From the NCBI RefSeq assembly GCF_010233585.1, contig NZ_CP045997.1, positions 3,373,779-3,437,778 of the forward strand: DNA of 64,000 nt, written 5' to 3'. This stretch comes from Spirosoma endbachense. GTDB taxonomy: Bacteria; Bacteroidota; Bacteroidia; Cytophagales; Spirosomataceae. The notes beneath the pieces were generated by a model. That model saw only the letters and a program-made list of their open reading frames with translations. It did no database searches and was not told the DNA's origin. Positions within the stretch are counted from its first letter, which is position 1. Every line of letters begins with the position of its first letter. Of this stretch, positions 1-64,000 are shown piece after piece. Made by a program: the position numbers and the translations under genes.

Positions 1-213
1 AAACTCACCGAAATTTCTGCGTAATGAAATAATGCGAACGTTGGCATACTTCTCGGCAACTTGTAAGCAAACGGCTTCTGAACCATCAGCACTACCATCG
101 TTCACTAATACCACCTCAAACGTATGCTGCGTTATACAGGCCTGCAACCGTTCTACCAGTGGCCCAATTGTCCGCTCGCTATTGTAGACTGGTATAACGA
201 TGCTTAACTCCAT
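1..213 (-). CDS. Glycosyltransferase family 2, N-terminal fragment
   Basis: The reverse strand opens with ATG at 213 and reads MELSIVIPVYNSERTIGPLV, the first beta strand of a GT-A fold, followed by a VLVNDGSADGS segment typical of GT2 nucleotide-sugar binding. About 71 residues are present and the gene runs off the left edge, so acceptor specificity cannot be judged. It starts 5 nt after the stop of the upstream aminotransferase gene, so it is the third gene of a minus-strand operon with that aminotransferase and a cupin sugar isomerase. The likely role is transfer of a sugar, perhaps the amino sugar made by its neighbours, to a lipid or glycan acceptor at the inner membrane. Confidence 0.85.
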   Translation of the reverse strand, partial: MELSIVIPVYNSERTIGPLVERLQACITQHTFEVVLVNDGSADGSEAVCLQVAEKYANVRIISLRRNFGEF

Positions 214-217
214 GTCA

Positions 218-1309
218 TCAGTCGCTAAATTGATTTATCGTGTCAATTATATAAATCACTTCATCGTTCGTCAGCGATGGGTTGAGCGGCAAACTGAGTA
301 CTTCGTGGTGTAATTGCTCCGAGATTGGCAGCGAGCAGTGAGCATACTGTTTGTAAGCATGTTGTCTGTGAGGAGGAATTGGGTAATGAACATCCGTACC
401 AATACCTCGTTCAAGCAGAAATGTGCGCAGTATGTCGCGTCGGGGGTGTCTGATCACGAACAAATGCCAAACATCCTGTTCAAGCTGATCGGCCGGTGGC
501 AATAGCACATCAGGATTGGCAATACCCGTCAGATACAGTTCTGCCAATGTTCTGCGTCGTTTATTTTCCGGTATCAGTGATGGTAATTTGGCAGCCAAAA
601 TAGCAGCCTGTAGTTCATCCAGGCGGCTATTATGCCCGATAAAATTATTGACGTATTTCTGCGACGACCCATAGTTTCGCAACGCCCTGATCCGTTCAGC
701 CAGAACATCGTCATTGGTGGTAATGGCACCGGCATCACCTAAAGCACCCAGATTTTTGCTGGGATAAAAACTCCAACCGGCAGCATCTCCAAGATTCCCT
801 GCCTGTTTTCCGTTATAAGTAGCCCCGTGGGCCTGTGCGGCATCTTCCAGAATAGTCAGGCCATATTTCGCTGCTACCTCACGAATCGGCCCCATATCAC
901 AGCAACGCCCGTATAAATGAACGGGGAGAATCGCTCTGGTACGGTCGGTAATAGCCGCTTCAATACAGACAGGGTCAAGCAGATAGGTATTCGGATCGGG
1001 TTCAACCCAGACAGGTATTAGGTTAGCCAGTGTAACGCTTAGGACGGATGCGATATAGGCATTGGCCGGTACGATTACTTCGCTATGGGCCGGGAAGTCC
1101 CACGCTTTCAGTACCAGCGTGAGTGCATCAAGCCCGTTGGCAACACCAATGCAGTGACGTGTTCCGCAAAAATCAGCAAACTGGCGTTCAAAGCGCTCAA
1201 CTTCCTGCCCCAGAATATACCAGCCCGAATGCAATACCCGCTCGTTGGCTTCACGTATCCGCTCCAGATGGGGTTGATTAATACGCTTTAAGTCCAGAAA
1301 AGGAATCAT
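218..1309 (-). CDS. DegT/DnrJ/EryC1/StrS-family sugar aminotransferase (FdtB-like)
   Basis: A 363-residue PLP-dependent aminotransferase acting on nucleotide-linked keto sugars. Family features include an N-terminal PFLDLKR segment, a [16 protein letters not shown] cofactor-phosphate region, an EDAAQAHGA segment carrying the conserved Asp and His, and [15 protein letters not shown], which holds the Schiff-base lysine. Length is normal for the family. The gene overlaps the 3' end of the upstream cupin isomerase by 4 nt, which implies translational coupling. A QdtA/FdtA-type isomerase paired with this aminotransferase is the known arrangement for making dTDP-3-amino-3,6-dideoxyhexoses, so a 3-keto sugar is the likely substrate. 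The exact sugar (Fuc3N or Qui3N type) cannot be decided from sequence. Confidence 0.9.
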
Positions 1310-1713
1310 TCTGAATCGGCTAGTACCGACTCATCAGTACGTCGGCTGTTCGGGTAGGGTTCGTGGATATAGTCGTCTTTATCGTAAAGCTCATTCGAAA
1401 CAACGAGCAGAATCGCATCGTCCGAAAATTCATCCATGATATGCCAGTCTTCAGGCTCCAGAACAAGGCACTGCCGCGGGTCGTCCAGATAATAAGTAGT
1501 TTCTACCTTTCCGTTATGATTGTATACACGGCAACTTCCATTCAGACAAATAAGCGCATTCCAGGCACGCACATGCCGGTGGCCTGCGCGTGGATTCTGC
1601 CCAGCTCCATATATATAGAAAACCCGCTGAATTGTCCCCGGAATCACGTTTTCGAAGACAGTCAGGTTTCCGTTATCAGAAACAAATGTTTTTAGCTCGT
1701 AGAGTTTAGCCAT
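1306..1713 (-). CDS. WxcM/FdtA-type cupin, dTDP-4-keto-6-deoxyhexose 3,4-ketoisomerase
   Basis: A 135-residue single-domain cupin. The [20 protein letters not shown] stretch holds the histidines of the cupin core, and a second barrel motif is seen at [20 protein letters not shown]. This is the pattern of the sugar 3,4-ketoisomerase family (QdtA, FdtA, WxcM C-terminal domain), which moves the keto group of dTDP-4-keto-6-deoxyglucose from C4 to C3 before transamination. It is the first gene of the minus-strand operon here and overlaps the aminotransferase by 4 nt. No acetyltransferase gene follows within the window; if the pathway is complete, that step is encoded beyond the left edge. Confidence 0.85.
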
Positions 1714-1907
1714 TGGTTAATGTGGAATATAAGCAAGAGAGGAAGGCTGTATTTCCTCCAAAGATATTAAAGTAGGATTAAAAACTAAATTAAGTAAAAA
1801 TCATCATTTGTAATGATACTCATTTTTACACAAAGAAAGTGTAGTGTTGCGCGATTTATTTATATGATTTTAGCACATTATAAATAAAATTTCGCACGTT
1901 TGCAATT

Positions 1908-2543
1908 ATGTTGACGAACAAATATTTATTAATTGGCCTTTCATTTCTTGTCCTGCTCGTTCTGTATTTCAGCTTTTTCGATGGTAATCCATCGGGTTCA
2001 TCAGAAGGGCTGAATGCGTCCGTTCAACCCAAAGAATACAATCGACAACTACAGCAGGAACGCAAAAAAAAGGATCAGCTTTTCAAAAACGGTGCCGACT
2101 CACCGATCACCGATAAAGCGAATTTCAAAGGACTCTCCTACTTTCCGTCTGATCCGAACTTCAGGGTAATCGCCAAACTTGAGCCTTTCGCCGATAAAAC
2201 GCAGAAGCTCGTTGTTCGGATGAGTGATGGTTCTGAGGAAGTATATGATAAATTTGCCCATGCCGTTTTTAGCCTAAATGGCGAAACATGCAGGCTACTT
2301 ATTGTAAGAGTCCAAAAGACCTATTCGATACTCTTCCGCGATGTGACCTCTGGGACTGAAACTTACGGCGGAGGCCGTTATCTGGAGCTTGCACCGGCCC
2401 AACTGACAGATTCACAGGCATTATTAGACTTTAATTCGGCCTACAATCCCTACTGTGCCTACAATCCTACTTTTGCCTGTCCATTGCCTCCCGCCGAAAA
2501 TAAACTACCTATAGCCGTAAAAGCGGGAGAACGCTATCATTAA
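1908..2543 (+). CDS. DUF1684 family protein, membrane-anchored
   Basis: A 211-residue protein with one hydrophobic N-terminal segment (about residues 7-24) acting as an uncleaved anchor or signal sequence. The rest matches the DUF1684 pattern: FPSDPNFRVIAKLEPF near residue 75, a GGRYLELAP segment, then DFNSAYNPYCAYNPTFACPL with paired Tyr and Cys, and a PPAENKLPIAVKAGERYH tail. The family's biochemical role is not known to me. The gene stands alone between the minus-strand sugar operon and pheT, with an AT-rich 194-nt upstream region shared with the divergent operon. Confidence 0.8.
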   Translation: MLTNKYLLIGLSFLVLLVLYFSFFDGNPSGSSEGLNASVQPKEYNRQLQQERKKKDQLFKNGADSPITDKANFKGLSYFPSDPNFRVIAKLEPFADKTQKLVVRMSDGSEEVYDKFAHAVFSLNGETCRLLIVRVQKTYSILFRDVTSGTETYGGGRYLELAPAQLTDSQALLDFNSAYNPYCAYNPTFACPLPPAENKLPIAVKAGERYH

Positions 2544-2616
2544 ACAGAAAAGACAAGACTGGCCAAGCCGGGCAAATAGTTCTTTCTACTCCACTCCCCT
2601 TGTTCCTATTTCTCCT

Positions 2617-2624
2617 TACCTTTG
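2617..2624 (+). promoter_or_regulatory. Bacteroidota -7 element TACCTTTG upstream of pheT
   Basis: TACCTTTG matches TAnnTTTG exactly and lies 24 nt before the pheT ATG. A TTG occurs at 2600-2602 but the spacing (14 nt) is shorter than the usual 19-20, so the -33 half is weak. Confidence 0.4.
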
Positions 2625-2648
2625 CGACATTTATCGCATTGGCATCGT

Positions 2649-5093
2649 ATGGAGATTTCCTATAAATGGTTGCAAGAGTATATTAATTTACCCGAGTCAC
2701 CCGAAGAAGTAGGCAAAATACTGACCGGAACCGGTCTTGAAGTTGAAGGAGTCGAGAAAATTGAGGCCATACCTGGTGGGTTGGAAGGCGTCGTCATTGG
2801 CGAAGTACTGACCTGCACTCCCCACCCCGACGCCGATAAACTGAGTCTGACAACAGTGGATGTCGGTGCCGAACAACCGCTTTCAATTGTTTGCGGAGCG
2901 CCCAACGTTGCGGCTGGACAGAAAGTGGTGGTTGCCCTTGTGGGCGCAACCTTGCACCCAACATCGGGTGAACCATTTCAAATCAAGAAAGCCAAAATTC
3001 GTGGGGCTGCTTCGGAGGGAATGATTTGCGCCGAAGATGAAATCGGATTAGGCGTTTCTCATGCGGGCATTATTGTGCTGGACACGAACGGCCCCGCAGC
3101 TCAGATACCCAATGGAACACCAGCCGCCCGCTATTTTAATCTTGAAGCTGACTACCAGATTGCGATCGGTCTGACTCCGAACCGCATCGATGCCGCTTCG
3201 CACTTCGGCACTGCCCGCGACCTGAAAGCCGCCCTGAACCGACCACTGACCATGCCATCAGTGGCCGATTTTGCGGTGAATAATCGTGATCTTACGCTCG
3301 ACGTACGTGTAGAAGACCTTGCGGCCTGCCCACGTTACGCAGGATTGACCATTACCGGGCTGACCGTTGGAGAATCGCCAGACTGGTTAAAGAAACGATT
3401 GATCAGCATTGGCCTCAATCCGATCAACAACGTTGTGGATGTGACCAACTTTGTCTGTCATGACCTTGGGCAACCGCTCCACGCTTTCGACGCGGGTAAG
3501 ATTGCAGGTACTCAGGTTATCGTTAAAACGTTGCCGGAAGGAACGCCCTTCGTAACCCTCGATGGCGTCGAGCGTAAGCTCAGCGCTACCGATCTCATGA
3601 TCTGTGATGCCGAAAAACCGATGTGTATTGCAGGGGTTTTCGGCGGACAAAATTCAGGGGTAACTGCCGAGACGACAAGCATCTTTCTGGAGTCAGCTTA
3701 CTTCTCACCGACATCCGTTCGAAAAACGGCCCAGTATCACGGCCTTAAAACCGATGCCTCCTTCCGATTCGAGCGTGGTACCGATCCCAATATACCCGTG
3801 TTCGCGCTGAAACGTGCTGCTTTGCTGATTCAGGAAGTGGCAGGCGGTGTGGTGAGTTCTGAAATAACCGATTTGTATCCAGACCCCATAGAACCGTTCC
3901 GGGTGCTGGTACGCTATCGAAACATTGATCGGCTGATTGGCATAGCGATTGACCGGACAGAGATTCACCGTATCCTGAACGCGCTCGATATTCAGGCTGG
4001 CGAAATGAGTGCCGACAGTTTCATGGCGGTTGTTCCTCCTTACCGGGTAGATGTTACGCGCGAAGCCGACGTTATTGAAGAAATATTGCGGATATACGGG
4101 TTAGACAATGTGCCGTTATCGGTCACGCTTTCGGCCGACTCGCTATCTGAATTCCCCAAAACCGACCCAAATCAGTGGCAAAGCCGCGTGGGTCAACTTC
4201 TGGCGGCTAATGGTTTCTACGAAATTCTGACACTCTCGCTTACCCGGCCAGCTTATAATGATGCAATCCGGTCTACGCTGCCTGGTGAGGACGTCACGTT
4301 ACTGAATCCACTGAGCGAGGAATTATCGGTTATGCGGCAGACAATGTTGTTCTCATCACTCGAAACGCTGGTCTATAACCTGAACCGCAGGCAGAAAGAT
4401 CTGAAGACATTTGAGTTTGGCAAGGTTTACCACAAGATCCAGAACGACGATGGAACCAGTAAATACAATGAGCGGATGCGGCTCAGCCTGGCAGTGTCTG
4501 GTAATCAGGAAGCAGAAAGCTGGCTGCAAAAAGGTCAGGCAGTAGCCTATCATGATATAGCAACGGCAGCTCAGCGAGTATTGAATCTATTCCGAATAAA
4601 ATCAGTTGATACACAGCCAGCTGACCCTGCTATATTCCAGTATGGCTTGACTTATCTGGTTAACAAGAAACCACTGGTCAGTTTGGGGCTGGTACAACCA
4701 AAATTAACCAAACTGGTTGATCTGAAACAACCCGTATTTTACGCCGATTTCGACTGGAGTGCCTTGCTGAAGCTGGCTAATACTAAAACCCGATACGCAG
4801 AAGTACCCCGTTTTCCTGAAGTTCGGCGTGATTTATCACTAGTGCTCGATAAGGCAGTTACATTTGAACAGATCAGCCGACTGGCTCATCAAACGGAACG
4901 TAAATTGCTACGTTCGATAAATGCCTTTGATGTATATGAGGGAGAAAGCCTGGGCGCGGGTAAAAAATCATACTCTGTAAGCTTTACGCTGCAAGACCCG
5001 ACCCAGACACTGACTGATGCAGTTATCGAAAAAACCATGCAGCGGCTCATGACTGGTTTTGAGCGTGATCTGGGCGCGGTGATTCGTAAATAA
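2649..5093 (+). CDS. pheT: Phenylalanine--tRNA ligase beta subunit
   Basis: This encodes the beta subunit of the alpha2-beta2 phenylalanyl-tRNA synthetase. I start it at the ATG at 2649 (MEISYKWLQEYINLPESPEE), which is the conserved PheT start; this gives 814 residues, and extending upstream adds only non-homologous residues over the promoter. In order it shows an EMAP/OB tRNA-binding domain (about 40-150), the B3/B4 editing region (about 210-390, with CHDLGQPLHAFDAGK), the B5 domain, a catalytic-core-like domain, and a C-terminal FDX-ACB anticodon-binding domain (RFPEVRRDLSLVLDKAV). Full length with no missing block. It is followed at 90 nt by a small coiled-coil gene and then zapA; pheS is not in the window. 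Confidence 0.97.
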   Translation: MEISYKWLQEYINLPESPEEVGKILTGTGLEVEGVEKIEAIPGGLEGVVIGEVLTCTPHPDADKLSLTTVDVGAEQPLSIVCGAPNVAAGQKVVVALVGATLHPTSGEPFQIKKAKIRGAASEGMICAEDEIGLGVSHAGIIVLDTNGPAAQIPNGTPAARYFNLEADYQIAIGLTPNRIDAASHFGTARDLKAALNRPLTMPSVADFAVNNRDLTLDVRVEDLAACPRYAGLTITGLTVGESPDWLKKRLISIGLNPINNVVDVTNFVCHDLGQPLHAFDAGKIAGTQVIVKTLPEGTPFVTLDGVERKLSATDLMICDAEKPMCIAGVFGGQNSGVTAETTSIFLESAYFSPTSVRKTAQYHGLKTDASFRFERGTDPNIPVFALKRAALLIQEVAGGVVSSEITDLYPDPIEPFRVLVRYRNIDRLIGIAIDRTEIHRILNALDIQAGEMSADSFMAVVPPYRVDVTREADVIEEILRIYGLDNVPLSVTLSADSLSEFPKTDPNQWQSRVGQLLAANGFYEILTLSLTRPAYNDAIRSTLPGEDVTLLNPLSEELSVMRQTMLFSSLETLVYNLNRRQKDLKTFEFGKVYHKIQNDDGTSKYNERMRLSLAVSGNQEAESWLQKGQAVAYHDIATAAQRVLNLFRIKSVDTQPADPAIFQYGLTYLVNKKPLVSLGLVQPKLTKLVDLKQPVFYADFDWSALLKLANTKTRYAEVPRFPEVRRDLSLVLDKAVTFEQISRLAHQTERKLLRSINAFDVYEGESLGAGKKSYSVSFTLQDPTQTLTDAVIEKTMQRLMTGFERDLGAVIRK

Positions 5094-5096
5094 TGA

Positions 5097-5164
5097 GTAA
5101 ATAAGTGCGAGAGAAATTGCATTTTGGGAGAGTACACTAATCAATGGATCAATCACTTATTTAC
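5097..5164 (+). repeat. Intercistronic inverted repeat between pheT and the coiled-coil gene
   Basis: GTAAATAAGTG at 5097-5107 is perfectly complementary to CACTTATTTAC at 5154-5164, and flanking TGAGT/ACTCA extends the arms with a bulge. There is no T-tract, so it does not look like a terminator. It is one of nine locus-private repeats of this style in the window. Confidence 0.7.
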
Positions 5165-5183
5165 GTAATTACTCAAATAAACC

Positions 5184-5522
5184 GTGGTTAGTGAGCATCA
5201 AATCGTGGCATTGGTAGAGCAACTCGAACGCAAAATCGGGTTGCTAAAAGATGTATATGATGATGCAAAAAGGCGTATCAAGCAACTGGAAAGTCAGAAT
5301 AACGACCTAAATAATCGCCTGAAGGAACAACAAACCCAAACAAAAGAGTTACAGAAAAAATTAGATAATTCAGAGAAAAAGGTACTAAAGTCAAAAGACT
5401 TTGGTATTATTGTAAGTACCAATCTGTCAGAGACAGATACGAATGCCGAATTAAAAAAACAACTCGACGAGTATATCCGGGAATTAGAACGGTGTATAGC
5501 TCACTTGAGTAGTTTGTCATAA
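5184..5522 (+). CDS. Small coiled-coil protein upstream of zapA
   Basis: A 112-residue, mostly helical, highly charged protein starting at GTG 5184. Residues 8-70 form a continuous heptad-like coiled coil (KRRIKQLESQNNDLNNRLKE and following), then a short linker and a second helix (TNAELKKQLDEYIRELERCI). There is no signal peptide or membrane segment. It lies directly before zapA with a 47-nt spacer and after pheT. Position and coiled-coil character suggest a division-associated partner of ZapA, comparable in style to ZapB, but there is no recognisable sequence identity to ZapB, so that role is inference from context. Confidence 0.75.
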   Translation: MVSEHQIVALVEQLERKIGLLKDVYDDAKRRIKQLESQNNDLNNRLKEQQTQTKELQKKLDNSEKKVLKSKDFGIIVSTNLSETDTNAELKKQLDEYIRELERCIAHLSSLS

Positions 5523-5569
5523 ACCCAAATTGGCTCCAGGCTTAAGCCTATTCTGAGCCGACCGCAGCG

Positions 5570-5857
5570 ATGGAAGAACTGTCTATTCGCGTAAAAATTG
5601 CCGACCGATATTACAAACTGTTTGTAGAATCGGAGTCGGAAGCAATCGTGCGCGAGGCCGCCAAACTGCTTCAGGATGAACTGAAGCAATATCGGGATCT
5701 GGGCATCAGCGATACGCAGGATGCTTTAGCGCGGATAGCCTTCGATTGCCTGATTACCAAGCTCAGAGGAGAACGACAGGTGCAACGATTACAACAAATG
5801 GTGTTTGACAAAATAACTCAGTTAGATCAGGTCGTCACGCCGGCCATAACAACATAA
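5570..5857 (+). CDS. zapA: Cell division protein ZapA
   Basis: A 95-residue ZapA-family protein. The N-terminal half carries the family's beta-strand head (SIRVKIADRYYKLFVESESE) followed by AIVREAAKLLQDEL; the C-terminal half is a long coiled coil containing the DALARIAFDCLITKLRGE helix. ZapA binds FtsZ and bundles protofilaments at the Z-ring. It is flanked by a coiled-coil gene upstream and rny downstream, a gene order I know from other Bacteroidota. Confidence 0.9.
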   Translation: MEELSIRVKIADRYYKLFVESESEAIVREAAKLLQDELKQYRDLGISDTQDALARIAFDCLITKLRGERQVQRLQQMVFDKITQLDQVVTPAITT

Positions 5858-5962
5858 AAAACGGCGGGTCACCCACCCCACAATGCCCCGGGTCATATAC
5901 TGGGCACTCGTATCGCGGCAGGTTGAATGGTTTATTTGTTCACCCCAAACGATATAAGTACA
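5858..5962 (+). ncRNA. Possible structured RNA in the zapA-rny spacer
   Basis: If rny starts at 5963, the spacer is 105 nt and has a GC-rich 5' half, unlike other spacers here. It contains a local stem TGCCC/GGGCA around a CGGGTCATATACT loop and a GGGT/ACCC pair just upstream. In other bacteria zapA is a frequent neighbour of 6S RNA, so a 6S-like RNA is a reasonable idea. I cannot fold or align it, there is no clear terminator, and it could be plain leader sequence. Confidence 0.25.
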
Positions 5963-7573
5963 ATGGATATCCCACTTTGGTTAGCCGTCTTTGCCGCCCT
6001 TGCGGGTGGCGGAATCGGGCTAGTGATCGGCCGCCGGATGATGGCGGGCGCTCATGCCAAACGCGAACAGGAAGCTGAAGAAAAAGCAGCTTCTATATTG
6101 AAAAATGCAGAATTACAGGCCGAAACAATTAAAAAAGATCGGATGCTGGAAGCGAAAGAAAAATACCTTAAGCTGAAAGCCGAATTTGAAGAGACAACCA
6201 ATCAGAAACGAAATCTACTTCTTCAGAACGAAACAAAACTCAAGCAGCGCGAGCAACAACTTAGCCAACAGGCCGATCAGCAGCGAAACCGTGAAAACGA
6301 ATTAAACCAGCAACGGAACGAACTCGGGCAACAAAAAAATAGCCTATCGCAGCAAATCGATGCGCTTAACCGCCGGAAAGAAGATGTTGACCGCCGTCAG
6401 CAGGAAGCCGACCGTATGTTGGCCGATCAGGTTGCGCAACTCGAAAAAATAGCTGGCCTCTCCGCCGATCAGGCCCGTGAACAGCTTGTTGATACGCTAA
6501 AGGCCGAAGCTGAAACCAGGGCGTCATCGTACATCAAAAATATCGTTGAGGAAGCCAAACTAACGGCTACCAAAGAAGCCAAAAAGGTGGTTATCGAAAC
6601 CATCCAGCGGACAGCTACCGAACACGCCATCGAAAACTGCGTTTCGGTTTTCAATATCGAATCCGACGATGTAAAAGGGAAGGTAATTGGTCGCGAAGGT
6701 CGTAATATCCGAGCCCTCGAAGCAGCAACCGGCGTCGAAATCATTGTCGATGATACGCCCGAAGCAATTATTATTTCCGGTTTCGATCCGGTTCGGCGCG
6801 AAATTGCCCGGTTATCACTCCACCGACTCGTGCAGGACGGACGTATTCACCCGGCTCGCATTGAAGAAATTGTTGCCAAAACCCGCAAAAATATTGAAGA
6901 TGAAATCGTTGAGATCGGTGAGCGAACCGTTATTGATCTCGGCATTCATGGTCTTCACCCCGAATTGATCAAGATGGTTGGGCGGATGCGCTTCCGGTCC
7001 AGCTATGGTCAGAACCTTCTCCAGCACTCCCGCGAAGTAGCCAAACTCTGCGCCACCATGGCTGCCGAGTTAGGGCTGAATGCCAAGCTCGCTAAACGTG
7101 CCGGTCTCCTTCACGATATTGGCAAAGTATGGCCCGAAGAAGCTGAACTGCCCCACGCCATTCTGGGCATGGAGTTAGCCAAGAAATACAAAGAGAACCC
7201 CGAAGTAATCAACGCCATTGGCGCCCACCACGATGAAATCGAGATGACGAGTATGATCTCGCCGATCGTGCAGGTTTGTGATGCTGTTTCGGGCTCACGG
7301 CCGGGTGCCCGCCGTGAAATGATGGAATCGTACATCAAACGGCTCAAAGAACTGGAAGAACTAGCAGGCAATTTTCCCGGTGTAACGAAATGTTACGCCA
7401 TTCAGGCTGGTCGTGAGCTACGCATTATGGTCGATGCCGATCATGTTTCAGATGAGCGGGCAGGCGTATTATCTTACGAAATTTCGCAGAAGATCGAAAA
7501 GGAAATGCAATATCCTGGCCAGATCAAAGTGACGGTTATCCGGGAAATGCGGGCGGTGGCCTACGCGAAGTAG
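5963..7573 (+). CDS. rny: Ribonuclease Y
   Basis: A membrane-anchored endoribonuclease starting mRNA decay. From ATG 5963 it has 536 residues: an N-terminal transmembrane helix ([20 protein letters not shown]), a long Glu/Gln/Lys-rich coiled coil (about 30-200), a KH domain ([20 protein letters not shown]), and an HD domain with the LLHDIGKV metal motif and a later AHHDE. The internal ATG is preferred over GTG/ATG at 5927 because family members begin just before the membrane helix; the 12 extra residues look like leader. It is followed by a good intrinsic terminator, closing the pheT-zapA-rny block. Confidence 0.96.
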
Positions 7574-7599
7574 TCGTCAGCGATAAATCTGTAGATACG

Positions 7600-7628
7600 A
7601 AAGGGGTCATTGCTGGCCCCTTTTTGTT
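7600..7628 (+). terminator. Intrinsic terminator after rny
   Basis: AAAGGGGTC and GGCCCCTTT form a GC-rich stem around ATTGCT, followed directly by a T-run. It lies 27 nt after the rny stop codon. Confidence 0.85.
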
Positions 7629-7754
7629 TTCAACAAACCCGCGCAAAATCCGTTTCTTTGCCAACGCATAAGTCCGGCTATTTCCTGTTTTTTGCCAATC
7701 AGCGAGTGACACCCGGAAGCGTAAGTCGTCAAACGATAACTTGATTTTAACCCA

Positions 7755-8408
7755 ATGGATTTCTTAACCACCGTACTTCTTCTTATTGTCGGCGCAGGCG
7801 GAGGTATTACTCTCGCGAATGTTCTGCGTAATCGTTCAGGTGTCACAGATGTCCGGCATGAATCAACCCTCCTGCTGGAACGCATCGAGAAAGTGTTCAA
7901 GGTCGTTATGGCCGAAGGGTACTTCTCGGAAATTTATAATTATCAGGATCAAAAGAAAATTCTTTATCTGCTCAATGACCCCAAAAAGGCAATGGTCATT
8001 GCGAAATCAAAGGTTCTGGTTGGCTTTGACTTTGCTAAAGTCCGGTTTCGGGCATCCGATACTGGCGATAAGAAATTAATCATCGAATCGTTTCCGGAGC
8101 CAGAAGTGCTGTCAATTGATACCGACTACAAATTCTATGACATTCAGGCGGGTATCCTGAATCACTTTAGCGGAGCCGATTATACGCAGATTTTAGATGA
8201 AGCCAAGCAGGCAATGAATGATCGGGCCTTACAAAGCGATCTGCCTAAAATTGCCAACAATCAGATTCAGTACATGATGTATCAACTCGCCAGTTCTATG
8301 GGCTGGCAACTCCAGCTCCCCGAAGCTGAACAGCGACAACTCGATGTCTTGAAGGCACGGGCAGAAGAAAAAGCAAAGGAGCAAAAACAACTATCATCAG
8401 GCCAATAA
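7755..8408 (+). CDS. DUF4230 domain-containing protein
   Basis: A 217-residue protein with an N-terminal membrane segment rich in Leu, Val and Gly (about residues 3-23), followed by the DUF4230 fold: an ESTLLLERIEKVFKVVMAEG segment, a YNYQDQKKILYLLNDPKKAM region, KVLVGFDFAKVRF, and an acidic SFPEPEVLSIDTDYKFYDIQ strand pair. The last 25 residues are a charged Lys/Glu/Gln tail. The family is common in Bacteroidota and of unknown function, probably a membrane-tethered periplasmic or cytoplasmic domain. Nothing in the neighbourhood (rny upstream, M1 peptidase downstream) defines a role. Confidence 0.85.
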   Translation: MDFLTTVLLLIVGAGGGITLANVLRNRSGVTDVRHESTLLLERIEKVFKVVMAEGYFSEIYNYQDQKKILYLLNDPKKAMVIAKSKVLVGFDFAKVRFRASDTGDKKLIIESFPEPEVLSIDTDYKFYDIQAGILNHFSGADYTQILDEAKQAMNDRALQSDLPKIANNQIQYMMYQLASSMGWQLQLPEAEQRQLDVLKARAEEKAKEQKQLSSGQ

Positions 8409-8451
8409 CTTTCCGTTCGTTTTAGCGTTTTCGGGTATAGCACGTCAATAA

Positions 8452-10470
8452 GTGCGGTTCTATATGTGTTTAGTCACTATTATCTTTCTTTTACTTTCGC
8501 ATCTTACTCAGGCACAGACCGACACACTTGATGACGGCGGAGTCGCCTGTCGGGCAGGTAAAGTTGGCTATTATGATCGATTAGCCACGAATCCTAAAGC
8601 GCGTATTGCCTATGCTGGCGATCCGACCATCGACGTTACCTATTATGGCCTTGATCTTTCTCTGACTCATACGCCAAATTACCTGAAGGGAGTAGCCACG
8701 ATTACCCTCAAAAGCACAACCTCAATCAGTAGTTTCTTTCTGGATCTGAACTCAACCACGATTCCAACAGGACAGGGATTACGCGTTGATTCCGTAAAAG
8801 CCGGTAACCAGAAACTCACCTATCAGCATGCACGAAATCAACTAACCATTACTCCTTCGCAACCATTAGCCACTGGGCAAGCCCTGACGTTAACTGTCTA
8901 CTATCAGGGCATTCCCAATAGCCGCGACTTAGGCACTTTTGTATTCAGCAAACACGAATCGACCGCCGATCCGGTAATCTGGAGTTTAAGCGAGCCTTAC
9001 GGTGCGCCGGACTGGTTCCCCTGCAAAGACACTCCCGGCGACAAAGCCGATTCGTCAGCGGTCAGCATTACGGCACCCGCCCGATTTGTATCCGTTTCCA
9101 ATGGAATCCTGATCGGCACCACCGACAACCCTGATGGCACCCGAACCTATCGCTGGCGAAACAGCTACCCAATTGCCCAATACCTGATCTCAATTGCGCT
9201 GACAAACTACGAGCGTTACGACACCCCGGCAACGCTCCCAACGGGTGGGCCACCATTACTAATTACCCACTACATTTATCCGGAAACCTTACCGAAGGTT
9301 AAAGCTGCCCTGAATCAGACACCCGCCATGATTCAGTTATTTACCGATCGTTTCGGGCCATACCCATTTTTGCGCGAAAAATATGGCCATGCCCAGATTG
9401 GCCTGAATACGGGTGGAATGGAGCATCAAACGATTTCATCGATGGAAGAGAGGGCGCTCACTCCGAATGTTATCGCTCATGAGTTGGCCCACCAATGGTT
9501 TGGCGACAAGATCACCTGCCGCGACTGGCAGAATATATGGCTTAATGAAGGATTTGCTTCTTATGCCGAAGCAATCTATGCCGAATCGACAACTGGAATG
9601 ACGGGATACCAAACGGCCATCACTAATTTCATGAATCGTGCCCGTAACGCCCGTGGCTCCATTTACGTCCAGAATATTACCAACTTCGGGAATATTTTCG
9701 ATGGTAACCGCACTTATGCAAAAGGAGCAACTGTCCTGCATATGCTCCGGGGTGTTGTGGGTGAGGAGACATTTTTCAAGATTCTTCGTGCATACGCAGC
9801 TTCACCAGCCGTTGCCTACAAATCGGCCGTAACAGACGATTTTCAGGCTGTTGCAGAACAGGTTTCTGGCCAAAAATTAGGCTATTTCTTCCAGCAGTGG
9901 ATTTACGGCGAAGGGTATCCAACCTACCGCGCTACGGCTTCGATCGTTAATGGGTCCCGTACAATACAACTACGGCTTGAACAACGAAATACGGTTGCCA
10001 CTAATCCTGCTTCGTTTACAATGCCGGTTCAAATACGGGTGCAATCGGCCTCAGGCGATACAACCGTAACAGTCTTTAACGATCAAGCCGATCAGATCTA
10101 TACTTTACCTACGCGCGGAGCGGTAACGGGCGTGTTGATAGATCCGGGCAATTTAATTCTGAAAACGGTAGAAACTGTTGTTCTATCCCCCATAACGGCG
10201 ATCAACGAACCCGTGTCGAGTCCAATACGCGTATACCCGAATCCAACAGCCGAAACGTTGACCATTGATTTTTCAGCTCAGTCGGCCGGGCCTGTCACAT
10301 TAACGCTGACGAACATGCTCGGGCAGCGGCTGCGAACCGAAACCGAGTCAATTCCCGGCTCTGGCGATTATTCCCGAACAGTTAATTTACGCGGGCTTCC
10401 GTCCGGGCGTTATATGCTTAAAATTGATCAAAAAAATAGTCAATCTACCCAAGTCGTTTTAATTCATTGA
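8452..10470 (+). CDS. Secreted M1-family metallopeptidase with T9SS sorting domain
   Basis: A 672-residue zinc aminopeptidase-like protein. The catalytic motif HELAHQW sits near residue 343, followed 18 residues later by NEGFASYAEAIY, supplying the third zinc ligand; LNTGGMEHQT corresponds to the M1 exopeptidase GxMEN region but reads GGMEH here. A signal peptide is present (FYMCLVTIIFLLLSHLTQAQ), and the last ~75 residues (VYPNPTAETLTIDFS onward, ending in a basic strand) form a type A Por secretion system sorting domain, so it should be exported by T9SS to the cell surface or medium. The start may be GTG 8452, which supplies the basic n-region, or ATG 8464. It probably degrades extracellular peptides. 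Confidence 0.92.
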   Translation: MRFYMCLVTIIFLLLSHLTQAQTDTLDDGGVACRAGKVGYYDRLATNPKARIAYAGDPTIDVTYYGLDLSLTHTPNYLKGVATITLKSTTSISSFFLDLNSTTIPTGQGLRVDSVKAGNQKLTYQHARNQLTITPSQPLATGQALTLTVYYQGIPNSRDLGTFVFSKHESTADPVIWSLSEPYGAPDWFPCKDTPGDKADSSAVSITAPARFVSVSNGILIGTTDNPDGTRTYRWRNSYPIAQYLISIALTNYERYDTPATLPTGGPPLLITHYIYPETLPKVKAALNQTPAMIQLFTDRFGPYPFLREKYGHAQIGLNTGGMEHQTISSMEERALTPNVIAHELAHQWFGDKITCRDWQNIWLNEGFASYAEAIYAESTTGMTGYQTAITNFMNRARNARGSIYVQNITNFGNIFDGNRTYAKGATVLHMLRGVVGEETFFKILRAYAASPAVAYKSAVTDDFQAVAEQVSGQKLGYFFQQWIYGEGYPTYRATASIVNGSRTIQLRLEQRNTVATNPASFTMPVQIRVQSASGDTTVTVFNDQADQIYTLPTRGAVTGVLIDPGNLILKTVETVVLSPITAINEPVSSPIRVYPNPTAETLTIDFSAQSAGPVTLTLTNMLGQRLRTETESIPGSGDYSRTVNLRGLPSGRYMLKIDQKNSQSTQVVLIH

Positions 10471-10485
10471 TTACTTTCGTGGACT

Positions 10486-10944
10486 ATGAAAAAGCGACTC
10501 GTTTTATTTCTATTGGTATGTATTGGCTTAACATCCGGTACACTTTTCGGCCAGGATAAACTTGGGATTATCCGGCACAATCACCTGGCTATTCACGTAA
10601 AAGATGTAGCGAAGAGTGCCATTTTTTACCGCGATGTTATGGGTTTAAAGCCAATTCCTGTTCCCGATAATTTGAAAGCGATCCGTGCCTGGTTCGATTT
10701 AGGTGATGGTCAGCAGATTCACCTCATGGACGGTCGAACAGAACAAATTACGCACGACAAAAACGGAAGCCATTTTGCGCTGTTTGTCGCAGATATTAGC
10801 AAGGCAGAACAATATCTGAAAGCCCAGAACATACCCTTTCACAAACAGGTGCGTTTCGATGGCGTGGTCCAGGTATACTTTTCTGACCTTGATGGCTATT
10901 TGTTTGAACTGAATGAAGGTAAAAAATTGACGCCAGGGTCCTGA
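10486..10944 (+). CDS. Exported VOC (glyoxalase/bleomycin-resistance fold) protein
   Basis: A 152-residue protein with a cleavable signal peptide (MKKRLVLFLLVCIGLTSGTL) followed by one vicinal-oxygen-chelate module of two beta-alpha-beta-beta-beta units. Putative metal ligands are in HNHLAIHVKD (His), DGQQIHLM, SHFALFVAD (His) and GYLFELNEG (Glu). The substrate is unknown; an extracytoplasmic location is unusual for a glyoxalase-type enzyme. It starts 15 nt after the M1 peptidase stop and is likely co-transcribed with it. Confidence 0.85.
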   Translation: MKKRLVLFLLVCIGLTSGTLFGQDKLGIIRHNHLAIHVKDVAKSAIFYRDVMGLKPIPVPDNLKAIRAWFDLGDGQQIHLMDGRTEQITHDKNGSHFALFVADISKAEQYLKAQNIPFHKQVRFDGVVQVYFSDLDGYLFELNEGKKLTPGS

Positions 10945-11259
10945 TCCGTTTGTCCCTGCCCGAATACTGTTACTGTTATACCATCAAGTTGCGTCGACGC
11001 ATAGCTCGATAGAAACTTGGTTATGGGCAATTTTCATTCATTTATTTAACGGTATTTCTGCTAAATAGGGCGATTAGAACCAAGTAACAACGCATTCATT
11101 ATCAACACAATGCCCAAAACGCTCATTGAGAGTGCCAGGGCATTTTTTTTAGGGCAAACAGTACGCATTTCTCCTGATTTTATTGTTTTTTTTATACCAA
11201 ATTTATAAATCCTGAAGTTCTATAGATGCGTATCTATCCTTAACTATACCGTAACCTTC
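10945..11259. other. Intergenic region with one terminator, no gene seen
   Basis: This AT-rich stretch separates the exported VOC gene from the PAS kinase. Apart from the terminator near 11109-11150 and an 8-bp inverted repeat (ACTTGGTT/AACCAAGT, about 50 nt apart), I see no ORF, RNA gene or clear promoter motif. Confidence 0.6.
11109..11150 (+). terminator. Intrinsic terminator downstream of the VOC gene
   Basis: AATGCCC and GGGCATT form the outer stem, CTC/GAG inside may extend it, and eight T residues follow. It ends the M1 peptidase / VOC unit, although it lies about 165 nt beyond the stop codon. Confidence 0.6.
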
Positions 11260-12864
11260 ATGAATCAACTATCTCCTTTTAATGCAGCTCCTCCTGGATT
11301 TGAGCTATCCACCGAAGAGCAGGCATTCCTTTGGCAACAGGTACTGGCTCATTCAATTAATGGATTAGTTGGTTTGATAGCCGTCCGTGAAGGTTCCTCT
11401 CCTGATGGGCCAATCATTAATTTTCAATATCATTTTGCGAACCAAACAGCACTGAAAGACACGTTTCCTGGTAGCCAGAGCGAAAAAACGGATATTATAG
11501 GGCGGTTATTGACTGATTTTTTCCCTTCCGTCCGTGAAACAAAACTCTGGCAAACCTACCTTAAGGTGATCGAAACAGGCGAAGCGCATCGCATCGAACA
11601 GAATTACAAGATTGACGATCGAGAGGTCTGGGTAGTTCAATCAGCTGCTCCATTTGGTCGGGATGGTCTATTGCTTTCCTATACCGAAACGAGTGATTTA
11701 CACCAGACTGCCCGCCGACTTGCCCGGCAAACTACGCTGCTCAATGGAGTTCTGAATTCATCGCCTAATGCCATTGTGGTGTTTGAAGCAGTTCGTAATG
11801 CTCAACAGGAAATTATTAATTTTAAAATAACACTCACGAATCGGCAGTTTGACGAACTTGTCGGGCAAGCTGATATGCGCTTTACGGGTCTGTTATTAAC
11901 CGATATCTATCCGCTTAAACCCCAGCGCATGGATCGATTGCGGCAAATGCTGGCCACTGACGAAACGATCCGGATTGAAGAATTTGTGCCAGCATTGGGC
12001 CGATGGTTCGATGTTACGCTGAATCACCTCAACGATGGCTTTGTGGCTACTGTTCAGGATATTACGACGGCCAAACAGATGCACCAGCAACTCGAAGTTA
12101 CGGTTCAGGAACTCCATCGTTCAAATCATAATCTGGAGCAATTTGCCTACGTAGCTTCACACGATTTGCAGGAGCCTTTGCGTAAGATTGTTTCCTTTGG
12201 CGATGTACTGAACGATCAGTTTGCCCATGAATTGAGCGAATCAGCAGCTGACCTGATCCGGCGAATGCAGACATCAGCCGGGCGCATGCGATCATTGGTA
12301 CAGGATTTACTGACTTTCTCCCGATTGTCGGGCAATTCAACTACGTTTGGCTTAGTGGATCTCAATCATCTGGTCGCATCGGTGGCCGACGATCTTGAAC
12401 TAACAATTTATGATCGAAAAGCCCAGTTGACGATTAATATCTTGCCAGCCGTTTGGGGTGATGCCTCTCTGCTTCGGCAATTATTCCAGAATTTATTAAG
12501 TAATGCGCTCAAGTTTCAGAATATCAATCCGACTGGCGGGCCAATACCTCCCCGAGTTAGTATTAGCGGTTACGTAGCCACTGAGTCTGAACTACCTGCG
12601 GCCTTATCCCAATCGGATGTGTCGCAGGCAGGTCGTCGTTTTGCCGTACTAACTGTTTCCGACAATGGTATTGGATTTGACGAACGGTACCTGGATCGCA
12701 TTTTCACTATTTTTCAACGGCTTCACGGACGGATGCAATATGCCGGAACAGGCATGGGTTTAGCTATCTGTAAAAAGGTAGTTGATATTCATGGCGGGCA
12801 TATTACAGCTACAAGCCAGGAAGGAAATGGAGCAACTTTCAGCATCTTCCTACCCATGATGTAG
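11260..12864 (+). CDS. PAS-domain sensor histidine kinase
   Basis: A 534-residue cytoplasmic histidine kinase with no membrane segment. Two PAS-like domains occupy about residues 20-145 and 160-275; a HisKA dimerisation domain follows with ASHDLQEPLRKI carrying the phosphorylated His. The HATPase domain has an N box (LLSNALKFQN), G1 (DNGIGFDE), F box (IFTIFQRLHGR) and G2 (GTGMGLAICKK). The SHDLQEPLR form of the H box is typical of phytochrome-like and multi-PAS kinases of Bacteroidota. No response regulator is adjacent; the next gene is a glycosyltransferase, so its partner is elsewhere. The ligand sensed by the PAS domains is unknown. Confidence 0.93.
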   Translation: MNQLSPFNAAPPGFELSTEEQAFLWQQVLAHSINGLVGLIAVREGSSPDGPIINFQYHFANQTALKDTFPGSQSEKTDIIGRLLTDFFPSVRETKLWQTYLKVIETGEAHRIEQNYKIDDREVWVVQSAAPFGRDGLLLSYTETSDLHQTARRLARQTTLLNGVLNSSPNAIVVFEAVRNAQQEIINFKITLTNRQFDELVGQADMRFTGLLLTDIYPLKPQRMDRLRQMLATDETIRIEEFVPALGRWFDVTLNHLNDGFVATVQDITTAKQMHQQLEVTVQELHRSNHNLEQFAYVASHDLQEPLRKIVSFGDVLNDQFAHELSESAADLIRRMQTSAGRMRSLVQDLLTFSRLSGNSTTFGLVDLNHLVASVADDLELTIYDRKAQLTINILPAVWGDASLLRQLFQNLLSNALKFQNINPTGGPIPPRVSISGYVATESELPAALSQSDVSQAGRRFAVLTVSDNGIGFDERYLDRIFTIFQRLHGRMQYAGTGMGLAICKKVVDIHGGHITATSQEGNGATFSIFLPMM

Positions 12865-12869
12865 GCCAC

Positions 12870-12892
12870 GGGAGTAGGCGCTGGCCACTCCC
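12870..12892 (+). terminator. Possible weak terminator after the PAS kinase
   Basis: GGGAGT pairs with ACTCCC across an 11-nt loop, 6 nt beyond the kinase stop codon. No strong T-run follows, so efficiency is doubtful. Confidence 0.35.
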
Positions 12893-13012
12893 TCAATTAA
12901 TTATTTCCCCAATCAACATTTCATATACGGTCAGGTTTTTTAAATTGGAGGAATATATGTCTAATCAAGTTCTGGTCAGACTATTCAATCAATTTTCTTC
13001 TACAACCTGTTT

Positions 13013-14227
13013 ATGGAAATAACGGAATCAACACCTGATTCAACGAAGGTAGTTAATCTATCCAGTCGGCAGCTCAACCCGGCTACAGTAAATCACAGTT
13101 CCACTTCATTCCCAGTCGATGATGTCCAGGATTTGATTTGTTTCTCTCACCTCCGCTGGAATTTTGTGTATCAGCGGCCTCAGCATTTGTTAAACCGGGC
13201 TACCAGAAACTACCGGGTCTGGTTTATTGAAGAGCCAATTTGGGGAGACCAGTTGACACTTACCCGTTGCCATCAAACCGATCGTCTGACGGTTCTGGTA
13301 CCTCATTTACCCCACGGAACCAAGCCTGCCGAAGCAATTCGCTTACAACGACAGTTGATCGATACCTTCATGGCGAATGAACGCATTAGCAACTTCATAG
13401 CCTGGTATTACACACCGATGGCTCTTCTGTTCAGTGACCATCTTACTCCCCGACTAACCGTTTATGACTGTATGGATGAGTTATCGGCATTTTGGGGAGC
13501 ACCCCCGCAATTGCTGGAACAGGAGAAACGGCTCATGGGGCGGGCCAATATTGTTTTTACTGGCGGACACAGCCTTTATGAAGCGAAATGTAATCGGCAT
13601 TCAGATGTATTTGCGTTTCCAAGCAGCATCGACTTTTCACATTTCTCAGTAGCTCGACAGCCACAGCCTGACCCGATCGATCAACAGGCATTACCCAGGC
13701 CACGTATTGGCTTCAGCGGTGTCATTGACGAACGATTCGATTATGAGCTTTTACGCGAACTCGCACAACGCCGACCACAGTGGCAGTTTATGCTGCTGGG
13801 TCCAATCGTCAAGATTAACCCGGCTATACTGCCCCGTAGCTCCAATGTACATTATCTGGGTATGAAGTCCTATAAAGACTTGCCCGCCTATTTCAGCAAC
13901 TGGGATGTTGCCATGCTGCCATTTGCCCTTAACAACTCGACCCGGTTTATTAGCCCGACTAAAACGCCTGAATACCTGGCGGCTGGCTTACCAGTCGTAT
14001 CAACGCCCATCCGCGACGTTGTACGAACGTATGGTAATGCCGACTTTGTACAAATTGCCGATTCGGCATCAGCCTTCGAATCAGCAATTGAAACAGCCCT
14101 TACGGGTGGACATCCAACGGATTGGACCGCCATTGACGAATTCCTCATGGAAAACTCCTGGGATCATACCTGGAGTGAAATGAACCGGCTTATCGTTGCA
14201 ACAATGAGCCTCTCTGTAGAGCAGTAG
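13013..14227 (+). CDS. GT-B glycosyltransferase (family 1/4 type)
   Basis: A 404-residue GT-B fold glycosyltransferase. The N-terminal half opens with DLICFSHLRWNFVYQRPQHL, a segment found in a subgroup of group 1 transferases, and includes VYDCMDELSAFWGAP. The C-terminal half shows RIGFSGVIDERFDYELLREL, WQFMLLGP and the donor-site region SPTKTPEYLAAGLPVVSTPI. Length is normal. It probably transfers a sugar from a nucleotide donor in exopolysaccharide or glycan assembly; the acceptor is unknown. It lies alone after the PAS kinase and converges on rqcH, sharing a perfect palindromic terminator with it. Confidence 0.88.
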   Translation: MEITESTPDSTKVVNLSSRQLNPATVNHSSTSFPVDDVQDLICFSHLRWNFVYQRPQHLLNRATRNYRVWFIEEPIWGDQLTLTRCHQTDRLTVLVPHLPHGTKPAEAIRLQRQLIDTFMANERISNFIAWYYTPMALLFSDHLTPRLTVYDCMDELSAFWGAPPQLLEQEKRLMGRANIVFTGGHSLYEAKCNRHSDVFAFPSSIDFSHFSVARQPQPDPIDQQALPRPRIGFSGVIDERFDYELLRELAQRRPQWQFMLLGPIVKINPAILPRSSNVHYLGMKSYKDLPAYFSNWDVAMLPFALNNSTRFISPTKTPEYLAAGLPVVSTPIRDVVRTYGNADFVQIADSASAFESAIETALTGGHPTDWTAIDEFLMENSWDHTWSEMNRLIVATMSLSVEQ

Positions 14228-14233
14228 TGATGC

Positions 14234-14269
14234 TCAGTACGTGAGCAATCCGGATTGCTCACGTACTGA
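14234..14269. terminator. Perfect 36-nt palindrome, bidirectional terminator
   Basis: TCAGTACGTGAGCAATCC is followed immediately by its exact reverse complement, filling the gap between two convergent stop codons (14227 on plus, 14271 on minus). A T-rich stretch follows on the plus strand. Perfect symmetry fits shared termination of the glycosyltransferase and rqcH transcripts. Confidence 0.75.
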
Positions 14270-14270
14270 T

Positions 14271-15947
14271 TTATTCTTTAGGTACGACCAGTATACTAGA
14301 TTCTTTCTCTACGATCACCTGCCCTTCAGCCAGCCCTTTTGGCTTACGAACGAATTTCTTAGGCGTCACAATAACCGGGCACAGGCTATCCGTTCGGCGT
14401 TTAGAGTACCAAGCGGCCAATTCAGCGGCCCGCTCGATCACGTTTTTAGGAAATGGCTTACCAGCCTGATGTTTTATAATAACATGTGAGCCAGCCACAT
14501 CGCGGGCATGAAGCCACAAATCGTCTTTATAGGCGTACTTCTGCGTTAATAAATCGTTGTTCCTGGCATTGCGCCCAATCAGAATTCGGAAATTATCCAC
14601 TGTAACTTCCTTAAAAAGCTGAATGGTGCCATCCTCATTTATTCCCTTGCCCGGCTGATCGCCCAGTAGATTATACTGTTTAGTATACCGGCGTAATTCT
14701 TTTAATGTCTGAATAGCTTCCAGATCGGTTTTTTGCCGATCAAGTCGAATAATTTCTTCCTCACGGGCCGTTACCTGTGCTGTTAGATAGTCTGCCTCCA
14801 GTTTCTCGTTCTTGGCTTTTCTGTAATAATTTTCGGCATTCTTCTGCGGACTTAGATCGGGCTTTAGTCTGATTGTAATCGGTTGATCACGATAAAAATC
14901 GACCAACGTTACCGTCTCAGGCGACTTCGTTCCTGAGCCTTTCGGAATGTCGTGTAAATTGGCCATTAGGATATGGCCTATTTCTTCATGGCTAGTCCCA
15001 TCCTCCCGATCAATCATTCGTTGAAGATTGACTTCAATTAGTGACTCAGCTCGTTTCCTCCTTTTTTCAAGTAATCGTAATAAATCCCCTTTTTCGCGCT
15101 CAAAGATGTTTAAGCCATTATAGGAGATAAAAAAGCGATTGGCAGCCTCTATCGGATTATCAAATTCACGCTGTATCTCGCCAAGGGGCACCAGGCTAAG
15201 GGTTGGTCTGTGATTTAGCCGGGTCAGGTAGTAGCGGGGTTGTTCAAGCTGGCGTAACGTTTGCTGAATTATTTCCCACTCTTCCTGTGGTCCTATCTTC
15301 TCTTCACGCCCTGCTTTTTGTTGCGAAATCCACTCATTTACTACTCTGCCAAATGTCGGAAAGAGTTTTCGGTAGTCGAATTCTGCCCGAACAAATGCCT
15401 CCCAGGATTGATCGATAGGCCGGTCAAAAGCGTCGAGTACGAGTTGCTGGTCAGCGGCTAGCTTCTGATTAAAGAGGTCAATAACTGCATTCTCGTGAAA
15501 GGCCAGCAAATTGGGTCGATTACCAAAAAACTTAAACAGCAACGTATAGTGATCCTCGAGCAAAATTGCCAGACAACGTTCGTTCAGAAAAAAACGAACA
15601 CTGACCACCGCTCGTCCGGGTCGATTGGCAGTAGCTTCTTCGGCAACATTGCTGGCTAATTGATCATGCTCATGTGTTCGCACAGGATTGATCACCTCCT
15701 CAAACAGGTCGATACTATTGGTCCGGGCGCGCTGCACTCGTTCCGGAAACAATAAACCCGAAAAGTCCGGGCGTAGTGTTGCCTTGATATAAAAGGGTTT
15801 ATAGTAATTCAGCCTCCCCTTCGCCTGAGCAAATACGAGCACGACTTCGTCGCGATCCTGACTAAAGCATTCGACAAATCGAAGCCCTGCTAACTGTATG
15901 TCAAGAGCAGGCGCAAGCTGGCGAAGAAAATAATAATTAGTATGCAT
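14271..15947 (-). CDS. rqcH: NFACT family protein, ribosome quality control factor RqcH/Rqc2
   Basis: A 558-residue protein from ATG 15947 (MHTNYYFLRQLAPALDIQLA); a start 11 codons upstream is possible but lacks homology. An NFACT-N domain comes first, then a helical/coiled-coil middle with KRRKRAESLIEVNLQRM and NAENYYRKAKNEKLEADYL, and a C-terminal NFACT-R (DUF814) domain with FRILIGRNARNNDLLTQKYA and DDLWLHARDVAGSHVIIK. RqcH binds stalled 60S/50S-nascent-chain complexes and adds C-terminal alanine tails that mark them for degradation; this is established for the bacterial family. Single gene, divergent from susC. Confidence 0.9.
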   Translation of the reverse strand: MHTNYYFLRQLAPALDIQLAGLRFVECFSQDRDEVVLVFAQAKGRLNYYKPFYIKATLRPDFSGLLFPERVQRARTNSIDLFEEVINPVRTHEHDQLASNVAEEATANRPGRAVVSVRFFLNERCLAILLEDHYTLLFKFFGNRPNLLAFHENAVIDLFNQKLAADQQLVLDAFDRPIDQSWEAFVRAEFDYRKLFPTFGRVVNEWISQQKAGREEKIGPQEEWEIIQQTLRQLEQPRYYLTRLNHRPTLSLVPLGEIQREFDNPIEAANRFFISYNGLNIFEREKGDLLRLLEKRRKRAESLIEVNLQRMIDREDGTSHEEIGHILMANLHDIPKGSGTKSPETVTLVDFYRDQPITIRLKPDLSPQKNAENYYRKAKNEKLEADYLTAQVTAREEEIIRLDRQKTDLEAIQTLKELRRYTKQYNLLGDQPGKGINEDGTIQLFKEVTVDNFRILIGRNARNNDLLTQKYAYKDDLWLHARDVAGSHVIIKHQAGKPFPKNVIERAAELAAWYSKRRTDSLCPVIVTPKKFVRKPKGLAEGQVIVEKESSILVVPKE

Positions 15948-16258
15948 AAGTTGACAAAGGTAAACCGTCAAAACAGCCAATCCTCGGCCCTTCTGCCACC
16001 TTCTGAAATATTTTATTAGAAATTTTAAAAATTCATTGATAGTGCATTATCTATACCTACTATATAGTAATTGATTGTTTTTCAGGTATTTGCAAAAATA
16101 CAATAAGTGATATTACCTAGAATTTGTACTTCGCGAAGGCCGATACGCTAAATTTTATTCTGATTCTACTTTGGAATATGATTAAACAGCTATAATATTT
16201 GTAAGATTATTTTCTCTATAGAATTAGTACAACCCTTTAAACCAATTTTTGCCAACCT
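15948..16258. other. Divergent intergenic region between rqcH and susC
   Basis: AT-rich region carrying the putative susC promoter at 16170-16201. On the minus strand a TACCTTTG element (15962-15955) lies just before the rqcH ATG and could serve as its -7 box, giving a nearly leaderless mRNA, but the -33 spacing is poor. No gene seen. Confidence 0.5.
16170..16201 (+). promoter_or_regulatory. Putative susC promoter (TTTG-N19-TAATATTTG)
   Basis: TTTG at 16170-16173, a 19-nt spacer, then TAATATTTG. The -7 element has one extra base relative to TAnnTTTG. A roughly 50-nt leader would precede the susC ATG. Confidence 0.5.
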
Positions 16259-19200
16259 ATGAAGTCAACACTTTACAGACTTCTGCATGCCTCAATTTTA
16301 GGTGCAGTCATGCTGCTGTGGAGCTTAAATGCTTCCGCTCAAGACCGTCGGGTGACGGGTAAAGTCACCGGCGCAGATGGACCAGTTCCAGGTGCCAACG
16401 TCGTTCTGAAAGGAACAACTACGGGTACCGCCACCGATGCAAATGGTGCTTACAGTTTGAATGTTCGGGGTGCTGCCCCGATAATCGTTATTTCCGCGAT
16501 TGGTTTTAAAACGCAGGAGGTAACCGTGGGTAATCGCACGGCCGTAGACGTTACGCTTGAGGACGAATCCACCGCCCTGAGCGAAGTAGTAGTAACGGGT
16601 TATTCGACCGAAAATCGCCGGGATGTTACCGGTGCTGTTTCGACCGTTAAGCCAGCACAACTTAAAGTTGTTCCCTCAACAAACGTTGAGCAACAGCTAC
16701 AGGGTCGTGTTGCCGGGGTAACCGTTATCACAAACGGACAGCCTGGTACGACCAGCCAGGTTCGGGTTCGGGGCTTTGGCTCCTTTGGTGGTAACCAGCC
16801 TTTATATGTTGTCGATGGTGTTCCTACCCAGACTTCTCAGTTCATTGCACCAGATGACATCGAAACAACCACCGTACTGAAAGATGCCGCTTCGGCTTCT
16901 ATTTATGGAGCGCGTGCTGCGGCTGGGGTTATTGTTTTAACGACCAAGAAAGGTCAGCGCCGGGCCCAAAAACTAAGCGTTAGTTACGATGGATTATACG
17001 GTGTTACAGATCCAGGACACGGTCCCAAAATTTTGACTCCGCAAGAACAAGCCGATTGGACATGGCAGGCTCGCAAAAATGATAATTTCCAGACCGGCAC
17101 CCCTATTGGACCGGATAGTTTTACGGGTATTTCCAGTAATCAGTATGGCACCGGTCAGACTCCAGTTCTACCCGATTACATCCTGGTAGGCGGCCGGTCA
17201 GGTCTGGCTGCCAGTAGTGTTGATTTAGCTGCTGAAAAACTAAAATACAATACCGACCCAGCCAACGGAGCTATTTACAATGTTATAGCCGCCAACAAGC
17301 AAGGTACAGACTGGTATAAGGAAATTACCCACGTAGCTCCACTGACCCGGCATACATTAGGCTTTTCGGGAGGCACCGAATCCAGCCGTTACTACATCAG
17401 CGTTGGTGTACAACAGCAGTCAGGGATTATCACCTATAACAATTTCTCTCGTTACAACTTCCGGGCAAACACGGAATTTGACATTACGAAGAAATTACGT
17501 TTTGGTGAAAACATCCAGTTTGCCTATGTCTCGGCAACGGGTCTACAGGGCGGCACCGGGGGATTACTTGGTAACAACACCAACAACAACTCGAGTGTAT
17601 CGTCTGATGAAAATGACATTCTGTTAGCTTTCCGGATGCCACCAATCATTCCGGTTTATAACGCGTTTGGTGGTTATGCAGGAACGGCTGCTCCTGGTTT
17701 CAACAATGCACGGAACCCAGTAGCTAACCGGATTGCAGCTGCCAATAACAAAAACTTCACGGTGTTTGGCTTTGGTAATGCTTACTTAGAGTACGATGTT
17801 ATTCCAGCATTAACACTCCGCAGTAGCATCGGTGGCACGTACTTCAGTAATTACAGCAATAACTACTCACGTGCCCAGTACGAAAACTCCGAGAATAATA
17901 CGAACTATACCTATAGCGAAGGCTCGAACGTTGGCTTAGCCTGGACGTTTACCAATACGGCCTCTTACAAGCAAAAATTCGGCATTCACGATGTTAGCGC
18001 TTTAGCAGGTATCGAAGCCCTGAATACAGGAAAAGGTCGGGGTGTTAGTGGTTCGGGTTTAAACCCCTTCATAACCGATCCAAACTACGTAACGATCAGT
18101 ACAACCACTCCAGGAGCTACGCGCCAGGTTGGTAGTTATTATAGCTTAGGCAACAATTTCTACTCGCTGTTTGGCCAACTCAAGTATACCTACAATGATA
18201 AATACATTGTGACAGGAGTTGTTCGTCGTGATGGTTCGTCGCAGTTTGGTGCCAACAATCGGTATGGGGTTTTCCCGGCGGCTTCGGTAGCCTGGCGGCT
18301 TTCGTCGGAGGATTTCATGAAAAACCTCCCCTGGGTATCCGATCTGAAAATTCGGGGCGGTTATGGATTGATGGGTAACTCAAATTACCTGAGCTCTACC
18401 AACCAGTATAACCTTTTTGCCTCTAACGCAGGGAATGGTTATGACATTGGCGGTGCCAATACATCAATCTCTCCTGGTTTCTTCCGGAGCCAGATTGGTA
18501 ATGCCAATGCTAAATGGGAAACCAGCGTCACGTCTAACATCGGTATCGATGGAGCGTTTTTCAACAATAAATTAGAAGTTGTACTCGATCTGTGGCAAAA
18601 AGATACCAAGGATCTGCTTTATCCGCTGGCTCTTCCTGGTGTAGTGGGTGTACGTGCCAATGCCCCTTATGTTAACGTTGCCAGTATGCGTAACAAAGGG
18701 ATTGACCTCTTAATTACAACACGTGGCAACATTACCGGCGACCTGAACTATGAGGTTACGGCCATTGGTAGTATTCTGGATAACAAAATCACGGCTATTG
18801 CTCCATCGGTTCCCTATTTTACGGGTGGTGGTACACGCCTGGGTACTCCTGTTGTTCGGAATGAGCCTGGTCATGATCTGTCTTCGTTCTATGGCTATAA
18901 AGTTATTGGTTTGTTCAATAGCAAAGAGGAAGTTGCTGCTGCTCCAACACAAGATGGTAAAGCTCCTGGCCGTTTCCGCTACGCCGATACGAATAACGAT
19001 GGCAAGATCGACGACAATGACCGGCAGTATCTGGGTAGCCCGATTCCTAAATTTACGGGTAGTTTAACGCTGACTCTGAAATACAAAGGATTCGATCTGA
19101 ACACAAACCTGTATGCATCGTTGGGCAATAAGATCTTTAACAACCAACGCTGGTTTACAGATTTCTATCCTTCATTTACGGGAGCTGCGGTTAGCGCTCG

Positions 19201-19549
19201 GGTGAAAGATTCGTGGCTGCCAACACACACGGATACGAGTGTCCCCATTTTCGAAAACACATCGAACTTCAGCACGAATACACAGGCCAATTCTTACTAC
19301 GTGGAAAATGGCTCGTATGGCCGGATGCAATACCTCAATGTTGGTTATACGTTCCCTGCTGTTTTGCTGAACAAGATCAAATTTAGCCGGTTGCGTGTAT
19401 CGGCTTCGGCTACCAATTTGTTTACCATCACGAAATACGCTGGCTTAGATCCAGCCGTAGGTGGATCAGCCGATACTAACTTTGGTATTGATGTTGGTAA
19501 CTATCCAGTCACTCGCGGCTACAACGTTGGCTTGAGCTTTGGTTTCTAA
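16259..19549 (+). CDS. SusC/RagA-family TonB-linked outer membrane transporter
   Basis: A 1096-residue outer membrane receptor. Signal peptide (LLHASILGAVMLLWSLNASA), then a carboxypeptidase-D-like regulatory domain (about 29-105, VTGKVTGADGPVPGANVVLK), a TonB-box-like SEVVVTGY segment, a plug domain with QLQGRVAGVTVITNGQPG and LYVVDGVP, and a 22-strand barrel ending in a typical aromatic terminus (YNVGLSFGF). No STN domain, so no sigma/anti-sigma signalling is expected. It forms a transporter with the SusD-like lipoprotein 85 nt downstream. The substrate, glycan or peptide, cannot be deduced: no glycoside hydrolase, protease or regulator is linked to the pair. Confidence 0.96.
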   Translation: MKSTLYRLLHASILGAVMLLWSLNASAQDRRVTGKVTGADGPVPGANVVLKGTTTGTATDANGAYSLNVRGAAPIIVISAIGFKTQEVTVGNRTAVDVTLEDESTALSEVVVTGYSTENRRDVTGAVSTVKPAQLKVVPSTNVEQQLQGRVAGVTVITNGQPGTTSQVRVRGFGSFGGNQPLYVVDGVPTQTSQFIAPDDIETTTVLKDAASASIYGARAAAGVIVLTTKKGQRRAQKLSVSYDGLYGVTDPGHGPKILTPQEQADWTWQARKNDNFQTGTPIGPDSFTGISSNQYGTGQTPVLPDYILVGGRSGLAASSVDLAAEKLKYNTDPANGAIYNVIAANKQGTDWYKEITHVAPLTRHTLGFSGGTESSRYYISVGVQQQSGIITYNNFSRYNFRANTEFDITKKLRFGENIQFAYVSATGLQGGTGGLLGNNTNNNSSVSSDENDILLAFRMPPIIPVYNAFGGYAGTAAPGFNNARNPVANRIAAANNKNFTVFGFGNAYLEYDVIPALTLRSSIGGTYFSNYSNNYSRAQYENSENNTNYTYSEGSNVGLAWTFTNTASYKQKFGIHDVSALAGIEALNTGKGRGVSGSGLNPFITDPNYVTISTTTPGATRQVGSYYSLGNNFYSLFGQLKYTYNDKYIVTGVVRRDGSSQFGANNRYGVFPAASVAWRLSSEDFMKNLPWVSDLKIRGGYGLMGNSNYLSSTNQYNLFASNAGNGYDIGGANTSISPGFFRSQIGNANAKWETSVTSNIGIDGAFFNNKLEVVLDLWQKDTKDLLYPLALPGVVGVRANAPYVNVASMRNKGIDLLITTRGNITGDLNYEVTAIGSILDNKITAIAPSVPYFTGGGTRLGTPVVRNEPGHDLSSFYGYKVIGLFNSKEEVAAAPTQDGKAPGRFRYADTNNDGKIDDNDRQYLGSPIPKFTGSLTLTLKYKGFDLNTNLYASLGNKIFNNQRWFTDFYPSFTGAAVSARVKDSWLPTHTDTSVPIFENTSNFSTNTQANSYYVENGSYGRMQYLNVGYTFPAVLLNKIKFSRLRVSASATNLFTITKYAGLDPAVGGSADTNFGIDVGNYPVTRGYNVGLSFGF

Positions 19550-19565
19550 ACGACTTTGGTAAGAA

Positions 19566-19601
19566 ATGGGGAGCTTAACTGACATCGGGTAATCTCCCCA
19601 T
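19566..19601 (+). promoter_or_regulatory. Intercistronic hairpin between susC and susD
   Basis: ATGGGGAG pairs with CTCCCCAT over a 20-nt loop. No T-run follows, so it is more likely an mRNA stability or partial-attenuation element than a full terminator; it could set the SusC to SusD ratio. Confidence 0.5.
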
Positions 19602-19633
19602 CTACAAATCTAACTTTTCAGGTACATTTCACT

Positions 19634-21373
19634 ATGAAAAATCCTATTACAAAAGGAACCATAGCCACAGCAGTGCTCATGTTGGCTACGTTTTCTTGCA
19701 AAGAAAAATTCTTAGAAGTGCCGGCCACCGGCCAGTTAGCCAGTACCCAGTTAACGTCTAAAGCGGGTTTTGAAGGACTATTGCTCTCTACTTATGCGCA
19801 GTTAAACGCTCGGGGCTTTAGCCAGTCGGCCAGCTCCTATAACTGGGTTCGGGGTAGTATCTCAGGCGGAGATGCGAACAAAGGCTCAAACTCCGGCGAT
19901 TTTAACGCACTAACTCCCTACGGCACGTACCAGCTCCTTGCTTCCAGCGGTGAAGTAAACGCCAAATGGAACGCCATGTATGAAGGAGTAAGCCGCGCTA
20001 ACATCGTTCTTCGCTCGCTGCCTTCAGCTGGGACAGATGTAACAGCTACCGATAAAACACGGCTCACCGGTGAAGCCCGTTTTCTGCGGGGTCACTATTA
20101 CTTCGAGTTGAAGAGAGCCTTCAACATGGTGCCTTACGTCGACGAAACAGTTGATTATGGAACGGGTATCGATCAGGTCAAGAACGATGTAGATATCTGG
20201 CCTAAGCTTGAAGCCGATTTCAAATTTGCGTATGACAATTTGCCCGAAACACAGACGGCTGCTGGTCGTGCCAATAAATGGGCGGCTGCTTCGTACCTGG
20301 CGAAAACATACCTATATCAAAAGAAGTATGCGGAAGCCAAAGCGCTGTTCGATCTGATTATTGCCAGTGGTCAAACAACCAACGGCAAAAAATATGGTCT
20401 GGTGCCTCAGTATGCTCAGGTCTTCAATGCGGCAAACGATAACAATGAGGAATCGATTTTTGCAACGCAGGCTGCGGCCAATACCGGTAGCTCCGACAAT
20501 GCCAACCCCGATCTGGTTCTGAACTTCCCGTACAACACGGGTTCTAATGGCCCTGCTGGTTGCTGCGGTTTCTTTGCACCGAGTTTCGAGTTAGGTAATT
20601 CTTTCCGGGTGGATGCCAAAGGGCTTCCTTTGCTGGACGGCTCTTATAATACAGGAGCTAATCAATTGAAAACAGATCAGGGTCTTGCGTCAAGCGCTGC
20701 CTTTACACCAGACGCTGGTACGGTTGATCCACGTTTAGACTGGTCTATCGGACGTCGTGGTATTCCTTATCTTGACTGGATGGTTCACCCAGGCCTTGAC
20801 TGGATTCGTGATCAGAGCTTTGCTGGCCCTTATTCACCTAAAAAGTTCGTCTTCTACAAATCGCAGGATAAAACCCTTACCGATGGTAGCTCCTGGACCG
20901 ATGGCTATTCAGCGATTAACTACTGCATTATCCGTTATGCTGACGTACTGCTGATGGCGGCAGAGGCCGAAGTCGAAGTGGGTAGTTTAGAAACGGCTCG
21001 TAAATATGTTAACCAGGTTCGTACTCGGGCAGCCAATGCCGACGGTTTTGTGAAAGGTGCAGATGGTAAGCCAGCGGCCAATTATTTGATCGCTAACTAT
21101 ACGGCCCCCTTTGCCGATAAGGCAGCTGCTCGCACCGCCGTTCAGTTTGAACGTAAACTAGAACTATCGGGCGAAGGCCACCGTTTCTATGACCTTGTTC
21201 GTTGGGGCATCGCTGCTACTTCACTTAACGCATTCTTAGCATACGAAGGCGCACGGTTGACGGTAGCTTATGGCGGAGGAAAATTCACCGCCGGTAAAGA
21301 TGAGTATATGCCAATTCCACAAACTCAGGTTGACTATCAGAAAGGCATTCTAAAACAGAATCCTGGCTACTAA
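19634..21373 (+). CDS. SusD/RagB-family nutrient-binding lipoprotein
   Basis: A 579-residue outer membrane lipoprotein. The N-terminus has a lipoprotein signal (AVLMLATFSCKEKFLEVPAT, lipobox before Cys). The TPR-rich SusD fold is visible in YEGVSRANIVLRSLP, GEARFLRGHYYFELKRAF and AAASYLAKTYLYQKKYAEAK; the C-terminal part shows INYCIIRYADVLLMAAEAEV and ERKLELSGEGHRFYDLVRWG, both characteristic. It caps the SusC barrel and binds the imported ligand. The final part of the operon is closed by a strong terminator, so the unit is only susC-susD. Confidence 0.96.
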   Translation: MKNPITKGTIATAVLMLATFSCKEKFLEVPATGQLASTQLTSKAGFEGLLLSTYAQLNARGFSQSASSYNWVRGSISGGDANKGSNSGDFNALTPYGTYQLLASSGEVNAKWNAMYEGVSRANIVLRSLPSAGTDVTATDKTRLTGEARFLRGHYYFELKRAFNMVPYVDETVDYGTGIDQVKNDVDIWPKLEADFKFAYDNLPETQTAAGRANKWAAASYLAKTYLYQKKYAEAKALFDLIIASGQTTNGKKYGLVPQYAQVFNAANDNNEESIFATQAAANTGSSDNANPDLVLNFPYNTGSNGPAGCCGFFAPSFELGNSFRVDAKGLPLLDGSYNTGANQLKTDQGLASSAAFTPDAGTVDPRLDWSIGRRGIPYLDWMVHPGLDWIRDQSFAGPYSPKKFVFYKSQDKTLTDGSSWTDGYSAINYCIIRYADVLLMAAEAEVEVGSLETARKYVNQVRTRAANADGFVKGADGKPAANYLIANYTAPFADKAAARTAVQFERKLELSGEGHRFYDLVRWGIAATSLNAFLAYEGARLTVAYGGGKFTAGKDEYMPIPQTQVDYQKGILKQNPGY

Positions 21374-21394
21374 TCGTAGTGTTCAGTAGTCATA

Positions 21395-21431
21395 AACAAA
21401 AAGATCCGCTGCAAGGCGGGTCTTTTTGTTT
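21395..21431 (+). terminator. Intrinsic terminator after susD
   Basis: AAAAAGATCCGC and GCGGGTCTTTTT form a stem over TGCAAG with A-tract/T-tract symmetry, 22 nt after the susD stop codon. The A-tract allows function in both directions. Confidence 0.85.
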
Positions 21432-21486
21432 ATGAACATTTCAGATGCCAGCCAGTTTTTAGTTTACTCAACAAAAGACTAAAATC

Positions 21487-21750
21487 ATGGCTAACAACAA
21501 AACCACGAACCAACCAGGCTCCAATAATTTGCAGCCAAATGATGGTCGGACCCGTAATCAGAATGCTCACGATACAGGCGGTCAACGTCCTAATGGCGAG
21601 CGAACGATGACCAATGCCAATAAAAGCAAACAAGGTCCCGAAGAGGAGCATAACGTAGAGGGTAAGACCAAAAGCGAATTAGCCGAAGAACGAGGAGGTC
21701 ATGGCCACTCCGGGCATAGCGATAGCCGAAATGGCAGTCGGAAGCATTAG
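21487..21750 (+). CDS. Small hydrophilic Asn/Gly/His-rich protein
   Basis: An 87-residue protein with almost no hydrophobic residues: rich in Asn, Gln, Gly, Arg, Lys and His, ending GGHGHSGHSDSRNGSRKH. There is no signal peptide and it is predicted by eye to be disordered. Composition resembles small stress-associated hydrophilins, but I recognise no family. It has its own short upstream region after the susD terminator and is followed by a perfect hairpin, which supports it as a real monocistronic gene. The His-rich tail might bind metal; that is speculation. Confidence 0.6.
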   Translation: MANNKTTNQPGSNNLQPNDGRTRNQNAHDTGGQRPNGERTMTNANKSKQGPEEEHNVEGKTKSELAEERGGHGHSGHSDSRNGSRKH

Positions 21751-21763
21751 CGGATAAGATACT

Positions 21764-21793
21764 GAATGGTGGCCTGATTATCGGTCACCATTC
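21764..21793 (+). terminator. Hairpin after the small hydrophilic protein gene
   Basis: GAATGGTG and CACCATTC are perfect arms with an inner CC/GG pair. The T-tract is missing on the plus strand, so termination would be weak or factor-assisted. Confidence 0.5.
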
Positions 21794-21990
21794 GTCTTAG
21801 TAGACCTTTACCAGTTGTTATAGCTGACAAAACGTTTACCTGAAGAAGTGAAGATTGGGCATCTATAAAAAATAGGCACCGACTGATAAACGTTCTGTAT
21901 TAGCTATAATCGGTACGATTTATGCGTAGGCCAATACCTGTCGGCTCCTGCTTTACCGCGAACGTCTTTTACTTTATTCTTGTAATGTAT

Positions 21991-22028
21991 ATAAAAAAGA
22001 AGAAGCCCTTCGACTATCGAGGGGCTTC
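21991..22028 (-). terminator. Intrinsic terminator of the minus-strand small lipoprotein gene
   Basis: On the minus strand GAAGCCCCTCG pairs with CGAAGGGCTTC over ATAGT and is followed by a T-rich tail (TTCTTCTTTTTTAT). It lies about 55 nt after the stop of the gene at 22083-22280. Confidence 0.8.
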
Positions 22029-22082
22029 CAATCGTTTATAGCGTTGTCGGTATTATTACCGGCAGTTGTGCCTTAGCAAAAA

Positions 22083-22280
22083 TTACTTCGCGCTATCCGA
22101 CGACATGGTCGAAGCCGAATCACCAGCCATCGTCGAGTCCGTAGCGGTCGTCGAGTCAGACATCATGGTCGAAGTAGAATCGGTCGAAGTCGTCTCAGTT
22201 TCAGTCTTTTTCGAGCTGCAAGAGGTTGCAAGGGCGATCATAGCCATGAAAAAGAAGGCAGATTTCGTGATTGCTTTCAT
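22083..22280 (-). CDS. Small Ser/Thr/Asp-rich lipoprotein
   Basis: A 65-residue precursor: signal peptide (MKAITKSAFFFMAMIALATS) with a lipobox ending at Cys21, then a 44-residue tail made almost only of Ser, Thr, Asp, Met and Lys with imperfect DSTxTxxSDST-like repeats. The tail has no fold-forming core and is probably a disordered surface or periplasmic linker. Function unknown; small lipoproteins of this composition are common in Cytophagales. It has its own downstream terminator, and it diverges from the ECF sigma gene 145 nt away. Confidence 0.75.
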   Translation of the reverse strand: MKAITKSAFFFMAMIALATSCSSKKTETETTSTDSTSTMMSDSTTATDSTMAGDSASTMSSDSAK

Positions 22281-22424
22281 AAGTTTGGGGTGTTTTTGTT
22301 TACGTGTGATTAATGGAACAATGTCAACGTTAATACGCCATTGGAAAAAAGGTAACCCAATTTTTTTTAATTTTTTTTTGGGTTACGTTCGGAGCGATTT
22401 TGTATTAAGTAATGAAGCAATGCA

Positions 22425-23015
22425 ATGAAGGAAAGTAGGCGGCCCGTATTAACCGACGATGAATTGCTGGCGGGCCTGTCAACTGGTTCCGACGATGTGC
22501 TGAACCAATTGTATCGACGGTATTTTCCGATGGTCTTACACTTCGTAACCAGCAATAGCGGTAGCGAAGACGATGCTAAAGACATTTATCAGGAAACCAT
22601 CGTCATACTATACGAAAAAGCACAGAGTGGTACGCTGGAGTTGCATTGCCAACTAAAGACATACTTGTATTCTGTTGGTCGTCGTCTTTGGCTGAAGCAG
22701 TTGACGCAACGTAATCGATTCATGGTACGCGATATAGAAACGCCTGCCGCTGATGATTTTGCGGGGCAGCAAATCGATGCTGATTTAACTGAACACGAAG
22801 AGCGGGATCGGCAATTCGATTTAATGGCTGATTCGCTCGATCGACTTGGGGAACCCTGCCGCACACTGCTGGAAGATTTTTATATCCGGCATCTGAGTAT
22901 GCAGGCTATAACCGACAAGTTTGGCTATACGAATCCTGACAACGCAAAAACGCAGAAGTATAAATGCCTGATGCGGCTTAAGCGATTGTTTTTTTCCGAG
23001 TACAAACAAAGCTAA
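22425..23015 (+). CDS. RNA polymerase ECF-type sigma factor
   Basis: A 196-residue sigma-70 family protein with only regions 2 and 4. Region 2 includes LYRRYFPMVLHFV and SEDDAKDIYQETIVILYEK (the -10 recognition helix), then LKTYLYSVGRRLWL; region 4 is a helix-turn-helix at LSMQAITDKFGYTNPDNAKT followed by LMRLKRLF. The downstream gene, starting 62 nt later, encodes a membrane protein with a periplasmic serine protease and a cytoplasmic N-terminal segment, which I take to be its signalling partner. A classical zinc anti-sigma motif is absent. Confidence 0.92.
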   Translation: MKESRRPVLTDDELLAGLSTGSDDVLNQLYRRYFPMVLHFVTSNSGSEDDAKDIYQETIVILYEKAQSGTLELHCQLKTYLYSVGRRLWLKQLTQRNRFMVRDIETPAADDFAGQQIDADLTEHEERDRQFDLMADSLDRLGEPCRTLLEDFYIRHLSMQAITDKFGYTNPDNAKTQKYKCLMRLKRLFFSEYKQS

Positions 23016-23077
23016 GGGTGCTTCGGCACCTCCGCCAACCGTTATACTTAACTGACTGCAAAGTCTGCACAACAACA

Positions 23078-24100
23078 ATGGAGACTAATGACGAAAAAGA
23101 CATTGAAAGCACATTGCGAGCGTATGGCGAACGAGTTCGGCTTCAGCAGAAGCTGACCGCGATTCACACCAGTCTGGATATGGACGCGGTACGTGAGGAG
23201 GCTGGTTTATACCAGGTCGAAGCACAGCAATCAGGTCAGATTCGTTCGCTCTGGCGCACCTATCGTACTACACTGGCCGTTGCGGCCTCTGTTGCCGTTA
23301 TTACGACGTTCGGCTCGATTTTCCTGTACCGATCTTATCAACAGAGCCATCGACAGCAGGAACAGCAATACAGCTTATTAAGTAAAGAGATTCAGGCCGT
23401 TAAATCATCTCAGCGCAAATTACTAAGCGATCTTAACGGCAGAGGCCGGGCTCTCTCTGTTAATCCGGCCCAGGTTTCAGGGTCAGGGTTTATGCTGACA
23501 GCCGACGGCTATATGGTTACCAATAACCACATCATCCGGGATGCTGATTCGGTGTACGTACAAAGCCCTACTGGAGAGGTATACAAAGCGCGTGTTGTTC
23601 ATGCCGATCAAACATACGATCTGGCATTTCTACAACTCTGCGACGACAGTGCGTTCCGGGCGCTCACACCAGTTCCCTACAGTTTCGATGCACACCAGTC
23701 AGATCTGGGTGAGCGGGTCTACACACTCGGTTATCCCCGCGAAGAAATTGTCTATGGTGAAGGTTATCTAAGCTCTGGTACTGGCTACCGGGGCGATTCG
23801 ACGGCTTATCAGGTAGCGATTGGCGTTAACCCAGGCAACTCGGGTGGACCCTTGCTCGATGAAAAAGGCAATGTGATTGGTATTATCAGCGGTAAGCAAA
23901 CAACATCGGAAGGAGTTAGCTTTGCGGTAAAAACCAATTATCTCCTTAAAGCGCTGAATAACATACCGGTTGACTCCTTAAAGGGTCTGCCTTTACGACT
24001 GAACCGGAAAAGTACCCTTGCCCGGCTACCACGCAAACTGCAGATTAAACGGATGCAGTCTTATGTTTATCAGGTAAAAGTTTTCAAGCATAAAGAATAA
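23078..24100 (+). CDS. Membrane-anchored trypsin-like (S1C/DegP-type) serine protease
   Basis: 340 residues from ATG 23078 (METNDEKDIESTLRAYGERV); an in-frame start at 23018 would add 20 unlikely residues. An N-terminal cytoplasmic region of about 65 residues precedes one transmembrane helix (LAVAASVAVITTFGSIFLYR) and a coiled-coil linker. The protease domain carries a catalytic triad: His in VTNNHII (about 151), Asp in TYDLAFLQL (about 181) and Ser in NPGNSGGPL (about 256). No PDZ domain is present. Linked to the ECF sigma gene, it could sense envelope stress and transmit to or sequester the sigma factor, though the cytoplasmic part lacks an HxxxCxxC motif. Confidence 0.88.
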   Translation: METNDEKDIESTLRAYGERVRLQQKLTAIHTSLDMDAVREEAGLYQVEAQQSGQIRSLWRTYRTTLAVAASVAVITTFGSIFLYRSYQQSHRQQEQQYSLLSKEIQAVKSSQRKLLSDLNGRGRALSVNPAQVSGSGFMLTADGYMVTNNHIIRDADSVYVQSPTGEVYKARVVHADQTYDLAFLQLCDDSAFRALTPVPYSFDAHQSDLGERVYTLGYPREEIVYGEGYLSSGTGYRGDSTAYQVAIGVNPGNSGGPLLDEKGNVIGIISGKQTTSEGVSFAVKTNYLLKALNNIPVDSLKGLPLRLNRKSTLARLPRKLQIKRMQSYVYQVKVFKHKE

Positions 24101-24164
24101 CTCATTAAACAATTAACGGCGTTGAGCGGTTGTAAAGGCGTAAATTCGCAAACACTCAATGACT

Positions 24165-24446
24165 ATGAAAAAGTTAATGACGCTAGCCGCAGCGCTGGTC
24201 TTTACCCTGTCTGTTGCCTGGGCTCAGGATACAAAAGAGAAAGCTAAAGAAACAGCCAAGCAGGCTGGTCAAACAGTTGACGCAGCTGCCGATAAAGCTG
24301 GGCGTGAGACCAAAAAAGCAGGGCGAAAAATATCGAGAGCGGCTAAAAATACGAAAGAAGACGTAAAGGACGGTACGAATAAAGCGCTCGACAAAACCGA
24401 CAAAAAGTTAAAAAAGACTGAGCGTAAGCTAGATAAGTCCAATTAA
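24165..24446 (+). CDS. Small exported Lys/Ala-rich amphipathic helical protein
   Basis: A 93-residue precursor from ATG 24165 (MKKLMTLAAALVFTLSVAWA, then QDTKEK); a start two codons earlier is also possible. The mature part is highly charged with 11-residue-like periodicity (KEKAKETAKQAGQTVDAAAD, KAGRETKKAGRKISRAAK), the pattern of LEA-like or apolipoprotein-like helices. It probably forms an extended amphipathic helix in the periplasm. Function unknown; a stress-protective role would fit composition only. A perfect 15-bp-stem terminator follows. Confidence 0.7.
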   Translation: MKKLMTLAAALVFTLSVAWAQDTKEKAKETAKQAGQTVDAAADKAGRETKKAGRKISRAAKNTKEDVKDGTNKALDKTDKKLKKTERKLDKSN

Positions 24447-24469
24447 TCGGCAATTTTTCTGGCTCTCCC

Positions 24470-24515
24470 AATAAAAATGGTGACATTACCTCACGGTGGT
24501 GTCACCATTTTTATT
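24470..24515 (+). terminator. Strong intrinsic terminator, perfect 15-bp stem
   Basis: AATAAAAATGGTGAC and GTCACCATTTTTATT are exact complements around a 16-nt loop, with A-tract and T-tract built into the stem. It terminates the small helical protein transcript; symmetry allows bidirectional action. Confidence 0.85.
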
Positions 24516-24597
24516 GGTTACGAGAAACTTCATTAAACGATTATTACGTTACCAGCATACAATTGTTTGCTGTTCCTTTAAAGTGTTATTTTGACTA

Positions 24598-24846
24598 ATG
24601 AGCACCCCTATTTCAGTACTTCTGTTTGGTATAACCCGTGATCTGACCGGCCAGTCGGCCGTTTCAGTGCCGGTTGGCGAAGGAGCCCGCGTGAGTGATC
24701 TGCTAAACCAACTCTATCAAGCGTATCCCAGCCTTTCGGGTATTCGATCATTGTTGGTAGCAGTCAATGGCGAATATGCCGAAACAGATCAGCTACTCAC
24801 CAGTAAAGACGAAATTGCCCTGATTCCACCCGTTAGCGGAGGATAA
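24598..24846 (+). CDS. moaD: Molybdopterin synthase small subunit MoaD
   Basis: An 82-residue ubiquitin-like ThiS/MoaD protein ending in the required Gly-Gly (IPPVSGG), which is activated to a thiocarboxylate. The core strands are SVLLFGITRDLTGQ and LLVAVNGEYAETDQLLTSKD. It supplies sulfur to MoaE for converting precursor Z (cPMP) to molybdopterin. moaE follows 74 nt downstream; other molybdenum-cofactor genes are not in the window. Confidence 0.93.
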   Translation: MSTPISVLLFGITRDLTGQSAVSVPVGEGARVSDLLNQLYQAYPSLSGIRSLLVAVNGEYAETDQLLTSKDEIALIPPVSGG

Positions 24847-24920
24847 ATCCGATTAACACCGGTAAGCTTACCGAATTTATCTATAAGCTACCACTGTAGG
24901 CTGCTAATTACCAATCTGCG

Positions 24921-25331
24921 ATGATTTCACTTGTTACGAATCCAATTGATGTAGCTTCGGCACTGAGCTACCTACAAACCGATCAGGCTGGAGCACTCGA
25001 CTTATTTCTGGGCGTTGTACGCGATAATACGCAGGAGCGCCCGGTTGATCGGCTCGAATATGAAGCCTACGACCGTATGGCGATCATGGAGATGCAGAAA
25101 ATTGCGGATGAAGCCCACCGTCGCTGGCCTATCCTGCGTTACACGATTATTCATCGGAAAGGCACATTACTCACGGGCGAAATAGCCGTACTAATTGGTG
25201 TAGCAACAGCCCATCGCGCTGATGCCTTTGAGGCATGCCGGTACATAATCGATACGATAAAACAAACTGTACCGATCTGGAAGAAAGAAGTTTTTACCGA
25301 TGGCGAAGTGTGGGTAAATGCCCATCCGTAG
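24921..25331 (+). CDS. moaE: Molybdopterin synthase catalytic subunit MoaE
   Basis: A 136-residue MoaE. Diagnostic segments are ALDLFLGVVRDNTQ, LEYEAYDRMAIMEMQKIADE, IIHRKGTLLTGEIAVLIGVA and the conserved HRADAFEACRYIIDTIKQTV followed by PIWKKEVFTDGEVWV, which carries the catalytic Lys region. With MoaD it forms the heterotetrameric synthase that inserts two sulfurs into cPMP. Length and motifs are complete. Confidence 0.95.
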   Translation: MISLVTNPIDVASALSYLQTDQAGALDLFLGVVRDNTQERPVDRLEYEAYDRMAIMEMQKIADEAHRRWPILRYTIIHRKGTLLTGEIAVLIGVATAHRADAFEACRYIIDTIKQTVPIWKKEVFTDGEVWVNAHP

Positions 25332-25428
25332 GTCAGGAATCGGGCAAGTCGAATCAATAGGCAATGAACCTGAATTCCCCTGGTTACGAAAAAGCAGCCC
25401 TGAATTTTCTACTAACCAAACGAGTCAT

Positions 25429-26634
25429 TTATTTCTTCGCGGCCCGACCTAACAGATATGTCCCTACAATCGGATAATGATCGGAGTACGCGATATAATT
25501 GATTGTCTCGAAATCTAGTAGCGGCAATTTGGGATCATGAAATTGGTGGTCGATGCGAATGAAGCCAGGTAGACGGTTATAGGTGAAGCCAAAACCACGA
25601 CCTGCATCCTCAAAACTGTTCGGCAATAACCGTCGCAGCCGTTCATACACAACACTATAAGGCGTATCGTTATGGTCACCCGTGACGATTACCGGAAATT
25701 CGCTCTCACGGATATGCCGCTCAACCCGCTGAACCTGTTGCCCTCGTTCAATAAATCCGAACCGCAAGGCACTCAACACTCCTCTTGTTTCGTGTCGAAC
25801 ACCGGTAAGTTTTTCCTGATCCAATACTTTACCAACCCGGATGCCCATCGATTGTAAATGTACATTGATGATCCGTATCGTATCATTGCCGACTTTTATA
25901 TTAGCCCACACCAGCCCATTGCCCCGGCTAAATACTTCCCGACCAGAATGAAGAATCGGGTAAATCGAAAAGATCGCTACGCCAACACCACCATCAGCCG
26001 TTTCAGCCAGTTCGGGGTGTAAGAAAGCCGAATATCCATAACCCTTCTGACGGAATCGACGAACAACGTCATAGTCTGTCACAGCAGTGGATGTGTAAAA
26101 CTCCTGAAAGCATTTTACGGGCGCATCGTAGCGTAAGGCGTAATTCATGATACGACGAACTCTGGGCGAACTATGGCTCCGTTCCCATGCATTATCCAGT
26201 CCAAATGACTGAACATTATAGCTAAATACTTTTAGTGGCGTGTTGGCACTCACTAGCTTACCCGGAGAATTCCAGACAAACGTACGCTGACCAAACAGGA
26301 CGATACCACTAATAAGAACAAGGCCCGACAGCCAGCTTCGCCAGGGACGTATAGTAAGCCAGATCAGGACACATACGAGATTGAAGATCCACGCAACTGG
26401 AATCGAAATCATAACCATTCCCGCCGACCAGTGCTGAATCGGCAGCGCATACAATAGCCAGTAGCTTAATAGAGTATATAAAGCAAGGAGTAAATTCAGC
26501 GACCAGAATAAAGATCGAAAGAAAAAAGTAATGAACCGACTAACTTGAGCACCTACCGCCATAGCATCATTGAGCAGCCAAAAATTCGTTTTCGGGCTAA
26601 AATTAGGCATTAGCCACGCAAACCCGCTATACAC
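25429..26634 (-). CDS. Endonuclease/exonuclease/phosphatase (EEP) family membrane protein
   Basis: Up to 401 residues; a start at ATG 26562 (MAVGAQVSRFITFFFRSLFW) would give 377 and may be the real one. Three N-terminal transmembrane helices (about residues 30-115) are followed by an EEP domain: VFSYNVQSFGL (Asn), CFQEFYTS (Glu), IINVHLQSMG, VIVTGDHNDTPYSVVY (Asp/Asn), DHQFHD and SDHYPIVGTYL (terminal catalytic Asp-His). The domain would face the cytoplasm or periplasm on a membrane anchor. The substrate could be a phosphoester of nucleic acid, lipid or inositol type; sequence does not decide. Confidence 0.88.
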   Translation of the reverse strand: MYSGFAWLMPNFSPKTNFWLLNDAMAVGAQVSRFITFFFRSLFWSLNLLLALYTLLSYWLLYALPIQHWSAGMVMISIPVAWIFNLVCVLIWLTIRPWRSWLSGLVLISGIVLFGQRTFVWNSPGKLVSANTPLKVFSYNVQSFGLDNAWERSHSSPRVRRIMNYALRYDAPVKCFQEFYTSTAVTDYDVVRRFRQKGYGYSAFLHPELAETADGGVGVAIFSIYPILHSGREVFSRGNGLVWANIKVGNDTIRIINVHLQSMGIRVGKVLDQEKLTGVRHETRGVLSALRFGFIERGQQVQRVERHIRESEFPVIVTGDHNDTPYSVVYERLRRLLPNSFEDAGRGFGFTYNRLPGFIRIDHQFHDPKLPLLDFETINYIAYSDHYPIVGTYLLGRAAKK

Positions 26635-26648
26635 TACAGTAAGCGAGG

Positions 26649-26679
26649 TTGCAAAACACTAAAGTATGTCGTATATTTG
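26649..26679 (+). promoter_or_regulatory. Promoter of the rimP-nusA-infB operon (TTG-N20-TATATTTG)
   Basis: TTG at 26649-26651, a 20-nt spacer and TATATTTG at 26672-26679 match the Bacteroidota sigma-ABfr consensus closely. About 65 nt of leader, including a hairpin, precede the rimP ATG. Confidence 0.75.
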
Positions 26680-26709
26680 TGACATAATTACCGTATGGCG
26701 TTAGTAAAG

Positions 26710-26733
26710 AAAGGGAGTCGGACTCCCTTTTTT
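26710..26733 (+). promoter_or_regulatory. Terminator-like hairpin in the rimP-nusA-infB leader
   Basis: AAAGGGAG and CTCCCTTT form a stem over TCGGA and are followed directly by further T residues, as in an intrinsic terminator. It lies downstream of the operon promoter and 15 nt before rimP, so it may act as an attenuator. NusA modulates termination and autoregulates its operon in Escherichia coli, which makes feedback at this hairpin plausible. Confidence 0.65.
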
Positions 26734-26747
26734 GTTAGCCCTACCTT

Positions 26748-27260
26748 ATGGACGATAAAGCACGTATAACCGAACTACTGCAACCATATCTGAACGATGG
26801 CCAGTTTTACATTGTTGATGTTCAGGTAGTTGGTCGACAAGGTGGCCGAATCAAAGTCACAATTTTAGTAGACAGCGATGCCGGTATAACCATTGACGAA
26901 TGTGCAGATATCAGCCGTCGTCTTGGTTTGCAAATGGATGAGTCAAATTTCTTTGGCGAATCTGCCTTTACACTTGAAGTTTCTTCACCCGGTGTAGATT
27001 ATCCGCTGCTGTTTCCGCGTCAATATGTTCGTAACTTAGGCAGGAATCTACTCGTTACGCTGATGAATGGGACCGTATATAAAGGTCAATTGGAGTCTAT
27101 AAACGACACCTCCATTGTGTTGGTAATTGAGCCAGAGAAAAAGTCGAAGAGTAAAAAGAAAAAAGAAGTGAGTTTGTCTATTGAAGCTCCAGCGGTTGGC
27201 CCTACGCCAATTCCGTTTGAGCAGATTAAGAAAGCTAATGTAGAAGTATCATTTAAATAG
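26748..27260 (+). CDS. rimP: Ribosome maturation factor RimP
   Basis: A 170-residue RimP. The N-terminal alpha/beta domain has FYIVDVQVVGRQGGRIKVTI and ITIDECADISRRLGLQMDES, followed by the signature FTLEVSSPGVDYPL; the C-terminal SH3-like domain includes GRNLLVTLMNGTVYKGQLES. A lysine-rich insert (KKSKSKKKKE, near residue 135) lengthens the C-terminal domain. RimP assists 30S subunit maturation. It is the first gene of the rimP-nusA-infB operon, a widely conserved arrangement. Confidence 0.95.
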   Translation: MDDKARITELLQPYLNDGQFYIVDVQVVGRQGGRIKVTILVDSDAGITIDECADISRRLGLQMDESNFFGESAFTLEVSSPGVDYPLLFPRQYVRNLGRNLLVTLMNGTVYKGQLESINDTSIVLVIEPEKKSKSKKKKEVSLSIEAPAVGPTPIPFEQIKKANVEVSFK

Positions 27261-27263
27261 TGG

Positions 27264-27330
27264 GCAGCAGGCAGTTGCCAGTAAGCATTCGCTTCTACTG
27301 AACAACTGCTGTCTGTGAACTGTAAACTGC
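27264..27330 (+). repeat. Intercistronic imperfect inverted repeat between rimP and nusA
   Basis: A GCAGCAGGCAGTT block is opposed by AACTGCTGTCT about 25 nt later, with further AACTG repeats downstream. Arms are imperfect. It has the same design as other spacers described here and similar wording to the repeat at 43803-43902 (GCAGGCAGT, AAGCATT). Confidence 0.5.
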
Positions 27331-27340
27331 TAACTTGAAA

Positions 27341-28585
27341 ATGACCAGTGGATTATTAATCGAATCGTTTGCCGATTTCGCACGGTCGAAAAATATTGAC
27401 CGGCCTACAATGATCGCTATTCTGGAAGAAGTCTTCCGGACGATGATTCGTAAAAAATACGGTACTGACGAAAATTTCGACGTAATTATTAACGCCGAAA
27501 GTGGCGACCTGGAAATGTGGCGAACACGCGAAATCGTGGACGACAACTCCGAAGACATTTGGGATTACGACAAAATACCACTCACCGAAGCTCGTAAAAT
27601 TCAGGATGACTTCGAAGTGGGTGAACAGGTTGCTGAAGAAGTAAAGCTCGAAGACTTTGGTCGGCGGGTTGTACAAACGGCGCGCCAAACACTGATTCAG
27701 AAGATAAAGGACATGGAGAAAGAGCTCCTTTATCAGAAATATAAAGATCAGGTTGGCGACCTGATCGGCGCTGAAGTGTATCAGCTCCTGAAGCACGAAA
27801 TCATTCTGGTTGACTCAGAGAACAATGAACTGAGTCTGCCCCGTACGGAGCAGATCCCGAAAGATCGCTACCGGAAAGGCGAAGCCGTAAAAGCGGTTGT
27901 GAGCCGGGTTGATATGCTGAATGGTACACCCAAAATCGTGTTATCACGCACATCGCCCGTTTTTCTGGAACGCCTGTTCGAAATTGAAGTGCCGGAAATT
28001 TATGATGGTCTTATTTCGATTCGGAAAATCGTTCGGGAGCCGGGTGAGCGTGCCAAAGTAGCCGTTGAATCGTACGACGACCGCATCGACCCCGTTGGTG
28101 CCTGTGTCGGTATGAAAGGGTCACGTATACATGGCATTGTACGGGAACTAGGGAATGAAAATATCGATGTCATTAACTATACCGAAAACCTCGAGCTATT
28201 AATTAGCCGGGCATTGAGTCCCGCCAAAATCAGTTCGATGCAGATCGACCGGGAGGCAAAGCGTGTATCGGTCTTTCTCAAACCCGATCAGGTTTCCCTG
28301 GCAATCGGTAAGGGCGGTCAGAACATTAAACTGGCGGGTCGGTTAGTAGACATGGAAATTGATGTATTCCGCGATAACGAAGGCCACGAGGACGACGAAG
28401 ACGTTGATCTGATGGAGTTCTCGGATGAGATCGACGAATGGATGATCGATGAGCTTCGCAAAGTTGGTCTCGACACGGCAAAGAGTGTTCTGGCCCTAAA
28501 CAAAGAAGAACTTGTTCGCCGTACGGATCTGGAGGAAGATACCGTGGAGGAGATTCTGAATATTCTGAAACAGGAATTTGAATAA
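27341..28585 (+). CDS. nusA: Transcription termination/antitermination factor NusA
   Basis: A 414-residue NusA from ATG 27341 (MTSGLLIESFADFARSKNID). It has the RNA-polymerase-binding N-terminal domain, an S1 domain (RYRKGEAVKAVVSRVDMLNG), KH1 and KH2 domains (IDPVGACVGMKGSRIHGIVR and PDQVSLAIGKGGQNIKLAGR), and an acidic C-terminal stretch followed by a helix-hairpin-helix-like region (LDTAKSVLALNKEELVRRTD). NusA controls pausing, termination and antitermination. The short C-terminus compared with Escherichia coli is normal outside Proteobacteria. Confidence 0.96.
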   Translation: MTSGLLIESFADFARSKNIDRPTMIAILEEVFRTMIRKKYGTDENFDVIINAESGDLEMWRTREIVDDNSEDIWDYDKIPLTEARKIQDDFEVGEQVAEEVKLEDFGRRVVQTARQTLIQKIKDMEKELLYQKYKDQVGDLIGAEVYQLLKHEIILVDSENNELSLPRTEQIPKDRYRKGEAVKAVVSRVDMLNGTPKIVLSRTSPVFLERLFEIEVPEIYDGLISIRKIVREPGERAKVAVESYDDRIDPVGACVGMKGSRIHGIVRELGNENIDVINYTENLELLISRALSPAKISSMQIDREAKRVSVFLKPDQVSLAIGKGGQNIKLAGRLVDMEIDVFRDNEGHEDDEDVDLMEFSDEIDEWMIDELRKVGLDTAKSVLALNKEELVRRTDLEEDTVEEILNILKQEFE

Positions 28586-28589
28586 AATT

Positions 28590-28666
28590 GATGGAGAATG
28601 AATAATAGAAAATGGGAAATGATCGACAAATCTGCATCGCCCATTCTACATTATTCATTCTACATT
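28590..28666 (+). repeat. Intercistronic inverted repeat between nusA and infB
   Basis: The 32-nt arm 28590-28621 matches the reverse complement of 28635-28666 at 25 of 32 positions by hand count. Within each arm a GAATGaataat/AATGG motif recurs. No T-run follows, so it is not an ordinary terminator. Confidence 0.75.
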
Positions 28667-28697
28667 TAAAAAGACGGGATTTTTATTGCAGAAACTG

Positions 28698-28730
28698 TTG
28701 TTCATACCATATCAACAACCATTAAATTTG
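28698..28730 (+). promoter_or_regulatory. Possible internal promoter before infB (TAAATTTG)
   Basis: TAAATTTG at 28723-28730 matches TAnnTTTG, 20 nt before the infB ATG. The nearest TTG (28698-28700) is 22 nt upstream, slightly too far. It would allow infB expression apart from nusA. Confidence 0.4.
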
Positions 28731-28749
28731 CCGAATATAGACCGAACGT

Positions 28750-31700
28750 ATGGCAGAAGATAAGTCAATGCGCCTAAGCCAAGTGGCAAAAATTCTCAAC
28801 AAAGGGCTTTCCTCTGTTGCGAATAGTCTGTCTGCCAAAGGGTTTAAGGTTGAAATTAATCCTAACACCAAAATCAACACGGAACAGTTGGAGGTGTTAG
28901 CGAAGGAGTATAAATCAACGGAACTCCTGAACGGAGCTCGCCGGGCCGAACCGTCGGTTGCGGTCGCCGAGCCACCGCATCGTCGGGAGGAAGATGTCAT
29001 TTTGTACCGTCGTGATGACGCAGGCCGTCCTATTGTGGACGCGAAGGCGGACGCCCCTAAAACAGACGTCCCTCGGGTAGATGCGCCTAAACCAGCGCCA
29101 ACCGAGTCAAAACCAACCCCGGAAACCGTTTCAACCGGTTTACCAGGGTTAAAAGTGATCGGCAAAATTGATCTTAACGCAAAACCAACTCCGCCACCTG
29201 TTCCGGTAGCGAAAGCACCGGTTCCGCAGGAAGCGAAGCCAGTAGAAACACCTCGTGCAGAGCCAGTTAAGGTGGAAACTCCTAAGCCTGTGATTCCTCA
29301 GCCGGTAGCTGTTCAGCCCCCGGTACAGGCAGAAGTTCCGAAGCCAGCTCAGCCAACAGAGGTAAAACCTGCCGTTACACAACCCACAGTAGCTCCGGCT
29401 CCTGTCGAAGTTCCTAAGGTAGAAACCCCACAGCCAATAATAGCTCAGCCTAAAATCGAACCAATACAGACTGCTCCCGTTCAGCCGAAACCTGAACCAG
29501 TGCAGCCACAGCCATCAGCTCGTACAGAAGCGCCACGTGTGGAACCGCCTAAACCAGCTGAACCCGTAAGCCCGCCAGCTCCCAAAGCTGAACAGCCCCA
29601 GCCCCGTCAGCAGGATCGCGAGAAACCCATAAGCAATCAGCCCAAAGCGAATGTCCCTCAGGCGACACCGCCAGCAGCTACCAATGATGTCGATGAGCCA
29701 ACCGCTAAAACCGAAACGATTCGGGCAGCTGGTAGCCATCAACTTGGCGGTCTGAAAATTCTTGGTAAAATCGAACTGCCGGTCAACAATCCGCGTCAGG
29801 GAGGAAACAGCAATGCTGACAAGAAAAAACGGAAGCGAATTCGCGGTGGTCGCGAAGGAGCCGTCGGTGGTACCAACCAACCTAACCAGGGCGGTAACCA
29901 GCCACAAGGGCAGGGCAATACCAATAGCCCTCGCAACGACCGTGGCCCACGTGAGGGTCAGGGCGATCGCGGACCAGCCAACCGGGTAGCAGGCGACCGT
30001 AATCAGGGAGGTGGTCAACAACGGGATGGTAATCGTCCACAAGGCGATCGCAATCAGGGAGGTGGTCAGCGCGATGCCAATCGGCCAGCCAATCCAGCAG
30101 CAGGCAATGGCCAGCCACAAGGTCAGGGTCAGGGTAATAACCAGAACCCGGCCAACCGGGGTGGTCAAAACAATGCCAGTGCAAACACCAACAACCGGAC
30201 CGGTGGTGGCGGAGGTAATAACAACAATAATAATAATCGCTCGGGTGGCAATAATGCCAACCGGGGGGGTAATACTAATACCAACAACCGCGACCGGGGT
30301 GGTAATCGCCGGGAAGCGCCAACCCAGGCTGACGTACGGAAGTCCATTCAGCAGACCAACGCCAGGATGCAGGGCAATACGCCCAACCGGGGTGCTGATC
30401 GCCGACGGGATCGTCGTGCCGACCGCGCCGAACGGGACCGCCTGGCCAGCGAACAGGAGGAACTGGAAGCAAAAATCCTGAAAGTTACCGAATTCGTATC
30501 GGCTAACGATCTGGCTTCCCTGATGGATGTATCGATCAACGAAGTTATCTCGGTTTGTTTGAACCTGGGAATGTTCGTTTCGATCAACCAGCGACTGGAT
30601 GCCGAAGCGATCACAGTCATTGCTGATGAATTTGGTTACGACGTACAGTTTGTATCGGCTGAAGATGAAACCGAAGCGGGTATCGATGTTGGTGAAGATG
30701 AGCCGGATGAATTACAGCCACGGGCTCCGATCGTAACGATCATGGGTCACGTTGACCACGGTAAAACATCCTTGCTTGACTATATCCGTCGGGCAAAAGT
30801 GGCAGCCGGTGAAGCCGGTGGTATTACGCAGCACATTGGTGCCTATAGCGTGAAAACCAGCGACGACCGTATGATCACATTCCTCGATACACCGGGTCAC
30901 GAAGCCTTTACGGCGATGCGGGCTCGGGGTGCGAAGGTAACCGACGTCGTTATCATTGTTATCGCTGCTGACGATAGTGTCATGCCGCAAACCCGTGAGG
31001 CTATCAACCATGCCCAGGTAGCTGGTGTTCCCATCGTATTCGCCTTTTCGAAGGTGGATAAACCAGGAGCCGATACCGAAAAAATACGATCAGAGCTGGC
31101 CTCGATGAACCTTCTCGTTGAAGAATGGGGTGGTAAATACCAGGCGCAGGAGATCTCATCGAAGTCGGGGATGGGGGTTGACGAATTGCTTGAGAAAGTT
31201 TTGCTTGAAGCCGAACTGCTCGAATTAAAAGCCAATCCGGATCGCCGTGCGTTAGGTACAGTTATCGAAGCATCACTGGATAAAGGGCGTGGCTATGTTT
31301 CGACCGTACTGGTTGAAAATGGAACGCTTCATCAGGGAGATATCATGCTTGTCGGTGCGCACTACGGTCGTATCCGGGCGATGACTAACGACCGGGGAGA
31401 ACGGATTAAAGAAGCAGGACCATCAACGCCGGTTCAGATTCTTGGTCTTCCAGGTGCTCCACAGGCAGGGGATAAATTCAACGTAATGGAAACGGACCGT
31501 GAGGCCCGCGAAATTGCGAACAAACGGGAGCAACTCCTGCGTGAACAGACACTCCGCACACGCAAGCACATTACGCTTGAAGAAATTGGTCGCCGGAAAG
31601 CGATTGGTACTTTCAAAGAGCTCAATGTGATTGTGAAGGGTGACGTGGATGGTTCAGTTGAAGCCTTGTCGGATTCGCTGCTACAGCTCTCAACGGAAGA

Positions 31701-32226
31701 AGTTCAGGTGAACATCATTCACAAAGCTGTCGGTCAGATTTCCGAATCGGATGTCCTGTTGGCATCGGCTTCGGATGCGGTCATCGTTGGTTTCCAGGTG
31801 CGCCCTTCATCGAGCGCACGGAGACTGGCAGAACAGGAGCAGATCGAAATTCGACTTTATTCGATTATCTACGATGCGATCAACGAAGTAAAAGACGCAA
31901 TGGAGGGCCTGTTGGCACCAACTGTTGAAGAAGTTATCGTTGGGAATATCGAGGTACGCGATGTGTTCAAGATCAGCAAAATTGGTACTGTGGCGGGTTG
32001 CTACGTAACAGAAGGCAACATCAAGCGGAACAACAAAATCCGTATTATCCGCGACTTTATCGTCATTCATACTGGCGAAATCAGTGCACTGAAACGGTTC
32101 AAAGACGATGTCAATGAAGTGAAGTTTGGCTACGAATGTGGCTTGAGCATCAAAAACTTCAATGATATCGAAGTTGGTGACGTTATCGAAAGCTTCGAAC
32201 TAAAAGAAGTGAAGCGGACGCTGTAA
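28750..32226 (+). CDS. infB: Translation initiation factor IF-2
   Basis: An 1158-residue IF-2, longer than usual because of its N-terminal region. Residues 1-55 are an IF2_N domain ([20 protein letters not shown]). Residues about 110-330 are Pro/Gln/Val/Glu-rich; about 355-560 are a disordered Asn/Gly/Gln/Arg-rich region containing a poly-Asn run and tandem GDRNQGGGQ units. A second IF2_N domain precedes the G domain near residue 660 ([39 protein letters not shown]), then domains II, III and IV ([20 protein letters not shown]). It delivers fMet-tRNA to the 30S and promotes subunit joining. A strong terminator follows. Confidence 0.97.
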
Positions 32227-32591
32227 ACTGATTAACCTCAGTTCATAAGTTTGCCCCAATCGGATAACCGGTTGGGGCTTTTTTTTGTTGTTATACAGAC
32301 TTATCATCAATGTCCTTTTGTCGAACGACGAACAGGCTGCATTTAATTTTGAGTTCTCAATCATCACGGGTCATAGTTGCATTAATTTCTTCAGTTAACT
32401 GGTATTCTGATGTATCTTGAAAAAGGTTTTTTGGAAAATCTTATAAAACAGAAATATTCGTCGCCCTTTAGCTTGTCTGGATCATCAGTAATAGCGACTA
32501 ATTATCAGGTGCTGGTATAGCTACGACTCGCCCTTCGGCAAAGTTCACACACTATACTGGATGGTTTTATCCGGCGGAGAAAACATACAGC
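32227..32591. other. Intergenic region between infB and the metallophosphoesterase gene
   Basis: Beyond the terminator at 32253-32287 I see about 300 nt of AT-rich sequence with no ORF, repeat or clear TAnnTTTG promoter. Confidence 0.5.
32253..32287 (+). terminator. Intrinsic terminator after infB
   Basis: GCCCCAATCGG pairs with CCGGTTGGGGC over ATAA and is followed by eight T residues; it begins 27 nt after the infB stop codon. Confidence 0.92.
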
Positions 32592-33296
32592 ATGACGATC
32601 CTAACCATCAGTGATTTGCACGGGCGATCCGTTTGGCGGGAAGCGGACCTCAACGCCTATGATCAGGTTATTTTTCTGGGCGATTATACCGATAGTTACG
32701 TCTTCGATGATGAGACAATTTATAATAACCTGAGCGCTATCATTGAGTTAAAACGGCAGGAACCCGACCGATTTGTGCTCCTGATTGGCAACCATGATGC
32801 TCAGTATCTGCATTATCCACATTATCGGTGTTCTGGCTTTCGGAGCTGGGCTCAACCCAAATTAAGTGCGTTATTTGATAAACATCGGGATTTGTTTCAA
32901 CTGGCTCATCAGTATGGTTCTTATTTATTTAGCCATGCGGGTGTAACAAATCAATGGTTGGCACGACTATTGGCAAAAACTGGGCATGAAGAGACTACGA
33001 TCAGTCCTGATAAAAACCTTGCCGACTTGATTAATAATAGCCACAAGCAACCTTTACCAATACAAAGCGTCCTTTTTGAGGTTAGTGCAAGGCGGGGCGG
33101 TTACGATGCGTTCAGTGGCCCTGTCTGGGCTGACCGATCCGAATCAGGCATTGACTATTTACACAATTTTCATCAGGTCGTAGGCCATACGCCAGTTGAC
33201 AAATTCACGACAATCGGTACGACAAGCAGTTCGATAACCTATACAGACGTATTACAAACAAGAACAGCATTTTATGAAATCATAATCCCTGATTAA
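32592..33296 (+). CDS. Calcineurin-like metallophosphoesterase
   Basis: A 234-residue protein with all motifs of the dimetal phosphoesterase core: SDLHG near the N-terminus, FLGDYTDSY, LIGNHDAQYLHY, LFSHAGVTNQ and VVGHTPVDKF. No signal peptide, so it is cytoplasmic. Overall plan is that of a small serine/threonine-type or nucleotide phosphatase; the substrate is not inferable. It stands alone between the infB terminator and the BatA-domain gene. Confidence 0.88.
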   Translation: MTILTISDLHGRSVWREADLNAYDQVIFLGDYTDSYVFDDETIYNNLSAIIELKRQEPDRFVLLIGNHDAQYLHYPHYRCSGFRSWAQPKLSALFDKHRDLFQLAHQYGSYLFSHAGVTNQWLARLLAKTGHEETTISPDKNLADLINNSHKQPLPIQSVLFEVSARRGGYDAFSGPVWADRSESGIDYLHNFHQVVGHTPVDKFTTIGTTSSSITYTDVLQTRTAFYEIIIPD

Positions 33297-33325
33297 CTTG
33301 GGCATGCAGAAACCAAAGTCCTGAG

Positions 33326-33355
33326 TTGGGTCGTTAATAAAATGACCTACGTTTG
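33326..33355 (+). promoter_or_regulatory. Promoter of the BatA-domain gene (TTG-N19-TACGTTTG)
   Basis: TTG at 33326-33328, exactly 19 nt, then TACGTTTG at 33348-33355. This is one of the two best Bacteroidota promoter matches in the window and lies 29 nt before the ATG. Confidence 0.7.
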
Positions 33356-33384
33356 CAGCAATAATTTCGTCGAAAACACCCTGA

Positions 33385-35472
33385 ATGAATTTTCTATATC
33401 CGTCCTTCCTCTTCGGCCTGCTGGCTGTATCGGTACCAATTGCTATTCATCTCTTTAATTTCCGGCGGACACGACGGGTGTTTTTCACCAATGTAGCCCT
33501 GCTCCGTACTGTTCAGACCGAAACTAAGTCGTTCAGACGGTTGAAACACTGGCTTATTCTGGCGGCTCGCTGCCTGTTTCTGGTTTGTCTGGTCCTGGCA
33601 TTTGCCCAACCGTTTATCCCTAGTAAAAATAAACTGGGGTTATCACGGCAGGGTGTTACCAGCCTGTATCTGGACAATTCATTCAGCATGCAGAATGAGC
33701 GGAATACCAAACGCTATCTCGACATCGCAACTGGTCGATTGGATGAACTGTTGACGCTCTTTCGAAACGCCACTTCACTACAACTCCTCACGAACGACTT
33801 TTCGGCGGCTGAACAGCAGACAGGAACGGCCGAATCGATTCGCGACCGCGTCACCTCCATACATTTCGCGCATACGCCACGAGCACTTGAAACGGTTTAC
33901 CGGCGGCAGCGAAACCTGCTATCGAGTTTAAATCCGGGAGGACGTAATCAGTTATTCTGGTTTTCTGATTTCCAGAAGAGTACAGTCGGTGATTTGGCGC
34001 GTCTACAGATCGATACGACCGACCGATTGTTTGTTGTGCCTTTAGAGGCTCAGGCTACTAAAAATGTCTACGTCGATTCAGTCTGGCTAAGTACGCCATT
34101 TATCCGCGAAATGCAGAATAATAGCCTGAATGTTAAACTGAATAACGGAGGACGCGAAAATGTAAAAAACCTTCCGGTACGGCTATATCTGGATGACACG
34201 CAGACGTCGACGGCTTCGGCCACCCTGCAGCCGGGCGGCTCGGCAACAATATCGCTCAACTTCAATGTGACGAAAAAAGGATACCATAGGGGCCGGATTG
34301 TATTCGAGGATTTCCCCATTACATTCGATAACCAGTATTTCTTTGTCATTGAAGCCTCACCTGCTGTTCGTGTTCTGCATTTGTTCGAGCAGAAGTCCAG
34401 CTCTCCGGGTCGTTCTACTGATTATGTTGATGCCGTTTATTCGAATGACAGCTTATTTGTCCGGCGGAGTTTCAATGCGCAGAATTTCGATGTTGGTCAA
34501 CTGAAAGAAACGGATTTGGTAATACTGGAAGGTGTTGCTCAGGTAAATGGCACCCTACGAACTGAACTGGAACGGTTTGTTCAGCAAGGAGGCAGTCTGA
34601 CGATCATACCGCCCACGAATCCCGATATGGCCACTTACGGGCCATTTCTAAACACCTTAGGGCTGGGTAATGTGCAAAGTACAGCCGGCACGCCGGGTAG
34701 TAATCCCTCTCCCCTACCCGTTGCTGACCCCGATCGCCGGAATCCGTTCTTCCGGGATGTGTTCCAGCAGAGCTATCAGTCGGAGCCACTCAATATGCCG
34801 AATGCGGCCCCTGTCTGGCGTTGGAACGCGGGCGGACGACTTCTCAGCTTACGCGATGGCAGTCCATTACTTACTCAGTCGAAGGCGGGCCAGGGAAGCG
34901 TATATCTGATTGCTAATCCATTAGCGAGTGCTTACGGTAACCTGGCCGAACATGCCCTTTTTGTTCCGGTCATGTACAAAATGGCAGCACTTAGTGTCCG
35001 GGGACAACGAACGGCGTACTCCTTCGACGATAACCTGATCACCATTCCGGTCACGAACCCATCCGAGCGGGCAGTTTACAAACTGAAGCATGGTAAACTG
35101 GAAATTATTCCCGTACAGCGCACCATCGGCAACCAGCTCCTGCTCGAAATGCCCAAGAGTAATGAATTGAGTGCTGGTCAGGAAATCGAATCTGGTTATT
35201 ATGAATTACAGCTTGATGGAAAAACCGAGCGTTTATTAGCGTTCAATCATGGCAACAAAGAGTCGGTTATGGATTTTTATTCCGCCGACGAATTACGCCG
35301 GGCGTTTGCCAATCAGCCCAATGTTGAGGTTTTCGATAGTATTCAGGATGGTGATTTTGTGCAGGTACTGGAACAGGAAAATTTAGGGCGTAGTCTCTGG
35401 AAATATTTCTTGCTGGCCGCACTTGCCTTCCTGTTGTTTGAAATTGGACTGGTACGGTTCATGAAAGGCTGA
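33385..35472 (+). CDS. BatA-domain (aerotolerance regulator N-terminal) membrane protein
   Basis: A 695-residue protein. The N-terminus is the BatA/two-TM domain (MNFLYPSFLFGLLAVSVPIA, HLFNFRRTRRVFFTNVALLR, then a second helix AARCLFLVCLVLAFAQPF). The middle resembles a von Willebrand factor A-like or glutamine-amidotransferase-like region (LVILEGVAQVNGTLRTELER, FVQQGGSLTIIPPTNPD), and the C-terminus has a final membrane helix (WKYFLLAALAFLLFEIGLVR). Most of the chain faces the periplasm. Such large BatA-domain proteins are common in Bacteroidota; function is unknown, perhaps linked to MoxR/Bat systems, but none of those genes is here. Confidence 0.88.
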   Translation: MNFLYPSFLFGLLAVSVPIAIHLFNFRRTRRVFFTNVALLRTVQTETKSFRRLKHWLILAARCLFLVCLVLAFAQPFIPSKNKLGLSRQGVTSLYLDNSFSMQNERNTKRYLDIATGRLDELLTLFRNATSLQLLTNDFSAAEQQTGTAESIRDRVTSIHFAHTPRALETVYRRQRNLLSSLNPGGRNQLFWFSDFQKSTVGDLARLQIDTTDRLFVVPLEAQATKNVYVDSVWLSTPFIREMQNNSLNVKLNNGGRENVKNLPVRLYLDDTQTSTASATLQPGGSATISLNFNVTKKGYHRGRIVFEDFPITFDNQYFFVIEASPAVRVLHLFEQKSSSPGRSTDYVDAVYSNDSLFVRRSFNAQNFDVGQLKETDLVILEGVAQVNGTLRTELERFVQQGGSLTIIPPTNPDMATYGPFLNTLGLGNVQSTAGTPGSNPSPLPVADPDRRNPFFRDVFQQSYQSEPLNMPNAAPVWRWNAGGRLLSLRDGSPLLTQSKAGQGSVYLIANPLASAYGNLAEHALFVPVMYKMAALSVRGQRTAYSFDDNLITIPVTNPSERAVYKLKHGKLEIIPVQRTIGNQLLLEMPKSNELSAGQEIESGYYELQLDGKTERLLAFNHGNKESVMDFYSADELRRAFANQPNVEVFDSIQDGDFVQVLEQENLGRSLWKYFLLAALAFLLFEIGLVRFMKG

Positions 35473-35505
35473 AGCCATAGTTATTTTCTTTTTCAGGCAT
35501 TTGCA

Positions 35506-35553
35506 TTTCGCCGATGACTGTCAATCCAAGTAGATCGACAGTCATCGGCGAAA
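35506..35553 (+). terminator. Intrinsic terminator after the BatA-domain gene
   Basis: TTTCGCCGATGACTGTC and its exact reverse complement form a 17-bp stem around a 14-nt loop, followed by CTTTTTATT; it starts 33 nt past the stop codon. Confidence 0.85.
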
Positions 35554-35697
35554 CTTTTTATTAAACCTGTCCTTTTACTCAATATACGTTATCGATAGTT
35601 TCTAATTACCATAAGTTTGCAATCGGATTCTTCGCGAACGCAGCGGTTTCGCTAACGCTCAGACGCTTATCATTTTGGCACGGGCAACGAAAGTCAT

Positions 35698-35747
35698 GCC
35701 CAAAACCATGTCGTTTACTCCATGTCTCTCGTTGTTCGCGGCAAATA
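35698..35747. repeat. Dispersed 50-bp repeat, copy 1
   Basis: This copy, GCCCAAAACCATGTCGTTTA onward, matches 40959-41008 at 47 of 50 positions. The 17 nt before it (35684-35700) partly complement CATGTCTCTCGTTGTTC inside it, giving a stem-loop that copy 2 lacks. Confidence 0.8.
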
Positions 35748-35947
35748 CACGCTACCCTTCAGCCAATTGATTACTTTCAACTGTACTATTGATGTATTCG
35801 CCATACCATAGTAAGCTTCATACACATTCGTATAAAAGGCTCTTTCTCTGCGTCTTATCACTTATAGAATGTAAAGTAATAATGGTTCCGGTTAGTTTTA
35901 TAATCAGCGTCGACATACATCTGTAGCCCATACACTACTTAGCAAAA

Positions 35948-37921
35948 ATGGATCTGATTTTACTGCATACTCATTCGGTAATGGCTTACATACTTGTCTT
36001 GGTGTCGAGTAGTATGTATGTATATCTCGTCAATCTTAAGGTCGAGGCTCCCGGAAAGCAATGGTTTAAAATCTTTTATTTCAGCCAGATCGTATGGCAA
36101 ACCGGCGATATGATACGGTACAGCATTCATCCGGCTTATGTTGGCTCTCTGCTCTATCAACTTCAGATCATACTCATGTTTGTGCCCGCTCTGGGCCTTG
36201 TTGAAATTGCTTACATTCAATTCCTCTACCGCTTTGTTAAACCCGCTTTTGAACGTGAACGAAAGATCGTCTTTTACGTAATGATCGCGTATGTAGTTGG
36301 GTTGATTGCATTTAACAGCTGGAATGAATTCTATAACGGGAGCCATTTGCTCCTGATGCAATCGTCTATGTTTATCTATGGTTTATTGACAAACCTGTGG
36401 GCCATCTATCTGGGGTGGCGAAAAGGGCGTCTATTCGCCAAACAGGGCAATGAACGAGCGGCAAAAGGGAATTCGTACATGGCAATTGTTAATTTATGCT
36501 TTGTTATACCCTGTATTGTTGCGGTCATTTACGGGATCTATAGCACGGTTGGTTTCTGGACGTTTTTCATCCTGATCTGGTTGGGAAATCTGTCTCAGAT
36601 TGTCGTTTCGATTACATATGCCGCGGTGCCGACCAGCTTTCAAATCAAATTAGTAGGCTTTACATTCGTCATGATAGCCACCGTACTGCTGATCGTGACA
36701 CTGGTATTTTATCCACCATTATACCCTACTGATTACGGCCCTCGAATGGCTCAGCAGGACGGCATCATTAAACTACTGGCAATCATCACCTTGTCTACTG
36801 CTGGTTTGATTTTAATTCTGCCCCGAATTCTCCGCGTTACCCTTACCCGTCCGTTACAGCAATTACTGGAAGGCGTTCAGCAGGTTAATTCGGGCAATCT
36901 GACGACCGTTGTTCCGGTTGGCTTACCTGACGAAATCGGCGATCTAACGCAAAATTTCAACTGGATGACTCAGTCGCTTAAAAAAGCGAATGATGAGCTG
37001 ACAATGTACACCGAACAACTGGAGGAACAGATCGTAGAACGAACAGCCGAGATAACCCAACAAAAAAGCGAACTGGAAATTCAGCGGGATTCTCTTGAGA
37101 AAACACTACTCGAACTGAAGGAGACTCAGGTGCAGCTTATTCAGAAAGAGAAAATGGCTTCGCTGGGAGAATTGACTGCCGGGATCGCTCACGAAATCCA
37201 GAATCCGCTGAACTTCGTCAATAATTTCTCGAAGATCAGCATTGAACTCCTGGAGGAACTTAAAGAAGAAATTACGGCCGACCATAAAACGGATGCCACC
37301 GATCTCGCGGATGATCTTATTCAAAACGTGCAGCGTATTTCGAATCACGGGCAGCGCGCCGACAGCATTGTCAAGGGAATGTTGCAGTTGTCGCATAGCA
37401 GTACCAGCACGGGCAAAAAGCAGCCGACTAACCTTAATGACCTGGTATCGGAGTATTTACAACTGGCCTTCAAGGAGATGGTGGCCAAAAATAAAAACTT
37501 CAGCGCAGAACTGTCGGTACAATTAGACACTACTATTGATCACGTGAAAGTAGTACCGCAGGATATCGGCCGGGTATTGCTTAATGTTTTCAATAATGCC
37601 TTTTATGCTGTCAATCAAAAACAGAAACAGCTCAACACCGATTATAAACCGGCAATAGTGTTGAGTACCCAAACCGATCCGGGCAGTCAAATGGTCGTCG
37701 TTTGCATTCGCGACAACGGAACGGGCATTCCGGATAGCATACTCGACAAAATTTATCAGCCCTTTTTTACAACAAAACCAACCGGGCAGGGAAGCACCGG
37801 CCTGGGGTTATCGCTGAGCTATAACATTGTTACACAGGGCCATGCAGGTATAATGACAACGACCTCCGAATTCGGCCAGTACACCGAAGTAACTATTCGG
37901 CTTCCCGTTAGCGCAGAATAA
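35948..37921 (+). CDS. Membrane sensor histidine kinase with multi-TM input domain and HAMP
   Basis: A 657-residue kinase. The first ~290 residues contain seven or eight transmembrane helices (for example VMAYILVLVSSSMYVYLV, LIFSFVM-like stretches through FTFVMIATVLLIVTLVFY, LLAIITLSTAGLILILP), suggesting a 7TM-type input module. A HAMP domain (TRPLQQLLEGVQQVNSGNLT) and coiled coil lead to HisKA with ELTAGIAHEIQNPLNFVNNF and a HATPase with NVFNNAFYAVNQ, DNGTGIPD, PFFTTKPTGQGSTGLGLSLS. It may act with the kinase and LytTR regulator downstream. The signal is unknown. Confidence 0.93.
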   Translation: MDLILLHTHSVMAYILVLVSSSMYVYLVNLKVEAPGKQWFKIFYFSQIVWQTGDMIRYSIHPAYVGSLLYQLQIILMFVPALGLVEIAYIQFLYRFVKPAFERERKIVFYVMIAYVVGLIAFNSWNEFYNGSHLLLMQSSMFIYGLLTNLWAIYLGWRKGRLFAKQGNERAAKGNSYMAIVNLCFVIPCIVAVIYGIYSTVGFWTFFILIWLGNLSQIVVSITYAAVPTSFQIKLVGFTFVMIATVLLIVTLVFYPPLYPTDYGPRMAQQDGIIKLLAIITLSTAGLILILPRILRVTLTRPLQQLLEGVQQVNSGNLTTVVPVGLPDEIGDLTQNFNWMTQSLKKANDELTMYTEQLEEQIVERTAEITQQKSELEIQRDSLEKTLLELKETQVQLIQKEKMASLGELTAGIAHEIQNPLNFVNNFSKISIELLEELKEEITADHKTDATDLADDLIQNVQRISNHGQRADSIVKGMLQLSHSSTSTGKKQPTNLNDLVSEYLQLAFKEMVAKNKNFSAELSVQLDTTIDHVKVVPQDIGRVLLNVFNNAFYAVNQKQKQLNTDYKPAIVLSTQTDPGSQMVVVCIRDNGTGIPDSILDKIYQPFFTTKPTGQGSTGLGLSLSYNIVTQGHAGIMTTTSEFGQYTEVTIRLPVSAE

Positions 37922-37949
37922 GCCCCTAGATTTGGCTAACTAATTGATT

Positions 37950-39746
37950 TTAAGCGTCTAATCGACTTTGCGGAATGATCAGGCGGAACAAGGTTCCATT
38001 ATGGTTTATCACCTCAAACATACCGTTCAACTGTTGACTAAGCAGTGTAACCAGATGCTTACCGAACGTATTCCGCTTCCCGGTCTGTTGCCAGTCAGCC
38101 ATGTCTATGCCGGGGCCATTATCCTGAACTTCGAGAATAATATCCGACTCCGATAATCTACTGACAGTACCTAACCAGATGTGCAGCAAAGGGCGTTGGC
38201 CGCACTCGTAAGCATATTTTAACGAATTGGTAATCAACTCATTGGTAATCAACCCAAGCGGCATGGCGATATCCACATCCAGTTCTTCGACATCGATAGT
38301 AAGCTGTAGATCAAAATCATCGACCTGATAACCATACGCCTTCAACAGGCTCTCGGTCAGATCGGTCAGGTATTCGGCCATTTCGATAGTCGTTGTCTGG
38401 TCGGTCTGATACAGCCGCTGGTGGATAAGGGCCATAGCTTCTACCCGTTGCTGCCCTACCCGCATGGTCTGGATAACGTCGTCATCATCAAGGCTAGCCG
38501 TCTGTAAATAAAGCAAACTCGATACGATTGCCAGATTATTTTTTGCCCTATGATGAATCTCCCGCATCATCAGCGTTAACTGCTCAGACTGGTGCTGGAT
38601 TTTCTGGCGGTTCCGACGGACACGTTCATACAGATTATACAAAGTCCCCAGTAATACCGCTAAAAGTATCAGCCCGCCTACTGCGGCCCAGATCTGCCGA
38701 TTCTTCTCGGCATTGGATTCAGCTAGCTCCTGTATTTCGGCTTCCTTCTGCCGGGTTTGATAGCGGGTTTCCAGTTCAGCTACCTGCCGATTTTTTTCAG
38801 CATTAACAATACTATCATGGCTAACCATCTGCAAACGGTAATACTGTAAAGCCTGCTGGTAATTTCCCCTTTTCTCCCAAAGCTGGCTCAGGTGCCCATT
38901 AATCTCCTCCAGAAATGTATGTTTCTCTCCGCCAACCTGTTCCACCCAGGCCAAAGCCAATCGACAGCAGGTTTCAGCTTCATCGAGTTTATTTTGAGGA
39001 ATCAGCGCATAGGGCAAACTGATATACGCATAACCAATTAGAAAATCGTTCTTCTGGCGTTTTCCATAGGCTAGAACATCTTTGAAAGCCTGCTCCGAAC
39101 GACCATATTGACCCATATTCTTGTACAGTAAACCAATATTATACAACGCCTGGTAGTAAGAAAGCGAGTCTTTGGTCGACTCATAATAAGCCAATACTTT
39201 TTTTCGAAGTGCTAGTGCCTGCTGGTATCGCTTAGCCTTTGATTCATAGATAGCAAGCCCTTCATAGCATTGCATTATCAGATCGGTATATTGGTATTTC
39301 TCGGCTAAGGCCAGACTCTGTTTAATATAGCTCAGTGCTTGTTTGTAGTCCTGTAATCGATCATAACATTCACTGACAAATCGTAGCGTTCGGGCAAACT
39401 GCTTCGTGTTACCGCTTTCCTGAAACGCCTGTAACGCCTTCTGATACCAGGCAATTGCCTGTCCGTAATCGCCTGTTTGCTCATGCCAGAAACCCATACC
39501 CCGATTCCCCATAGCAATCGCATTCCGATCACCTTTTGTCTGCGCCAATGCCAGTGCCTGCTGAAACGCCTGCTTGGACATGACGTACTGTCCTGCAAAG
39601 ATTAATGAATCGCCGACCTCTCGTAAGGCCCACATCTTTACCGAATCCGGTGCATTGGCCAGCGAGTCGGGTAACAAAGTAGCCTGAGCAAACGAAGAGC
39701 TAAGGGTTAAAAAGTAAATTATCAATGAAAAGTAAAGTTTACTCAT
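37950..39746 (-). CDS. TPR-containing HisKA_2-type sensor histidine kinase
   Basis: A 598-residue kinase: signal peptide (LIIYFLTLSSSFAQ), six or more tetratricopeptide repeats (about 55-320, such as GDYGQAIAWYQKALQAFQES), a membrane helix (IWAAVGGLILLAVLLGTLYN), then a HisKA_2/HWE-like phosphoacceptor (MMREIHHRAKNNLAIVSSLL) and a HATPase (LITNELITNSLKYAYE, DNGPGIDM, FGKHLVTLLSQQL). This layout is common in Bacteroidota and is usually paired with LytTR response regulators. It faces the plus-strand regulator gene across a 406-nt divergent spacer, so the two probably form a pair. Confidence 0.93.
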   Translation of the reverse strand: MSKLYFSLIIYFLTLSSSFAQATLLPDSLANAPDSVKMWALREVGDSLIFAGQYVMSKQAFQQALALAQTKGDRNAIAMGNRGMGFWHEQTGDYGQAIAWYQKALQAFQESGNTKQFARTLRFVSECYDRLQDYKQALSYIKQSLALAEKYQYTDLIMQCYEGLAIYESKAKRYQQALALRKKVLAYYESTKDSLSYYQALYNIGLLYKNMGQYGRSEQAFKDVLAYGKRQKNDFLIGYAYISLPYALIPQNKLDEAETCCRLALAWVEQVGGEKHTFLEEINGHLSQLWEKRGNYQQALQYYRLQMVSHDSIVNAEKNRQVAELETRYQTRQKEAEIQELAESNAEKNRQIWAAVGGLILLAVLLGTLYNLYERVRRNRQKIQHQSEQLTLMMREIHHRAKNNLAIVSSLLYLQTASLDDDDVIQTMRVGQQRVEAMALIHQRLYQTDQTTTIEMAEYLTDLTESLLKAYGYQVDDFDLQLTIDVEELDVDIAMPLGLITNELITNSLKYAYECGQRPLLHIWLGTVSRLSESDIILEVQDNGPGIDMADWQQTGKRNTFGKHLVTLLSQQLNGMFEVINHNGTLFRLIIPQSRLDA

Positions 39747-40152
39747 AGTTTTTAGTTACATCAGTAAGAGAGCTGTACTTACTAATATTCATTTTACAAC
39801 GACGTCAAAAGTATATGATTTTCCATTTATATTTGTTGGGATATGGCATGCCTCTTCGGTGATCATTTCCCATAAAAGACCGTCTATCACTTGCTTATTC
39901 TTCTGCGTATTTTTAACAATACATTTGTTTATTCTGTCCTTGTTTTTGTCTTAAATAAATACTTTTTTTTATTAACATAGTTAGTAGATGTCATTGTTAT
40001 TACCGCTTAGTTAATAAACCCCAAAAATTAAATGAATCGCGGATAAAATAGTGACTTTATCAGCTTTAACTCGGTATTTCGTGTTAGCTTGATGCATTTG
40101 GCCAGGAAACTGTGATAACCTTATCAATCTGTAAATAAGAGTCGATAAAATC
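39747..40152. other. Divergent region between the TPR kinase and the LytTR regulator
   Basis: 406 nt, AT-rich. A CAAAAGTA at 39806-39813 is a TACTTTTG -7 element on the minus strand for the kinase gene, without a matching -33. I see no promoter on the plus strand and no gene. LytTR target sites may lie here but I could not recognise a direct repeat. Confidence 0.45.
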
Positions 40153-40938
40153 ATGACCACCATCCCTGTTAAACCTGTTTCTATTCTAATCGTTGAAGAC
40201 GAAGCGATACTGGCACTAGAGCTTTGTGTGAAACTCGAAGCTGAAGGGTATAACATTGCTGGCACGGCTACAACTGGTCGGCAAGCCCTTGCCCTGCATA
40301 AAGAACAAACCGCCGATATTGTAATCTGCGACATTAACCTGCGGGGCGACTGGACTGGCATTGAAACTGCCCGCCAACTATCCGCCCTGAATCCAATACC
40401 GATTATTTATCTCTCAGCCTTAACCGACCGCGCAACCCTCGAACAAGCCAAATTAACAAAACCTGCAGCCTATCTGACAAAGCCTGTCACGACCGACAGT
40501 TTGCGGATTGCCATTGAAATTGCGTTAAGCAACTTTGCCTACGTTACAGCCAGTAATGCACCCGTCATTCATGAGCCAATGTCAATGCCAATGGCCGCCC
40601 GCGAAGGTGAGACGATTTTACAGGTTGGCGACTATATTTTTATCAAGCAGAATTACCAATTTGTGCGTTTACACAAAGGTGAGGTACTTTATATTGAAGC
40701 CGAAGACAAATACACAACGGTTGTAACACCAACCAGAAAGTTTGTTTTACGGCTTTCACTGGCCGTTTTATTGCAGCGGCTGGCCGATATGACCCTGATC
40801 CGGGTACACCGCTCATTTGCGGTTAACCTCTCCCATGTGGAGTCATTCAGCGACTATGAAGTGCAGGTTCCGGGGCAGACTGTTCCGCTCGGAAGAGTGT
40901 ACAAAGAAGAGTTTTTACACCATTTTCGTTTCCGCTAA
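40153..40938 (+). CDS. LytTR-type response regulator
   Basis: A 261-residue regulator. The receiver domain (1-125) has the acidic pocket VEDE (15-17), the phosphoacceptor Asp60 in ICDINLRGD, and LSALTD plus the YLTKPVT lysine. After a linker rich in Met and Pro comes a LytTR DNA-binding domain (about 165-261: LRLSLAVLLQRLADMTLIRV, HRSFAVNLSHVESFSDYEVQ, VPLGRVYKEEFLHHF). It is transcribed divergently from the TPR histidine kinase and probably receives phosphate from it. The regulon is unknown; the accessory cluster starts 336 nt downstream. Confidence 0.93.
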   Translation: MTTIPVKPVSILIVEDEAILALELCVKLEAEGYNIAGTATTGRQALALHKEQTADIVICDINLRGDWTGIETARQLSALNPIPIIYLSALTDRATLEQAKLTKPAAYLTKPVTTDSLRIAIEIALSNFAYVTASNAPVIHEPMSMPMAAREGETILQVGDYIFIKQNYQFVRLHKGEVLYIEAEDKYTTVVTPTRKFVLRLSLAVLLQRLADMTLIRVHRSFAVNLSHVESFSDYEVQVPGQTVPLGRVYKEEFLHHFRFR

Positions 40939-40958
40939 AAACCCGCTTTCTTATTCAC

Positions 40959-41008
40959 GCCCAAAAGCGTGTCGTTTACTCCATGTCTCTCGTTGTTCAC
41001 GGCAAATA
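40959..41008. repeat. Dispersed 50-bp repeat, copy 2
   Basis: 47 of 50 positions match 35698-35747; differences are two in the CCAT/GCGT segment and one in GCGG/ACGG. Both copies are intergenic and in the same orientation. Confidence 0.8.
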
Positions 41009-41201
41009 TCTGTTTTGGTGATTTTAAACTGATAGTTTTGATCAGTAATCCAAGACAGAGCCATCACCTTAATTCCCTTCCTCTTTTTTATGAAACAAGT
41101 CAACTTCACAATTCTTTGTAGGTCCGCTTCCTACTTCTAGCACACACCCGCTAGTCCGTTTCATTTTTTGTTATACACAGCCAGAGGGCTACTCAAGTCC
41201 T

Positions 41202-41218
41202 CACTCGCCCGGCGAGTG
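41202..41218. promoter_or_regulatory. Palindrome CACTCGCCCGGCGAGTG, possible operator
   Basis: Perfect 8-1-8 symmetry in an otherwise AT-rich leader, 57 nt before the first ATG of the accessory cluster. It has the size of a dimeric repressor site, or it could form a small RNA hairpin; no T-run follows. Confidence 0.4.
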
Positions 41219-41274
41219 TTGTCGGTTATTTCTACGCACTTATCTCTCTTTTTTTACTATAACTACTCTGTTAC

Positions 41275-42102
41275 ATGTCTAAGAAAGTTCTGGCTATCCT
41301 ATCAGAATACGGATACTGGGGAATTGAACTGGTGGGTCCATTAACAAAACTCGAAGAAGCTGGGTACACCGTCGAGTTTATGACCCCCAAGGGAAAAAAA
41401 GCAGAAGCCTTACCGCCTAGTTATGACACAACGTATGTAGATCCACCGTTAGGAACTTGTGTTACAACCCCGCTAGCCGCTGAAATGGTACAGGCATTCG
41501 AGGCTACGAATCGTCTAGAGACTCGTAGTAATATGTCGGAAGTAGTACCGGAACGCCCTTATTTTTCGGCTCCTGATTTCCTGCGCACGTTTGAAAAATA
41601 TTTCAGCGATCTGAAAGTAGCTCAGGAAAATCTGACAACAGAGTATGATGCGCTACTCCTCGTTGGCGGTAGCGGCCCGATCATCGATATGGTTAATAAC
41701 CAGCGCGTTCACGACATTATTCTGGCTTTTTACAAGAAAGATATGCCAATCGGGGCTATCTGCTACGGGGTTGCTCCGCTGGTTTTTGCCCGTGATTTTA
41801 ACGAGCGTAGATCAATTATTCGGGGTAAGCACGTTACGGGGCACTGCATTGAGTACGATTACCACGATGGTACTGGATTCCTGCATACGGATCTAAACAT
41901 GGGACCTCCGCCATATGTACTGGAGTATATTCTCACCGATGCTGTCGGACCAGAAGGCCAGTATCATGGCAATTTTGGGAAAGAAACATCCGTCATTGTC
42001 GATTATCCGTTCATCACTGCCCGCTCGCTGCAATGCTCGTTTGAGTTTGGCGATCAGTTCGTTAACGTTCTCGATAATGGATTGAAGCGATATGGCTGGT
42101 AA
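41275..42102 (+). CDS. DJ-1/PfpI superfamily protein (large form)
   Basis: A 275-residue class I glutamine-amidotransferase-like protein. The fold starts with SKKVLAILSEYGYWGIELVG; the nucleophile elbow is GAICYGVAPLVF with Cys near residue 163, preceded by LLLVGGSGPIIDM; GKHVTGHCIEYDYHDG follows. An insert of about 60 residues (residues 60-120) and a C-terminal extension make it longer than YajL/PfpI. Relatives act as glyoxalase III/chaperones or as non-peptidase amidotransferase-like enzymes. Its 3' end overlaps the ThDP enzyme gene by 11 bp, so the two are translated together; joint action on a carbonyl substrate is an inference. Confidence 0.85.
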   Translation: MSKKVLAILSEYGYWGIELVGPLTKLEEAGYTVEFMTPKGKKAEALPPSYDTTYVDPPLGTCVTTPLAAEMVQAFEATNRLETRSNMSEVVPERPYFSAPDFLRTFEKYFSDLKVAQENLTTEYDALLLVGGSGPIIDMVNNQRVHDIILAFYKKDMPIGAICYGVAPLVFARDFNERRSIIRGKHVTGHCIEYDYHDGTGFLHTDLNMGPPPYVLEYILTDAVGPEGQYHGNFGKETSVIVDYPFITARSLQCSFEFGDQFVNVLDNGLKRYGW

Positions 42103-43795
42103 GACTGGGAATCAGAAGATTATCGAACAGTTTCTGGCCGATGGTATGAATCACATGTTCGGTAATCCCGGCACGGTTGAACAGGGTTTCCTGGATGCCG
42201 TTGCCGACTATCCGGACATGAAATACATCCTGACGCTTCAGGAGAGTGTGGCCGTAATGATGGCCGATGGGTATGCCCGCACAACACAGAAACCAACACT
42301 GGTACAGCTACACAGTTCGCCCGGTATCGGTAATGCGGTTGGAGCCCTTTATCAGGCTAAGCGAGGTCATGCACCACTGGTCGTAATTGGAGCCGATGCC
42401 GGTTTGCAGTATATGAACATGGACGCCCAAATGGCCAACGACCTCGTCGCCATGATGGCCCCCGTGACCAAGTATTCGACCCTGGTTCTCAGCCCGAAAT
42501 CGCTGCTACGCACAATACGCCGGGCTATTAAGATTGCGGCAACGCCCCCAATGGGTCCTGTCTACGTCTGTTTACCAATGGATGTACTGGACGCCATAAA
42601 CGACGAACCTGTTGTTCCAACCAGTTTCCCATCGACGCGAGTAGCACCTACTCCTGAGCAAATCGACGAGGCTGCCAGCATGCTATTAGCAGCCGAGAAG
42701 CCTGTCATTTTTGCAGGCGATGGTGTTGCCTATTCCGGAGCCAACGACGATCTGGTTCGGGTAGCTGAGTTACTGGGTGCCGATGTTTATGGGGTCGATT
42801 TCGGGGATGTCTTTATCGATACGACCCATCCGCTCTATCAGGGAACAACGGGGCACATGTTCGGCGAGTATAGCCACCCAATGACCAGTAAAGGCGATGC
42901 CAATCTGATTGTTGGTACGTATATGGTTCCGGAAGTATTTCCCCGACTGGAAGACATCTATCAGCCTGACGCGAAAGTCATTCACTTTGACCTGAATGCG
43001 TACGAAATAGCCAAGAATCACCATGTCGATCTAGGCGTTGTCAGCGATCCTAAACTATCTCTGCAGGCACTGGCAAAAGCCATAGAAAGTAAGCAGAGCG
43101 ACTCGCAGAGATCTGCCGCCGATAGCCGGTTACAGGCTGCCCGCGACGCTAAAAAACCAGCTCCGAGCCCTGTTGTGACGGAACCCGAATCGGCAGAAGT
43201 CAAACCACTCAAAATGGCGCAGTTTACCGAGGTACTGGCTCAAAAAGTACCCGACGATGTCGTTATTTTCGACGAAGCGCTGACAAACTCTCCTGCTGTT
43301 CAACAGGCTATTCCACCCCGTAAACCAGGTTCGTATTTTACGACACGCGGTGGTTCGCTCGGCGTAGGATTTCCGGGAGCGATTGGCGTCAAACTGGCCC
43401 ATCCCGAAAAAACAGTGATCGGGTTCTCAGGCGACGGTGGTAGCATGTATACGATTCAGGCGTTGTGGTCGGCAGTGCGACACAATACCGGGGCTAAGTT
43501 TGTAGTCTGCAACAATGGTTCATACAAACTGCTGCAACTCAACATTGACGTATACTGGCAGGAACGCAGTATTGCCAGTCGTGAACATCCGCTCTCATTC
43601 GATCTTTCATTTCCGCCAATCCGGTTCGATGTTCTGGCCCAATCAATGGGTGTCGATTCCGTTCGGGTGGAGCGCGTGGAAGAAATTGGCCCCGCTATCG
43701 ACCGGATGCTGGCCGATGATAAGCCGTTCCTGATCGATCTGGTGCTGGAAGGCAACCACCATAGTGATTGGGTAAAGACAAATTGCTCGCAATAG
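42092..43795 (+). CDS. ThDP-dependent enzyme, benzoylformate-decarboxylase-like
   Basis: A 567-residue enzyme with the three-domain plan of the pyruvate decarboxylase/acetolactate synthase family: Pyr domain with catalytic Glu51 (LQESVAVMMADG), central domain, and PP domain with the ThDP/Mg motif GDGGSMYTIQALWSAVRHNT...CNN near residue 447. GNPGT (24-28) and VQLHSSPGIGNAVGAL resemble the active-site regions of benzoylformate decarboxylase, including its His in the HSS context. Such enzymes decarboxylate 2-keto acids or ligate aldehydes. No regulatory small subunit is present, arguing against acetolactate synthase. It shares its start with the end of the DJ-1/PfpI gene. Confidence 0.9.
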   Translation: MAGKTGNQKIIEQFLADGMNHMFGNPGTVEQGFLDAVADYPDMKYILTLQESVAVMMADGYARTTQKPTLVQLHSSPGIGNAVGALYQAKRGHAPLVVIGADAGLQYMNMDAQMANDLVAMMAPVTKYSTLVLSPKSLLRTIRRAIKIAATPPMGPVYVCLPMDVLDAINDEPVVPTSFPSTRVAPTPEQIDEAASMLLAAEKPVIFAGDGVAYSGANDDLVRVAELLGADVYGVDFGDVFIDTTHPLYQGTTGHMFGEYSHPMTSKGDANLIVGTYMVPEVFPRLEDIYQPDAKVIHFDLNAYEIAKNHHVDLGVVSDPKLSLQALAKAIESKQSDSQRSAADSRLQAARDAKKPAPSPVVTEPESAEVKPLKMAQFTEVLAQKVPDDVVIFDEALTNSPAVQQAIPPRKPGSYFTTRGGSLGVGFPGAIGVKLAHPEKTVIGFSGDGGSMYTIQALWSAVRHNTGAKFVVCNNGSYKLLQLNIDVYWQERSIASREHPLSFDLSFPPIRFDVLAQSMGVDSVRVERVEEIGPAIDRMLADDKPFLIDLVLEGNHHSDWVKTNCSQ

Positions 43796-43802
43796 ATTAA
43801 AC

Positions 43803-43902
43803 AGCAGGCAGTCCGCAGTGTACAGTCTTCAGTAAGTAGTAAGCATTTTCGAACAGGAAAATGAGTTCTGTACTGACGATTGCATCCTGAAGGCTGCCTG
43901 CT
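43803..43902 (+). repeat. Intercistronic ~100-nt imperfect inverted repeat
   Basis: CAGCAGGCAG at 43803 is answered by CTGCCTGCTG ending at 43902, and CATTTTC by GAAAATG near the centre; the arms pair through most of their ~47 nt with small gaps, with a loop of about 6 nt. It fills the spacer between the ThDP enzyme and GMC oxidoreductase genes. Confidence 0.75.
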
Positions 43903-43941
43903 GAAGACCCTTAATATCCTACCTCTTTTTTAACCGTACTC

Positions 43942-45459
43942 ATGAAATCACATTGTCACTACGCCATTATTGGAGCGGGTGCATCTGGGAGTGTTATCGC
44001 CAATCGGCTCAGCGCAAACCCTGATTGTCAGGTTGTATTGCTCGAAGCTGGTGAGTGGGATAAAGGCGCCAATGTGGCAGATCCGGGAGGGTTTGTTCAA
44101 CTCTGGGGATCACCTATCGATTGGGCAATTCCAACGACTCCACAGGATGGTTTAGCCGGTCGGGAATTGACGATTAATCAGGGCAAAGTAGTTGGCGGTA
44201 GTACATCAATTAACGCTATGATGTACGTTCGCGGCAATTCGGCCAATTACAACCAGTGGAAAGCCCAGGGGGCCGACGGCTGGGGTTACGACGATGTGTT
44301 GCCCTACTTCAAAAAGATCGAATCCTACGAAGGTGGAACATCAGCGTACCATAATTCCGATGGCGAACTATCGGTACGGGATTGCCCGGATGACGTAATG
44401 CGTTCACCAGAATTTCTGGAAGGTGCCGTTGAACTGGGTTACGATGGACCGAATTGGGATTATAACGGTGCCCGGCAGGAAAACGGTGCCGGTCTGTTGC
44501 AGTTCCACATCACCCCCGATGGGCATCGTGCCAGTAGTGCTACAGCTTTTCTTCAACCCGTTCTGGACCGTCCGAATCTGACCCTGATTACGGGCGCGCA
44601 GGTAACCCGCATTCTGATTCGCGAAGGCCGGGCCGTTGGTGTTGACTATCAGCTGAACGGCGAAACACACCAGTTGCTGGCCGAAAAAGAAGTGATACTC
44701 AGCGCAGGAGCACTTAACTCACCCAAGATTCTGATGTTGTCAGGAATTGGCCCAACCGAGCATCTGCATGAATTTGACATTCCGGTTCATGTTAACTTAC
44801 CTGGTGTTGGGCAAAACCTACAGGATCATGTTCAGTTACCCGTTATTTTCCGGGCGAAAATCGATCGACCCCACACCACGCTGTTAACGGGTAACGTGCT
44901 ATTTGTCAAGACAAATGACGAAGCACCCGCCCCCGATCTGCAACTGAATTTTACACCCAGTATTCCCGCACCGCTGGCTCCATTCTTACCCGATTTTGGG
45001 GGTAATGTCTGCATTTTTCTACCGATTCTGGTACAGCCTAAAAGTGTAGGTACGGTTAAACTTCGTTCGGCCGATCCACTCGACAAGCCAGTCATTAACC
45101 CTAACTATTTGCAGGAAGAAGCTGATGTTGAGGTGTTTCGAAAGGCGCTGGGTATTATCAGAAAGCTGAGTGAAACGGAAGCGTTTTCGCCACTCAATGG
45201 TGGTGAGCTGGCTCCGGGTCCGGGTGATCCTGATGGCTTTATTCGTACGCAAAGTTCTACACTCTGGCATCCAGCCGGAACCTGTAGGATGGGTAGCGAT
45301 GCGCTTGCCGTAGTCGATTCTAAGCTACGGGTTCATGGCATATCTGGCCTTCGTGTGGCCGATGCCTCGGTGATGCCTGTCGTCACGAGTGGAAATACCG
45401 TTGCAGCCTGCTTCATGATCGGCGAGAAACTCGCCGATATGATTCTGTCTGATGCCTAG
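43942..45459 (+). CDS. GMC-family FAD oxidoreductase
   Basis: A 505-residue glucose-methanol-choline oxidoreductase. The FAD-binding motif GAGASG is at residues 11-16, followed by VVLLEAGEW; NQGKVVGGSTSINAMMYVRG is the first GMC signature and GALNSPKILMLSGIGP the second. The active-site His is in STLWHPAGTCRMG (about 442) and the final Asn in VTSGNTVAACFMIGEKLAD. No signal peptide, so cytoplasmic. It is of the choline dehydrogenase/alcohol dehydrogenase type and would oxidise a primary or sugar alcohol to an aldehyde. The position after a ThDP enzyme suggests a common pathway with aldehyde intermediates. Confidence 0.93.
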   Translation: MKSHCHYAIIGAGASGSVIANRLSANPDCQVVLLEAGEWDKGANVADPGGFVQLWGSPIDWAIPTTPQDGLAGRELTINQGKVVGGSTSINAMMYVRGNSANYNQWKAQGADGWGYDDVLPYFKKIESYEGGTSAYHNSDGELSVRDCPDDVMRSPEFLEGAVELGYDGPNWDYNGARQENGAGLLQFHITPDGHRASSATAFLQPVLDRPNLTLITGAQVTRILIREGRAVGVDYQLNGETHQLLAEKEVILSAGALNSPKILMLSGIGPTEHLHEFDIPVHVNLPGVGQNLQDHVQLPVIFRAKIDRPHTTLLTGNVLFVKTNDEAPAPDLQLNFTPSIPAPLAPFLPDFGGNVCIFLPILVQPKSVGTVKLRSADPLDKPVINPNYLQEEADVEVFRKALGIIRKLSETEAFSPLNGGELAPGPGDPDGFIRTQSSTLWHPAGTCRMGSDALAVVDSKLRVHGISGLRVADASVMPVVTSGNTVAACFMIGEKLADMILSDA

Positions 45460-45531
45460 CGTTCATTCGTTACGACATCCGTCAACTAATTCTGTAGACC
45501 AAAACCATTAACCAAAAATCTCCCCCTTCCA

Positions 45532-46407
45532 ATGGCACAAGGCAATTCAAACAAGGCCGTTTCCCGGCGCTATTTTCACGAAATCATGAATCAGGCCAAT
45601 GCAGATACGGCCTTTGAAATTTTGTCTCCTGACTTTGTCTTTACCCTTCCAACGCACCCCGAACCATTTCATGGCCCCGAGGGCTTCATCGGTCTTGTAC
45701 AGATGCTGCACAGTGCTTTCCCTGACTTTTACATCGATCCACAGGATATGGTTGCCGATGGCGACTGGGTTGCTACACGCTGGTTAGGTGGTGGTACGCA
45801 CACCGGCGGACCATTGCTAACGGTAAAAGGCAACGTTGAAGCAACGGGAAATTTTTTCCAGATCGATGGCATGACCTGGCATACCATTAAAGACGGCAAG
45901 ATTGTGGAATCAATCGGTCACGAAGATACGCTTGGCCTGATGCTGCAACTTGGCGTATTACCTCCGCAGGAAAGTGCTCCAGCACCAACCACACCGGCCG
46001 AAAACGAAGCACTGGTAGCCCGGTATTTTGGCGACATCATGAGCGAGGGCAAACTGGAAGTAATCGAAGAAATTCTTGATCCGTTGTTTGCTTTTATCAT
46101 CCCGACACAACCAGAGCCAATCACTGGCTATGATGCATTCCGTGGCTTTGTTCTCTACCTCCGCAATGCCTTCCCCGACATCAAATTTACGGTGTTACGC
46201 CAAATGGCCGAAGGAAATAAGGTCGCCAGCCGCTGGCAGATCGAAGGAACGCACAATGGCGAGTTTCTGGGTGCACCAGCAACGGGCAATCACATTAAAG
46301 ACTTTGGTATCGACATTTTCACAATTCGCCACGGCAAGATCGTTTCGGTGCACGTCAACGAAAACGATTTCGGACTCATGCAGCAATTGGGTGTTATTCC
46401 AGCTTAA
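45532..46407 (+). CDS. Tandem SnoaL-like (ester cyclase type) protein, two modules
   Basis: A 291-residue protein made of two SnoaL/NTF2-fold modules, about residues 1-140 and 155-291. Both share the same order: NKAVSRRYF/NEALVARYF helix, a strand with PTHPEPFHGPEGF/PTQPEPITGYDAF, SAFPDFYID/NAFPDIKFT, a VATRW/VASRW strand, GTHTGG/GTHNGE, and the C-terminal LGLMLQLGVLP/FGLMQQLGVIP. This looks like an internal duplication. SnoaL-fold proteins cyclise or hydrolyse small molecules, but many have other ligands. It opens a run of related genes downstream. Confidence 0.88.
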   Translation: MAQGNSNKAVSRRYFHEIMNQANADTAFEILSPDFVFTLPTHPEPFHGPEGFIGLVQMLHSAFPDFYIDPQDMVADGDWVATRWLGGGTHTGGPLLTVKGNVEATGNFFQIDGMTWHTIKDGKIVESIGHEDTLGLMLQLGVLPPQESAPAPTTPAENEALVARYFGDIMSEGKLEVIEEILDPLFAFIIPTQPEPITGYDAFRGFVLYLRNAFPDIKFTVLRQMAEGNKVASRWQIEGTHNGEFLGAPATGNHIKDFGIDIFTIRHGKIVSVHVNENDFGLMQQLGVIPA

Positions 46408-46441
46408 ATGAAACTCATTTTTCACGCTAAGTAAGTAAACT

Positions 46442-46855
46442 ATGTCAGTGGAAGCCAATAAAGCAGTGGTCACCCGGTATTGGGAGGACTTCTGGAACCA
46501 AAAGCAGGGTGATCTTATCAGTGAAATTACGACTGAAGACCTCCAACTACATTTCCCACCAGGACAGGCCCATCAGCCGCCTTCGCTTAAACGATGGTTT
46601 GAAACCGCCCAGTCGGCGTTTCCGGATGTGCACTTCACGATGCACGATCTCATTGCCGAAGGCGACATAGTCGTGTGCCGGTGGTCGTATGTAGCCACCA
46701 ACACGGGTGGATTTCTGGGCCATGAAGCAACAAACCTGCGAGTTACCGACCAGGGTATCAATATGTTTCGTGTTGAAAATGGCAAAATAGCTGAACTGTG
46801 GATGTCTGGCGATAGCCTGGGATTACTCCACCAGCTTGGCGTACTTCCATCGTAA
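46442..46855 (+). CDS. SnoaL-like ester-cyclase-type protein
   Basis: A 137-residue single module. It keeps NKAVVTRYWEDFWNQ, a shortened first strand pair (LHFPPGQAHQ), SAFPDVHFTMHDLIAEGDIV, VCRWSYVATNTGGFLG, VTDQGINMFRVENGKIAELW and the terminal LGLLHQLGVLPS motif. It begins 35 nt after the double-module gene and is clearly paralogous to it. The His in FTMHD and Trp/Asp in the last strands line the pocket in relatives, but no catalytic claim can be made from sequence. Confidence 0.88.
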   Translation: MSVEANKAVVTRYWEDFWNQKQGDLISEITTEDLQLHFPPGQAHQPPSLKRWFETAQSAFPDVHFTMHDLIAEGDIVVCRWSYVATNTGGFLGHEATNLRVTDQGINMFRVENGKIAELWMSGDSLGLLHQLGVLPS

Positions 46856-46886
46856 TTGCAACCTGAACAGATAACTCATTTGTACC

Positions 46887-47675
46887 ATGCAGCCAGTTCA
46901 CCAATCTGTTGAAACAAGTGCTTCTGAAGCAGAAGCACTACAGGCTACCCAAGTCGCTTTTCTTCAGAAGGGCGATATTGATGGCATGGTAAAGGCGTGC
47001 TATACCGATGATGCCCGCATGCACGGATTCACGTTCCGGGCACAGGGACATGAGGCCATCAAAGAGCTGGTCAATCTATATCTGGAACGGCTGAGTGTCC
47101 TGGGCGACCGGTCAATGGATAAGTTCGAGACGGGTAAAAATTATATCTGGATGGAAATGACCATTCAGAACCCGCAGGGCGATCCGATAAAGGTCTATGA
47201 ACTAAAGTTTCTGCGGTCAGGCAAGATTTACCTCCAGTTATACGGTCTTCGTCAGGGGACCGTATGGCAGGAAGGTGACTTCAGCGACTTTACGCCACCG
47301 AACAGCTCAAACGCCAGAACATTTCATAACCGCTATCTCGACTTCCACAGCCGGGGTGATGCGGATGGGCTGGCCGACGATTTTTTTACTGAAGACGCCC
47401 AGTTGATTACCGCTCGCGTAGACATCGCTGGTCGGGAACCAATCCGGCAAATGTTTCAGAACCTGTTCGCCAAAGAGTCTGGATTTACGCCACTATCGGT
47501 CGAAAATATTACGAGTGATCCGGATTATGTCTGGTTTGAAGCAACCGTTACGAGTTCGCTGGGCAAACGACGTGTTTACGACATCATGCTCATCCGTGAT
47601 GGCAGGGTTCACTTGCAGTTAGTAGGGCAGTTGATGGGTGTTTTGCCCACCGAAGCGGCCTTTGGCAGTGAATAA
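46887..47675 (+). CDS. Two-module NTF2/SnoaL-fold protein, divergent
   Basis: A 262-residue protein with two NTF2-like modules: residues about 15-130 (ATQVAFLQKGDIDGMVKACY, DDARMHGFTFRAQGHEAIKE) and about 140-255 (ARTFHNRYLDFHSRGDADGL, DAQLITARVDIAGREPIRQM). Both modules end in similar strands, KIYLQLYGLRQGT and RVHLQLVGQLMGV, evidence of internal duplication. They are more distant from the neighbouring SnoaL modules and resemble general NTF2-like stress or ligand-binding proteins. Function unknown; it is placed inside the SnoaL array. Confidence 0.8.
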   Translation: MQPVHQSVETSASEAEALQATQVAFLQKGDIDGMVKACYTDDARMHGFTFRAQGHEAIKELVNLYLERLSVLGDRSMDKFETGKNYIWMEMTIQNPQGDPIKVYELKFLRSGKIYLQLYGLRQGTVWQEGDFSDFTPPNSSNARTFHNRYLDFHSRGDADGLADDFFTEDAQLITARVDIAGREPIRQMFQNLFAKESGFTPLSVENITSDPDYVWFEATVTSSLGKRRVYDIMLIRDGRVHLQLVGQLMGVLPTEAAFGSE

Positions 47676-47741
47676 GTCAGCAGGAGAAATAGTCAGTCTA
47701 AAAGTGCCTTTACGTTAAACTGAGTCTATCTAAACGCTTAT

Positions 47742-48149
47742 ATGAAACCTTATTTACTGGTTATATTCGTAGCGATAACGATAACGGCCCGTGCTAACCA
47801 TGTCAGTTTTGCCGACAGTACCCGGTCTCCACCAGCACCAAGCATGAAAGCGCATGCCCATTATGACGGCATTCTGTCAATGGCTACCGATGGGCATTAT
47901 GCGTTTTTCTGCCTGGGAGGTCCATCGGTAGGCATTAGTCAGGGAAATTGGCGCGTGGCGATCAATATGTATCCATCCCTGCGCATCGGTCGTCCCGAGG
48001 GCAGCCCATCGCCACTTATTACGCCAACACTAGGAACCGGCATCTACGTTGCCTATAAACGTGTTTTGCTCCTTGTGCCCCTGCATTATATCAGTGAAGA
48101 ACGCAAATGGACGGTTGCCGTCGGGTTAGGCTGGCGCGTAACCAAATAA
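47742..48149 (+). CDS. Small secreted protein of unknown function
   Basis: A 135-residue precursor with a signal peptide (MKPYLLVIFVAITITARA). The mature part of about 116 residues is rich in Gly, Tyr and aromatic strands (GHYAFFCLGGPSVGISQGNW, LGTGIYVAYKRVLLLVPLHY, WTVAVGLGWRV), a pattern like an outer membrane beta-barrel or a lipocalin-like fragment, and it ends in an aromatic-basic strand. It is the only exported soluble protein within the SnoaL array. No family recognised. Confidence 0.7.
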   Translation: MKPYLLVIFVAITITARANHVSFADSTRSPPAPSMKAHAHYDGILSMATDGHYAFFCLGGPSVGISQGNWRVAINMYPSLRIGRPEGSPSPLITPTLGTGIYVAYKRVLLLVPLHYISEERKWTVAVGLGWRVTK

Positions 48150-48239
48150 CAACCATCCATCAAAGACACCATACGTTTACCTTCCCTTTTTCAATTAATT
48201 ACTCAATCAAATCAAATAACCCTTTTTTACCTGTCAATT

Positions 48240-48677
48240 ATGGCACTCTCACCCGAAGAAAATAACGCCCTTTGCCTTGAATTTTTTGAAACAGCCTGGA
48301 ATACTGGCGTTGTACGCGAAGACCTGCTGACAGCAGATGCACTCGATCACTCGTTTGTGGGTGGTAAATCCAAAACCGAACCAGGTTCAGGAAGCTTTAA
48401 GCAAATCATTGGCATGTTCCGTCACGCCATGCCAGACATTCATCTGACGCTGCTCGATCAGATTTATGTAGCCGATAAAGTTGTTCACCGCTGGAGCCTG
48501 ACCGGCACCGATACGGGTGGTGTAATGGGCATGCCACCTAGCGGCAAGACGTTAACCTTTACCGGAACGACGACCGTTCGGATGTCTGATGGAAAAATCG
48601 CTGAACGTTGGGCGAATGTCGATGAACTGGGCTTGCTCCAACAGTTGGGTGTTGTTCCTCCACCGCCAGGTGCTTAA
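48240..48677 (+). CDS. SnoaL-like ester-cyclase-type protein
   Basis: A 145-residue single-module SnoaL protein: ENNALCLEFFETAWNTG, LTADALDHSFVG, HAMPDIHLTLLDQIYVADKV, VHRWSLTGTDTGGVMGMPPS, GKTLTFTGTTTVRMSDGKIA, and the array's C-terminal motif LGLLQQLGVVP followed by PPPGA. It is the closest of the set to the classical ester cyclase family (PF07366-like), as GxxxG...MPPSGK is retained. Confidence 0.88.
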   Translation: MALSPEENNALCLEFFETAWNTGVVREDLLTADALDHSFVGGKSKTEPGSGSFKQIIGMFRHAMPDIHLTLLDQIYVADKVVHRWSLTGTDTGGVMGMPPSGKTLTFTGTTTVRMSDGKIAERWANVDELGLLQQLGVVPPPPGA

Positions 48678-48759
48678 TAATACGACCTCGTGGCTGGCCT
48701 ACGCAGTCATAATATCATTCTATCTACCATTATTATTCCAGTGCTAAACCCCTGTCATT

Positions 48760-49197
48760 ATGACTCGTATTGAAGAGAACACGAAAACAGTACGCGAGTT
48801 TATGGAACTCGTCTGGTCGCAAGGTGATGTTGAAGTAGCCGAACGAATCGTTGATCCTAACTTCCAGTTCATTCTGGCTTTTGCACACTTAGATGGACGC
48901 GACGCATTTCTGGGATTAGTTCAACGGAATCGGGGCATTTTCGAGAATCTGACGTATTCAGTAGCGCCGGACGACATTGTTGCCGAAGAACTGAAAGGAG
49001 CTGCTTTCTGGCAAATGGATTCCAAACATATTGGCACCTGGCGTAATGTGCCAGCCAGCAATAAGCAGGTTTCGATCAGCGGAATGACTTTTTTCCGCTT
49101 CAGCGAAGACGGTAAGATTATCGAAGCCCGCGTTCAGAATGATGTCATGAGTCTGATGAATCAGATTGGTGGTATCAAAAAACTATATGACTTCTAG
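48760..49197 (+). CDS. SnoaL-like protein, divergent
   Basis: A 145-residue NTF2/SnoaL-fold protein. The N-terminal helix NTKTVREFMELVWSQGDVEV and strand AERIVDPNFQFILAFAHLDG fit the fold; the middle reads DIVAEELKGAAFWQMDSKHI, and VSISGMTFFRFSEDGKIIEA ends the sheet. The C-terminal array motif is degraded to VMSLMNQIGGIKKL. It is probably a diverged copy with changed ligand specificity. Confidence 0.82.
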   Translation: MTRIEENTKTVREFMELVWSQGDVEVAERIVDPNFQFILAFAHLDGRDAFLGLVQRNRGIFENLTYSVAPDDIVAEELKGAAFWQMDSKHIGTWRNVPASNKQVSISGMTFFRFSEDGKIIEARVQNDVMSLMNQIGGIKKLYDF

Positions 49198-49249
49198 GCC
49201 TCTTTTGCCTATTTATCCATTAACTCTCAAGTAAAAACAACAACTCATC

Positions 49250-49657
49250 ATGTCAGTCGAAGAAAATAAGGAACTTGTCCGCGGATACGTTAATGCGATC
49301 CTCGTCAATCGTGATTTTAGTAAGTTCAGCGATTTCACCGCTCCCGGCTTTTACATTGATCGTTCGGCCGTTCCACAGGCAATTGCCGGGGCTGATGCCC
49401 TGCATAACCAGATGGATATGCTGTATGGTGCCTTCCCGGACCTGGATCTCCAAATCGTTGATATGGTAGCCGAGGGCGACAAAGTAGTGGTTCGGTTTGC
49501 TGCACCTGGCACGCACCAGAACACCTTTGCCGGTATCGAAGGAACAGGCCGCAAAGCAACCTGGAAAGGGCTCGTTATGTACCACGTTGTTGATGATAAG
49601 ATTACCGAAGCCTGGGCAAACTGGGATGACTGGGGGCTGATCGAGCAACTTCGCTAA
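49250..49657 (+). CDS. SnoaL-like ester-cyclase-type protein
   Basis: A 135-residue single module: VEENKELVRGYVNAILVNRD, SDFTAPGFYIDRSAVPQAIA, LYGAFPDLDLQIVDMVAEGD, VVVRFAAPGTHQNTFAGIEG, TGRKATWKGLVMYHVVDDKI, and the end WDDWGLIEQLR, which is a truncated form of the array motif. The gene starts 53 nt after its neighbour and precedes a membrane-protein gene by 32 nt. A long ORF lies on the opposite strand but follows the codon pattern of this gene and is a shadow. Confidence 0.87.
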   Translation: MSVEENKELVRGYVNAILVNRDFSKFSDFTAPGFYIDRSAVPQAIAGADALHNQMDMLYGAFPDLDLQIVDMVAEGDKVVVRFAAPGTHQNTFAGIEGTGRKATWKGLVMYHVVDDKITEAWANWDDWGLIEQLR

Positions 49658-49689
49658 GCTATAATTCACGCTTCACTAACCCCATCATC

Positions 49690-50355
49690 ATGGAACCCAC
49701 CGCCTTATCGAAGGTACTAGTACGGCTACCGAACCTGATCACGTTGTTTTTTTCGCTGACTCTGGTAACTGGCTTTCGTTTGCTGAACGACCGGTTTCAC
49801 TGGAACACATCGCCAACGTTTGACATCACTGTCTGGAACGACGTGCTGGTACTCGTTTCGTTTTTAACAACGCTGCTCTTCATCGTGACCGCCTGGTTAG
49901 GATTTAGTGTGCTCATTGAGCGCGTACCGTATCAGGGTTCTTTCAACCGTTTTTTATTCGATACGGCGCGGTTCTCTGCCTTGTTCCCCTTGTTGATGTG
50001 GTCTTTTCTAGCCGAATCACCTTCCCATTTTCAGGTATTTGTCTGGGGTTTGGCCACCTGGCATTTGGTCATGGCGATCTGGTATCTGTGGCCCGTAATC
50101 ATTAAGAATACGAGCCGGACCGGGCATTCGTCAGATATGCTAAGCCATGTCATAATCAGCGGGATATACTATGCCTTAGGGCTCGCCTATTACCTGCTGA
50201 TTGCTACGAAATGGGATACGGCTCCTAATCAGAGCCTCCGTATTGGGCTGGTATTAGTAACAATGGCTGTTATTGCTTTCTGGTCAGTTAACCGACTCCG
50301 GAATTTAGAAAAACGGCTTGTTAACGAATCCGCCCCTAAACAATTAACGACTTAA
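49690..50355 (+). CDS. Integral membrane protein of unknown function
   Basis: A 221-residue protein with about six transmembrane helices: LITLFFSLTLVTGFRLL, VLVLVSFLTTLLFIVTAWLG, FSALFPLLMWSFLA, FVWGLATWHLVMAIWYLWPV, HVIISGIYYALGLAYYLLIA and LRIGLVLVTMAVIAFW, with a basic C-terminus. No transporter or enzyme motif was recognised. It sits between SnoaL-like genes and could supply a membrane location or export route for the cluster; that is positional inference only. Confidence 0.78.
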   Translation: MEPTALSKVLVRLPNLITLFFSLTLVTGFRLLNDRFHWNTSPTFDITVWNDVLVLVSFLTTLLFIVTAWLGFSVLIERVPYQGSFNRFLFDTARFSALFPLLMWSFLAESPSHFQVFVWGLATWHLVMAIWYLWPVIIKNTSRTGHSSDMLSHVIISGIYYALGLAYYLLIATKWDTAPNQSLRIGLVLVTMAVIAFWSVNRLRNLEKRLVNESAPKQLTT

Positions 50356-50372
50356 CTGTTCACTTTTTTGTC

Positions 50373-50765
50373 ATGACAAACGTACCCGACAGCCCGCTGG
50401 GCCAGATGTACCGGGAGCATATTCAGCATATTCTCGACAAAAACATTGAGGCTCTGCTAGACCAGTACACCGACGACGCGCTGCTCATCAGCAGCTTCAG
50501 CAAGAAGCCGATCATTTATAAGGGTCGCGAGCAGATTCGTGAGCATATGCAGGGCATTCTGGGCATCGATGGTCTGGAAACTGACATTATTTTCTGGGCA
50601 GAAACCGAAGATCCGCAAACGCTGATGATTACGGAGCAGATCACGATGAAAACCAAAGATGGCGATGCCAACATGCGCTTTGCCGACAGTTGGGTTCTTC
50701 GCGACGGCCAGATCGCAATTCACTTTGCGGGAATGGTACAACACCCCGACGGTTCGCTGGCGTAG
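50373..50765 (+). CDS. NTF2/SnoaL-like protein
   Basis: A 130-residue protein: MYREHIQHILDKNIEALLDQ, YTDDALLISSFSKKPIIYKG, REQIREHMQGILGIDGLETD, then MITEQITMKTKDGDANMRFA and DSWVLRDGQIAIHFAGMVQH. This is the DUF4440/SnoaL_3-like version of the cone-shaped fold. It starts 17 nt after the membrane-protein gene and lacks the array's C-terminal LGLLxQLG motif, so it may have been recruited separately. Confidence 0.82.
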   Translation: MTNVPDSPLGQMYREHIQHILDKNIEALLDQYTDDALLISSFSKKPIIYKGREQIREHMQGILGIDGLETDIIFWAETEDPQTLMITEQITMKTKDGDANMRFADSWVLRDGQIAIHFAGMVQHPDGSLA

Positions 50766-50772
50766 ATCTGGT

Positions 50773-50837
50773 ATTCGGTTTTAGGGATTCGGTATTTACA
50801 GGGCCTCCTGAAGAATCCCGAATCTCTAAAACCGAAT
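50773..50837 (+). repeat. Intercistronic inverted repeat with 20-nt arms
   Basis: ATTCGGTTTTAGGGATTCGG (50773-50792) and CCGAATCTCTAAAACCGAAT (50818-50837) differ from perfect complementarity at one position, a potential G-U pair. The loop is 25 nt and no T-run follows. Confidence 0.85.
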
Positions 50838-50878
50838 GCTTAAAACTGTAAACCAAAAACTACTTAACGAAAAACACA

Positions 50879-51304
50879 ATGTTGACTCAAGAATCTATAC
50901 AGGCGTTTGTTGCCGACTGGTACAAAAAATTAGACGTTCACGCACCGATGGTAGAAGTGCTGCCTTTGCTGGCAGATGCTGAACTGGAATGTGTATTCCC
51001 TGAGGTAACCGTTTATGGCTATGCCGGTTTTGAAAGCTGGTACCAGCGTGTTATTCGTACATTCTTCGATGAAGTGCATACCGTAACGAAGGCGGAGGCT
51101 GATATTCAGGGCGATACGGCTACCGTGGATGTTGTCGTACAGTGGGAAGCAAGCGTCTGGAGCGCACCCGATGCAAGCAGCAAGCGCATTAATGCCGACG
51201 CCTATCAGACGTGGAGCTTAAAAGCTGGCCCAGACGGTTCGCCCATCCTCACCAAGTATGTAGTTGATGATTTCGTACCCCGCGAAGGGTCGGCCACTCT
51301 ATAA
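50879..51304 (+). CDS. NTF2-like protein
   Basis: A 141-residue protein with an N-terminal helix (TQESIQAFVADWYKKLDVHA), a strand with LECVFPEVTVYGYAGFESWY, RVIRTFFDEVHTVTKAEADI, and two long strands TATVDVVVQWEASVWSAPDA and AYQTWSLKAGPDGSPILTKY. The fold is NTF2-like with Trp and His in the presumed pocket. Relation to the SnoaL array is by fold and position rather than clear identity. Confidence 0.78.
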   Translation: MLTQESIQAFVADWYKKLDVHAPMVEVLPLLADAELECVFPEVTVYGYAGFESWYQRVIRTFFDEVHTVTKAEADIQGDTATVDVVVQWEASVWSAPDASSKRINADAYQTWSLKAGPDGSPILTKYVVDDFVPREGSATL

Positions 51305-51307
51305 AGC

Positions 51308-51373
51308 TGATTTACGGTAGTTGGTTGACCGGTGCGCCGAAGCTGTCACGCGAATACCTAAACCCGTAAATCA
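51308..51373 (+). repeat. Intercistronic inverted repeat, 10-bp outer arms
   Basis: TGATTTACGG (51308-51317) is the exact reverse complement of CCGTAAATCA (51364-51373). Weaker pairing continues inside. It occupies the spacer between an NTF2-like gene and the second DJ-1/PfpI gene. Confidence 0.6.
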
Positions 51374-51400
51374 TCCCGAAAAATACTAAACCAAAAACTC

Positions 51401-51970
51401 ATGAAACTGAGCGGCAAGAAAATCGGAGTTCTTCTGGAAAGCGACTACTTCGAAAATGAAATCTTCTACTACAAGTTCCGCTTCCCCGAAGAAGGTGCTG
51501 ACCTGCACTTCCTGACGCGGCTGTGGGGGAATGAACGCATCACCTTCCACGGGCACGAATACAGAGCACCGATGGATTGCTGGGAGAGTTTCGAGAACAT
51601 GAGCGACGAGGAATTGCGGAGTTATTCAGCCATCATTGTGCCTTCGGGCATGGTGTCAGACCGGCTTCGCTACACCGAAGACGTTGAAAAAATTCCGCCC
51701 GCAACGGAGTTTCTGAAACGGGCCTTCGCCGAGAAATCGATCCTCAAAGGAATTATCTGTCATGGTCTTTGGCTGACAGCTCCTGCTACTGAGCTGATAA
51801 AAGGGCGGCCATTGGTTTGCCATAACAACCTCATTGGCGACGCCAAAGCATACGGGGCCATCTATACCAACGAAGACGTTGTGGTCGATGGTGATCTGGT
51901 AACGGGTCGGTCGGGTGGACACGCCCATCTGTTCGCAAAAAAAATCATTGAGCTTCTATCCACACCTTAA
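51401..51970 (+). CDS. DJ-1/PfpI family protein
   Basis: A 189-residue protein of standard family length: KKIGVLLESDYFENEIFYYK opens the Rossmann-like fold, SAIIVPSGMVSDRLRY carries the conserved turn, and GIICHGLWLTAPATELIKG forms the nucleophile elbow with Cys near residue 120 followed by His. DVVVDGDLVTGRSGGHAHLF ends the core. The Cys-His pair is as in PfpI/YhbO, linked to deglycase or glyoxalase III activity in the literature, which is debated. With the VOC protein next to it, reactive-carbonyl handling is plausible. Confidence 0.88.
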   Translation: MKLSGKKIGVLLESDYFENEIFYYKFRFPEEGADLHFLTRLWGNERITFHGHEYRAPMDCWESFENMSDEELRSYSAIIVPSGMVSDRLRYTEDVEKIPPATEFLKRAFAEKSILKGIICHGLWLTAPATELIKGRPLVCHNNLIGDAKAYGAIYTNEDVVVDGDLVTGRSGGHAHLFAKKIIELLSTP

Positions 51971-52062
51971 CTATGTACATGGCACACGAAGCCAATTCAG
52001 GTACTGACTGGCCATTTGCCACTTACCTCGATTCGCCGACTTTCCATTGTACCAATTAATCT

Positions 52063-52485
52063 ATGGCAGACATGGTTTTTTCACACATCGCGCTGTCCTG
52101 CGCAGATCCGGCCCAAACCGAACAGTTTTATAGTGAACATTTTGGATTTCGCCGGGGACGGGTAATTCCACTGGGTGGTGATAATGAGATCGTTTTCCTG
52201 AAAAACGATCAATCCGTTTATCTGGAGTTGTTCCGGGCCGATGCCGAGAATCCGGGCGTGCCTGTAGCAACGAACGACGGGCCGCATTATGTGGGTATCC
52301 GGCACCTTGCCTTTCAGGTTTCCGACGTCGACGCCACCGTGAAAGCCATGGGAAGCGCGGCCGAGATTACCCTGGGGCCACTGGATTTCAGTGACTTTAT
52401 ACCCGGCTGGAAAACCGTCTGGCTCAAAGATCCAGATGGCAATATCGTTGAAATCAGCCAGGGCTATACCGATCAGACAGACTAG
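52063..52485 (+). CDS. VOC family protein (glyoxalase I-like)
   Basis: A 140-residue cytoplasmic VOC protein with two beta-alpha-beta-beta-beta modules. Probable metal ligands are His in FSHIALSCAD, Glu in VYLELFRAD, His in IRHLAFQVSDVDA and Glu in DPDGNIVEISQGY, the full set expected for a metal-dependent member. Substrate unknown: glyoxalase, dioxygenase and epimerase functions all occur in this fold. Located between the DJ-1/PfpI gene and the AGE-like gene. Confidence 0.88.
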   Translation: MADMVFSHIALSCADPAQTEQFYSEHFGFRRGRVIPLGGDNEIVFLKNDQSVYLELFRADAENPGVPVATNDGPHYVGIRHLAFQVSDVDATVKAMGSAAEITLGPLDFSDFIPGWKTVWLKDPDGNIVEISQGYTDQTD

Positions 52486-52538
52486 TGGCACTCCAGCCAG
52501 TATGATTTTTTCAACCTCAAACCTCCAATCAAGCATTT

Positions 52539-54434
52539 ATGGAAACTGACATCACAAACATTTCTCCGGGTGCCGATGGGCAATCCTCCGCTACGCGAAC
52601 TGCCAACATGCGGATCGACTTCACGTTTTCGGATACAATTTCGGGCTATGTCGTCGAATTTATTCCGACCGAAAAGGCCTTTATTCTGGAAACGTCTGAT
52701 GGTCGTCAATTCAAGCTGTATCTGATTGCGTCTACCTACGCCCGGTCAGTGCGCAACCTGGATGAGCCGTATCAGGACGCTACGGGAGTCATGTTCGAGA
52801 TGCTTTCTCAGAAAGGCCAGTTCGTTCATGCCTATGGTACCTTCTATCCGGGTGTTGACGAAGGCGAACCCGTATTTGAAGTGCAGTGGCTGATCTTTCC
52901 GGGTCATCACCCAATGGAGTATCGGCATGAAAGCCAGGATTGGTGGATTCACCAGATCAGCTCCATAGCAACAAGCTACCTCAAATGGCAATTCAACTAC
53001 CCCGAGGAGCCAATTGACTACAGCCGCTATCGGACAATGCTGCACCTGGCCGGAGCCAAAAAAGGAGATTATCTGCAGGAAACCGACACCATCTCCCGCA
53101 TGATTTACGGATTTGCTTCGGCTTACATGCTAACCGGTAACGATTCGTTTCTGGAAGGTGCCGAAAAAGGAACCGAGTATCTGCGCGAACACATGCGTTT
53201 CTTCGATCAGGATGCCGACCTCATTTACTGGTATCACGGCCTGAAACTAGATGGCGCAAAAGAAACAAAACTGCTTACCTCAGAATTCGGCGACGATTAC
53301 TACTCGATTCCGATGTATGAGCAGATTTATGCGCTTGCCGGACCAACGCAAACCTTCCGCATCACTGGCGATAAAAACATTTTGTTCGACATCGAAAAGA
53401 CAATTGACCTCTTTGAGATGTATTACAAAGACAAAGAGCAGGAAGGCTATTTCTCCCACATCGACCCAATCGGACTCGATCCTCGCGATGAGTCGCTGGC
53501 TCACAACCGCGCCCGTAAGAACTGGAATTCCGTTGGTGACCACGCTCCTGCCTATCTGATTAATTTATACCTGGCTACTGGCGAAAAGAAATACGCCGAC
53601 TTCCTGGAGTATACCTTCGATACGATCACCAAGTATTTCCCTGACTACGAAAACAGTCCGTTTGTTCAGGAGAAGTTCATGGAAGACTGGAGCAAAGACC
53701 AGACCTGGGGCTGGCAGCAAAACCGGGCGGTAGTAGGTCACAACCTCAAAATTGCCTGGAACCTGATGCGTATGCAGTCGCTCACACCGAAGCAGGAATA
53801 CCTCGACTTTGCCAAGAAGATTGCCGAACTCATGCCCAAAGCGGGTTCTGATCAGCAGCGGGGTGGCTGGTACGATGTTGTCGAACGTCAGGTGAAGCCA
53901 AACACAAAGCGCCATCAGTTTGTCTGGCATGACCGCAAAGCGTGGTGGCAGCAGGAGCAGGCGATTCTGGCCTATATGATCCTGTACGGGATTCTGGACG
54001 ATAAAGAATACGAAAAGCAAGCTCGCGAAGCGGCTGCCTTCTATAATGCCTTCTTCCTGGATACCGACGATGGTGGCGTTTATTTCAACGTTTTCTCCAA
54101 CGGGATGCCTTATTTGTTGGGTAACGAACGTTTCAAAGGTAGCCACTCGATGAGCGCCTATCACAGCACCGAGTTGTGCTACCTCTCAACGGTATACACC
54201 AACCTGCTGATTACCAAACAACCAACGTATTTCTACTTCAAGCCGTATCCAGATTCATTTAAGGATAACATCCTGTATGTATCGCCGGACATTCTGCCTA
54301 AAGGAAGCATCTACATCAGTGAATGTTTTATTAACGATGAACCCTACACAAACTTCAACGCCGAAGAACTGACCGTAAAACTGCCAGACTCCAGCGAACA
54401 GGTGCGTGTAAAGGTTTTGATTACACCGGTTTAA
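52539..54434 (+). CDS. AGE-like (alpha/alpha)6-barrel protein with extra N-terminal domain
   Basis: A 631-residue protein. Residues about 20-130 form a beta-rich domain (MRIDFTFSDTISGYVVEFIP, ETSDGRQFKLYLIAST) of unknown type. From about 130 the chain repeats helical hairpins typical of N-acylglucosamine 2-epimerase/six-hairpin glycosidases: AYMLTGNDSFLEGAEKGTEY, PAYLINLYLATGEKKYADFL, WGWQQNRAVVGHNLKIAWNL, KAWWQQEQAILAYMILYGIL. The GHNLK His and WWQQEQA residues match the active-site positions of AGE-type epimerases. A small beta domain ends the protein. It likely binds a carbohydrate; epimerase versus hydrolase is not decided. Confidence 0.8.
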   Translation: METDITNISPGADGQSSATRTANMRIDFTFSDTISGYVVEFIPTEKAFILETSDGRQFKLYLIASTYARSVRNLDEPYQDATGVMFEMLSQKGQFVHAYGTFYPGVDEGEPVFEVQWLIFPGHHPMEYRHESQDWWIHQISSIATSYLKWQFNYPEEPIDYSRYRTMLHLAGAKKGDYLQETDTISRMIYGFASAYMLTGNDSFLEGAEKGTEYLREHMRFFDQDADLIYWYHGLKLDGAKETKLLTSEFGDDYYSIPMYEQIYALAGPTQTFRITGDKNILFDIEKTIDLFEMYYKDKEQEGYFSHIDPIGLDPRDESLAHNRARKNWNSVGDHAPAYLINLYLATGEKKYADFLEYTFDTITKYFPDYENSPFVQEKFMEDWSKDQTWGWQQNRAVVGHNLKIAWNLMRMQSLTPKQEYLDFAKKIAELMPKAGSDQQRGGWYDVVERQVKPNTKRHQFVWHDRKAWWQQEQAILAYMILYGILDDKEYEKQAREAAAFYNAFFLDTDDGGVYFNVFSNGMPYLLGNERFKGSHSMSAYHSTELCYLSTVYTNLLITKQPTYFYFKPYPDSFKDNILYVSPDILPKGSIYISECFINDEPYTNFNAEELTVKLPDSSEQVRVKVLITPV

Positions 54435-54436
54435 CA

Positions 54437-54531
54437 GTCGGTCGGTTGGTGAGTTGGTCAATCGGTAAAAATCAAGTTTACCGATTGACCCTTCCTGGCT
54501 GACCAACTGACCAAGTCACTGACCAACTAAA
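54437..54531 (+). repeat. Intercistronic inverted repeat before the first STAS gene
   Basis: GGTCAATCGGTAAA (54456-54469) and TTTACCGATTGACC (54477-54490) are perfect 14-bp arms with a 7-nt loop. Outside them GGTTGGTGAGTTGGTC-like and GACCAACTGACCAA-like stretches pair partly and consist of short GTTGGTC/GACCAAC direct repeats. Confidence 0.85.
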
Positions 54532-54542
54532 CACAAACAGGC

Positions 54543-54881
54543 ATGAACGTAACGTCAAGTACGGTTGAGGCCATCACCGTCATCGAAGCATCTGGTAGTA
54601 TCGACAGCAAAACAGCACCCGAATTCGAACGGACAGCTATCGCGGCTATTCAGGGACAAAAAGAAGTCATCATCGACCTGACCAATGTCGAGTTTTTATC
54701 CAGTGCCGGTTTACGGGTACTACTGATGATTTACCGACAGGTAAAAACCCAAAGCGGCAAAGTGGTGCTGGTGGGCACATCCGAAGAAATTCAGGACATC
54801 ATGGCCAACACCGGGTTTCTATCCTTCTTTATCACGGTCGATACGCTCGACGAAGGCATCAAAACCCTTAAAGCCTCGTAA
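54543..54881 (+). CDS. STAS-domain anti-sigma factor antagonist
   Basis: A 112-residue SpoIIAA/RsbV-like STAS protein: VEAITVIEASGSIDSKTAPE, VIIDLTNVEFLSSAGLRVLL, and KVVLVGTSEEIQDIMANTGF. The phosphorylatable serine in SSAGLR is Ser53 or Ser54. In known systems such a protein is phosphorylated by a GHKL kinase and released by a PP2C phosphatase to control a partner. It lies 2 nt before the debranching enzyme gene, implying coupled expression. An RsbW-like kinase is in the same cluster; a PP2C phosphatase is not. Confidence 0.92.
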   Translation: MNVTSSTVEAITVIEASGSIDSKTAPEFERTAIAAIQGQKEVIIDLTNVEFLSSAGLRVLLMIYRQVKTQSGKVVLVGTSEEIQDIMANTGFLSFFITVDTLDEGIKTLKAS

Positions 54882-54883
54882 CC

Positions 54884-57001
54884 ATGACCGATAATCGGAT
54901 TGATTATTACCCAACCCACGAGCATGAGGGCATCAAGTTTCGGCGCGGCCATACACTACCATTCGGAGCAACAATGGTGGCTAATGGTGTCAATTTCAGC
55001 ATTTACTCCAGCGCTTCGACTTCGTGTACGCTCGTGCTTTTTGAGCGGGGCGAAGCCGAACCATTCGCCGAAATTCCGTTCCCCGATGAATTTCGGATCG
55101 GGAATGTGTATTCCATGATCGTTTTTGAGCTCAATTACGAACGGCTCGAATACGGTTATCGGATGGATGGGCCTTATAATCCAGCCGCCGGTCTACGCTT
55201 CAATAAGTCGCTCATTCTGAGTGATCCTTATGCAAAAGTTATTGGTGGACGAGATACCTGGCTGAACAAACCCAATTGGGACAATGTGTACCAGTATCGC
55301 TCACGGCTGGCTTTCGAAGACTTTGACTGGGAGCACGATCACCCGCTCGAAACACCCATCGAAGATCTGGTGATCTATGAAATGCACGTTCGGGGTTTTA
55401 CGAAACACGAATCGTCGGGGGTTAAAAATCCGGGCACATTCAGCGCCATCCGCTCCAAGGTGGCCTACCTGAAAGAGCTGGGTATCAATTGCGTCGAGCT
55501 ACTACCCATCTACGAGTTCGATGAGTGGGAAAATAGTCGCGAAAGCCCCACAACGGGCGAAGTTCTGGTTAATTACTGGGGCTATAGCACCGTTAACTTT
55601 TTCGCCCCCAAAGCTGGGTATGCCGCTACGGGTAAGTTTGGGATGCAGGTCGATGAGGTAAAAACGCTCATTAAGGAACTGCACAAAAGCGGCATCGAGG
55701 TCATGCTCGATGTGGTTTTCAACCACACTGCCGAAGGCGATCATCGGGGCCCAACGATTTCGTTTCGGGGAATCGACAACAAGACCTATTACATGCTGAC
55801 GCCGGAAGGCTATTATTTCAACTTCTCCGGCACCGGTAATACGTTGAATTGTAATAATCCGGTGGTTCGTAACATGGTGCTCGATTGCCTGCGTTACTGG
55901 GCATCGGAATACCACATCGATGGTTTCCGCTTCGACCTGGCCGCCATTCTTGGGCGTGCTCAGGATGGTCGGCCGCTGAGTAATCCACCCCTGCTGGAGT
56001 CGCTGGCTTTTGACCCTATTCTGGCCAAGTGTAAACTGATTGCCGAAGCCTGGGATGCGGGTGGCCTGTATCAGGTTGGCTCCTTCCCAGCCTACGGCCG
56101 CTGGGCCGAATGGAACGGTAAATACCGTGATAGCGTCCGCAAGTTTCTGAAGAGCGACCCCGGTGAGGTTGGTGGCATGATTCAGCGGGTTATGGGTTCG
56201 CCGGATTTATACAGTCTGCGCGGTCCAACGGCCAGTATCAACTTCATTACCTGCCACGATGGTTTTTCGCTGTACGACATGTTTGCGTATAACGAAAAAC
56301 ACAACGAAGCGAACGGCGAGAACAATAATGACGGAGCGAATGACAATAACTCCTGGAACTGTGGCTGGGAAGGTGAAACCAGTGACCCGGCCATTAACTT
56401 CCTGCGTCACAAGCAAGTTAAAAATGCGCTCGCTATTCTGCTGGTAAGCCAGGGCGTACCGATGGTGTTGATGGGCGACGAAGTGGGCCGGACCCAGAAA
56501 GGCAATAATAATACCTATTGCCAGGACAATGACCTCAACTGGTTCGATTGGACGCAGCAAGAAACAAACGCCGATCTGTACAATTTTGCCCGGGGCATGA
56601 TCAATTTCCGGCGCGTACACCCCGTGTTGCGAAGCCCAACTCATTTTCAGTACTGGGACTACGTTGGCAGTGGCTATCCGGACATCAGCTTCCACGGAAC
56701 CAAAGCCTGGAACTGCGATCGGTCGGCATCAAGTCGGTCCTTTGCCTTCCTGCTCTGTGGTGATCATGCCAAGCAGGGTATTGTGAAAGACGATATGGTG
56801 TACGTTGCCATGAATATGTACTGGGGAGGGCTTCATTTCGAGCTGCCTGCGCTGCCCCCCGAAAAAAAATGGTATCTATTCGCCAATACCGATATGCCAT
56901 CTCCAGTCGACATCTACGAAAACGGACAGGAATCATTACTGGCCAATCAGTCTGATTTTCTGGTTGGTAGCCGTAGCGTAGTTATCCTGATCGGCAAGTA
57001 G
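54884..57001 (+). CDS. glgX: Glycogen debranching enzyme GlgX / isoamylase-type (GH13)
   Basis: A 705-residue GH13 enzyme. A CBM48-type N-terminal domain (GATMVANGVNFSIYSSASTS) precedes the catalytic barrel. The conserved regions are LDVVFNHTAEG, DGFRFDLAAILG with the nucleophile Asp near 351, LIAEAWDAGG with the acid/base Glu near 388, and FITCHDGFSLYDM with the third acid near 458. The chain hydrolyses alpha-1,6 branches of glycogen or limit dextrin. It is unusual here because it is flanked on both sides by STAS regulators and not by glgA, glgB, glgC or glgP. Spacing to the upstream STAS gene is 2 nt. Confidence 0.93.
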   Translation: MTDNRIDYYPTHEHEGIKFRRGHTLPFGATMVANGVNFSIYSSASTSCTLVLFERGEAEPFAEIPFPDEFRIGNVYSMIVFELNYERLEYGYRMDGPYNPAAGLRFNKSLILSDPYAKVIGGRDTWLNKPNWDNVYQYRSRLAFEDFDWEHDHPLETPIEDLVIYEMHVRGFTKHESSGVKNPGTFSAIRSKVAYLKELGINCVELLPIYEFDEWENSRESPTTGEVLVNYWGYSTVNFFAPKAGYAATGKFGMQVDEVKTLIKELHKSGIEVMLDVVFNHTAEGDHRGPTISFRGIDNKTYYMLTPEGYYFNFSGTGNTLNCNNPVVRNMVLDCLRYWASEYHIDGFRFDLAAILGRAQDGRPLSNPPLLESLAFDPILAKCKLIAEAWDAGGLYQVGSFPAYGRWAEWNGKYRDSVRKFLKSDPGEVGGMIQRVMGSPDLYSLRGPTASINFITCHDGFSLYDMFAYNEKHNEANGENNNDGANDNNSWNCGWEGETSDPAINFLRHKQVKNALAILLVSQGVPMVLMGDEVGRTQKGNNNTYCQDNDLNWFDWTQQETNADLYNFARGMINFRRVHPVLRSPTHFQYWDYVGSGYPDISFHGTKAWNCDRSASSRSFAFLLCGDHAKQGIVKDDMVYVAMNMYWGGLHFELPALPPEKKWYLFANTDMPSPVDIYENGQESLLANQSDFLVGSRSVVILIGK

Positions 57002-57009
57002 ACAGATTT

Positions 57010-57087
57010 GTGGTATACGATAGTTGGTGTAAAAGGCAGGTACCAGAACAGATGCTTTACTGCATAATACATCGTATATCATACATC
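57010..57087 (+). repeat. Intercistronic inverted repeat between glgX and the second STAS gene
   Basis: A GTATACGAT core near 57013 is opposed by ATCGTATAT near 57071, with flanking GTG/CAT and GTAAAA/TTTAC blocks extending the similarity. Arms are imperfect. Confidence 0.55.
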
Positions 57088-57125
57088 CTAAAACGCATCT
57101 TTTTCACCTTAAATCAAGCATTATC

Positions 57126-57440
57126 ATGAGTTTTACAATACTCGCAGAAGCTAAAAAAATTGCCAAGATTACACTGACGGGCGAAATTGATTCGCTTTCG
57201 GCAAGAGAGTTCCAGAAAGAGATTGAGAAGATGGCGGCAGAGTCGCCGGATGAGCTGGTACTCTTTGTTGAGAACCTCACGTTCATCTCTTCAGCCGGTT
57301 TACGGGTACTGATTTTTGCCAAGCAAAAAATGGGTTCCGGCCTGGCGATCTATATCGTGAAGCCTCAGGAGTCGGTTATTGAAACGCTGGAAAAAACCGG
57401 CCTTCAACACAGCGTCAACATCGTGGATCAGTACCTCTAA
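57126..57440 (+). CDS. STAS-domain anti-sigma factor antagonist (second)
   Basis: A 104-residue STAS protein with the order IAKITLTGEIDSLSAREFQK, LVLFVENLTFISSAGLRVLI and LAIYIVKPQESVIETLEKTG. The phospho-serine site is Ser55 or Ser56. It differs clearly from the first STAS protein but shares the FISSAGLRVL/FLSSAGLRVL element, so both could be substrates of the kinase encoded downstream. It stands in the spacer between glgX and that kinase gene. Confidence 0.92.
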   Translation: MSFTILAEAKKIAKITLTGEIDSLSAREFQKEIEKMAAESPDELVLFVENLTFISSAGLRVLIFAKQKMGSGLAIYIVKPQESVIETLEKTGLQHSVNIVDQYL

Positions 57441-57540
57441 GGTCGAACCCGAACGGTTCGGCCCGGTGGGAGCGTATTCGCCTGACTGTGGCCCGGTTAA
57501 AGGTTGGTACAGATCTGCATAAATAGTTGGGTGAATAGTC

Positions 57541-57610
57541 TTCCATTGGCCGTTTACAGTGAGTAATCAGTGATCTATTCAGTAACTGACACTGTCCACG
57601 GTCAACGGAA
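57541..57610 (+). repeat. Intercistronic inverted repeat before the RsbW-like gene
   Basis: TTCCATTGGCCGTTTACAGT (57541-57560) and ACTGTCCACGGTCAACGGAA (57591-57610) pair at 16 of 20 positions by hand count. The surrounding 262-nt spacer between the second STAS gene and the kinase gene holds no ORF that I trust. Confidence 0.7.
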
Positions 57611-57702
57611 GGCTATAAAACTCCCTTCAGACAAGCCACAGTTAAGCGAATGAACTCCCACTGCCCCTGTCCGGGCGTATATCACTTTTCAATCCTATAC
57701 CG

Positions 57703-58128
57703 ATGGAACGTATAACGTTTCCGGGTACCCTCGATTCGCTTGAGGGTATCCGGCAGATAGTAAAAGAAGAATCCCAGCGGGCCGGATTGTCCAAGAAAGC
57801 CGCTTATAATCTCATCCTGGCCATCGATGAGATTGCTACCAATATCATCGTTCATGGCTACGAAGAAACGGGTAATGAAGGACCGGTAGATGTATTAACC
57901 GAGAATTCTGACGGCAAACTTACGGTCATTCTCGAAGATGATGCCCCACCGTTCGATCCGCTGAAACGGGAGTTACCCAATGAAGAATTTTTCAATAAGC
58001 CTCTCGAAGAGCGGCCCATTGGAGGGATGGGTATACACCTGACGATCAACGCAGTTGATGAATTCAAGTATGAACTGGCCGACAATCGAAACCGCAATAT
58101 TTTTATCGTAAAAACCGGCGACAACTAA
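57703..58128 (+). CDS. RsbW/SpoIIAB-like GHKL anti-sigma/serine kinase
   Basis: A 141-residue ATPase domain: LEGIRQIVKEESQRAGLSKK, N box NLILAIDEIATNIIVHGYEE (Glu43, Asn47), G1 VILEDDAPPFDP, and G2 ERPIGGMGIHLTINAVDEF. This is the short, soluble type that phosphorylates STAS antagonists and sequesters a partner. No sigma factor gene adjoins it; the next gene, 26 nt downstream, encodes an nSTAND-WD40 protein. The cluster thus encodes kinase and two antagonists but no PP2C phosphatase, so activation of the pathway must involve a gene elsewhere. Confidence 0.92.
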   Translation: MERITFPGTLDSLEGIRQIVKEESQRAGLSKKAAYNLILAIDEIATNIIVHGYEETGNEGPVDVLTENSDGKLTVILEDDAPPFDPLKRELPNEEFFNKPLEERPIGGMGIHLTINAVDEFKYELADNRNRNIFIVKTGDN

Positions 58129-58154
58129 ACAAGTAGCGACTTTGGAAATCAGAG

Positions 58155-61100
58155 ATGGTAGAGATTTACAATAAAATCGACTATACAAATCCTTTCCCTG
58201 GGTTAAGGAGTTTCGACCACGAAGACTCCTACTTGTTTTTTGGCCGTGATCAACACATCCGCGAACTCAGGACGATGTTGCATACGGCTCCCCTGTTAGC
58301 CATTGTCGGCAATTCAGGGAGTGGCAAATCATCACTTATTAAAGCTGGTCTGATTCCTGCCCTACAACGCGAAAGCACAAATTGGTCGGTTATCACCCTA
58401 ACCCTGGGTGGCAATCCATTTCAAAGTCTTACTGCGGCACTTCAGCAATATTTTACTGATCAGAAAATCGATATCAGCAATCTGGATATCGACCACCTGC
58501 TTCGTCACGATCCGGATACGTTAACCAGGCTTCTTCCTAACCAGCAAAAACAATCTACTCTGCTGTTTATTGACCAGTTTGAGGAAATTTTCCGGTATCG
58601 ACTTGACGACTCAGAGGCAGCTACCCAACAAGACGACGTCACCCTTTTTATTCAGCTGCTTTTGGTGGCCATCCAACAGCGCGATAATCCAATCTTTATC
58701 GTGTTGACCATGCGTTCTGACTTTCTGGATTATTGTACACTCTACGAAGGGCTTACTGAGGCCATCAACACAGGGTCGTATCTGCTGCCCAAAATGAATA
58801 AGGCCGAAATTCAGGAAGTAATCACTAAACCCATAGAAACATTAGGTGCCCAGATTACACCATCTCTAACCGAAAGACTGCTTCTCGACACAGGCCAGAA
58901 TGCGCATCAGTTGCCCGTTTTGCAACATGCACTGATGCGCATCTGGAAATGCTGGAAAGAAACGGCCACACCCGATGAGGCAATTGATATTGGGCATTAC
59001 GAAGCCATCGGCACAATGGCCAATGCCATTTCGATCCACGCCGAAGAATTGTACGCCAGCCTGTCATCGGATAAAAGCAGGCAGGCTGCTGAAAAAATTT
59101 TTAAGTCGTTAATTACACTGGGAATCGACGACAGAAGTGTAATTAATTCACTCAGTATCAATAATATAAAAGCAGTAACCGGCTTGCCGGAGTATTTAAT
59201 TTTCGACATAGTAGATCGTTTTCGGGCGCGCGAAGCGTCTTTTCTGATGCCTTTTGCCGGTACATCGGTTGGCCAGGATACGATTATCAGCATTTCACGG
59301 GGCCGGATCGTTCAACTGTGGGAGCGTCTGCTGGTCTGGAGTCAGGAAGAAACTGAATCGGCCAAACTCTACAAAGAAATTGCCAAATCATCGGCACAGT
59401 ATCAGGAAGGAAAAACAGGTTTGCTGGTTCCTCCTGAACTCCATATTGCGCTCAAGTGGCAGAAAGAAAATAAGCCAACATTAGCCTGGGCTCAACGCTA
59501 TGACATCTTCTTTGAGCGAGCCATAACCTACCTGGAATATAGCAAAGACCAGTATGAGTTTGAAGTTCAAAGCCGGGAAAAACGCCAGAAACAAGACATC
59601 CGCCGAACGCGGATACTGGCCGTTACTGGCATCACATTAGCCGTTCTTGCCATCATAACGGCTATTTATTTTACCCTACTGGCGGGCGAAGCCAAACAGG
59701 CACGAAAAGACGCTGAAAGCAATGCGCAAAATGCCCGTCGAGAGCAGCAAAACGCCGAGAACCAGACTAAAGAAGCGGTTTCACAGAGCAAAATTGCCAA
59801 GCAGTTGCAGGAAATTGCCGAGCAGCAACGCTTATTAACTGAAGAACAGCAGAAAATCGCCGAATCGCAGCGACAATACGCCCAGGAACAACAAAAACTT
59901 GCGATCAGTCAGCAGATCAGGGCCGACAAAGAACGGGGCATTGCCGTTCAGCAGAAAACCCTGGCCGATATTGCAACGGGTATTGCCTCGGCTGCCGAAA
60001 AACGAGCCAAAGCCGCCAGTATAATTTCGGATAGTTTGAAAGTGCTGGCCGAAAAGACCAGCGAGCGGGAGAAACAAAATGCGAAAGAAGCGAGTCGGCT
60101 GAGTATGCTGGCCATTGCCCAATCCATTGCCATCAAGTCACTTCAGCTTCCCGAAAAAAACAAAGATTCACTACCCAAACTGTTATCGGTAGTCGCGTAT
60201 CAACTCAATATCGCCAGTGGCGGGCAGCCCAATTCGCCCGCTATTTTTTCTGCCCTATCGAAAGCGGGTGATAAAAAGGCTATTTTTGAGGGACACCGCG
60301 ACAATGTCAGAGCGGTGGCGATAAAACCCGGCGGAAACTTCATTGCCTCATCGAGCGACGATGGCACGGTTCGGGTCTGGCAACTGGACAACAATCAGGC
60401 TGTTACCGTTTTTACACCCACCCGCCGATCGACGGGTGGATTTCGGTCAGTGGCCTTTTCTGGCGATGGTAAACAGTTATTTGCTGGGAATACCGACGGT
60501 CGGATCCATGTCTGGGATATCGCCCAGCCGAAAAAAGGAATCTATTATTCGACTACACCCTCGCCAATTTTTGACTTATTACCCTACAAAGATGGCTCAC
60601 AACTGGTTTCGGTGAGCACATCGGGGAATGTCAGAATCTGGAAAATTACCGACAAAGGGCTCGACTCGCTGGCGCATATCTCGACAGGCTATAAACTCTA
60701 CGCGGCCCAATTATCTCCCGATGGCACTCATCTGGTTTGTGGATCTGACAACGGACGGCTGGTAGCCATCAATCTGGCCGACAGAACCAAAGCACCCGTG
60801 GTTACGAGTCGACCCGAACTCAGAGGAAATCGCGTATCTGCCCTTGCATTTAGTTCAGATGGCAAATCACTGGTCACGGGTAGTTTATCGGGCGAGGTGC
60901 TTCTCTGGAATTTTAGCAATAACCGAATTAGTGGTCTGGTATCGTTCCTGCCAGGCGCTCATGTTGCCAGTGTAACCGGTGCGCTTATTTCGCCCAATGG
61001 CGAATACATTCTGACGAGTAGTCTGGATGGGTCGGTTCGCATCTGGACTCATGCCGACATTCGGCAGGCCCCAATCATGATCAGCGATTACCGGACCTGG

Positions 61101-61304
61101 ATTATGAATATTACCCTTAGTACGGATGGCAACCGGCTGTTCTATTACGGGGCCGATCAGACAATTCGATCGATGAGCATCAATACAAAGATGCTCTATA
61201 CGAATGTCCTCAAAGCCGCCAAAGGTAACTTATCTGATCAGGAATGGAATAAACTAATGGCTGGCTACCTGGCACAACCAGGGATCTTACTCAACACAAA
61301 CTAG
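58155..61304 (+). CDS. nSTAND1-type NTPase with TM helix, coiled coil and WD40 repeats
   Basis: A 1049-residue protein. The N-terminal NTPase has YLFFGRDQHIRELRTML, Walker A GNSGSGKSSL (52-61) and Walker B TLLFIDQFEEIF (about 136-147), and a sensor-like VLTMRSDFLDYC; PVLQHALMRIW is typical of nSTAND1. A transmembrane helix (about 486-510, ILAVTGITLAVLAIITAIYF) follows, then a long Gln/Lys/Glu coiled coil (about 510-665) and about six WD40 repeats (708 onward: SSSDDGTVRVWQL, NTDGRIHVWDI, TSGNVRIWKI, LSGEVLLWNF, LDGSVRIWTH). The NTPase would be cytoplasmic and the WD40 propeller periplasmic. STAND proteins switch on ligand binding. Confidence 0.9.
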   Translation: MVEIYNKIDYTNPFPGLRSFDHEDSYLFFGRDQHIRELRTMLHTAPLLAIVGNSGSGKSSLIKAGLIPALQRESTNWSVITLTLGGNPFQSLTAALQQYFTDQKIDISNLDIDHLLRHDPDTLTRLLPNQQKQSTLLFIDQFEEIFRYRLDDSEAATQQDDVTLFIQLLLVAIQQRDNPIFIVLTMRSDFLDYCTLYEGLTEAINTGSYLLPKMNKAEIQEVITKPIETLGAQITPSLTERLLLDTGQNAHQLPVLQHALMRIWKCWKETATPDEAIDIGHYEAIGTMANAISIHAEELYASLSSDKSRQAAEKIFKSLITLGIDDRSVINSLSINNIKAVTGLPEYLIFDIVDRFRAREASFLMPFAGTSVGQDTIISISRGRIVQLWERLLVWSQEETESAKLYKEIAKSSAQYQEGKTGLLVPPELHIALKWQKENKPTLAWAQRYDIFFERAITYLEYSKDQYEFEVQSREKRQKQDIRRTRILAVTGITLAVLAIITAIYFTLLAGEAKQARKDAESNAQNARREQQNAENQTKEAVSQSKIAKQLQEIAEQQRLLTEEQQKIAESQRQYAQEQQKLAISQQIRADKERGIAVQQKTLADIATGIASAAEKRAKAASIISDSLKVLAEKTSEREKQNAKEASRLSMLAIAQSIAIKSLQLPEKNKDSLPKLLSVVAYQLNIASGGQPNSPAIFSALSKAGDKKAIFEGHRDNVRAVAIKPGGNFIASSSDDGTVRVWQLDNNQAVTVFTPTRRSTGGFRSVAFSGDGKQLFAGNTDGRIHVWDIAQPKKGIYYSTTPSPIFDLLPYKDGSQLVSVSTSGNVRIWKITDKGLDSLAHISTGYKLYAAQLSPDGTHLVCGSDNGRLVAINLADRTKAPVVTSRPELRGNRVSALAFSSDGKSLVTGSLSGEVLLWNFSNNRISGLVSFLPGAHVASVTGALISPNGEYILTSSLDGSVRIWTHADIRQAPIMISDYRTWIMNITLSTDGNRLFYYGADQTIRSMSINTKMLYTNVLKAAKGNLSDQEWNKLMAGYLAQPGILLNTN

Positions 61305-61316
61305 CTGAATAATAAT

Positions 61317-64000
61317 ATGAAACCAATGATTTACCTGGCGTTTTTAGCTGTGTTTCTGGGCGTTATTGCTTCAGTAACGCCGGCTATTGCCCAAGGTGGA
61401 TGTGGCGATTATAAAATCAAAGACGCGCAGGATAATTATGACCGGGCCAATTTCAACGAGGTCTTTGAGTTGCTCATACCCTGTCTGAACAATGGATTTG
61501 ACACAAAGCAAAAGATACTGGCGTATAAGCTGCTTTCATTGACGTATCTGGCTCTCGACTCGACTCAGCAGGCAAATGAGGCCATTGCCCAAATGCTGGT
61601 CTACAATCCGGGCTATGAACCGGAGGCCGACTTGCTGCTGCCCTATCGCTTTGTTAACATGGTCAATGTGATCAAGCAGACGCAAACACAGGTTATTCGG
61701 GTCACATCGGTCTCTAAAAAACCTGAAGATCTCTATAAGGCTCCGGCCACCGTTATGGTCATCAGCGATGAAGATATTCGTCAGCGTGGCTATACGGATC
61801 TGGAAATTCTATTCAGTGATTTACCCGGTTTCGATGTATCCCGGACTTACGGTCTGACGTATTCCAACATCTACCAGCGCGGATACCGCTCCGATAATAC
61901 AGAACGAACGCTGTTTATGATTGACGGTATTGAAGAGAATGACCTATGGAGCAACATCGTTTACTGGTCTACCCAAATCCCAATTTCGAATGTAAAGCGG
62001 GTTGAAATTGTGTATGGGCCAGCTTCCACAATTTACGGAGCAAATGCCTTTCTGGGGGTTGTCAATGTCATTACCAAAACACCAAAGGAGCTATTAGGGA
62101 ACAAGAAAGCGGCTGTAATCGCCGATTTAGGGTATGGCTCCTACAACACACGCTACGCCGATGTTACGGCGGCAAGTCGCCTGGGAAACATGTCGGTCAG
62201 TGTTACAGGCAGGGGCTATTTTTCGAACCTGGCCGATTTGTCAAAATACCAGGAATATGACTTCAATCCGGATGATTATAACAAGGTAAACTACAGGAAG
62301 TCACTGAGTTTCAAGGGGGCCAGTAACGCCCAAAAATATGGAATTGGAGGCCCTTATTTTACAACAGTTGGCGATTCAGTTTTGCTGACGGCTGCTGGCA
62401 TCACCGCTGCCCAGAATCTCGATAAGCAGGCATTACAGCAAACGCCGAATGGTAATCCAGTTGCTTATTCAAATGAATTGAAGGCCTATTATCTGAAAGC
62501 AAAACTTGCCTTCAATGATATTACTCTTGGTTTTCAGACCTGGAATCTGAGTGAAGGAACGCTCAATTCTGCCAACGACAATTCGCGGGCTGGGTCAAAA
62601 AATGGCAATATCTGGCGGCCAATGCAAAGTCTGGTTTTTGCGGTTTATAACAACGAAATCATCAAAGATAAACTGTCTATCATCAATACAATCCAATATA
62701 GAGTGGCAGAAGTTGGTGATCAATCGCGCTCCGTTACATTGCGTAATTATAGTAATCTGGGGCTGACTGCGCTCTCCAGGACGGCCAATGCTCCAATTGC
62801 AAGCGACCCTTCCAGCGTTCGATTGGCTTATAACTTAAGTCAAAATACGGTACCTTACTGGGAAACACAGTATTTCTATCAACATTCAAACCAGTTCAGA
62901 AACGAGTTGCGCCTGCTGGCTACGCCCAATGACCGGCTGGATCTGGTTGGTGGACTTGAGTTTCGTAGCAGTAGTATTCAGGGTGATTACAAGACAATCA
63001 CAATAAGCAAGACATTGACCACCCCTATTGATACAAGTGCTAAAGATTATGGCAGAAGCACGCTGGACAATACGGCAGGTGGTAATCTATTTGAATTCTT
63101 CAACTTAGGCGCTTTTTTTCAGGGCACTTATGCCGTTAATAGCCTCTTTACGATGACGCTCGGTGGTCGATACGATTACGCCCAAATTCGTAAAACAGGC
63201 GGTTATGGATCCGAATTCAACCCAAGAATTGCCTTGATCTTTACTCCTGGCCGGCTGGCTTTCAAAGCCATCTATGCAAAAGCATTTCAGGATGCGTCCA
63301 GCCGTGACCGGTACGCCATCAGTTCGACTCGTTTACTATCGAACCCAACGCTTCAACCCGACCGTATCGACAATTTTGAGCTTGCCGTTACGTATGCACA
63401 GAGCAGCCGAACACAGATAGGCGCAACTGCCTATTATTCAGCCTTTTCTGACATTGTCGAGGAAAGTTCTGTCAGCTTTGGCACAGGTCGAACCCAGCAA
63501 AAGCAAAATACGGGCAAGGCCAATGTGTTTGGCGTACAGGCAACAGCCGACTTGCAGTTAAGCAGTCGCTTTAAGGTATATGCTAATTATACATACACCA
63601 ACGGAACACGGGAAGATACTCTGAAAAAAAATGAAACGCAGCGAACATCACTTACTATCGGCGATATTGCCAGGCATCATTTTAATGCTGGCATCAATGG
63701 TCGATTTCTCAAGAATCGGCTAAACGGCAATCTGAGAGTAAATTATGTTGGCGACAGGCCGGTAGGGCCGGGTACATCGGTGCCGACGAACACGTTGCAA
63801 CCCGGCGGTGTATTCCCGGCTTATATACTTGTGAATGGAGCAGTCACTTACCAGCTAAATAGAGTGGCTCAGATTCAGCTCATTGGCAACAACCTTCTTA
63901 ACCTAGAGTATTTTGACCCCGGAACTCGCTCAGCCAACGGAACTAGTCAGTCCTATCGGATGCCCCAAAAGGGAATAAATGGTACGGTTCGCCTGATGAT
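61317..64000 (+). CDS. TonB-dependent outer membrane receptor, C-terminus cut by window end
   Basis: The reading frame is open from ATG 61317 to the edge (894 codons) and ends within a few residues of a typical barrel terminus (GINGTVRLM). A signal peptide (IYLAFLAVFLGVIASVTPAI) is followed not by a carboxypeptidase-D domain but by a helical, TPR-like region (YDRANFNEVFELLIPCLNNG, ILAYKLLSLTYLALDSTQQA). Then come a VIRVTSVSKKPEDLYKAPAT TonB-box-like link, a plug (VMVISDEDIRQRGY, RTLFMIDGIE, VEIVYGPASTIYGANAFLGV) and the barrel. There is no SusD partner in the window. It starts 13 nt after the nSTAND-WD40 gene, so they form an operon. Confidence 0.92.
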   Translation, partial: MKPMIYLAFLAVFLGVIASVTPAIAQGGCGDYKIKDAQDNYDRANFNEVFELLIPCLNNGFDTKQKILAYKLLSLTYLALDSTQQANEAIAQMLVYNPGYEPEADLLLPYRFVNMVNVIKQTQTQVIRVTSVSKKPEDLYKAPATVMVISDEDIRQRGYTDLEILFSDLPGFDVSRTYGLTYSNIYQRGYRSDNTERTLFMIDGIEENDLWSNIVYWSTQIPISNVKRVEIVYGPASTIYGANAFLGVVNVITKTPKELLGNKKAAVIADLGYGSYNTRYADVTAASRLGNMSVSVTGRGYFSNLADLSKYQEYDFNPDDYNKVNYRKSLSFKGASNAQKYGIGGPYFTTVGDSVLLTAAGITAAQNLDKQALQQTPNGNPVAYSNELKAYYLKAKLAFNDITLGFQTWNLSEGTLNSANDNSRAGSKNGNIWRPMQSLVFAVYNNEIIKDKLSIINTIQYRVAEVGDQSRSVTLRNYSNLGLTALSRTANAPIASDPSSVRLAYNLSQNTVPYWETQYFYQHSNQFRNELRLLATPNDRLDLVGGLEFRSSSIQGDYKTITISKTLTTPIDTSAKDYGRSTLDNTAGGNLFEFFNLGAFFQGTYAVNSLFTMTLGGRYDYAQIRKTGGYGSEFNPRIALIFTPGRLAFKAIYAKAFQDASSRDRYAISSTRLLSNPTLQPDRIDNFELAVTYAQSSRTQIGATAYYSAFSDIVEESSVSFGTGRTQQKQNTGKANVFGVQATADLQLSSRFKVYANYTYTNGTREDTLKKNETQRTSLTIGDIARHHFNAGINGRFLKNRLNGNLRVNYVGDRPVGPGTSVPTNTLQPGGVFPAYILVNGAVTYQLNRVAQIQLIGNNLLNLEYFDPGTRSANGTSQSYRMPQKGINGTVRLM

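Follow-up and report, generated by a model that had tools for sequence, protein, structure and literature searches.

A putative icfG-type carbon-storage signalling operon accompanied by a second enzyme module in a genomic island of Spirosoma endbachense

In the window (the whole 64,000-nucleotide stretch of Spirosoma endbachense DNA that was analysed), 20 tightly packed plus-strand genes spanning positions 41275–58128 very likely form one working unit, since related gene combinations are found in many bacterial phyla. The best explanation, to which about even chances are given, is that the run combines an icfG-type carbon-storage signalling operon with a second, undescribed enzyme module, carried here as one island, together with the circuit and chemistry proposed below. 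It is preferred because of the conserved linkage of the DJ1a-ThDP-oxidoreductase-SnoaL-DJ1b-VOC genes with AGE-STAS-GlgX-STAS-RsbW, the intact catalytic residues, and the presence of REC-SpoIIE and histidine kinase genes in the same run.

Organization of the Gene Cluster

The preliminary description of this DNA had reported about 20 consecutive plus-strand genes with short spacers, and exactly 20 were confirmed once overlapping ORFs of lesser length, on either strand, had been left out (Table 1). The intergenic gaps range from −11 to +262 bp, the widest being those between STAS2 and RsbW (262 bp), ThDP and GMC (146 bp), and GlgX and STAS2 (124 bp); the two junctions singled out earlier, an 11-bp overlap at 42092–42102 and a 2-nt gap past 54881, are both present. 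Family names are based on Pfam and NCBIfam profile searches of the predicted proteins, which supported the families named previously (ThiJ/DJ-1 twice, three TPP, N- and C-terminal GMC, VOC, AGE, two STAS, GlgX, and HATPase_c_2). According to Pfam, SnoaL is found in seven proteins of the run, one of them a tandem, and an eighth (Sno8) has an NTF2 fold without a Pfam match. No Pfam family was found for two further genes, coding for the 135-aa protein and the 221-aa membrane-like protein. Because eight of the 36 SnoaL_2 matches of the genome fall in ~5.2 kb out of 10.3 Mb, and because these genes are found together again in other phyla, the run is more than a chance arrangement. It extends past position 58128, with an nSTAND1-WD40 gene at 26 bp and then a TonB receptor gene at 12 bp, followed beyond the window by a sensor and SpoIIE set.

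Table 1. Coordinates of the cluster genes and neighbouring features in the window.
Feature	Position	Strand	Basis
Window part of the 39-kb island carrying the cluster	35471..64000	.	Empty site in G006, G008, G003, G017
HAMP histidine kinase, in island	35948..37921	+	Pfam HAMP, HisKA, HATPase_c
TPR-HisKA_2 histidine kinase, in island	37950..39746	-	Pfam
LytTR response regulator, upstream of cluster	40153..40938	+	Pfam
DJ1a, DJ-1/PfpI (ThiJ_like)	41275..42102	+	Pfam
BFD-like ThDP enzyme	42092..43795	+	Pfam, three TPP domains; PDB BFD, E-value 1e-60
GMC oxidoreductase	43942..45459	+	Pfam, N- and C-terminal domains
Tandem SnoaL protein	45532..46407	+	Pfam, two stretches
SnoaL protein	46442..46855	+	Pfam
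Double SnoaL-like protein	46887..47675	+	Pfam match in second half only
135-aa protein, no family, hydrophobic N-terminus	47742..48149	+	ORF; no Pfam match
SnoaL protein	48240..48677	+	Pfam
SnoaL protein	48760..49197	+	Pfam
SnoaL protein	49250..49657	+	Pfam
221-aa membrane-like protein, no family	49690..50355	+	ORF, several hydrophobic stretches by eye; no Pfam match
Sno7, SnoaL-like, core	50373..50765	+	Pfam; present in 36/80 loci
Sno8, NTF2-fold, core	50879..51304	+	No Pfam match; AF2 and Foldseek; present in 54/80 loci
DJ1b, DJ-1/PfpI	51401..51970	+	Pfam
VOC/glyoxalase-type metalloprotein	52063..52485	+	Pfam
AGE-like sugar isomerase/epimerase, extra N-terminal and C-terminal beta domains	52539..54434	+	
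STAS protein 1, anti-anti-sigma type	54543..54881	+	TIGR00377 above cut-off
GlgX debranching enzyme, the genome's second GlgX	54884..57001	+	TIGR02100
STAS protein 2	57126..57440	+	TIGR00377 above cut-off
RsbW-type kinase	57703..58128	+	Pfam HATPase_c_2
nSTAND1-WD40 protein	58155..61304	+	Pfam
TonB-dependent receptor, runs off window	61317..64000	+	Pfam Plug and barrel

Conservation and Genomic Context

The gene-neighbourhood search agrees with the earlier suggestion of a functional unit, as the homologues are neighbours in other genomes: relatives of the ThDP enzyme under 12 phylum labels adjoin the same DJ-1, SnoaL, GMC, VOC and AGE-like genes, and RsbW is also present in 20 of 80 ThDP loci. 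Across these 80 loci, 436 of 443 core-family genes have the same strand as the ThDP gene; all 11 core families occur in 12 of the 45 long loci (median, six). Among 99 genomes, the ThDP enzyme was found in 11, the AGE-like protein in 12, and both in 10 (Fisher p = 4.6 × 10−11, kinship not corrected for). AGE was found in each of 30 chosen ThDP genomes, including all 11 in which none is seen at the ThDP locus. The two modules occur in swapped order, still linked, in L045, L062, L070, L085 and L087. Since the icfG half stands alone in genome G038, two separable modules are the better reading; the ThDP half is missing there as well as in those classic icfG stretches that were read, and thus the halves can work apart. 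A LytTR regulator is also located upstream in G001, G018, G022 and L026, and ~6 kb off in G031. In all nine Spirosomaceae genomes read, RsbW is followed by nSTAND1-WD40, and the latter by the TonB receptor.

In this genome, the cluster genes fill a 39-kb island that ends ~10.8 kb past the window at folA. An empty site, in which the BatA-domain gene (33385–35472 here) adjoins folA, then fmt-greA, was seen in four of the 10 sister genomes read (G006, G008, G003 and G017), and the ThDP gene is present in seven of 36 same-genus genomes. The whole circuit appears to be gained or lost as one island in Spirosoma. One small ORF lies between the BatA-domain gene and folA in G003 and G017.

Enzymes of the Left Half

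Alignments revealed that Cys163 of DJ1a is kept in 76/76 rows and Glu11 in 65/76, while Cys120 and Glu13 of DJ1b are found in all 52 rows over 250 bits. Residues Glu51, His74, Asp448 and Asn475 of the ThDP enzyme are kept in 82/82 rows, and its score is below the BFD equivalog cut-off (310.1 vs 493 bits). The nearest solved structures to the GMC oxidoreductase are alcohol oxidases, chloramphenicol-inactivating oxidoreductase and choline oxidases. In Foldseek, the AF2 model of Sno8 (pLDDT, 96.4) matched LinA and proteins resembling ketosteroid isomerase, and the VOC metal-ligand positions (His/Gln, Glu, His/Gln, Glu) are kept in 43/43 rows. Judged from the enzyme families, the reactive carbonyl intermediates suggested beforehand are plausible.

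Correspondence of the Right Half to the icfG Operon

In Synechocystis sp. PCC 6803, the icfG operon (slr1852–slr1862) encodes AGE (Slr1855), STAS (Slr1856), GlgX (Slr1857), STAS (Slr1859), the SpoIIE-type phosphatase IcfG (Slr1860) and RsbW (Slr1861), according to the available portions of PMC12329169 and PMC8670252. The same portion of PMC12329169 describes the RsbW counterpart Slr1861 as an anti-SigC that binds this sigma factor; that the operon takes part in controlling inorganic carbon and glucose is known from Synechocystis mutants only. Slr1856 and Slr1859 are entered as "target unknown" in the available parts of the icfG literature. In the window, AGE-STAS-GlgX-STAS-RsbW are found in one strand order at 52539–58128, and the icfG order seen in L135, L137 and L138 agrees with that given in the accessible text of both papers. 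The preliminary description knew of no described pathway with this combination. For the AGE-STAS-GlgX-STAS-RsbW genes, which are the icfG operon, this did not hold; it stood for the left half, composed of DJ-1, ThDP, an oxidoreductase (GMC or molybdenum hydroxylase), the SnoaL array and VOC, which was not found in the literature searched.

The AGE-like protein shows the fold and Pfam score of AGE-type 2-epimerases. Lys404 replaces the Glu of the GHxxE motif in 36/36 aligned AGE-like rows, whereas the solved epimerases 5zig, 3vw5 and 8bry have GHDIE/GHAIE at this motif; the reaction of the cluster protein may therefore differ. The cluster GlgX passes the TIGR02100 equivalog cut-off (669.8 vs 640.9 bits), the other GlgX of the genome scoring 940, and the glycogen link proposed earlier is supported. 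In 20 of 75 AGE loci, all of one lineage, AGE is fused to STAS. Neither RsbW nor a separate STAS was found within 9 kb of the fusion in the 13 fully visible loci, whereas RsbW lies beside unfused AGE in 28 of 33, both counts including relatives of one another. The Ser column is kept in 91/91 stand-alone and 9/20 fused STAS. The fusion is explained by one or two changes on the tree, and so is not repeated independent evidence.

Partner-Switch Components and Sigma Factors

Partner switching had been proposed for this cluster, and a complete set of switch parts is indeed present. The Ser column, which we take to be the phospho-acceptor, is kept in 48/48 STAS1 and 43/43 STAS2 rows. The N-box residues Glu43 and Asn47 of RsbW are kept in 33/33 rows, and the glycine motif is present; RsbW gives the strongest of the 36 HATPase_c_2 matches in the genome, and none of the others falls in a frame under 200 aa. 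A REC-SpoIIE phosphatase (L100:8608-9780) is encoded on the same strand ~14 kb after RsbW, with one minus-strand ORF between, and is kept in 9/9 genomes read (truncated in G038, where the stretch ends within it). Histidine kinases are also found further down the same run. A TIGR02980 search, which covers the SigB/F/G class only, gave no matches over the cut-off in this genome (G000) and 38 sigma-like matches below it. A single match is near full length (110/234 bits) and is taken as the housekeeping sigma. No sigma gene was recognised by Pfam among the scanned genes of the run.

Proposed Circuit and Alternative Explanations

In the proposed circuit, sensor kinases would control the SpoIIE phosphatase, which would dephosphorylate both STAS proteins, and RsbW would rephosphorylate them. 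The STAS targets would be the neighbouring AGE-like isomerase and/or GlgX, not a SigB-type sigma. GlgX would release linear glucans from glycogen, the AGE-like enzyme would rearrange the reducing sugar, and the resulting hydroxy-carbonyl and dicarbonyl compounds would be processed or detoxified by the oxidoreductase (GMC or molybdenum), the ThDP lyase and the DJ-1, VOC and SnoaL enzymes. We infer both the direct gating of the sugar enzymes by STAS and the identity of the cluster substrate. A partner switch with a metabolic enzyme as its direct output, metering glycogen into an undescribed ThDP/GMC/SnoaL/DJ-1 carbonyl pathway, with STAS elsewhere fused into the enzyme and the local kinase gone, is a tentative proposal. 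If true, partner switching would act on a metabolic enzyme, and a widespread uncharacterised pathway would be opened. The AGE-STAS fusion points to a concrete STAS binding partner, and through the cluster the icfG genes are linked, across many phyla, with a defined set of enzymes.

As Slr1861 binds SigC in Synechocystis, the switch of this cluster may likewise act on a sigma factor or another transcription target. In such classic partner switching, RsbW would sequester a sigma factor and the metabolic genes would be a mere regulon; the intact STAS Ser and RsbW Glu/Asn fit this, as does the anti-SigC nature of Slr1861 (PMC12329169, available portion), but it is rather unlikely given the results of the sigma searches and the AGE-STAS fusion seen in one lineage. 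Doubtful to a similar degree is a stress island, that is, a loose detoxification bundle (DJ-1, VOC, SnoaL, GMC, EthD, molybdenum hydroxylase) with common regulation and mobility but no single pathway. SnoaL numbers and oxidoreductases differ among loci, 12 of the 13 molybdenum hydroxylase loci show no GMC within the stretch, and the cluster sits in an island with a patchy ThDP gene; however, the joint recurrence of Sno8, DJ1a, ThDP, DJ1b, VOC and AGE in one orientation across phyla, as well as the fixed catalytic residues, argue for more than a bundle.

SnoaL, GMC and ThDP enzymes are known from specialised-metabolite pathways, and these families, along with the TonB receptor and membrane-like protein of the run, would suit the production of a secreted compound from storage sugar by ThDP carboligation and SnoaL cyclases. 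Such a pathway seems improbable, since none of the scanned genes could be recognised as encoding a synthase, an acyl carrier or an exporter. That G038 has just the right half would fit a chance neighbourhood or a pair of unrelated operons lying side by side, yet this explanation is contradicted by the cross-phylum linkage in both module orders and by the empty site, with its gain or loss as one island, and is very improbable indeed.

Comparison with Known Systems

The cluster shares STAS proteins with Ser, an RsbW-type kinase and a SpoIIE phosphatase with the RsbU-RsbV-RsbW and SpoIIAA-SpoIIAB systems, but what stands between its switch genes is a gene for GlgX rather than for a sigma factor, and this genome is without SigB/F/G above the cut-off. 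Three TPP domains and the ThDP Glu are common to the cluster enzyme and to benzoylformate decarboxylase/acetolactate-synthase-like ThDP enzymes, and its His aligns with the BFD His, presumably the active-site residue. Compared to D-mannose isomerase and cellobiose 2-epimerase of the AGE superfamily, the cluster protein differs by Lys404, the added beta domains and, in one lineage, the STAS fusion.

The closest likeness is to the icfG operon of Synechocystis, which the right half (DJ-1, AGE, STAS, GlgX, STAS, RsbW, with REC-SpoIIE downstream) matches; that part is therefore already known. The DJ-1 adjoining AGE is of a different subfamily here: DJ-1 proteins at classic icfG loci score 87–94 bits to DJ1b, whereas at the 53 ThDP loci with DJ-1 adjoining AGE the scores are 220–406 bits in 46 and 52–134 bits in seven. 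CMD, which together with the classic DJ-1 is found upstream of AGE in icfG, was not recognised in the Pfam scan of the cluster genes. The phosphatase has a receiver domain in place of the classic dCache-HAMP architecture, and the ThDP-GMC-SnoaL-DJ1a-VOC module is joined on here.

Gene content of the cluster and its downstream flank

Open reading frames confirmed the 20 plus-strand genes that the preliminary description had placed at 41275–58128, and the computed junction distances contain both the 11-bp overlap and the 2-nt gap claimed for this run. Family searches against Pfam and NCBIfam bore out nearly all of the proposed gene names. The core SnoaL-like protein Sno8, which has no Pfam match, is predicted to adopt a fold (pLDDT 96.4) resembling NTF2-fold structures, e.g., LinA and ketosteroid-isomerase-like proteins. 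Two small genes of the SnoaL array belong to no recognised family.

Past 58128, the window still contains genes for an nSTAND1-WD40 protein and then a TonB receptor. Beyond the window (L100, the stretch following it), these are succeeded, in order, by a minus-strand ORF, a 949-aa HEAT-repeat protein, a propeller-type histidine kinase, a second kinase, a receiver-SpoIIE phosphatase and a bestrophin. By homology, the order RsbW, nSTAND, TonB receptor, one ORF, HEAT-repeat protein, kinase, kinase, SpoIIE is kept in all nine other Spirosomaceae genomes read (with SpoIIE cut in G038), and bestrophin comes next in five of the nine. The minus-strand ORF breaks the plus-strand run and has relatives at the same place in G001 and G029; in the other seven genomes, an unassigned plus-strand ORF of 186–246 aa occupies that position. 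The receiver-Asp position of the SpoIIE protein is occupied by variable residues in the 16 rows aligned, and many of these rows differ in their N-terminal parts.

Coordinates of selected features in the window, in the stretch following it (L100) and in two compared loci
Feature	Position	Strand	Remarks
Small gene in SnoaL array	47742–48149		
Small gene in SnoaL array	49690–50355		Counterparts in Runella (L035) and L042
Sno8	50879–51304		SnoaL-like
Minus-strand ORF	L100:22–792 (~63.9–64.7 kb in extended window coordinates)	minus	GNAT-like by eye; between TonB receptor and HEAT-repeat protein
HEAT-repeat protein, 949 aa	L100:997–3846		Membrane N-terminal half, nucleotide-transporter-like by eye; in 9/9 Spirosomaceae genomes read
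EthD-domain protein	L094:12439–13143		Near ThDP enzyme
SnoaL domain fused to ankyrin repeats	L064:14610–16064		Cyanobacterial version of the cluster

At the nucleotide level, the Bacteroidota-type promoter pattern matched the window once (32317, outside the cluster), with 1.68 matches expected by chance. Within 44500–64000, there were 25 sigma-70-like sites (23.4 expected) and 28 terminator-like sites (21.6 expected, sd 5.1). Since these counts are near shuffled levels, they point to neither single nor multiple transcription units. Rfam gave nothing in the window at gathering scores. Among PDB sequences, none matched the profile of the AGE alignment at an E-value of 1e-10, and a search with a single AGE-like sequence gave three weak matches; the rows of the fold search cover residues 125–563 of the AGE-like protein and inform little on its added beta domains.

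Conservation of the ThDP enzyme neighbourhood

Among the best 80 of at least 584 relatives retained from the genome scan with the ThDP enzyme, DJ1a was found in 77 of the 80 loci, followed by Sno8 (54), DJ1b (52), AGE (51), GMC (37), VOC (37), Sno7 (36), GlgX (32), STAS1 (25), RsbW (20) and STAS2 (19). Many of these loci end at contig ends or at the 10-kb flank, and 45 exceed 21 kb; all 11 families occur together in 12 of these 45 (median, 6). Altogether, 436 of the 443 core-family genes in the 80 loci share the strand of the ThDP gene. A xanthine-dehydrogenase-type molybdenum hydroxylase is encoded near the ThDP gene in 13 loci (L020, L027, L038, L084 and nine others); GMC is not seen in 12 of them, and L050 has both. 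EthD-domain proteins accompany the ThDP enzyme in L094 and 15 other loci from several phyla; no member of this family was recognised among the genes of the window cluster.

In the set of 99 genomes comprising the window's own and its relatives, 11 encode the ThDP enzyme (including 7 of the 36 congeneric genomes), 12 encode AGE and 10 encode both. The exceptions are G033 (71% complete), with ThDP and no AGE, G038, with AGE and no ThDP, and G075, with AGE at 39%. AGE is likewise present in all 30 hand-chosen ThDP genomes from several phyla: it was already visible in the ThDP locus of 19, and in the other 11 it is found in the genome with none visible in the ThDP locus itself. A search of open-licence literature found no paper on the ThDP–SnoaL–GMC–GlgX combination.

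Borders and possible transfer of the island

The island was delimited by comparing the fmt region in ten sister genomes. The gene before 35472 directly adjoins folA-fmt-greA in G006 and G008, and is separated from it by one small ORF in G003 and G017; the remaining six, uninformative on the left border, have folA-fmt preceded by other genes, and none of the cluster genes occurs in their 20 kb. Because the homologous flanks adjoin in sister genomes (with 51 bp between them in G006), the unit gained or lost is 39.3 kb, from ~35471 to 10.8 kb past the window. It also contains two histidine kinases and a LytTR regulator. In G022 and G031, the cluster and fmt are on different contigs with no folA beside the cluster; thus, the insertion site is not fixed.

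On the ThDP tree, built from 79 rows by a quick method and labelled with 12 phylum-level groups, two changes are needed for Bacteroidota and three for Cyanobacteriota, so that a recent gain by Spirosoma from another phylum is not supported. An older exchange is possible. The ThDP row of L037, labelled as an alphaproteobacterial MAG, is identical to Runella, and L037 is probably misbinned.

AGE–STAS fusion and the putative output of the partner switch

A C-terminal STAS domain on the AGE-like protein was found in 20 of the 75 AGE loci compared (17 by profile, three by alignment only), with L025, L078 and G075 excluded because their extra length was judged by eye not to be STAS. Out of seven fused proteins submitted to Pfam, STAS was above the cut-off in four (L142, L096, L047 and L073) and below it in L041; L049 and L064 gave no STAS match. 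Both flanks can be read in 13 fused loci, and in none of these does an RsbW or stand-alone STAS gene lie up to 9 kb away. RsbW is present in 28 of the 33 unfused loci with at least 5.5 kb of downstream sequence; four of the five without it form one distant AGE branch. The phospho-acceptor Ser is found in 91 of 91 stand-alone STAS proteins versus 9 of 20 fused STAS domains. G099 carries both fused and unfused AGE loci. Treating fused AGE and RsbW as independent events failed: the AGE tree, which omits L022 (a duplicate of G058), G171 and L093 (broken or short), holds one or two changes and one starred pair. As the fusion arose only once or twice, the fused and unfused counts describe a lineage rather than repeated events.

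The main alternative for the output of the switch is a sigma factor or another transcription target. No SigB/F/G sigma factor scored above the cut-off in the window's genome. Of the HATPase_c_2 matches there, the cluster RsbW scores by far the best, and no other lies in a frame below 200 aa. Because of this single short RsbW, the lack of such a sigma factor above the cut-off and the pattern of AGE–STAS fusion, AGE or GlgX is favoured as the putative direct output. The full reading, in which the STAS switch would directly gate AGE/GlgX and thereby meter glycogen into a ThDP/GMC/SnoaL/DJ-1 pathway, is tentative, and we regard it as less likely than not.

Comparison with the icfG operon

The entire combined cluster is present in the cyanobacterium Leptolyngbya sp. 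Heron Island J (L065/L149), in the order DJ1a, ThDP, SnoaL genes, GMC, DJ1b, VOC, AGE, STAS, GlgX, STAS, RsbW and SpoIIE, with a few unassigned ORFs. In the cyanobacterial family of G101, loci L135, L137 and L138 have the order DJ-1, AGE, STAS, GlgX, STAS, SpoIIE, RsbW. The AGE gene of L137 (G171) is broken by an in-frame TAG, and its neighbours look intact. In L135, the sole locus checked for these features, CMD lies upstream and the phosphatase is of dCache-HAMP-SpoIIE architecture. In Synechocystis, slr1854 is presumably DJ-1-like. In the literature, slr1853 encodes CMD (PMC3564720), and the icfG operon includes AGE, STAS, GlgX and IcfG (PMC8670252), or Slr1861, Slr1856, Slr1859, IcfG and an isoamylase (PMC12329169). 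The order in L135, L137 and L138 agrees with that of the Synechocystis icfG operon to the extent that these papers state it (PMC8670252, PMC12329169, PMC3564720).
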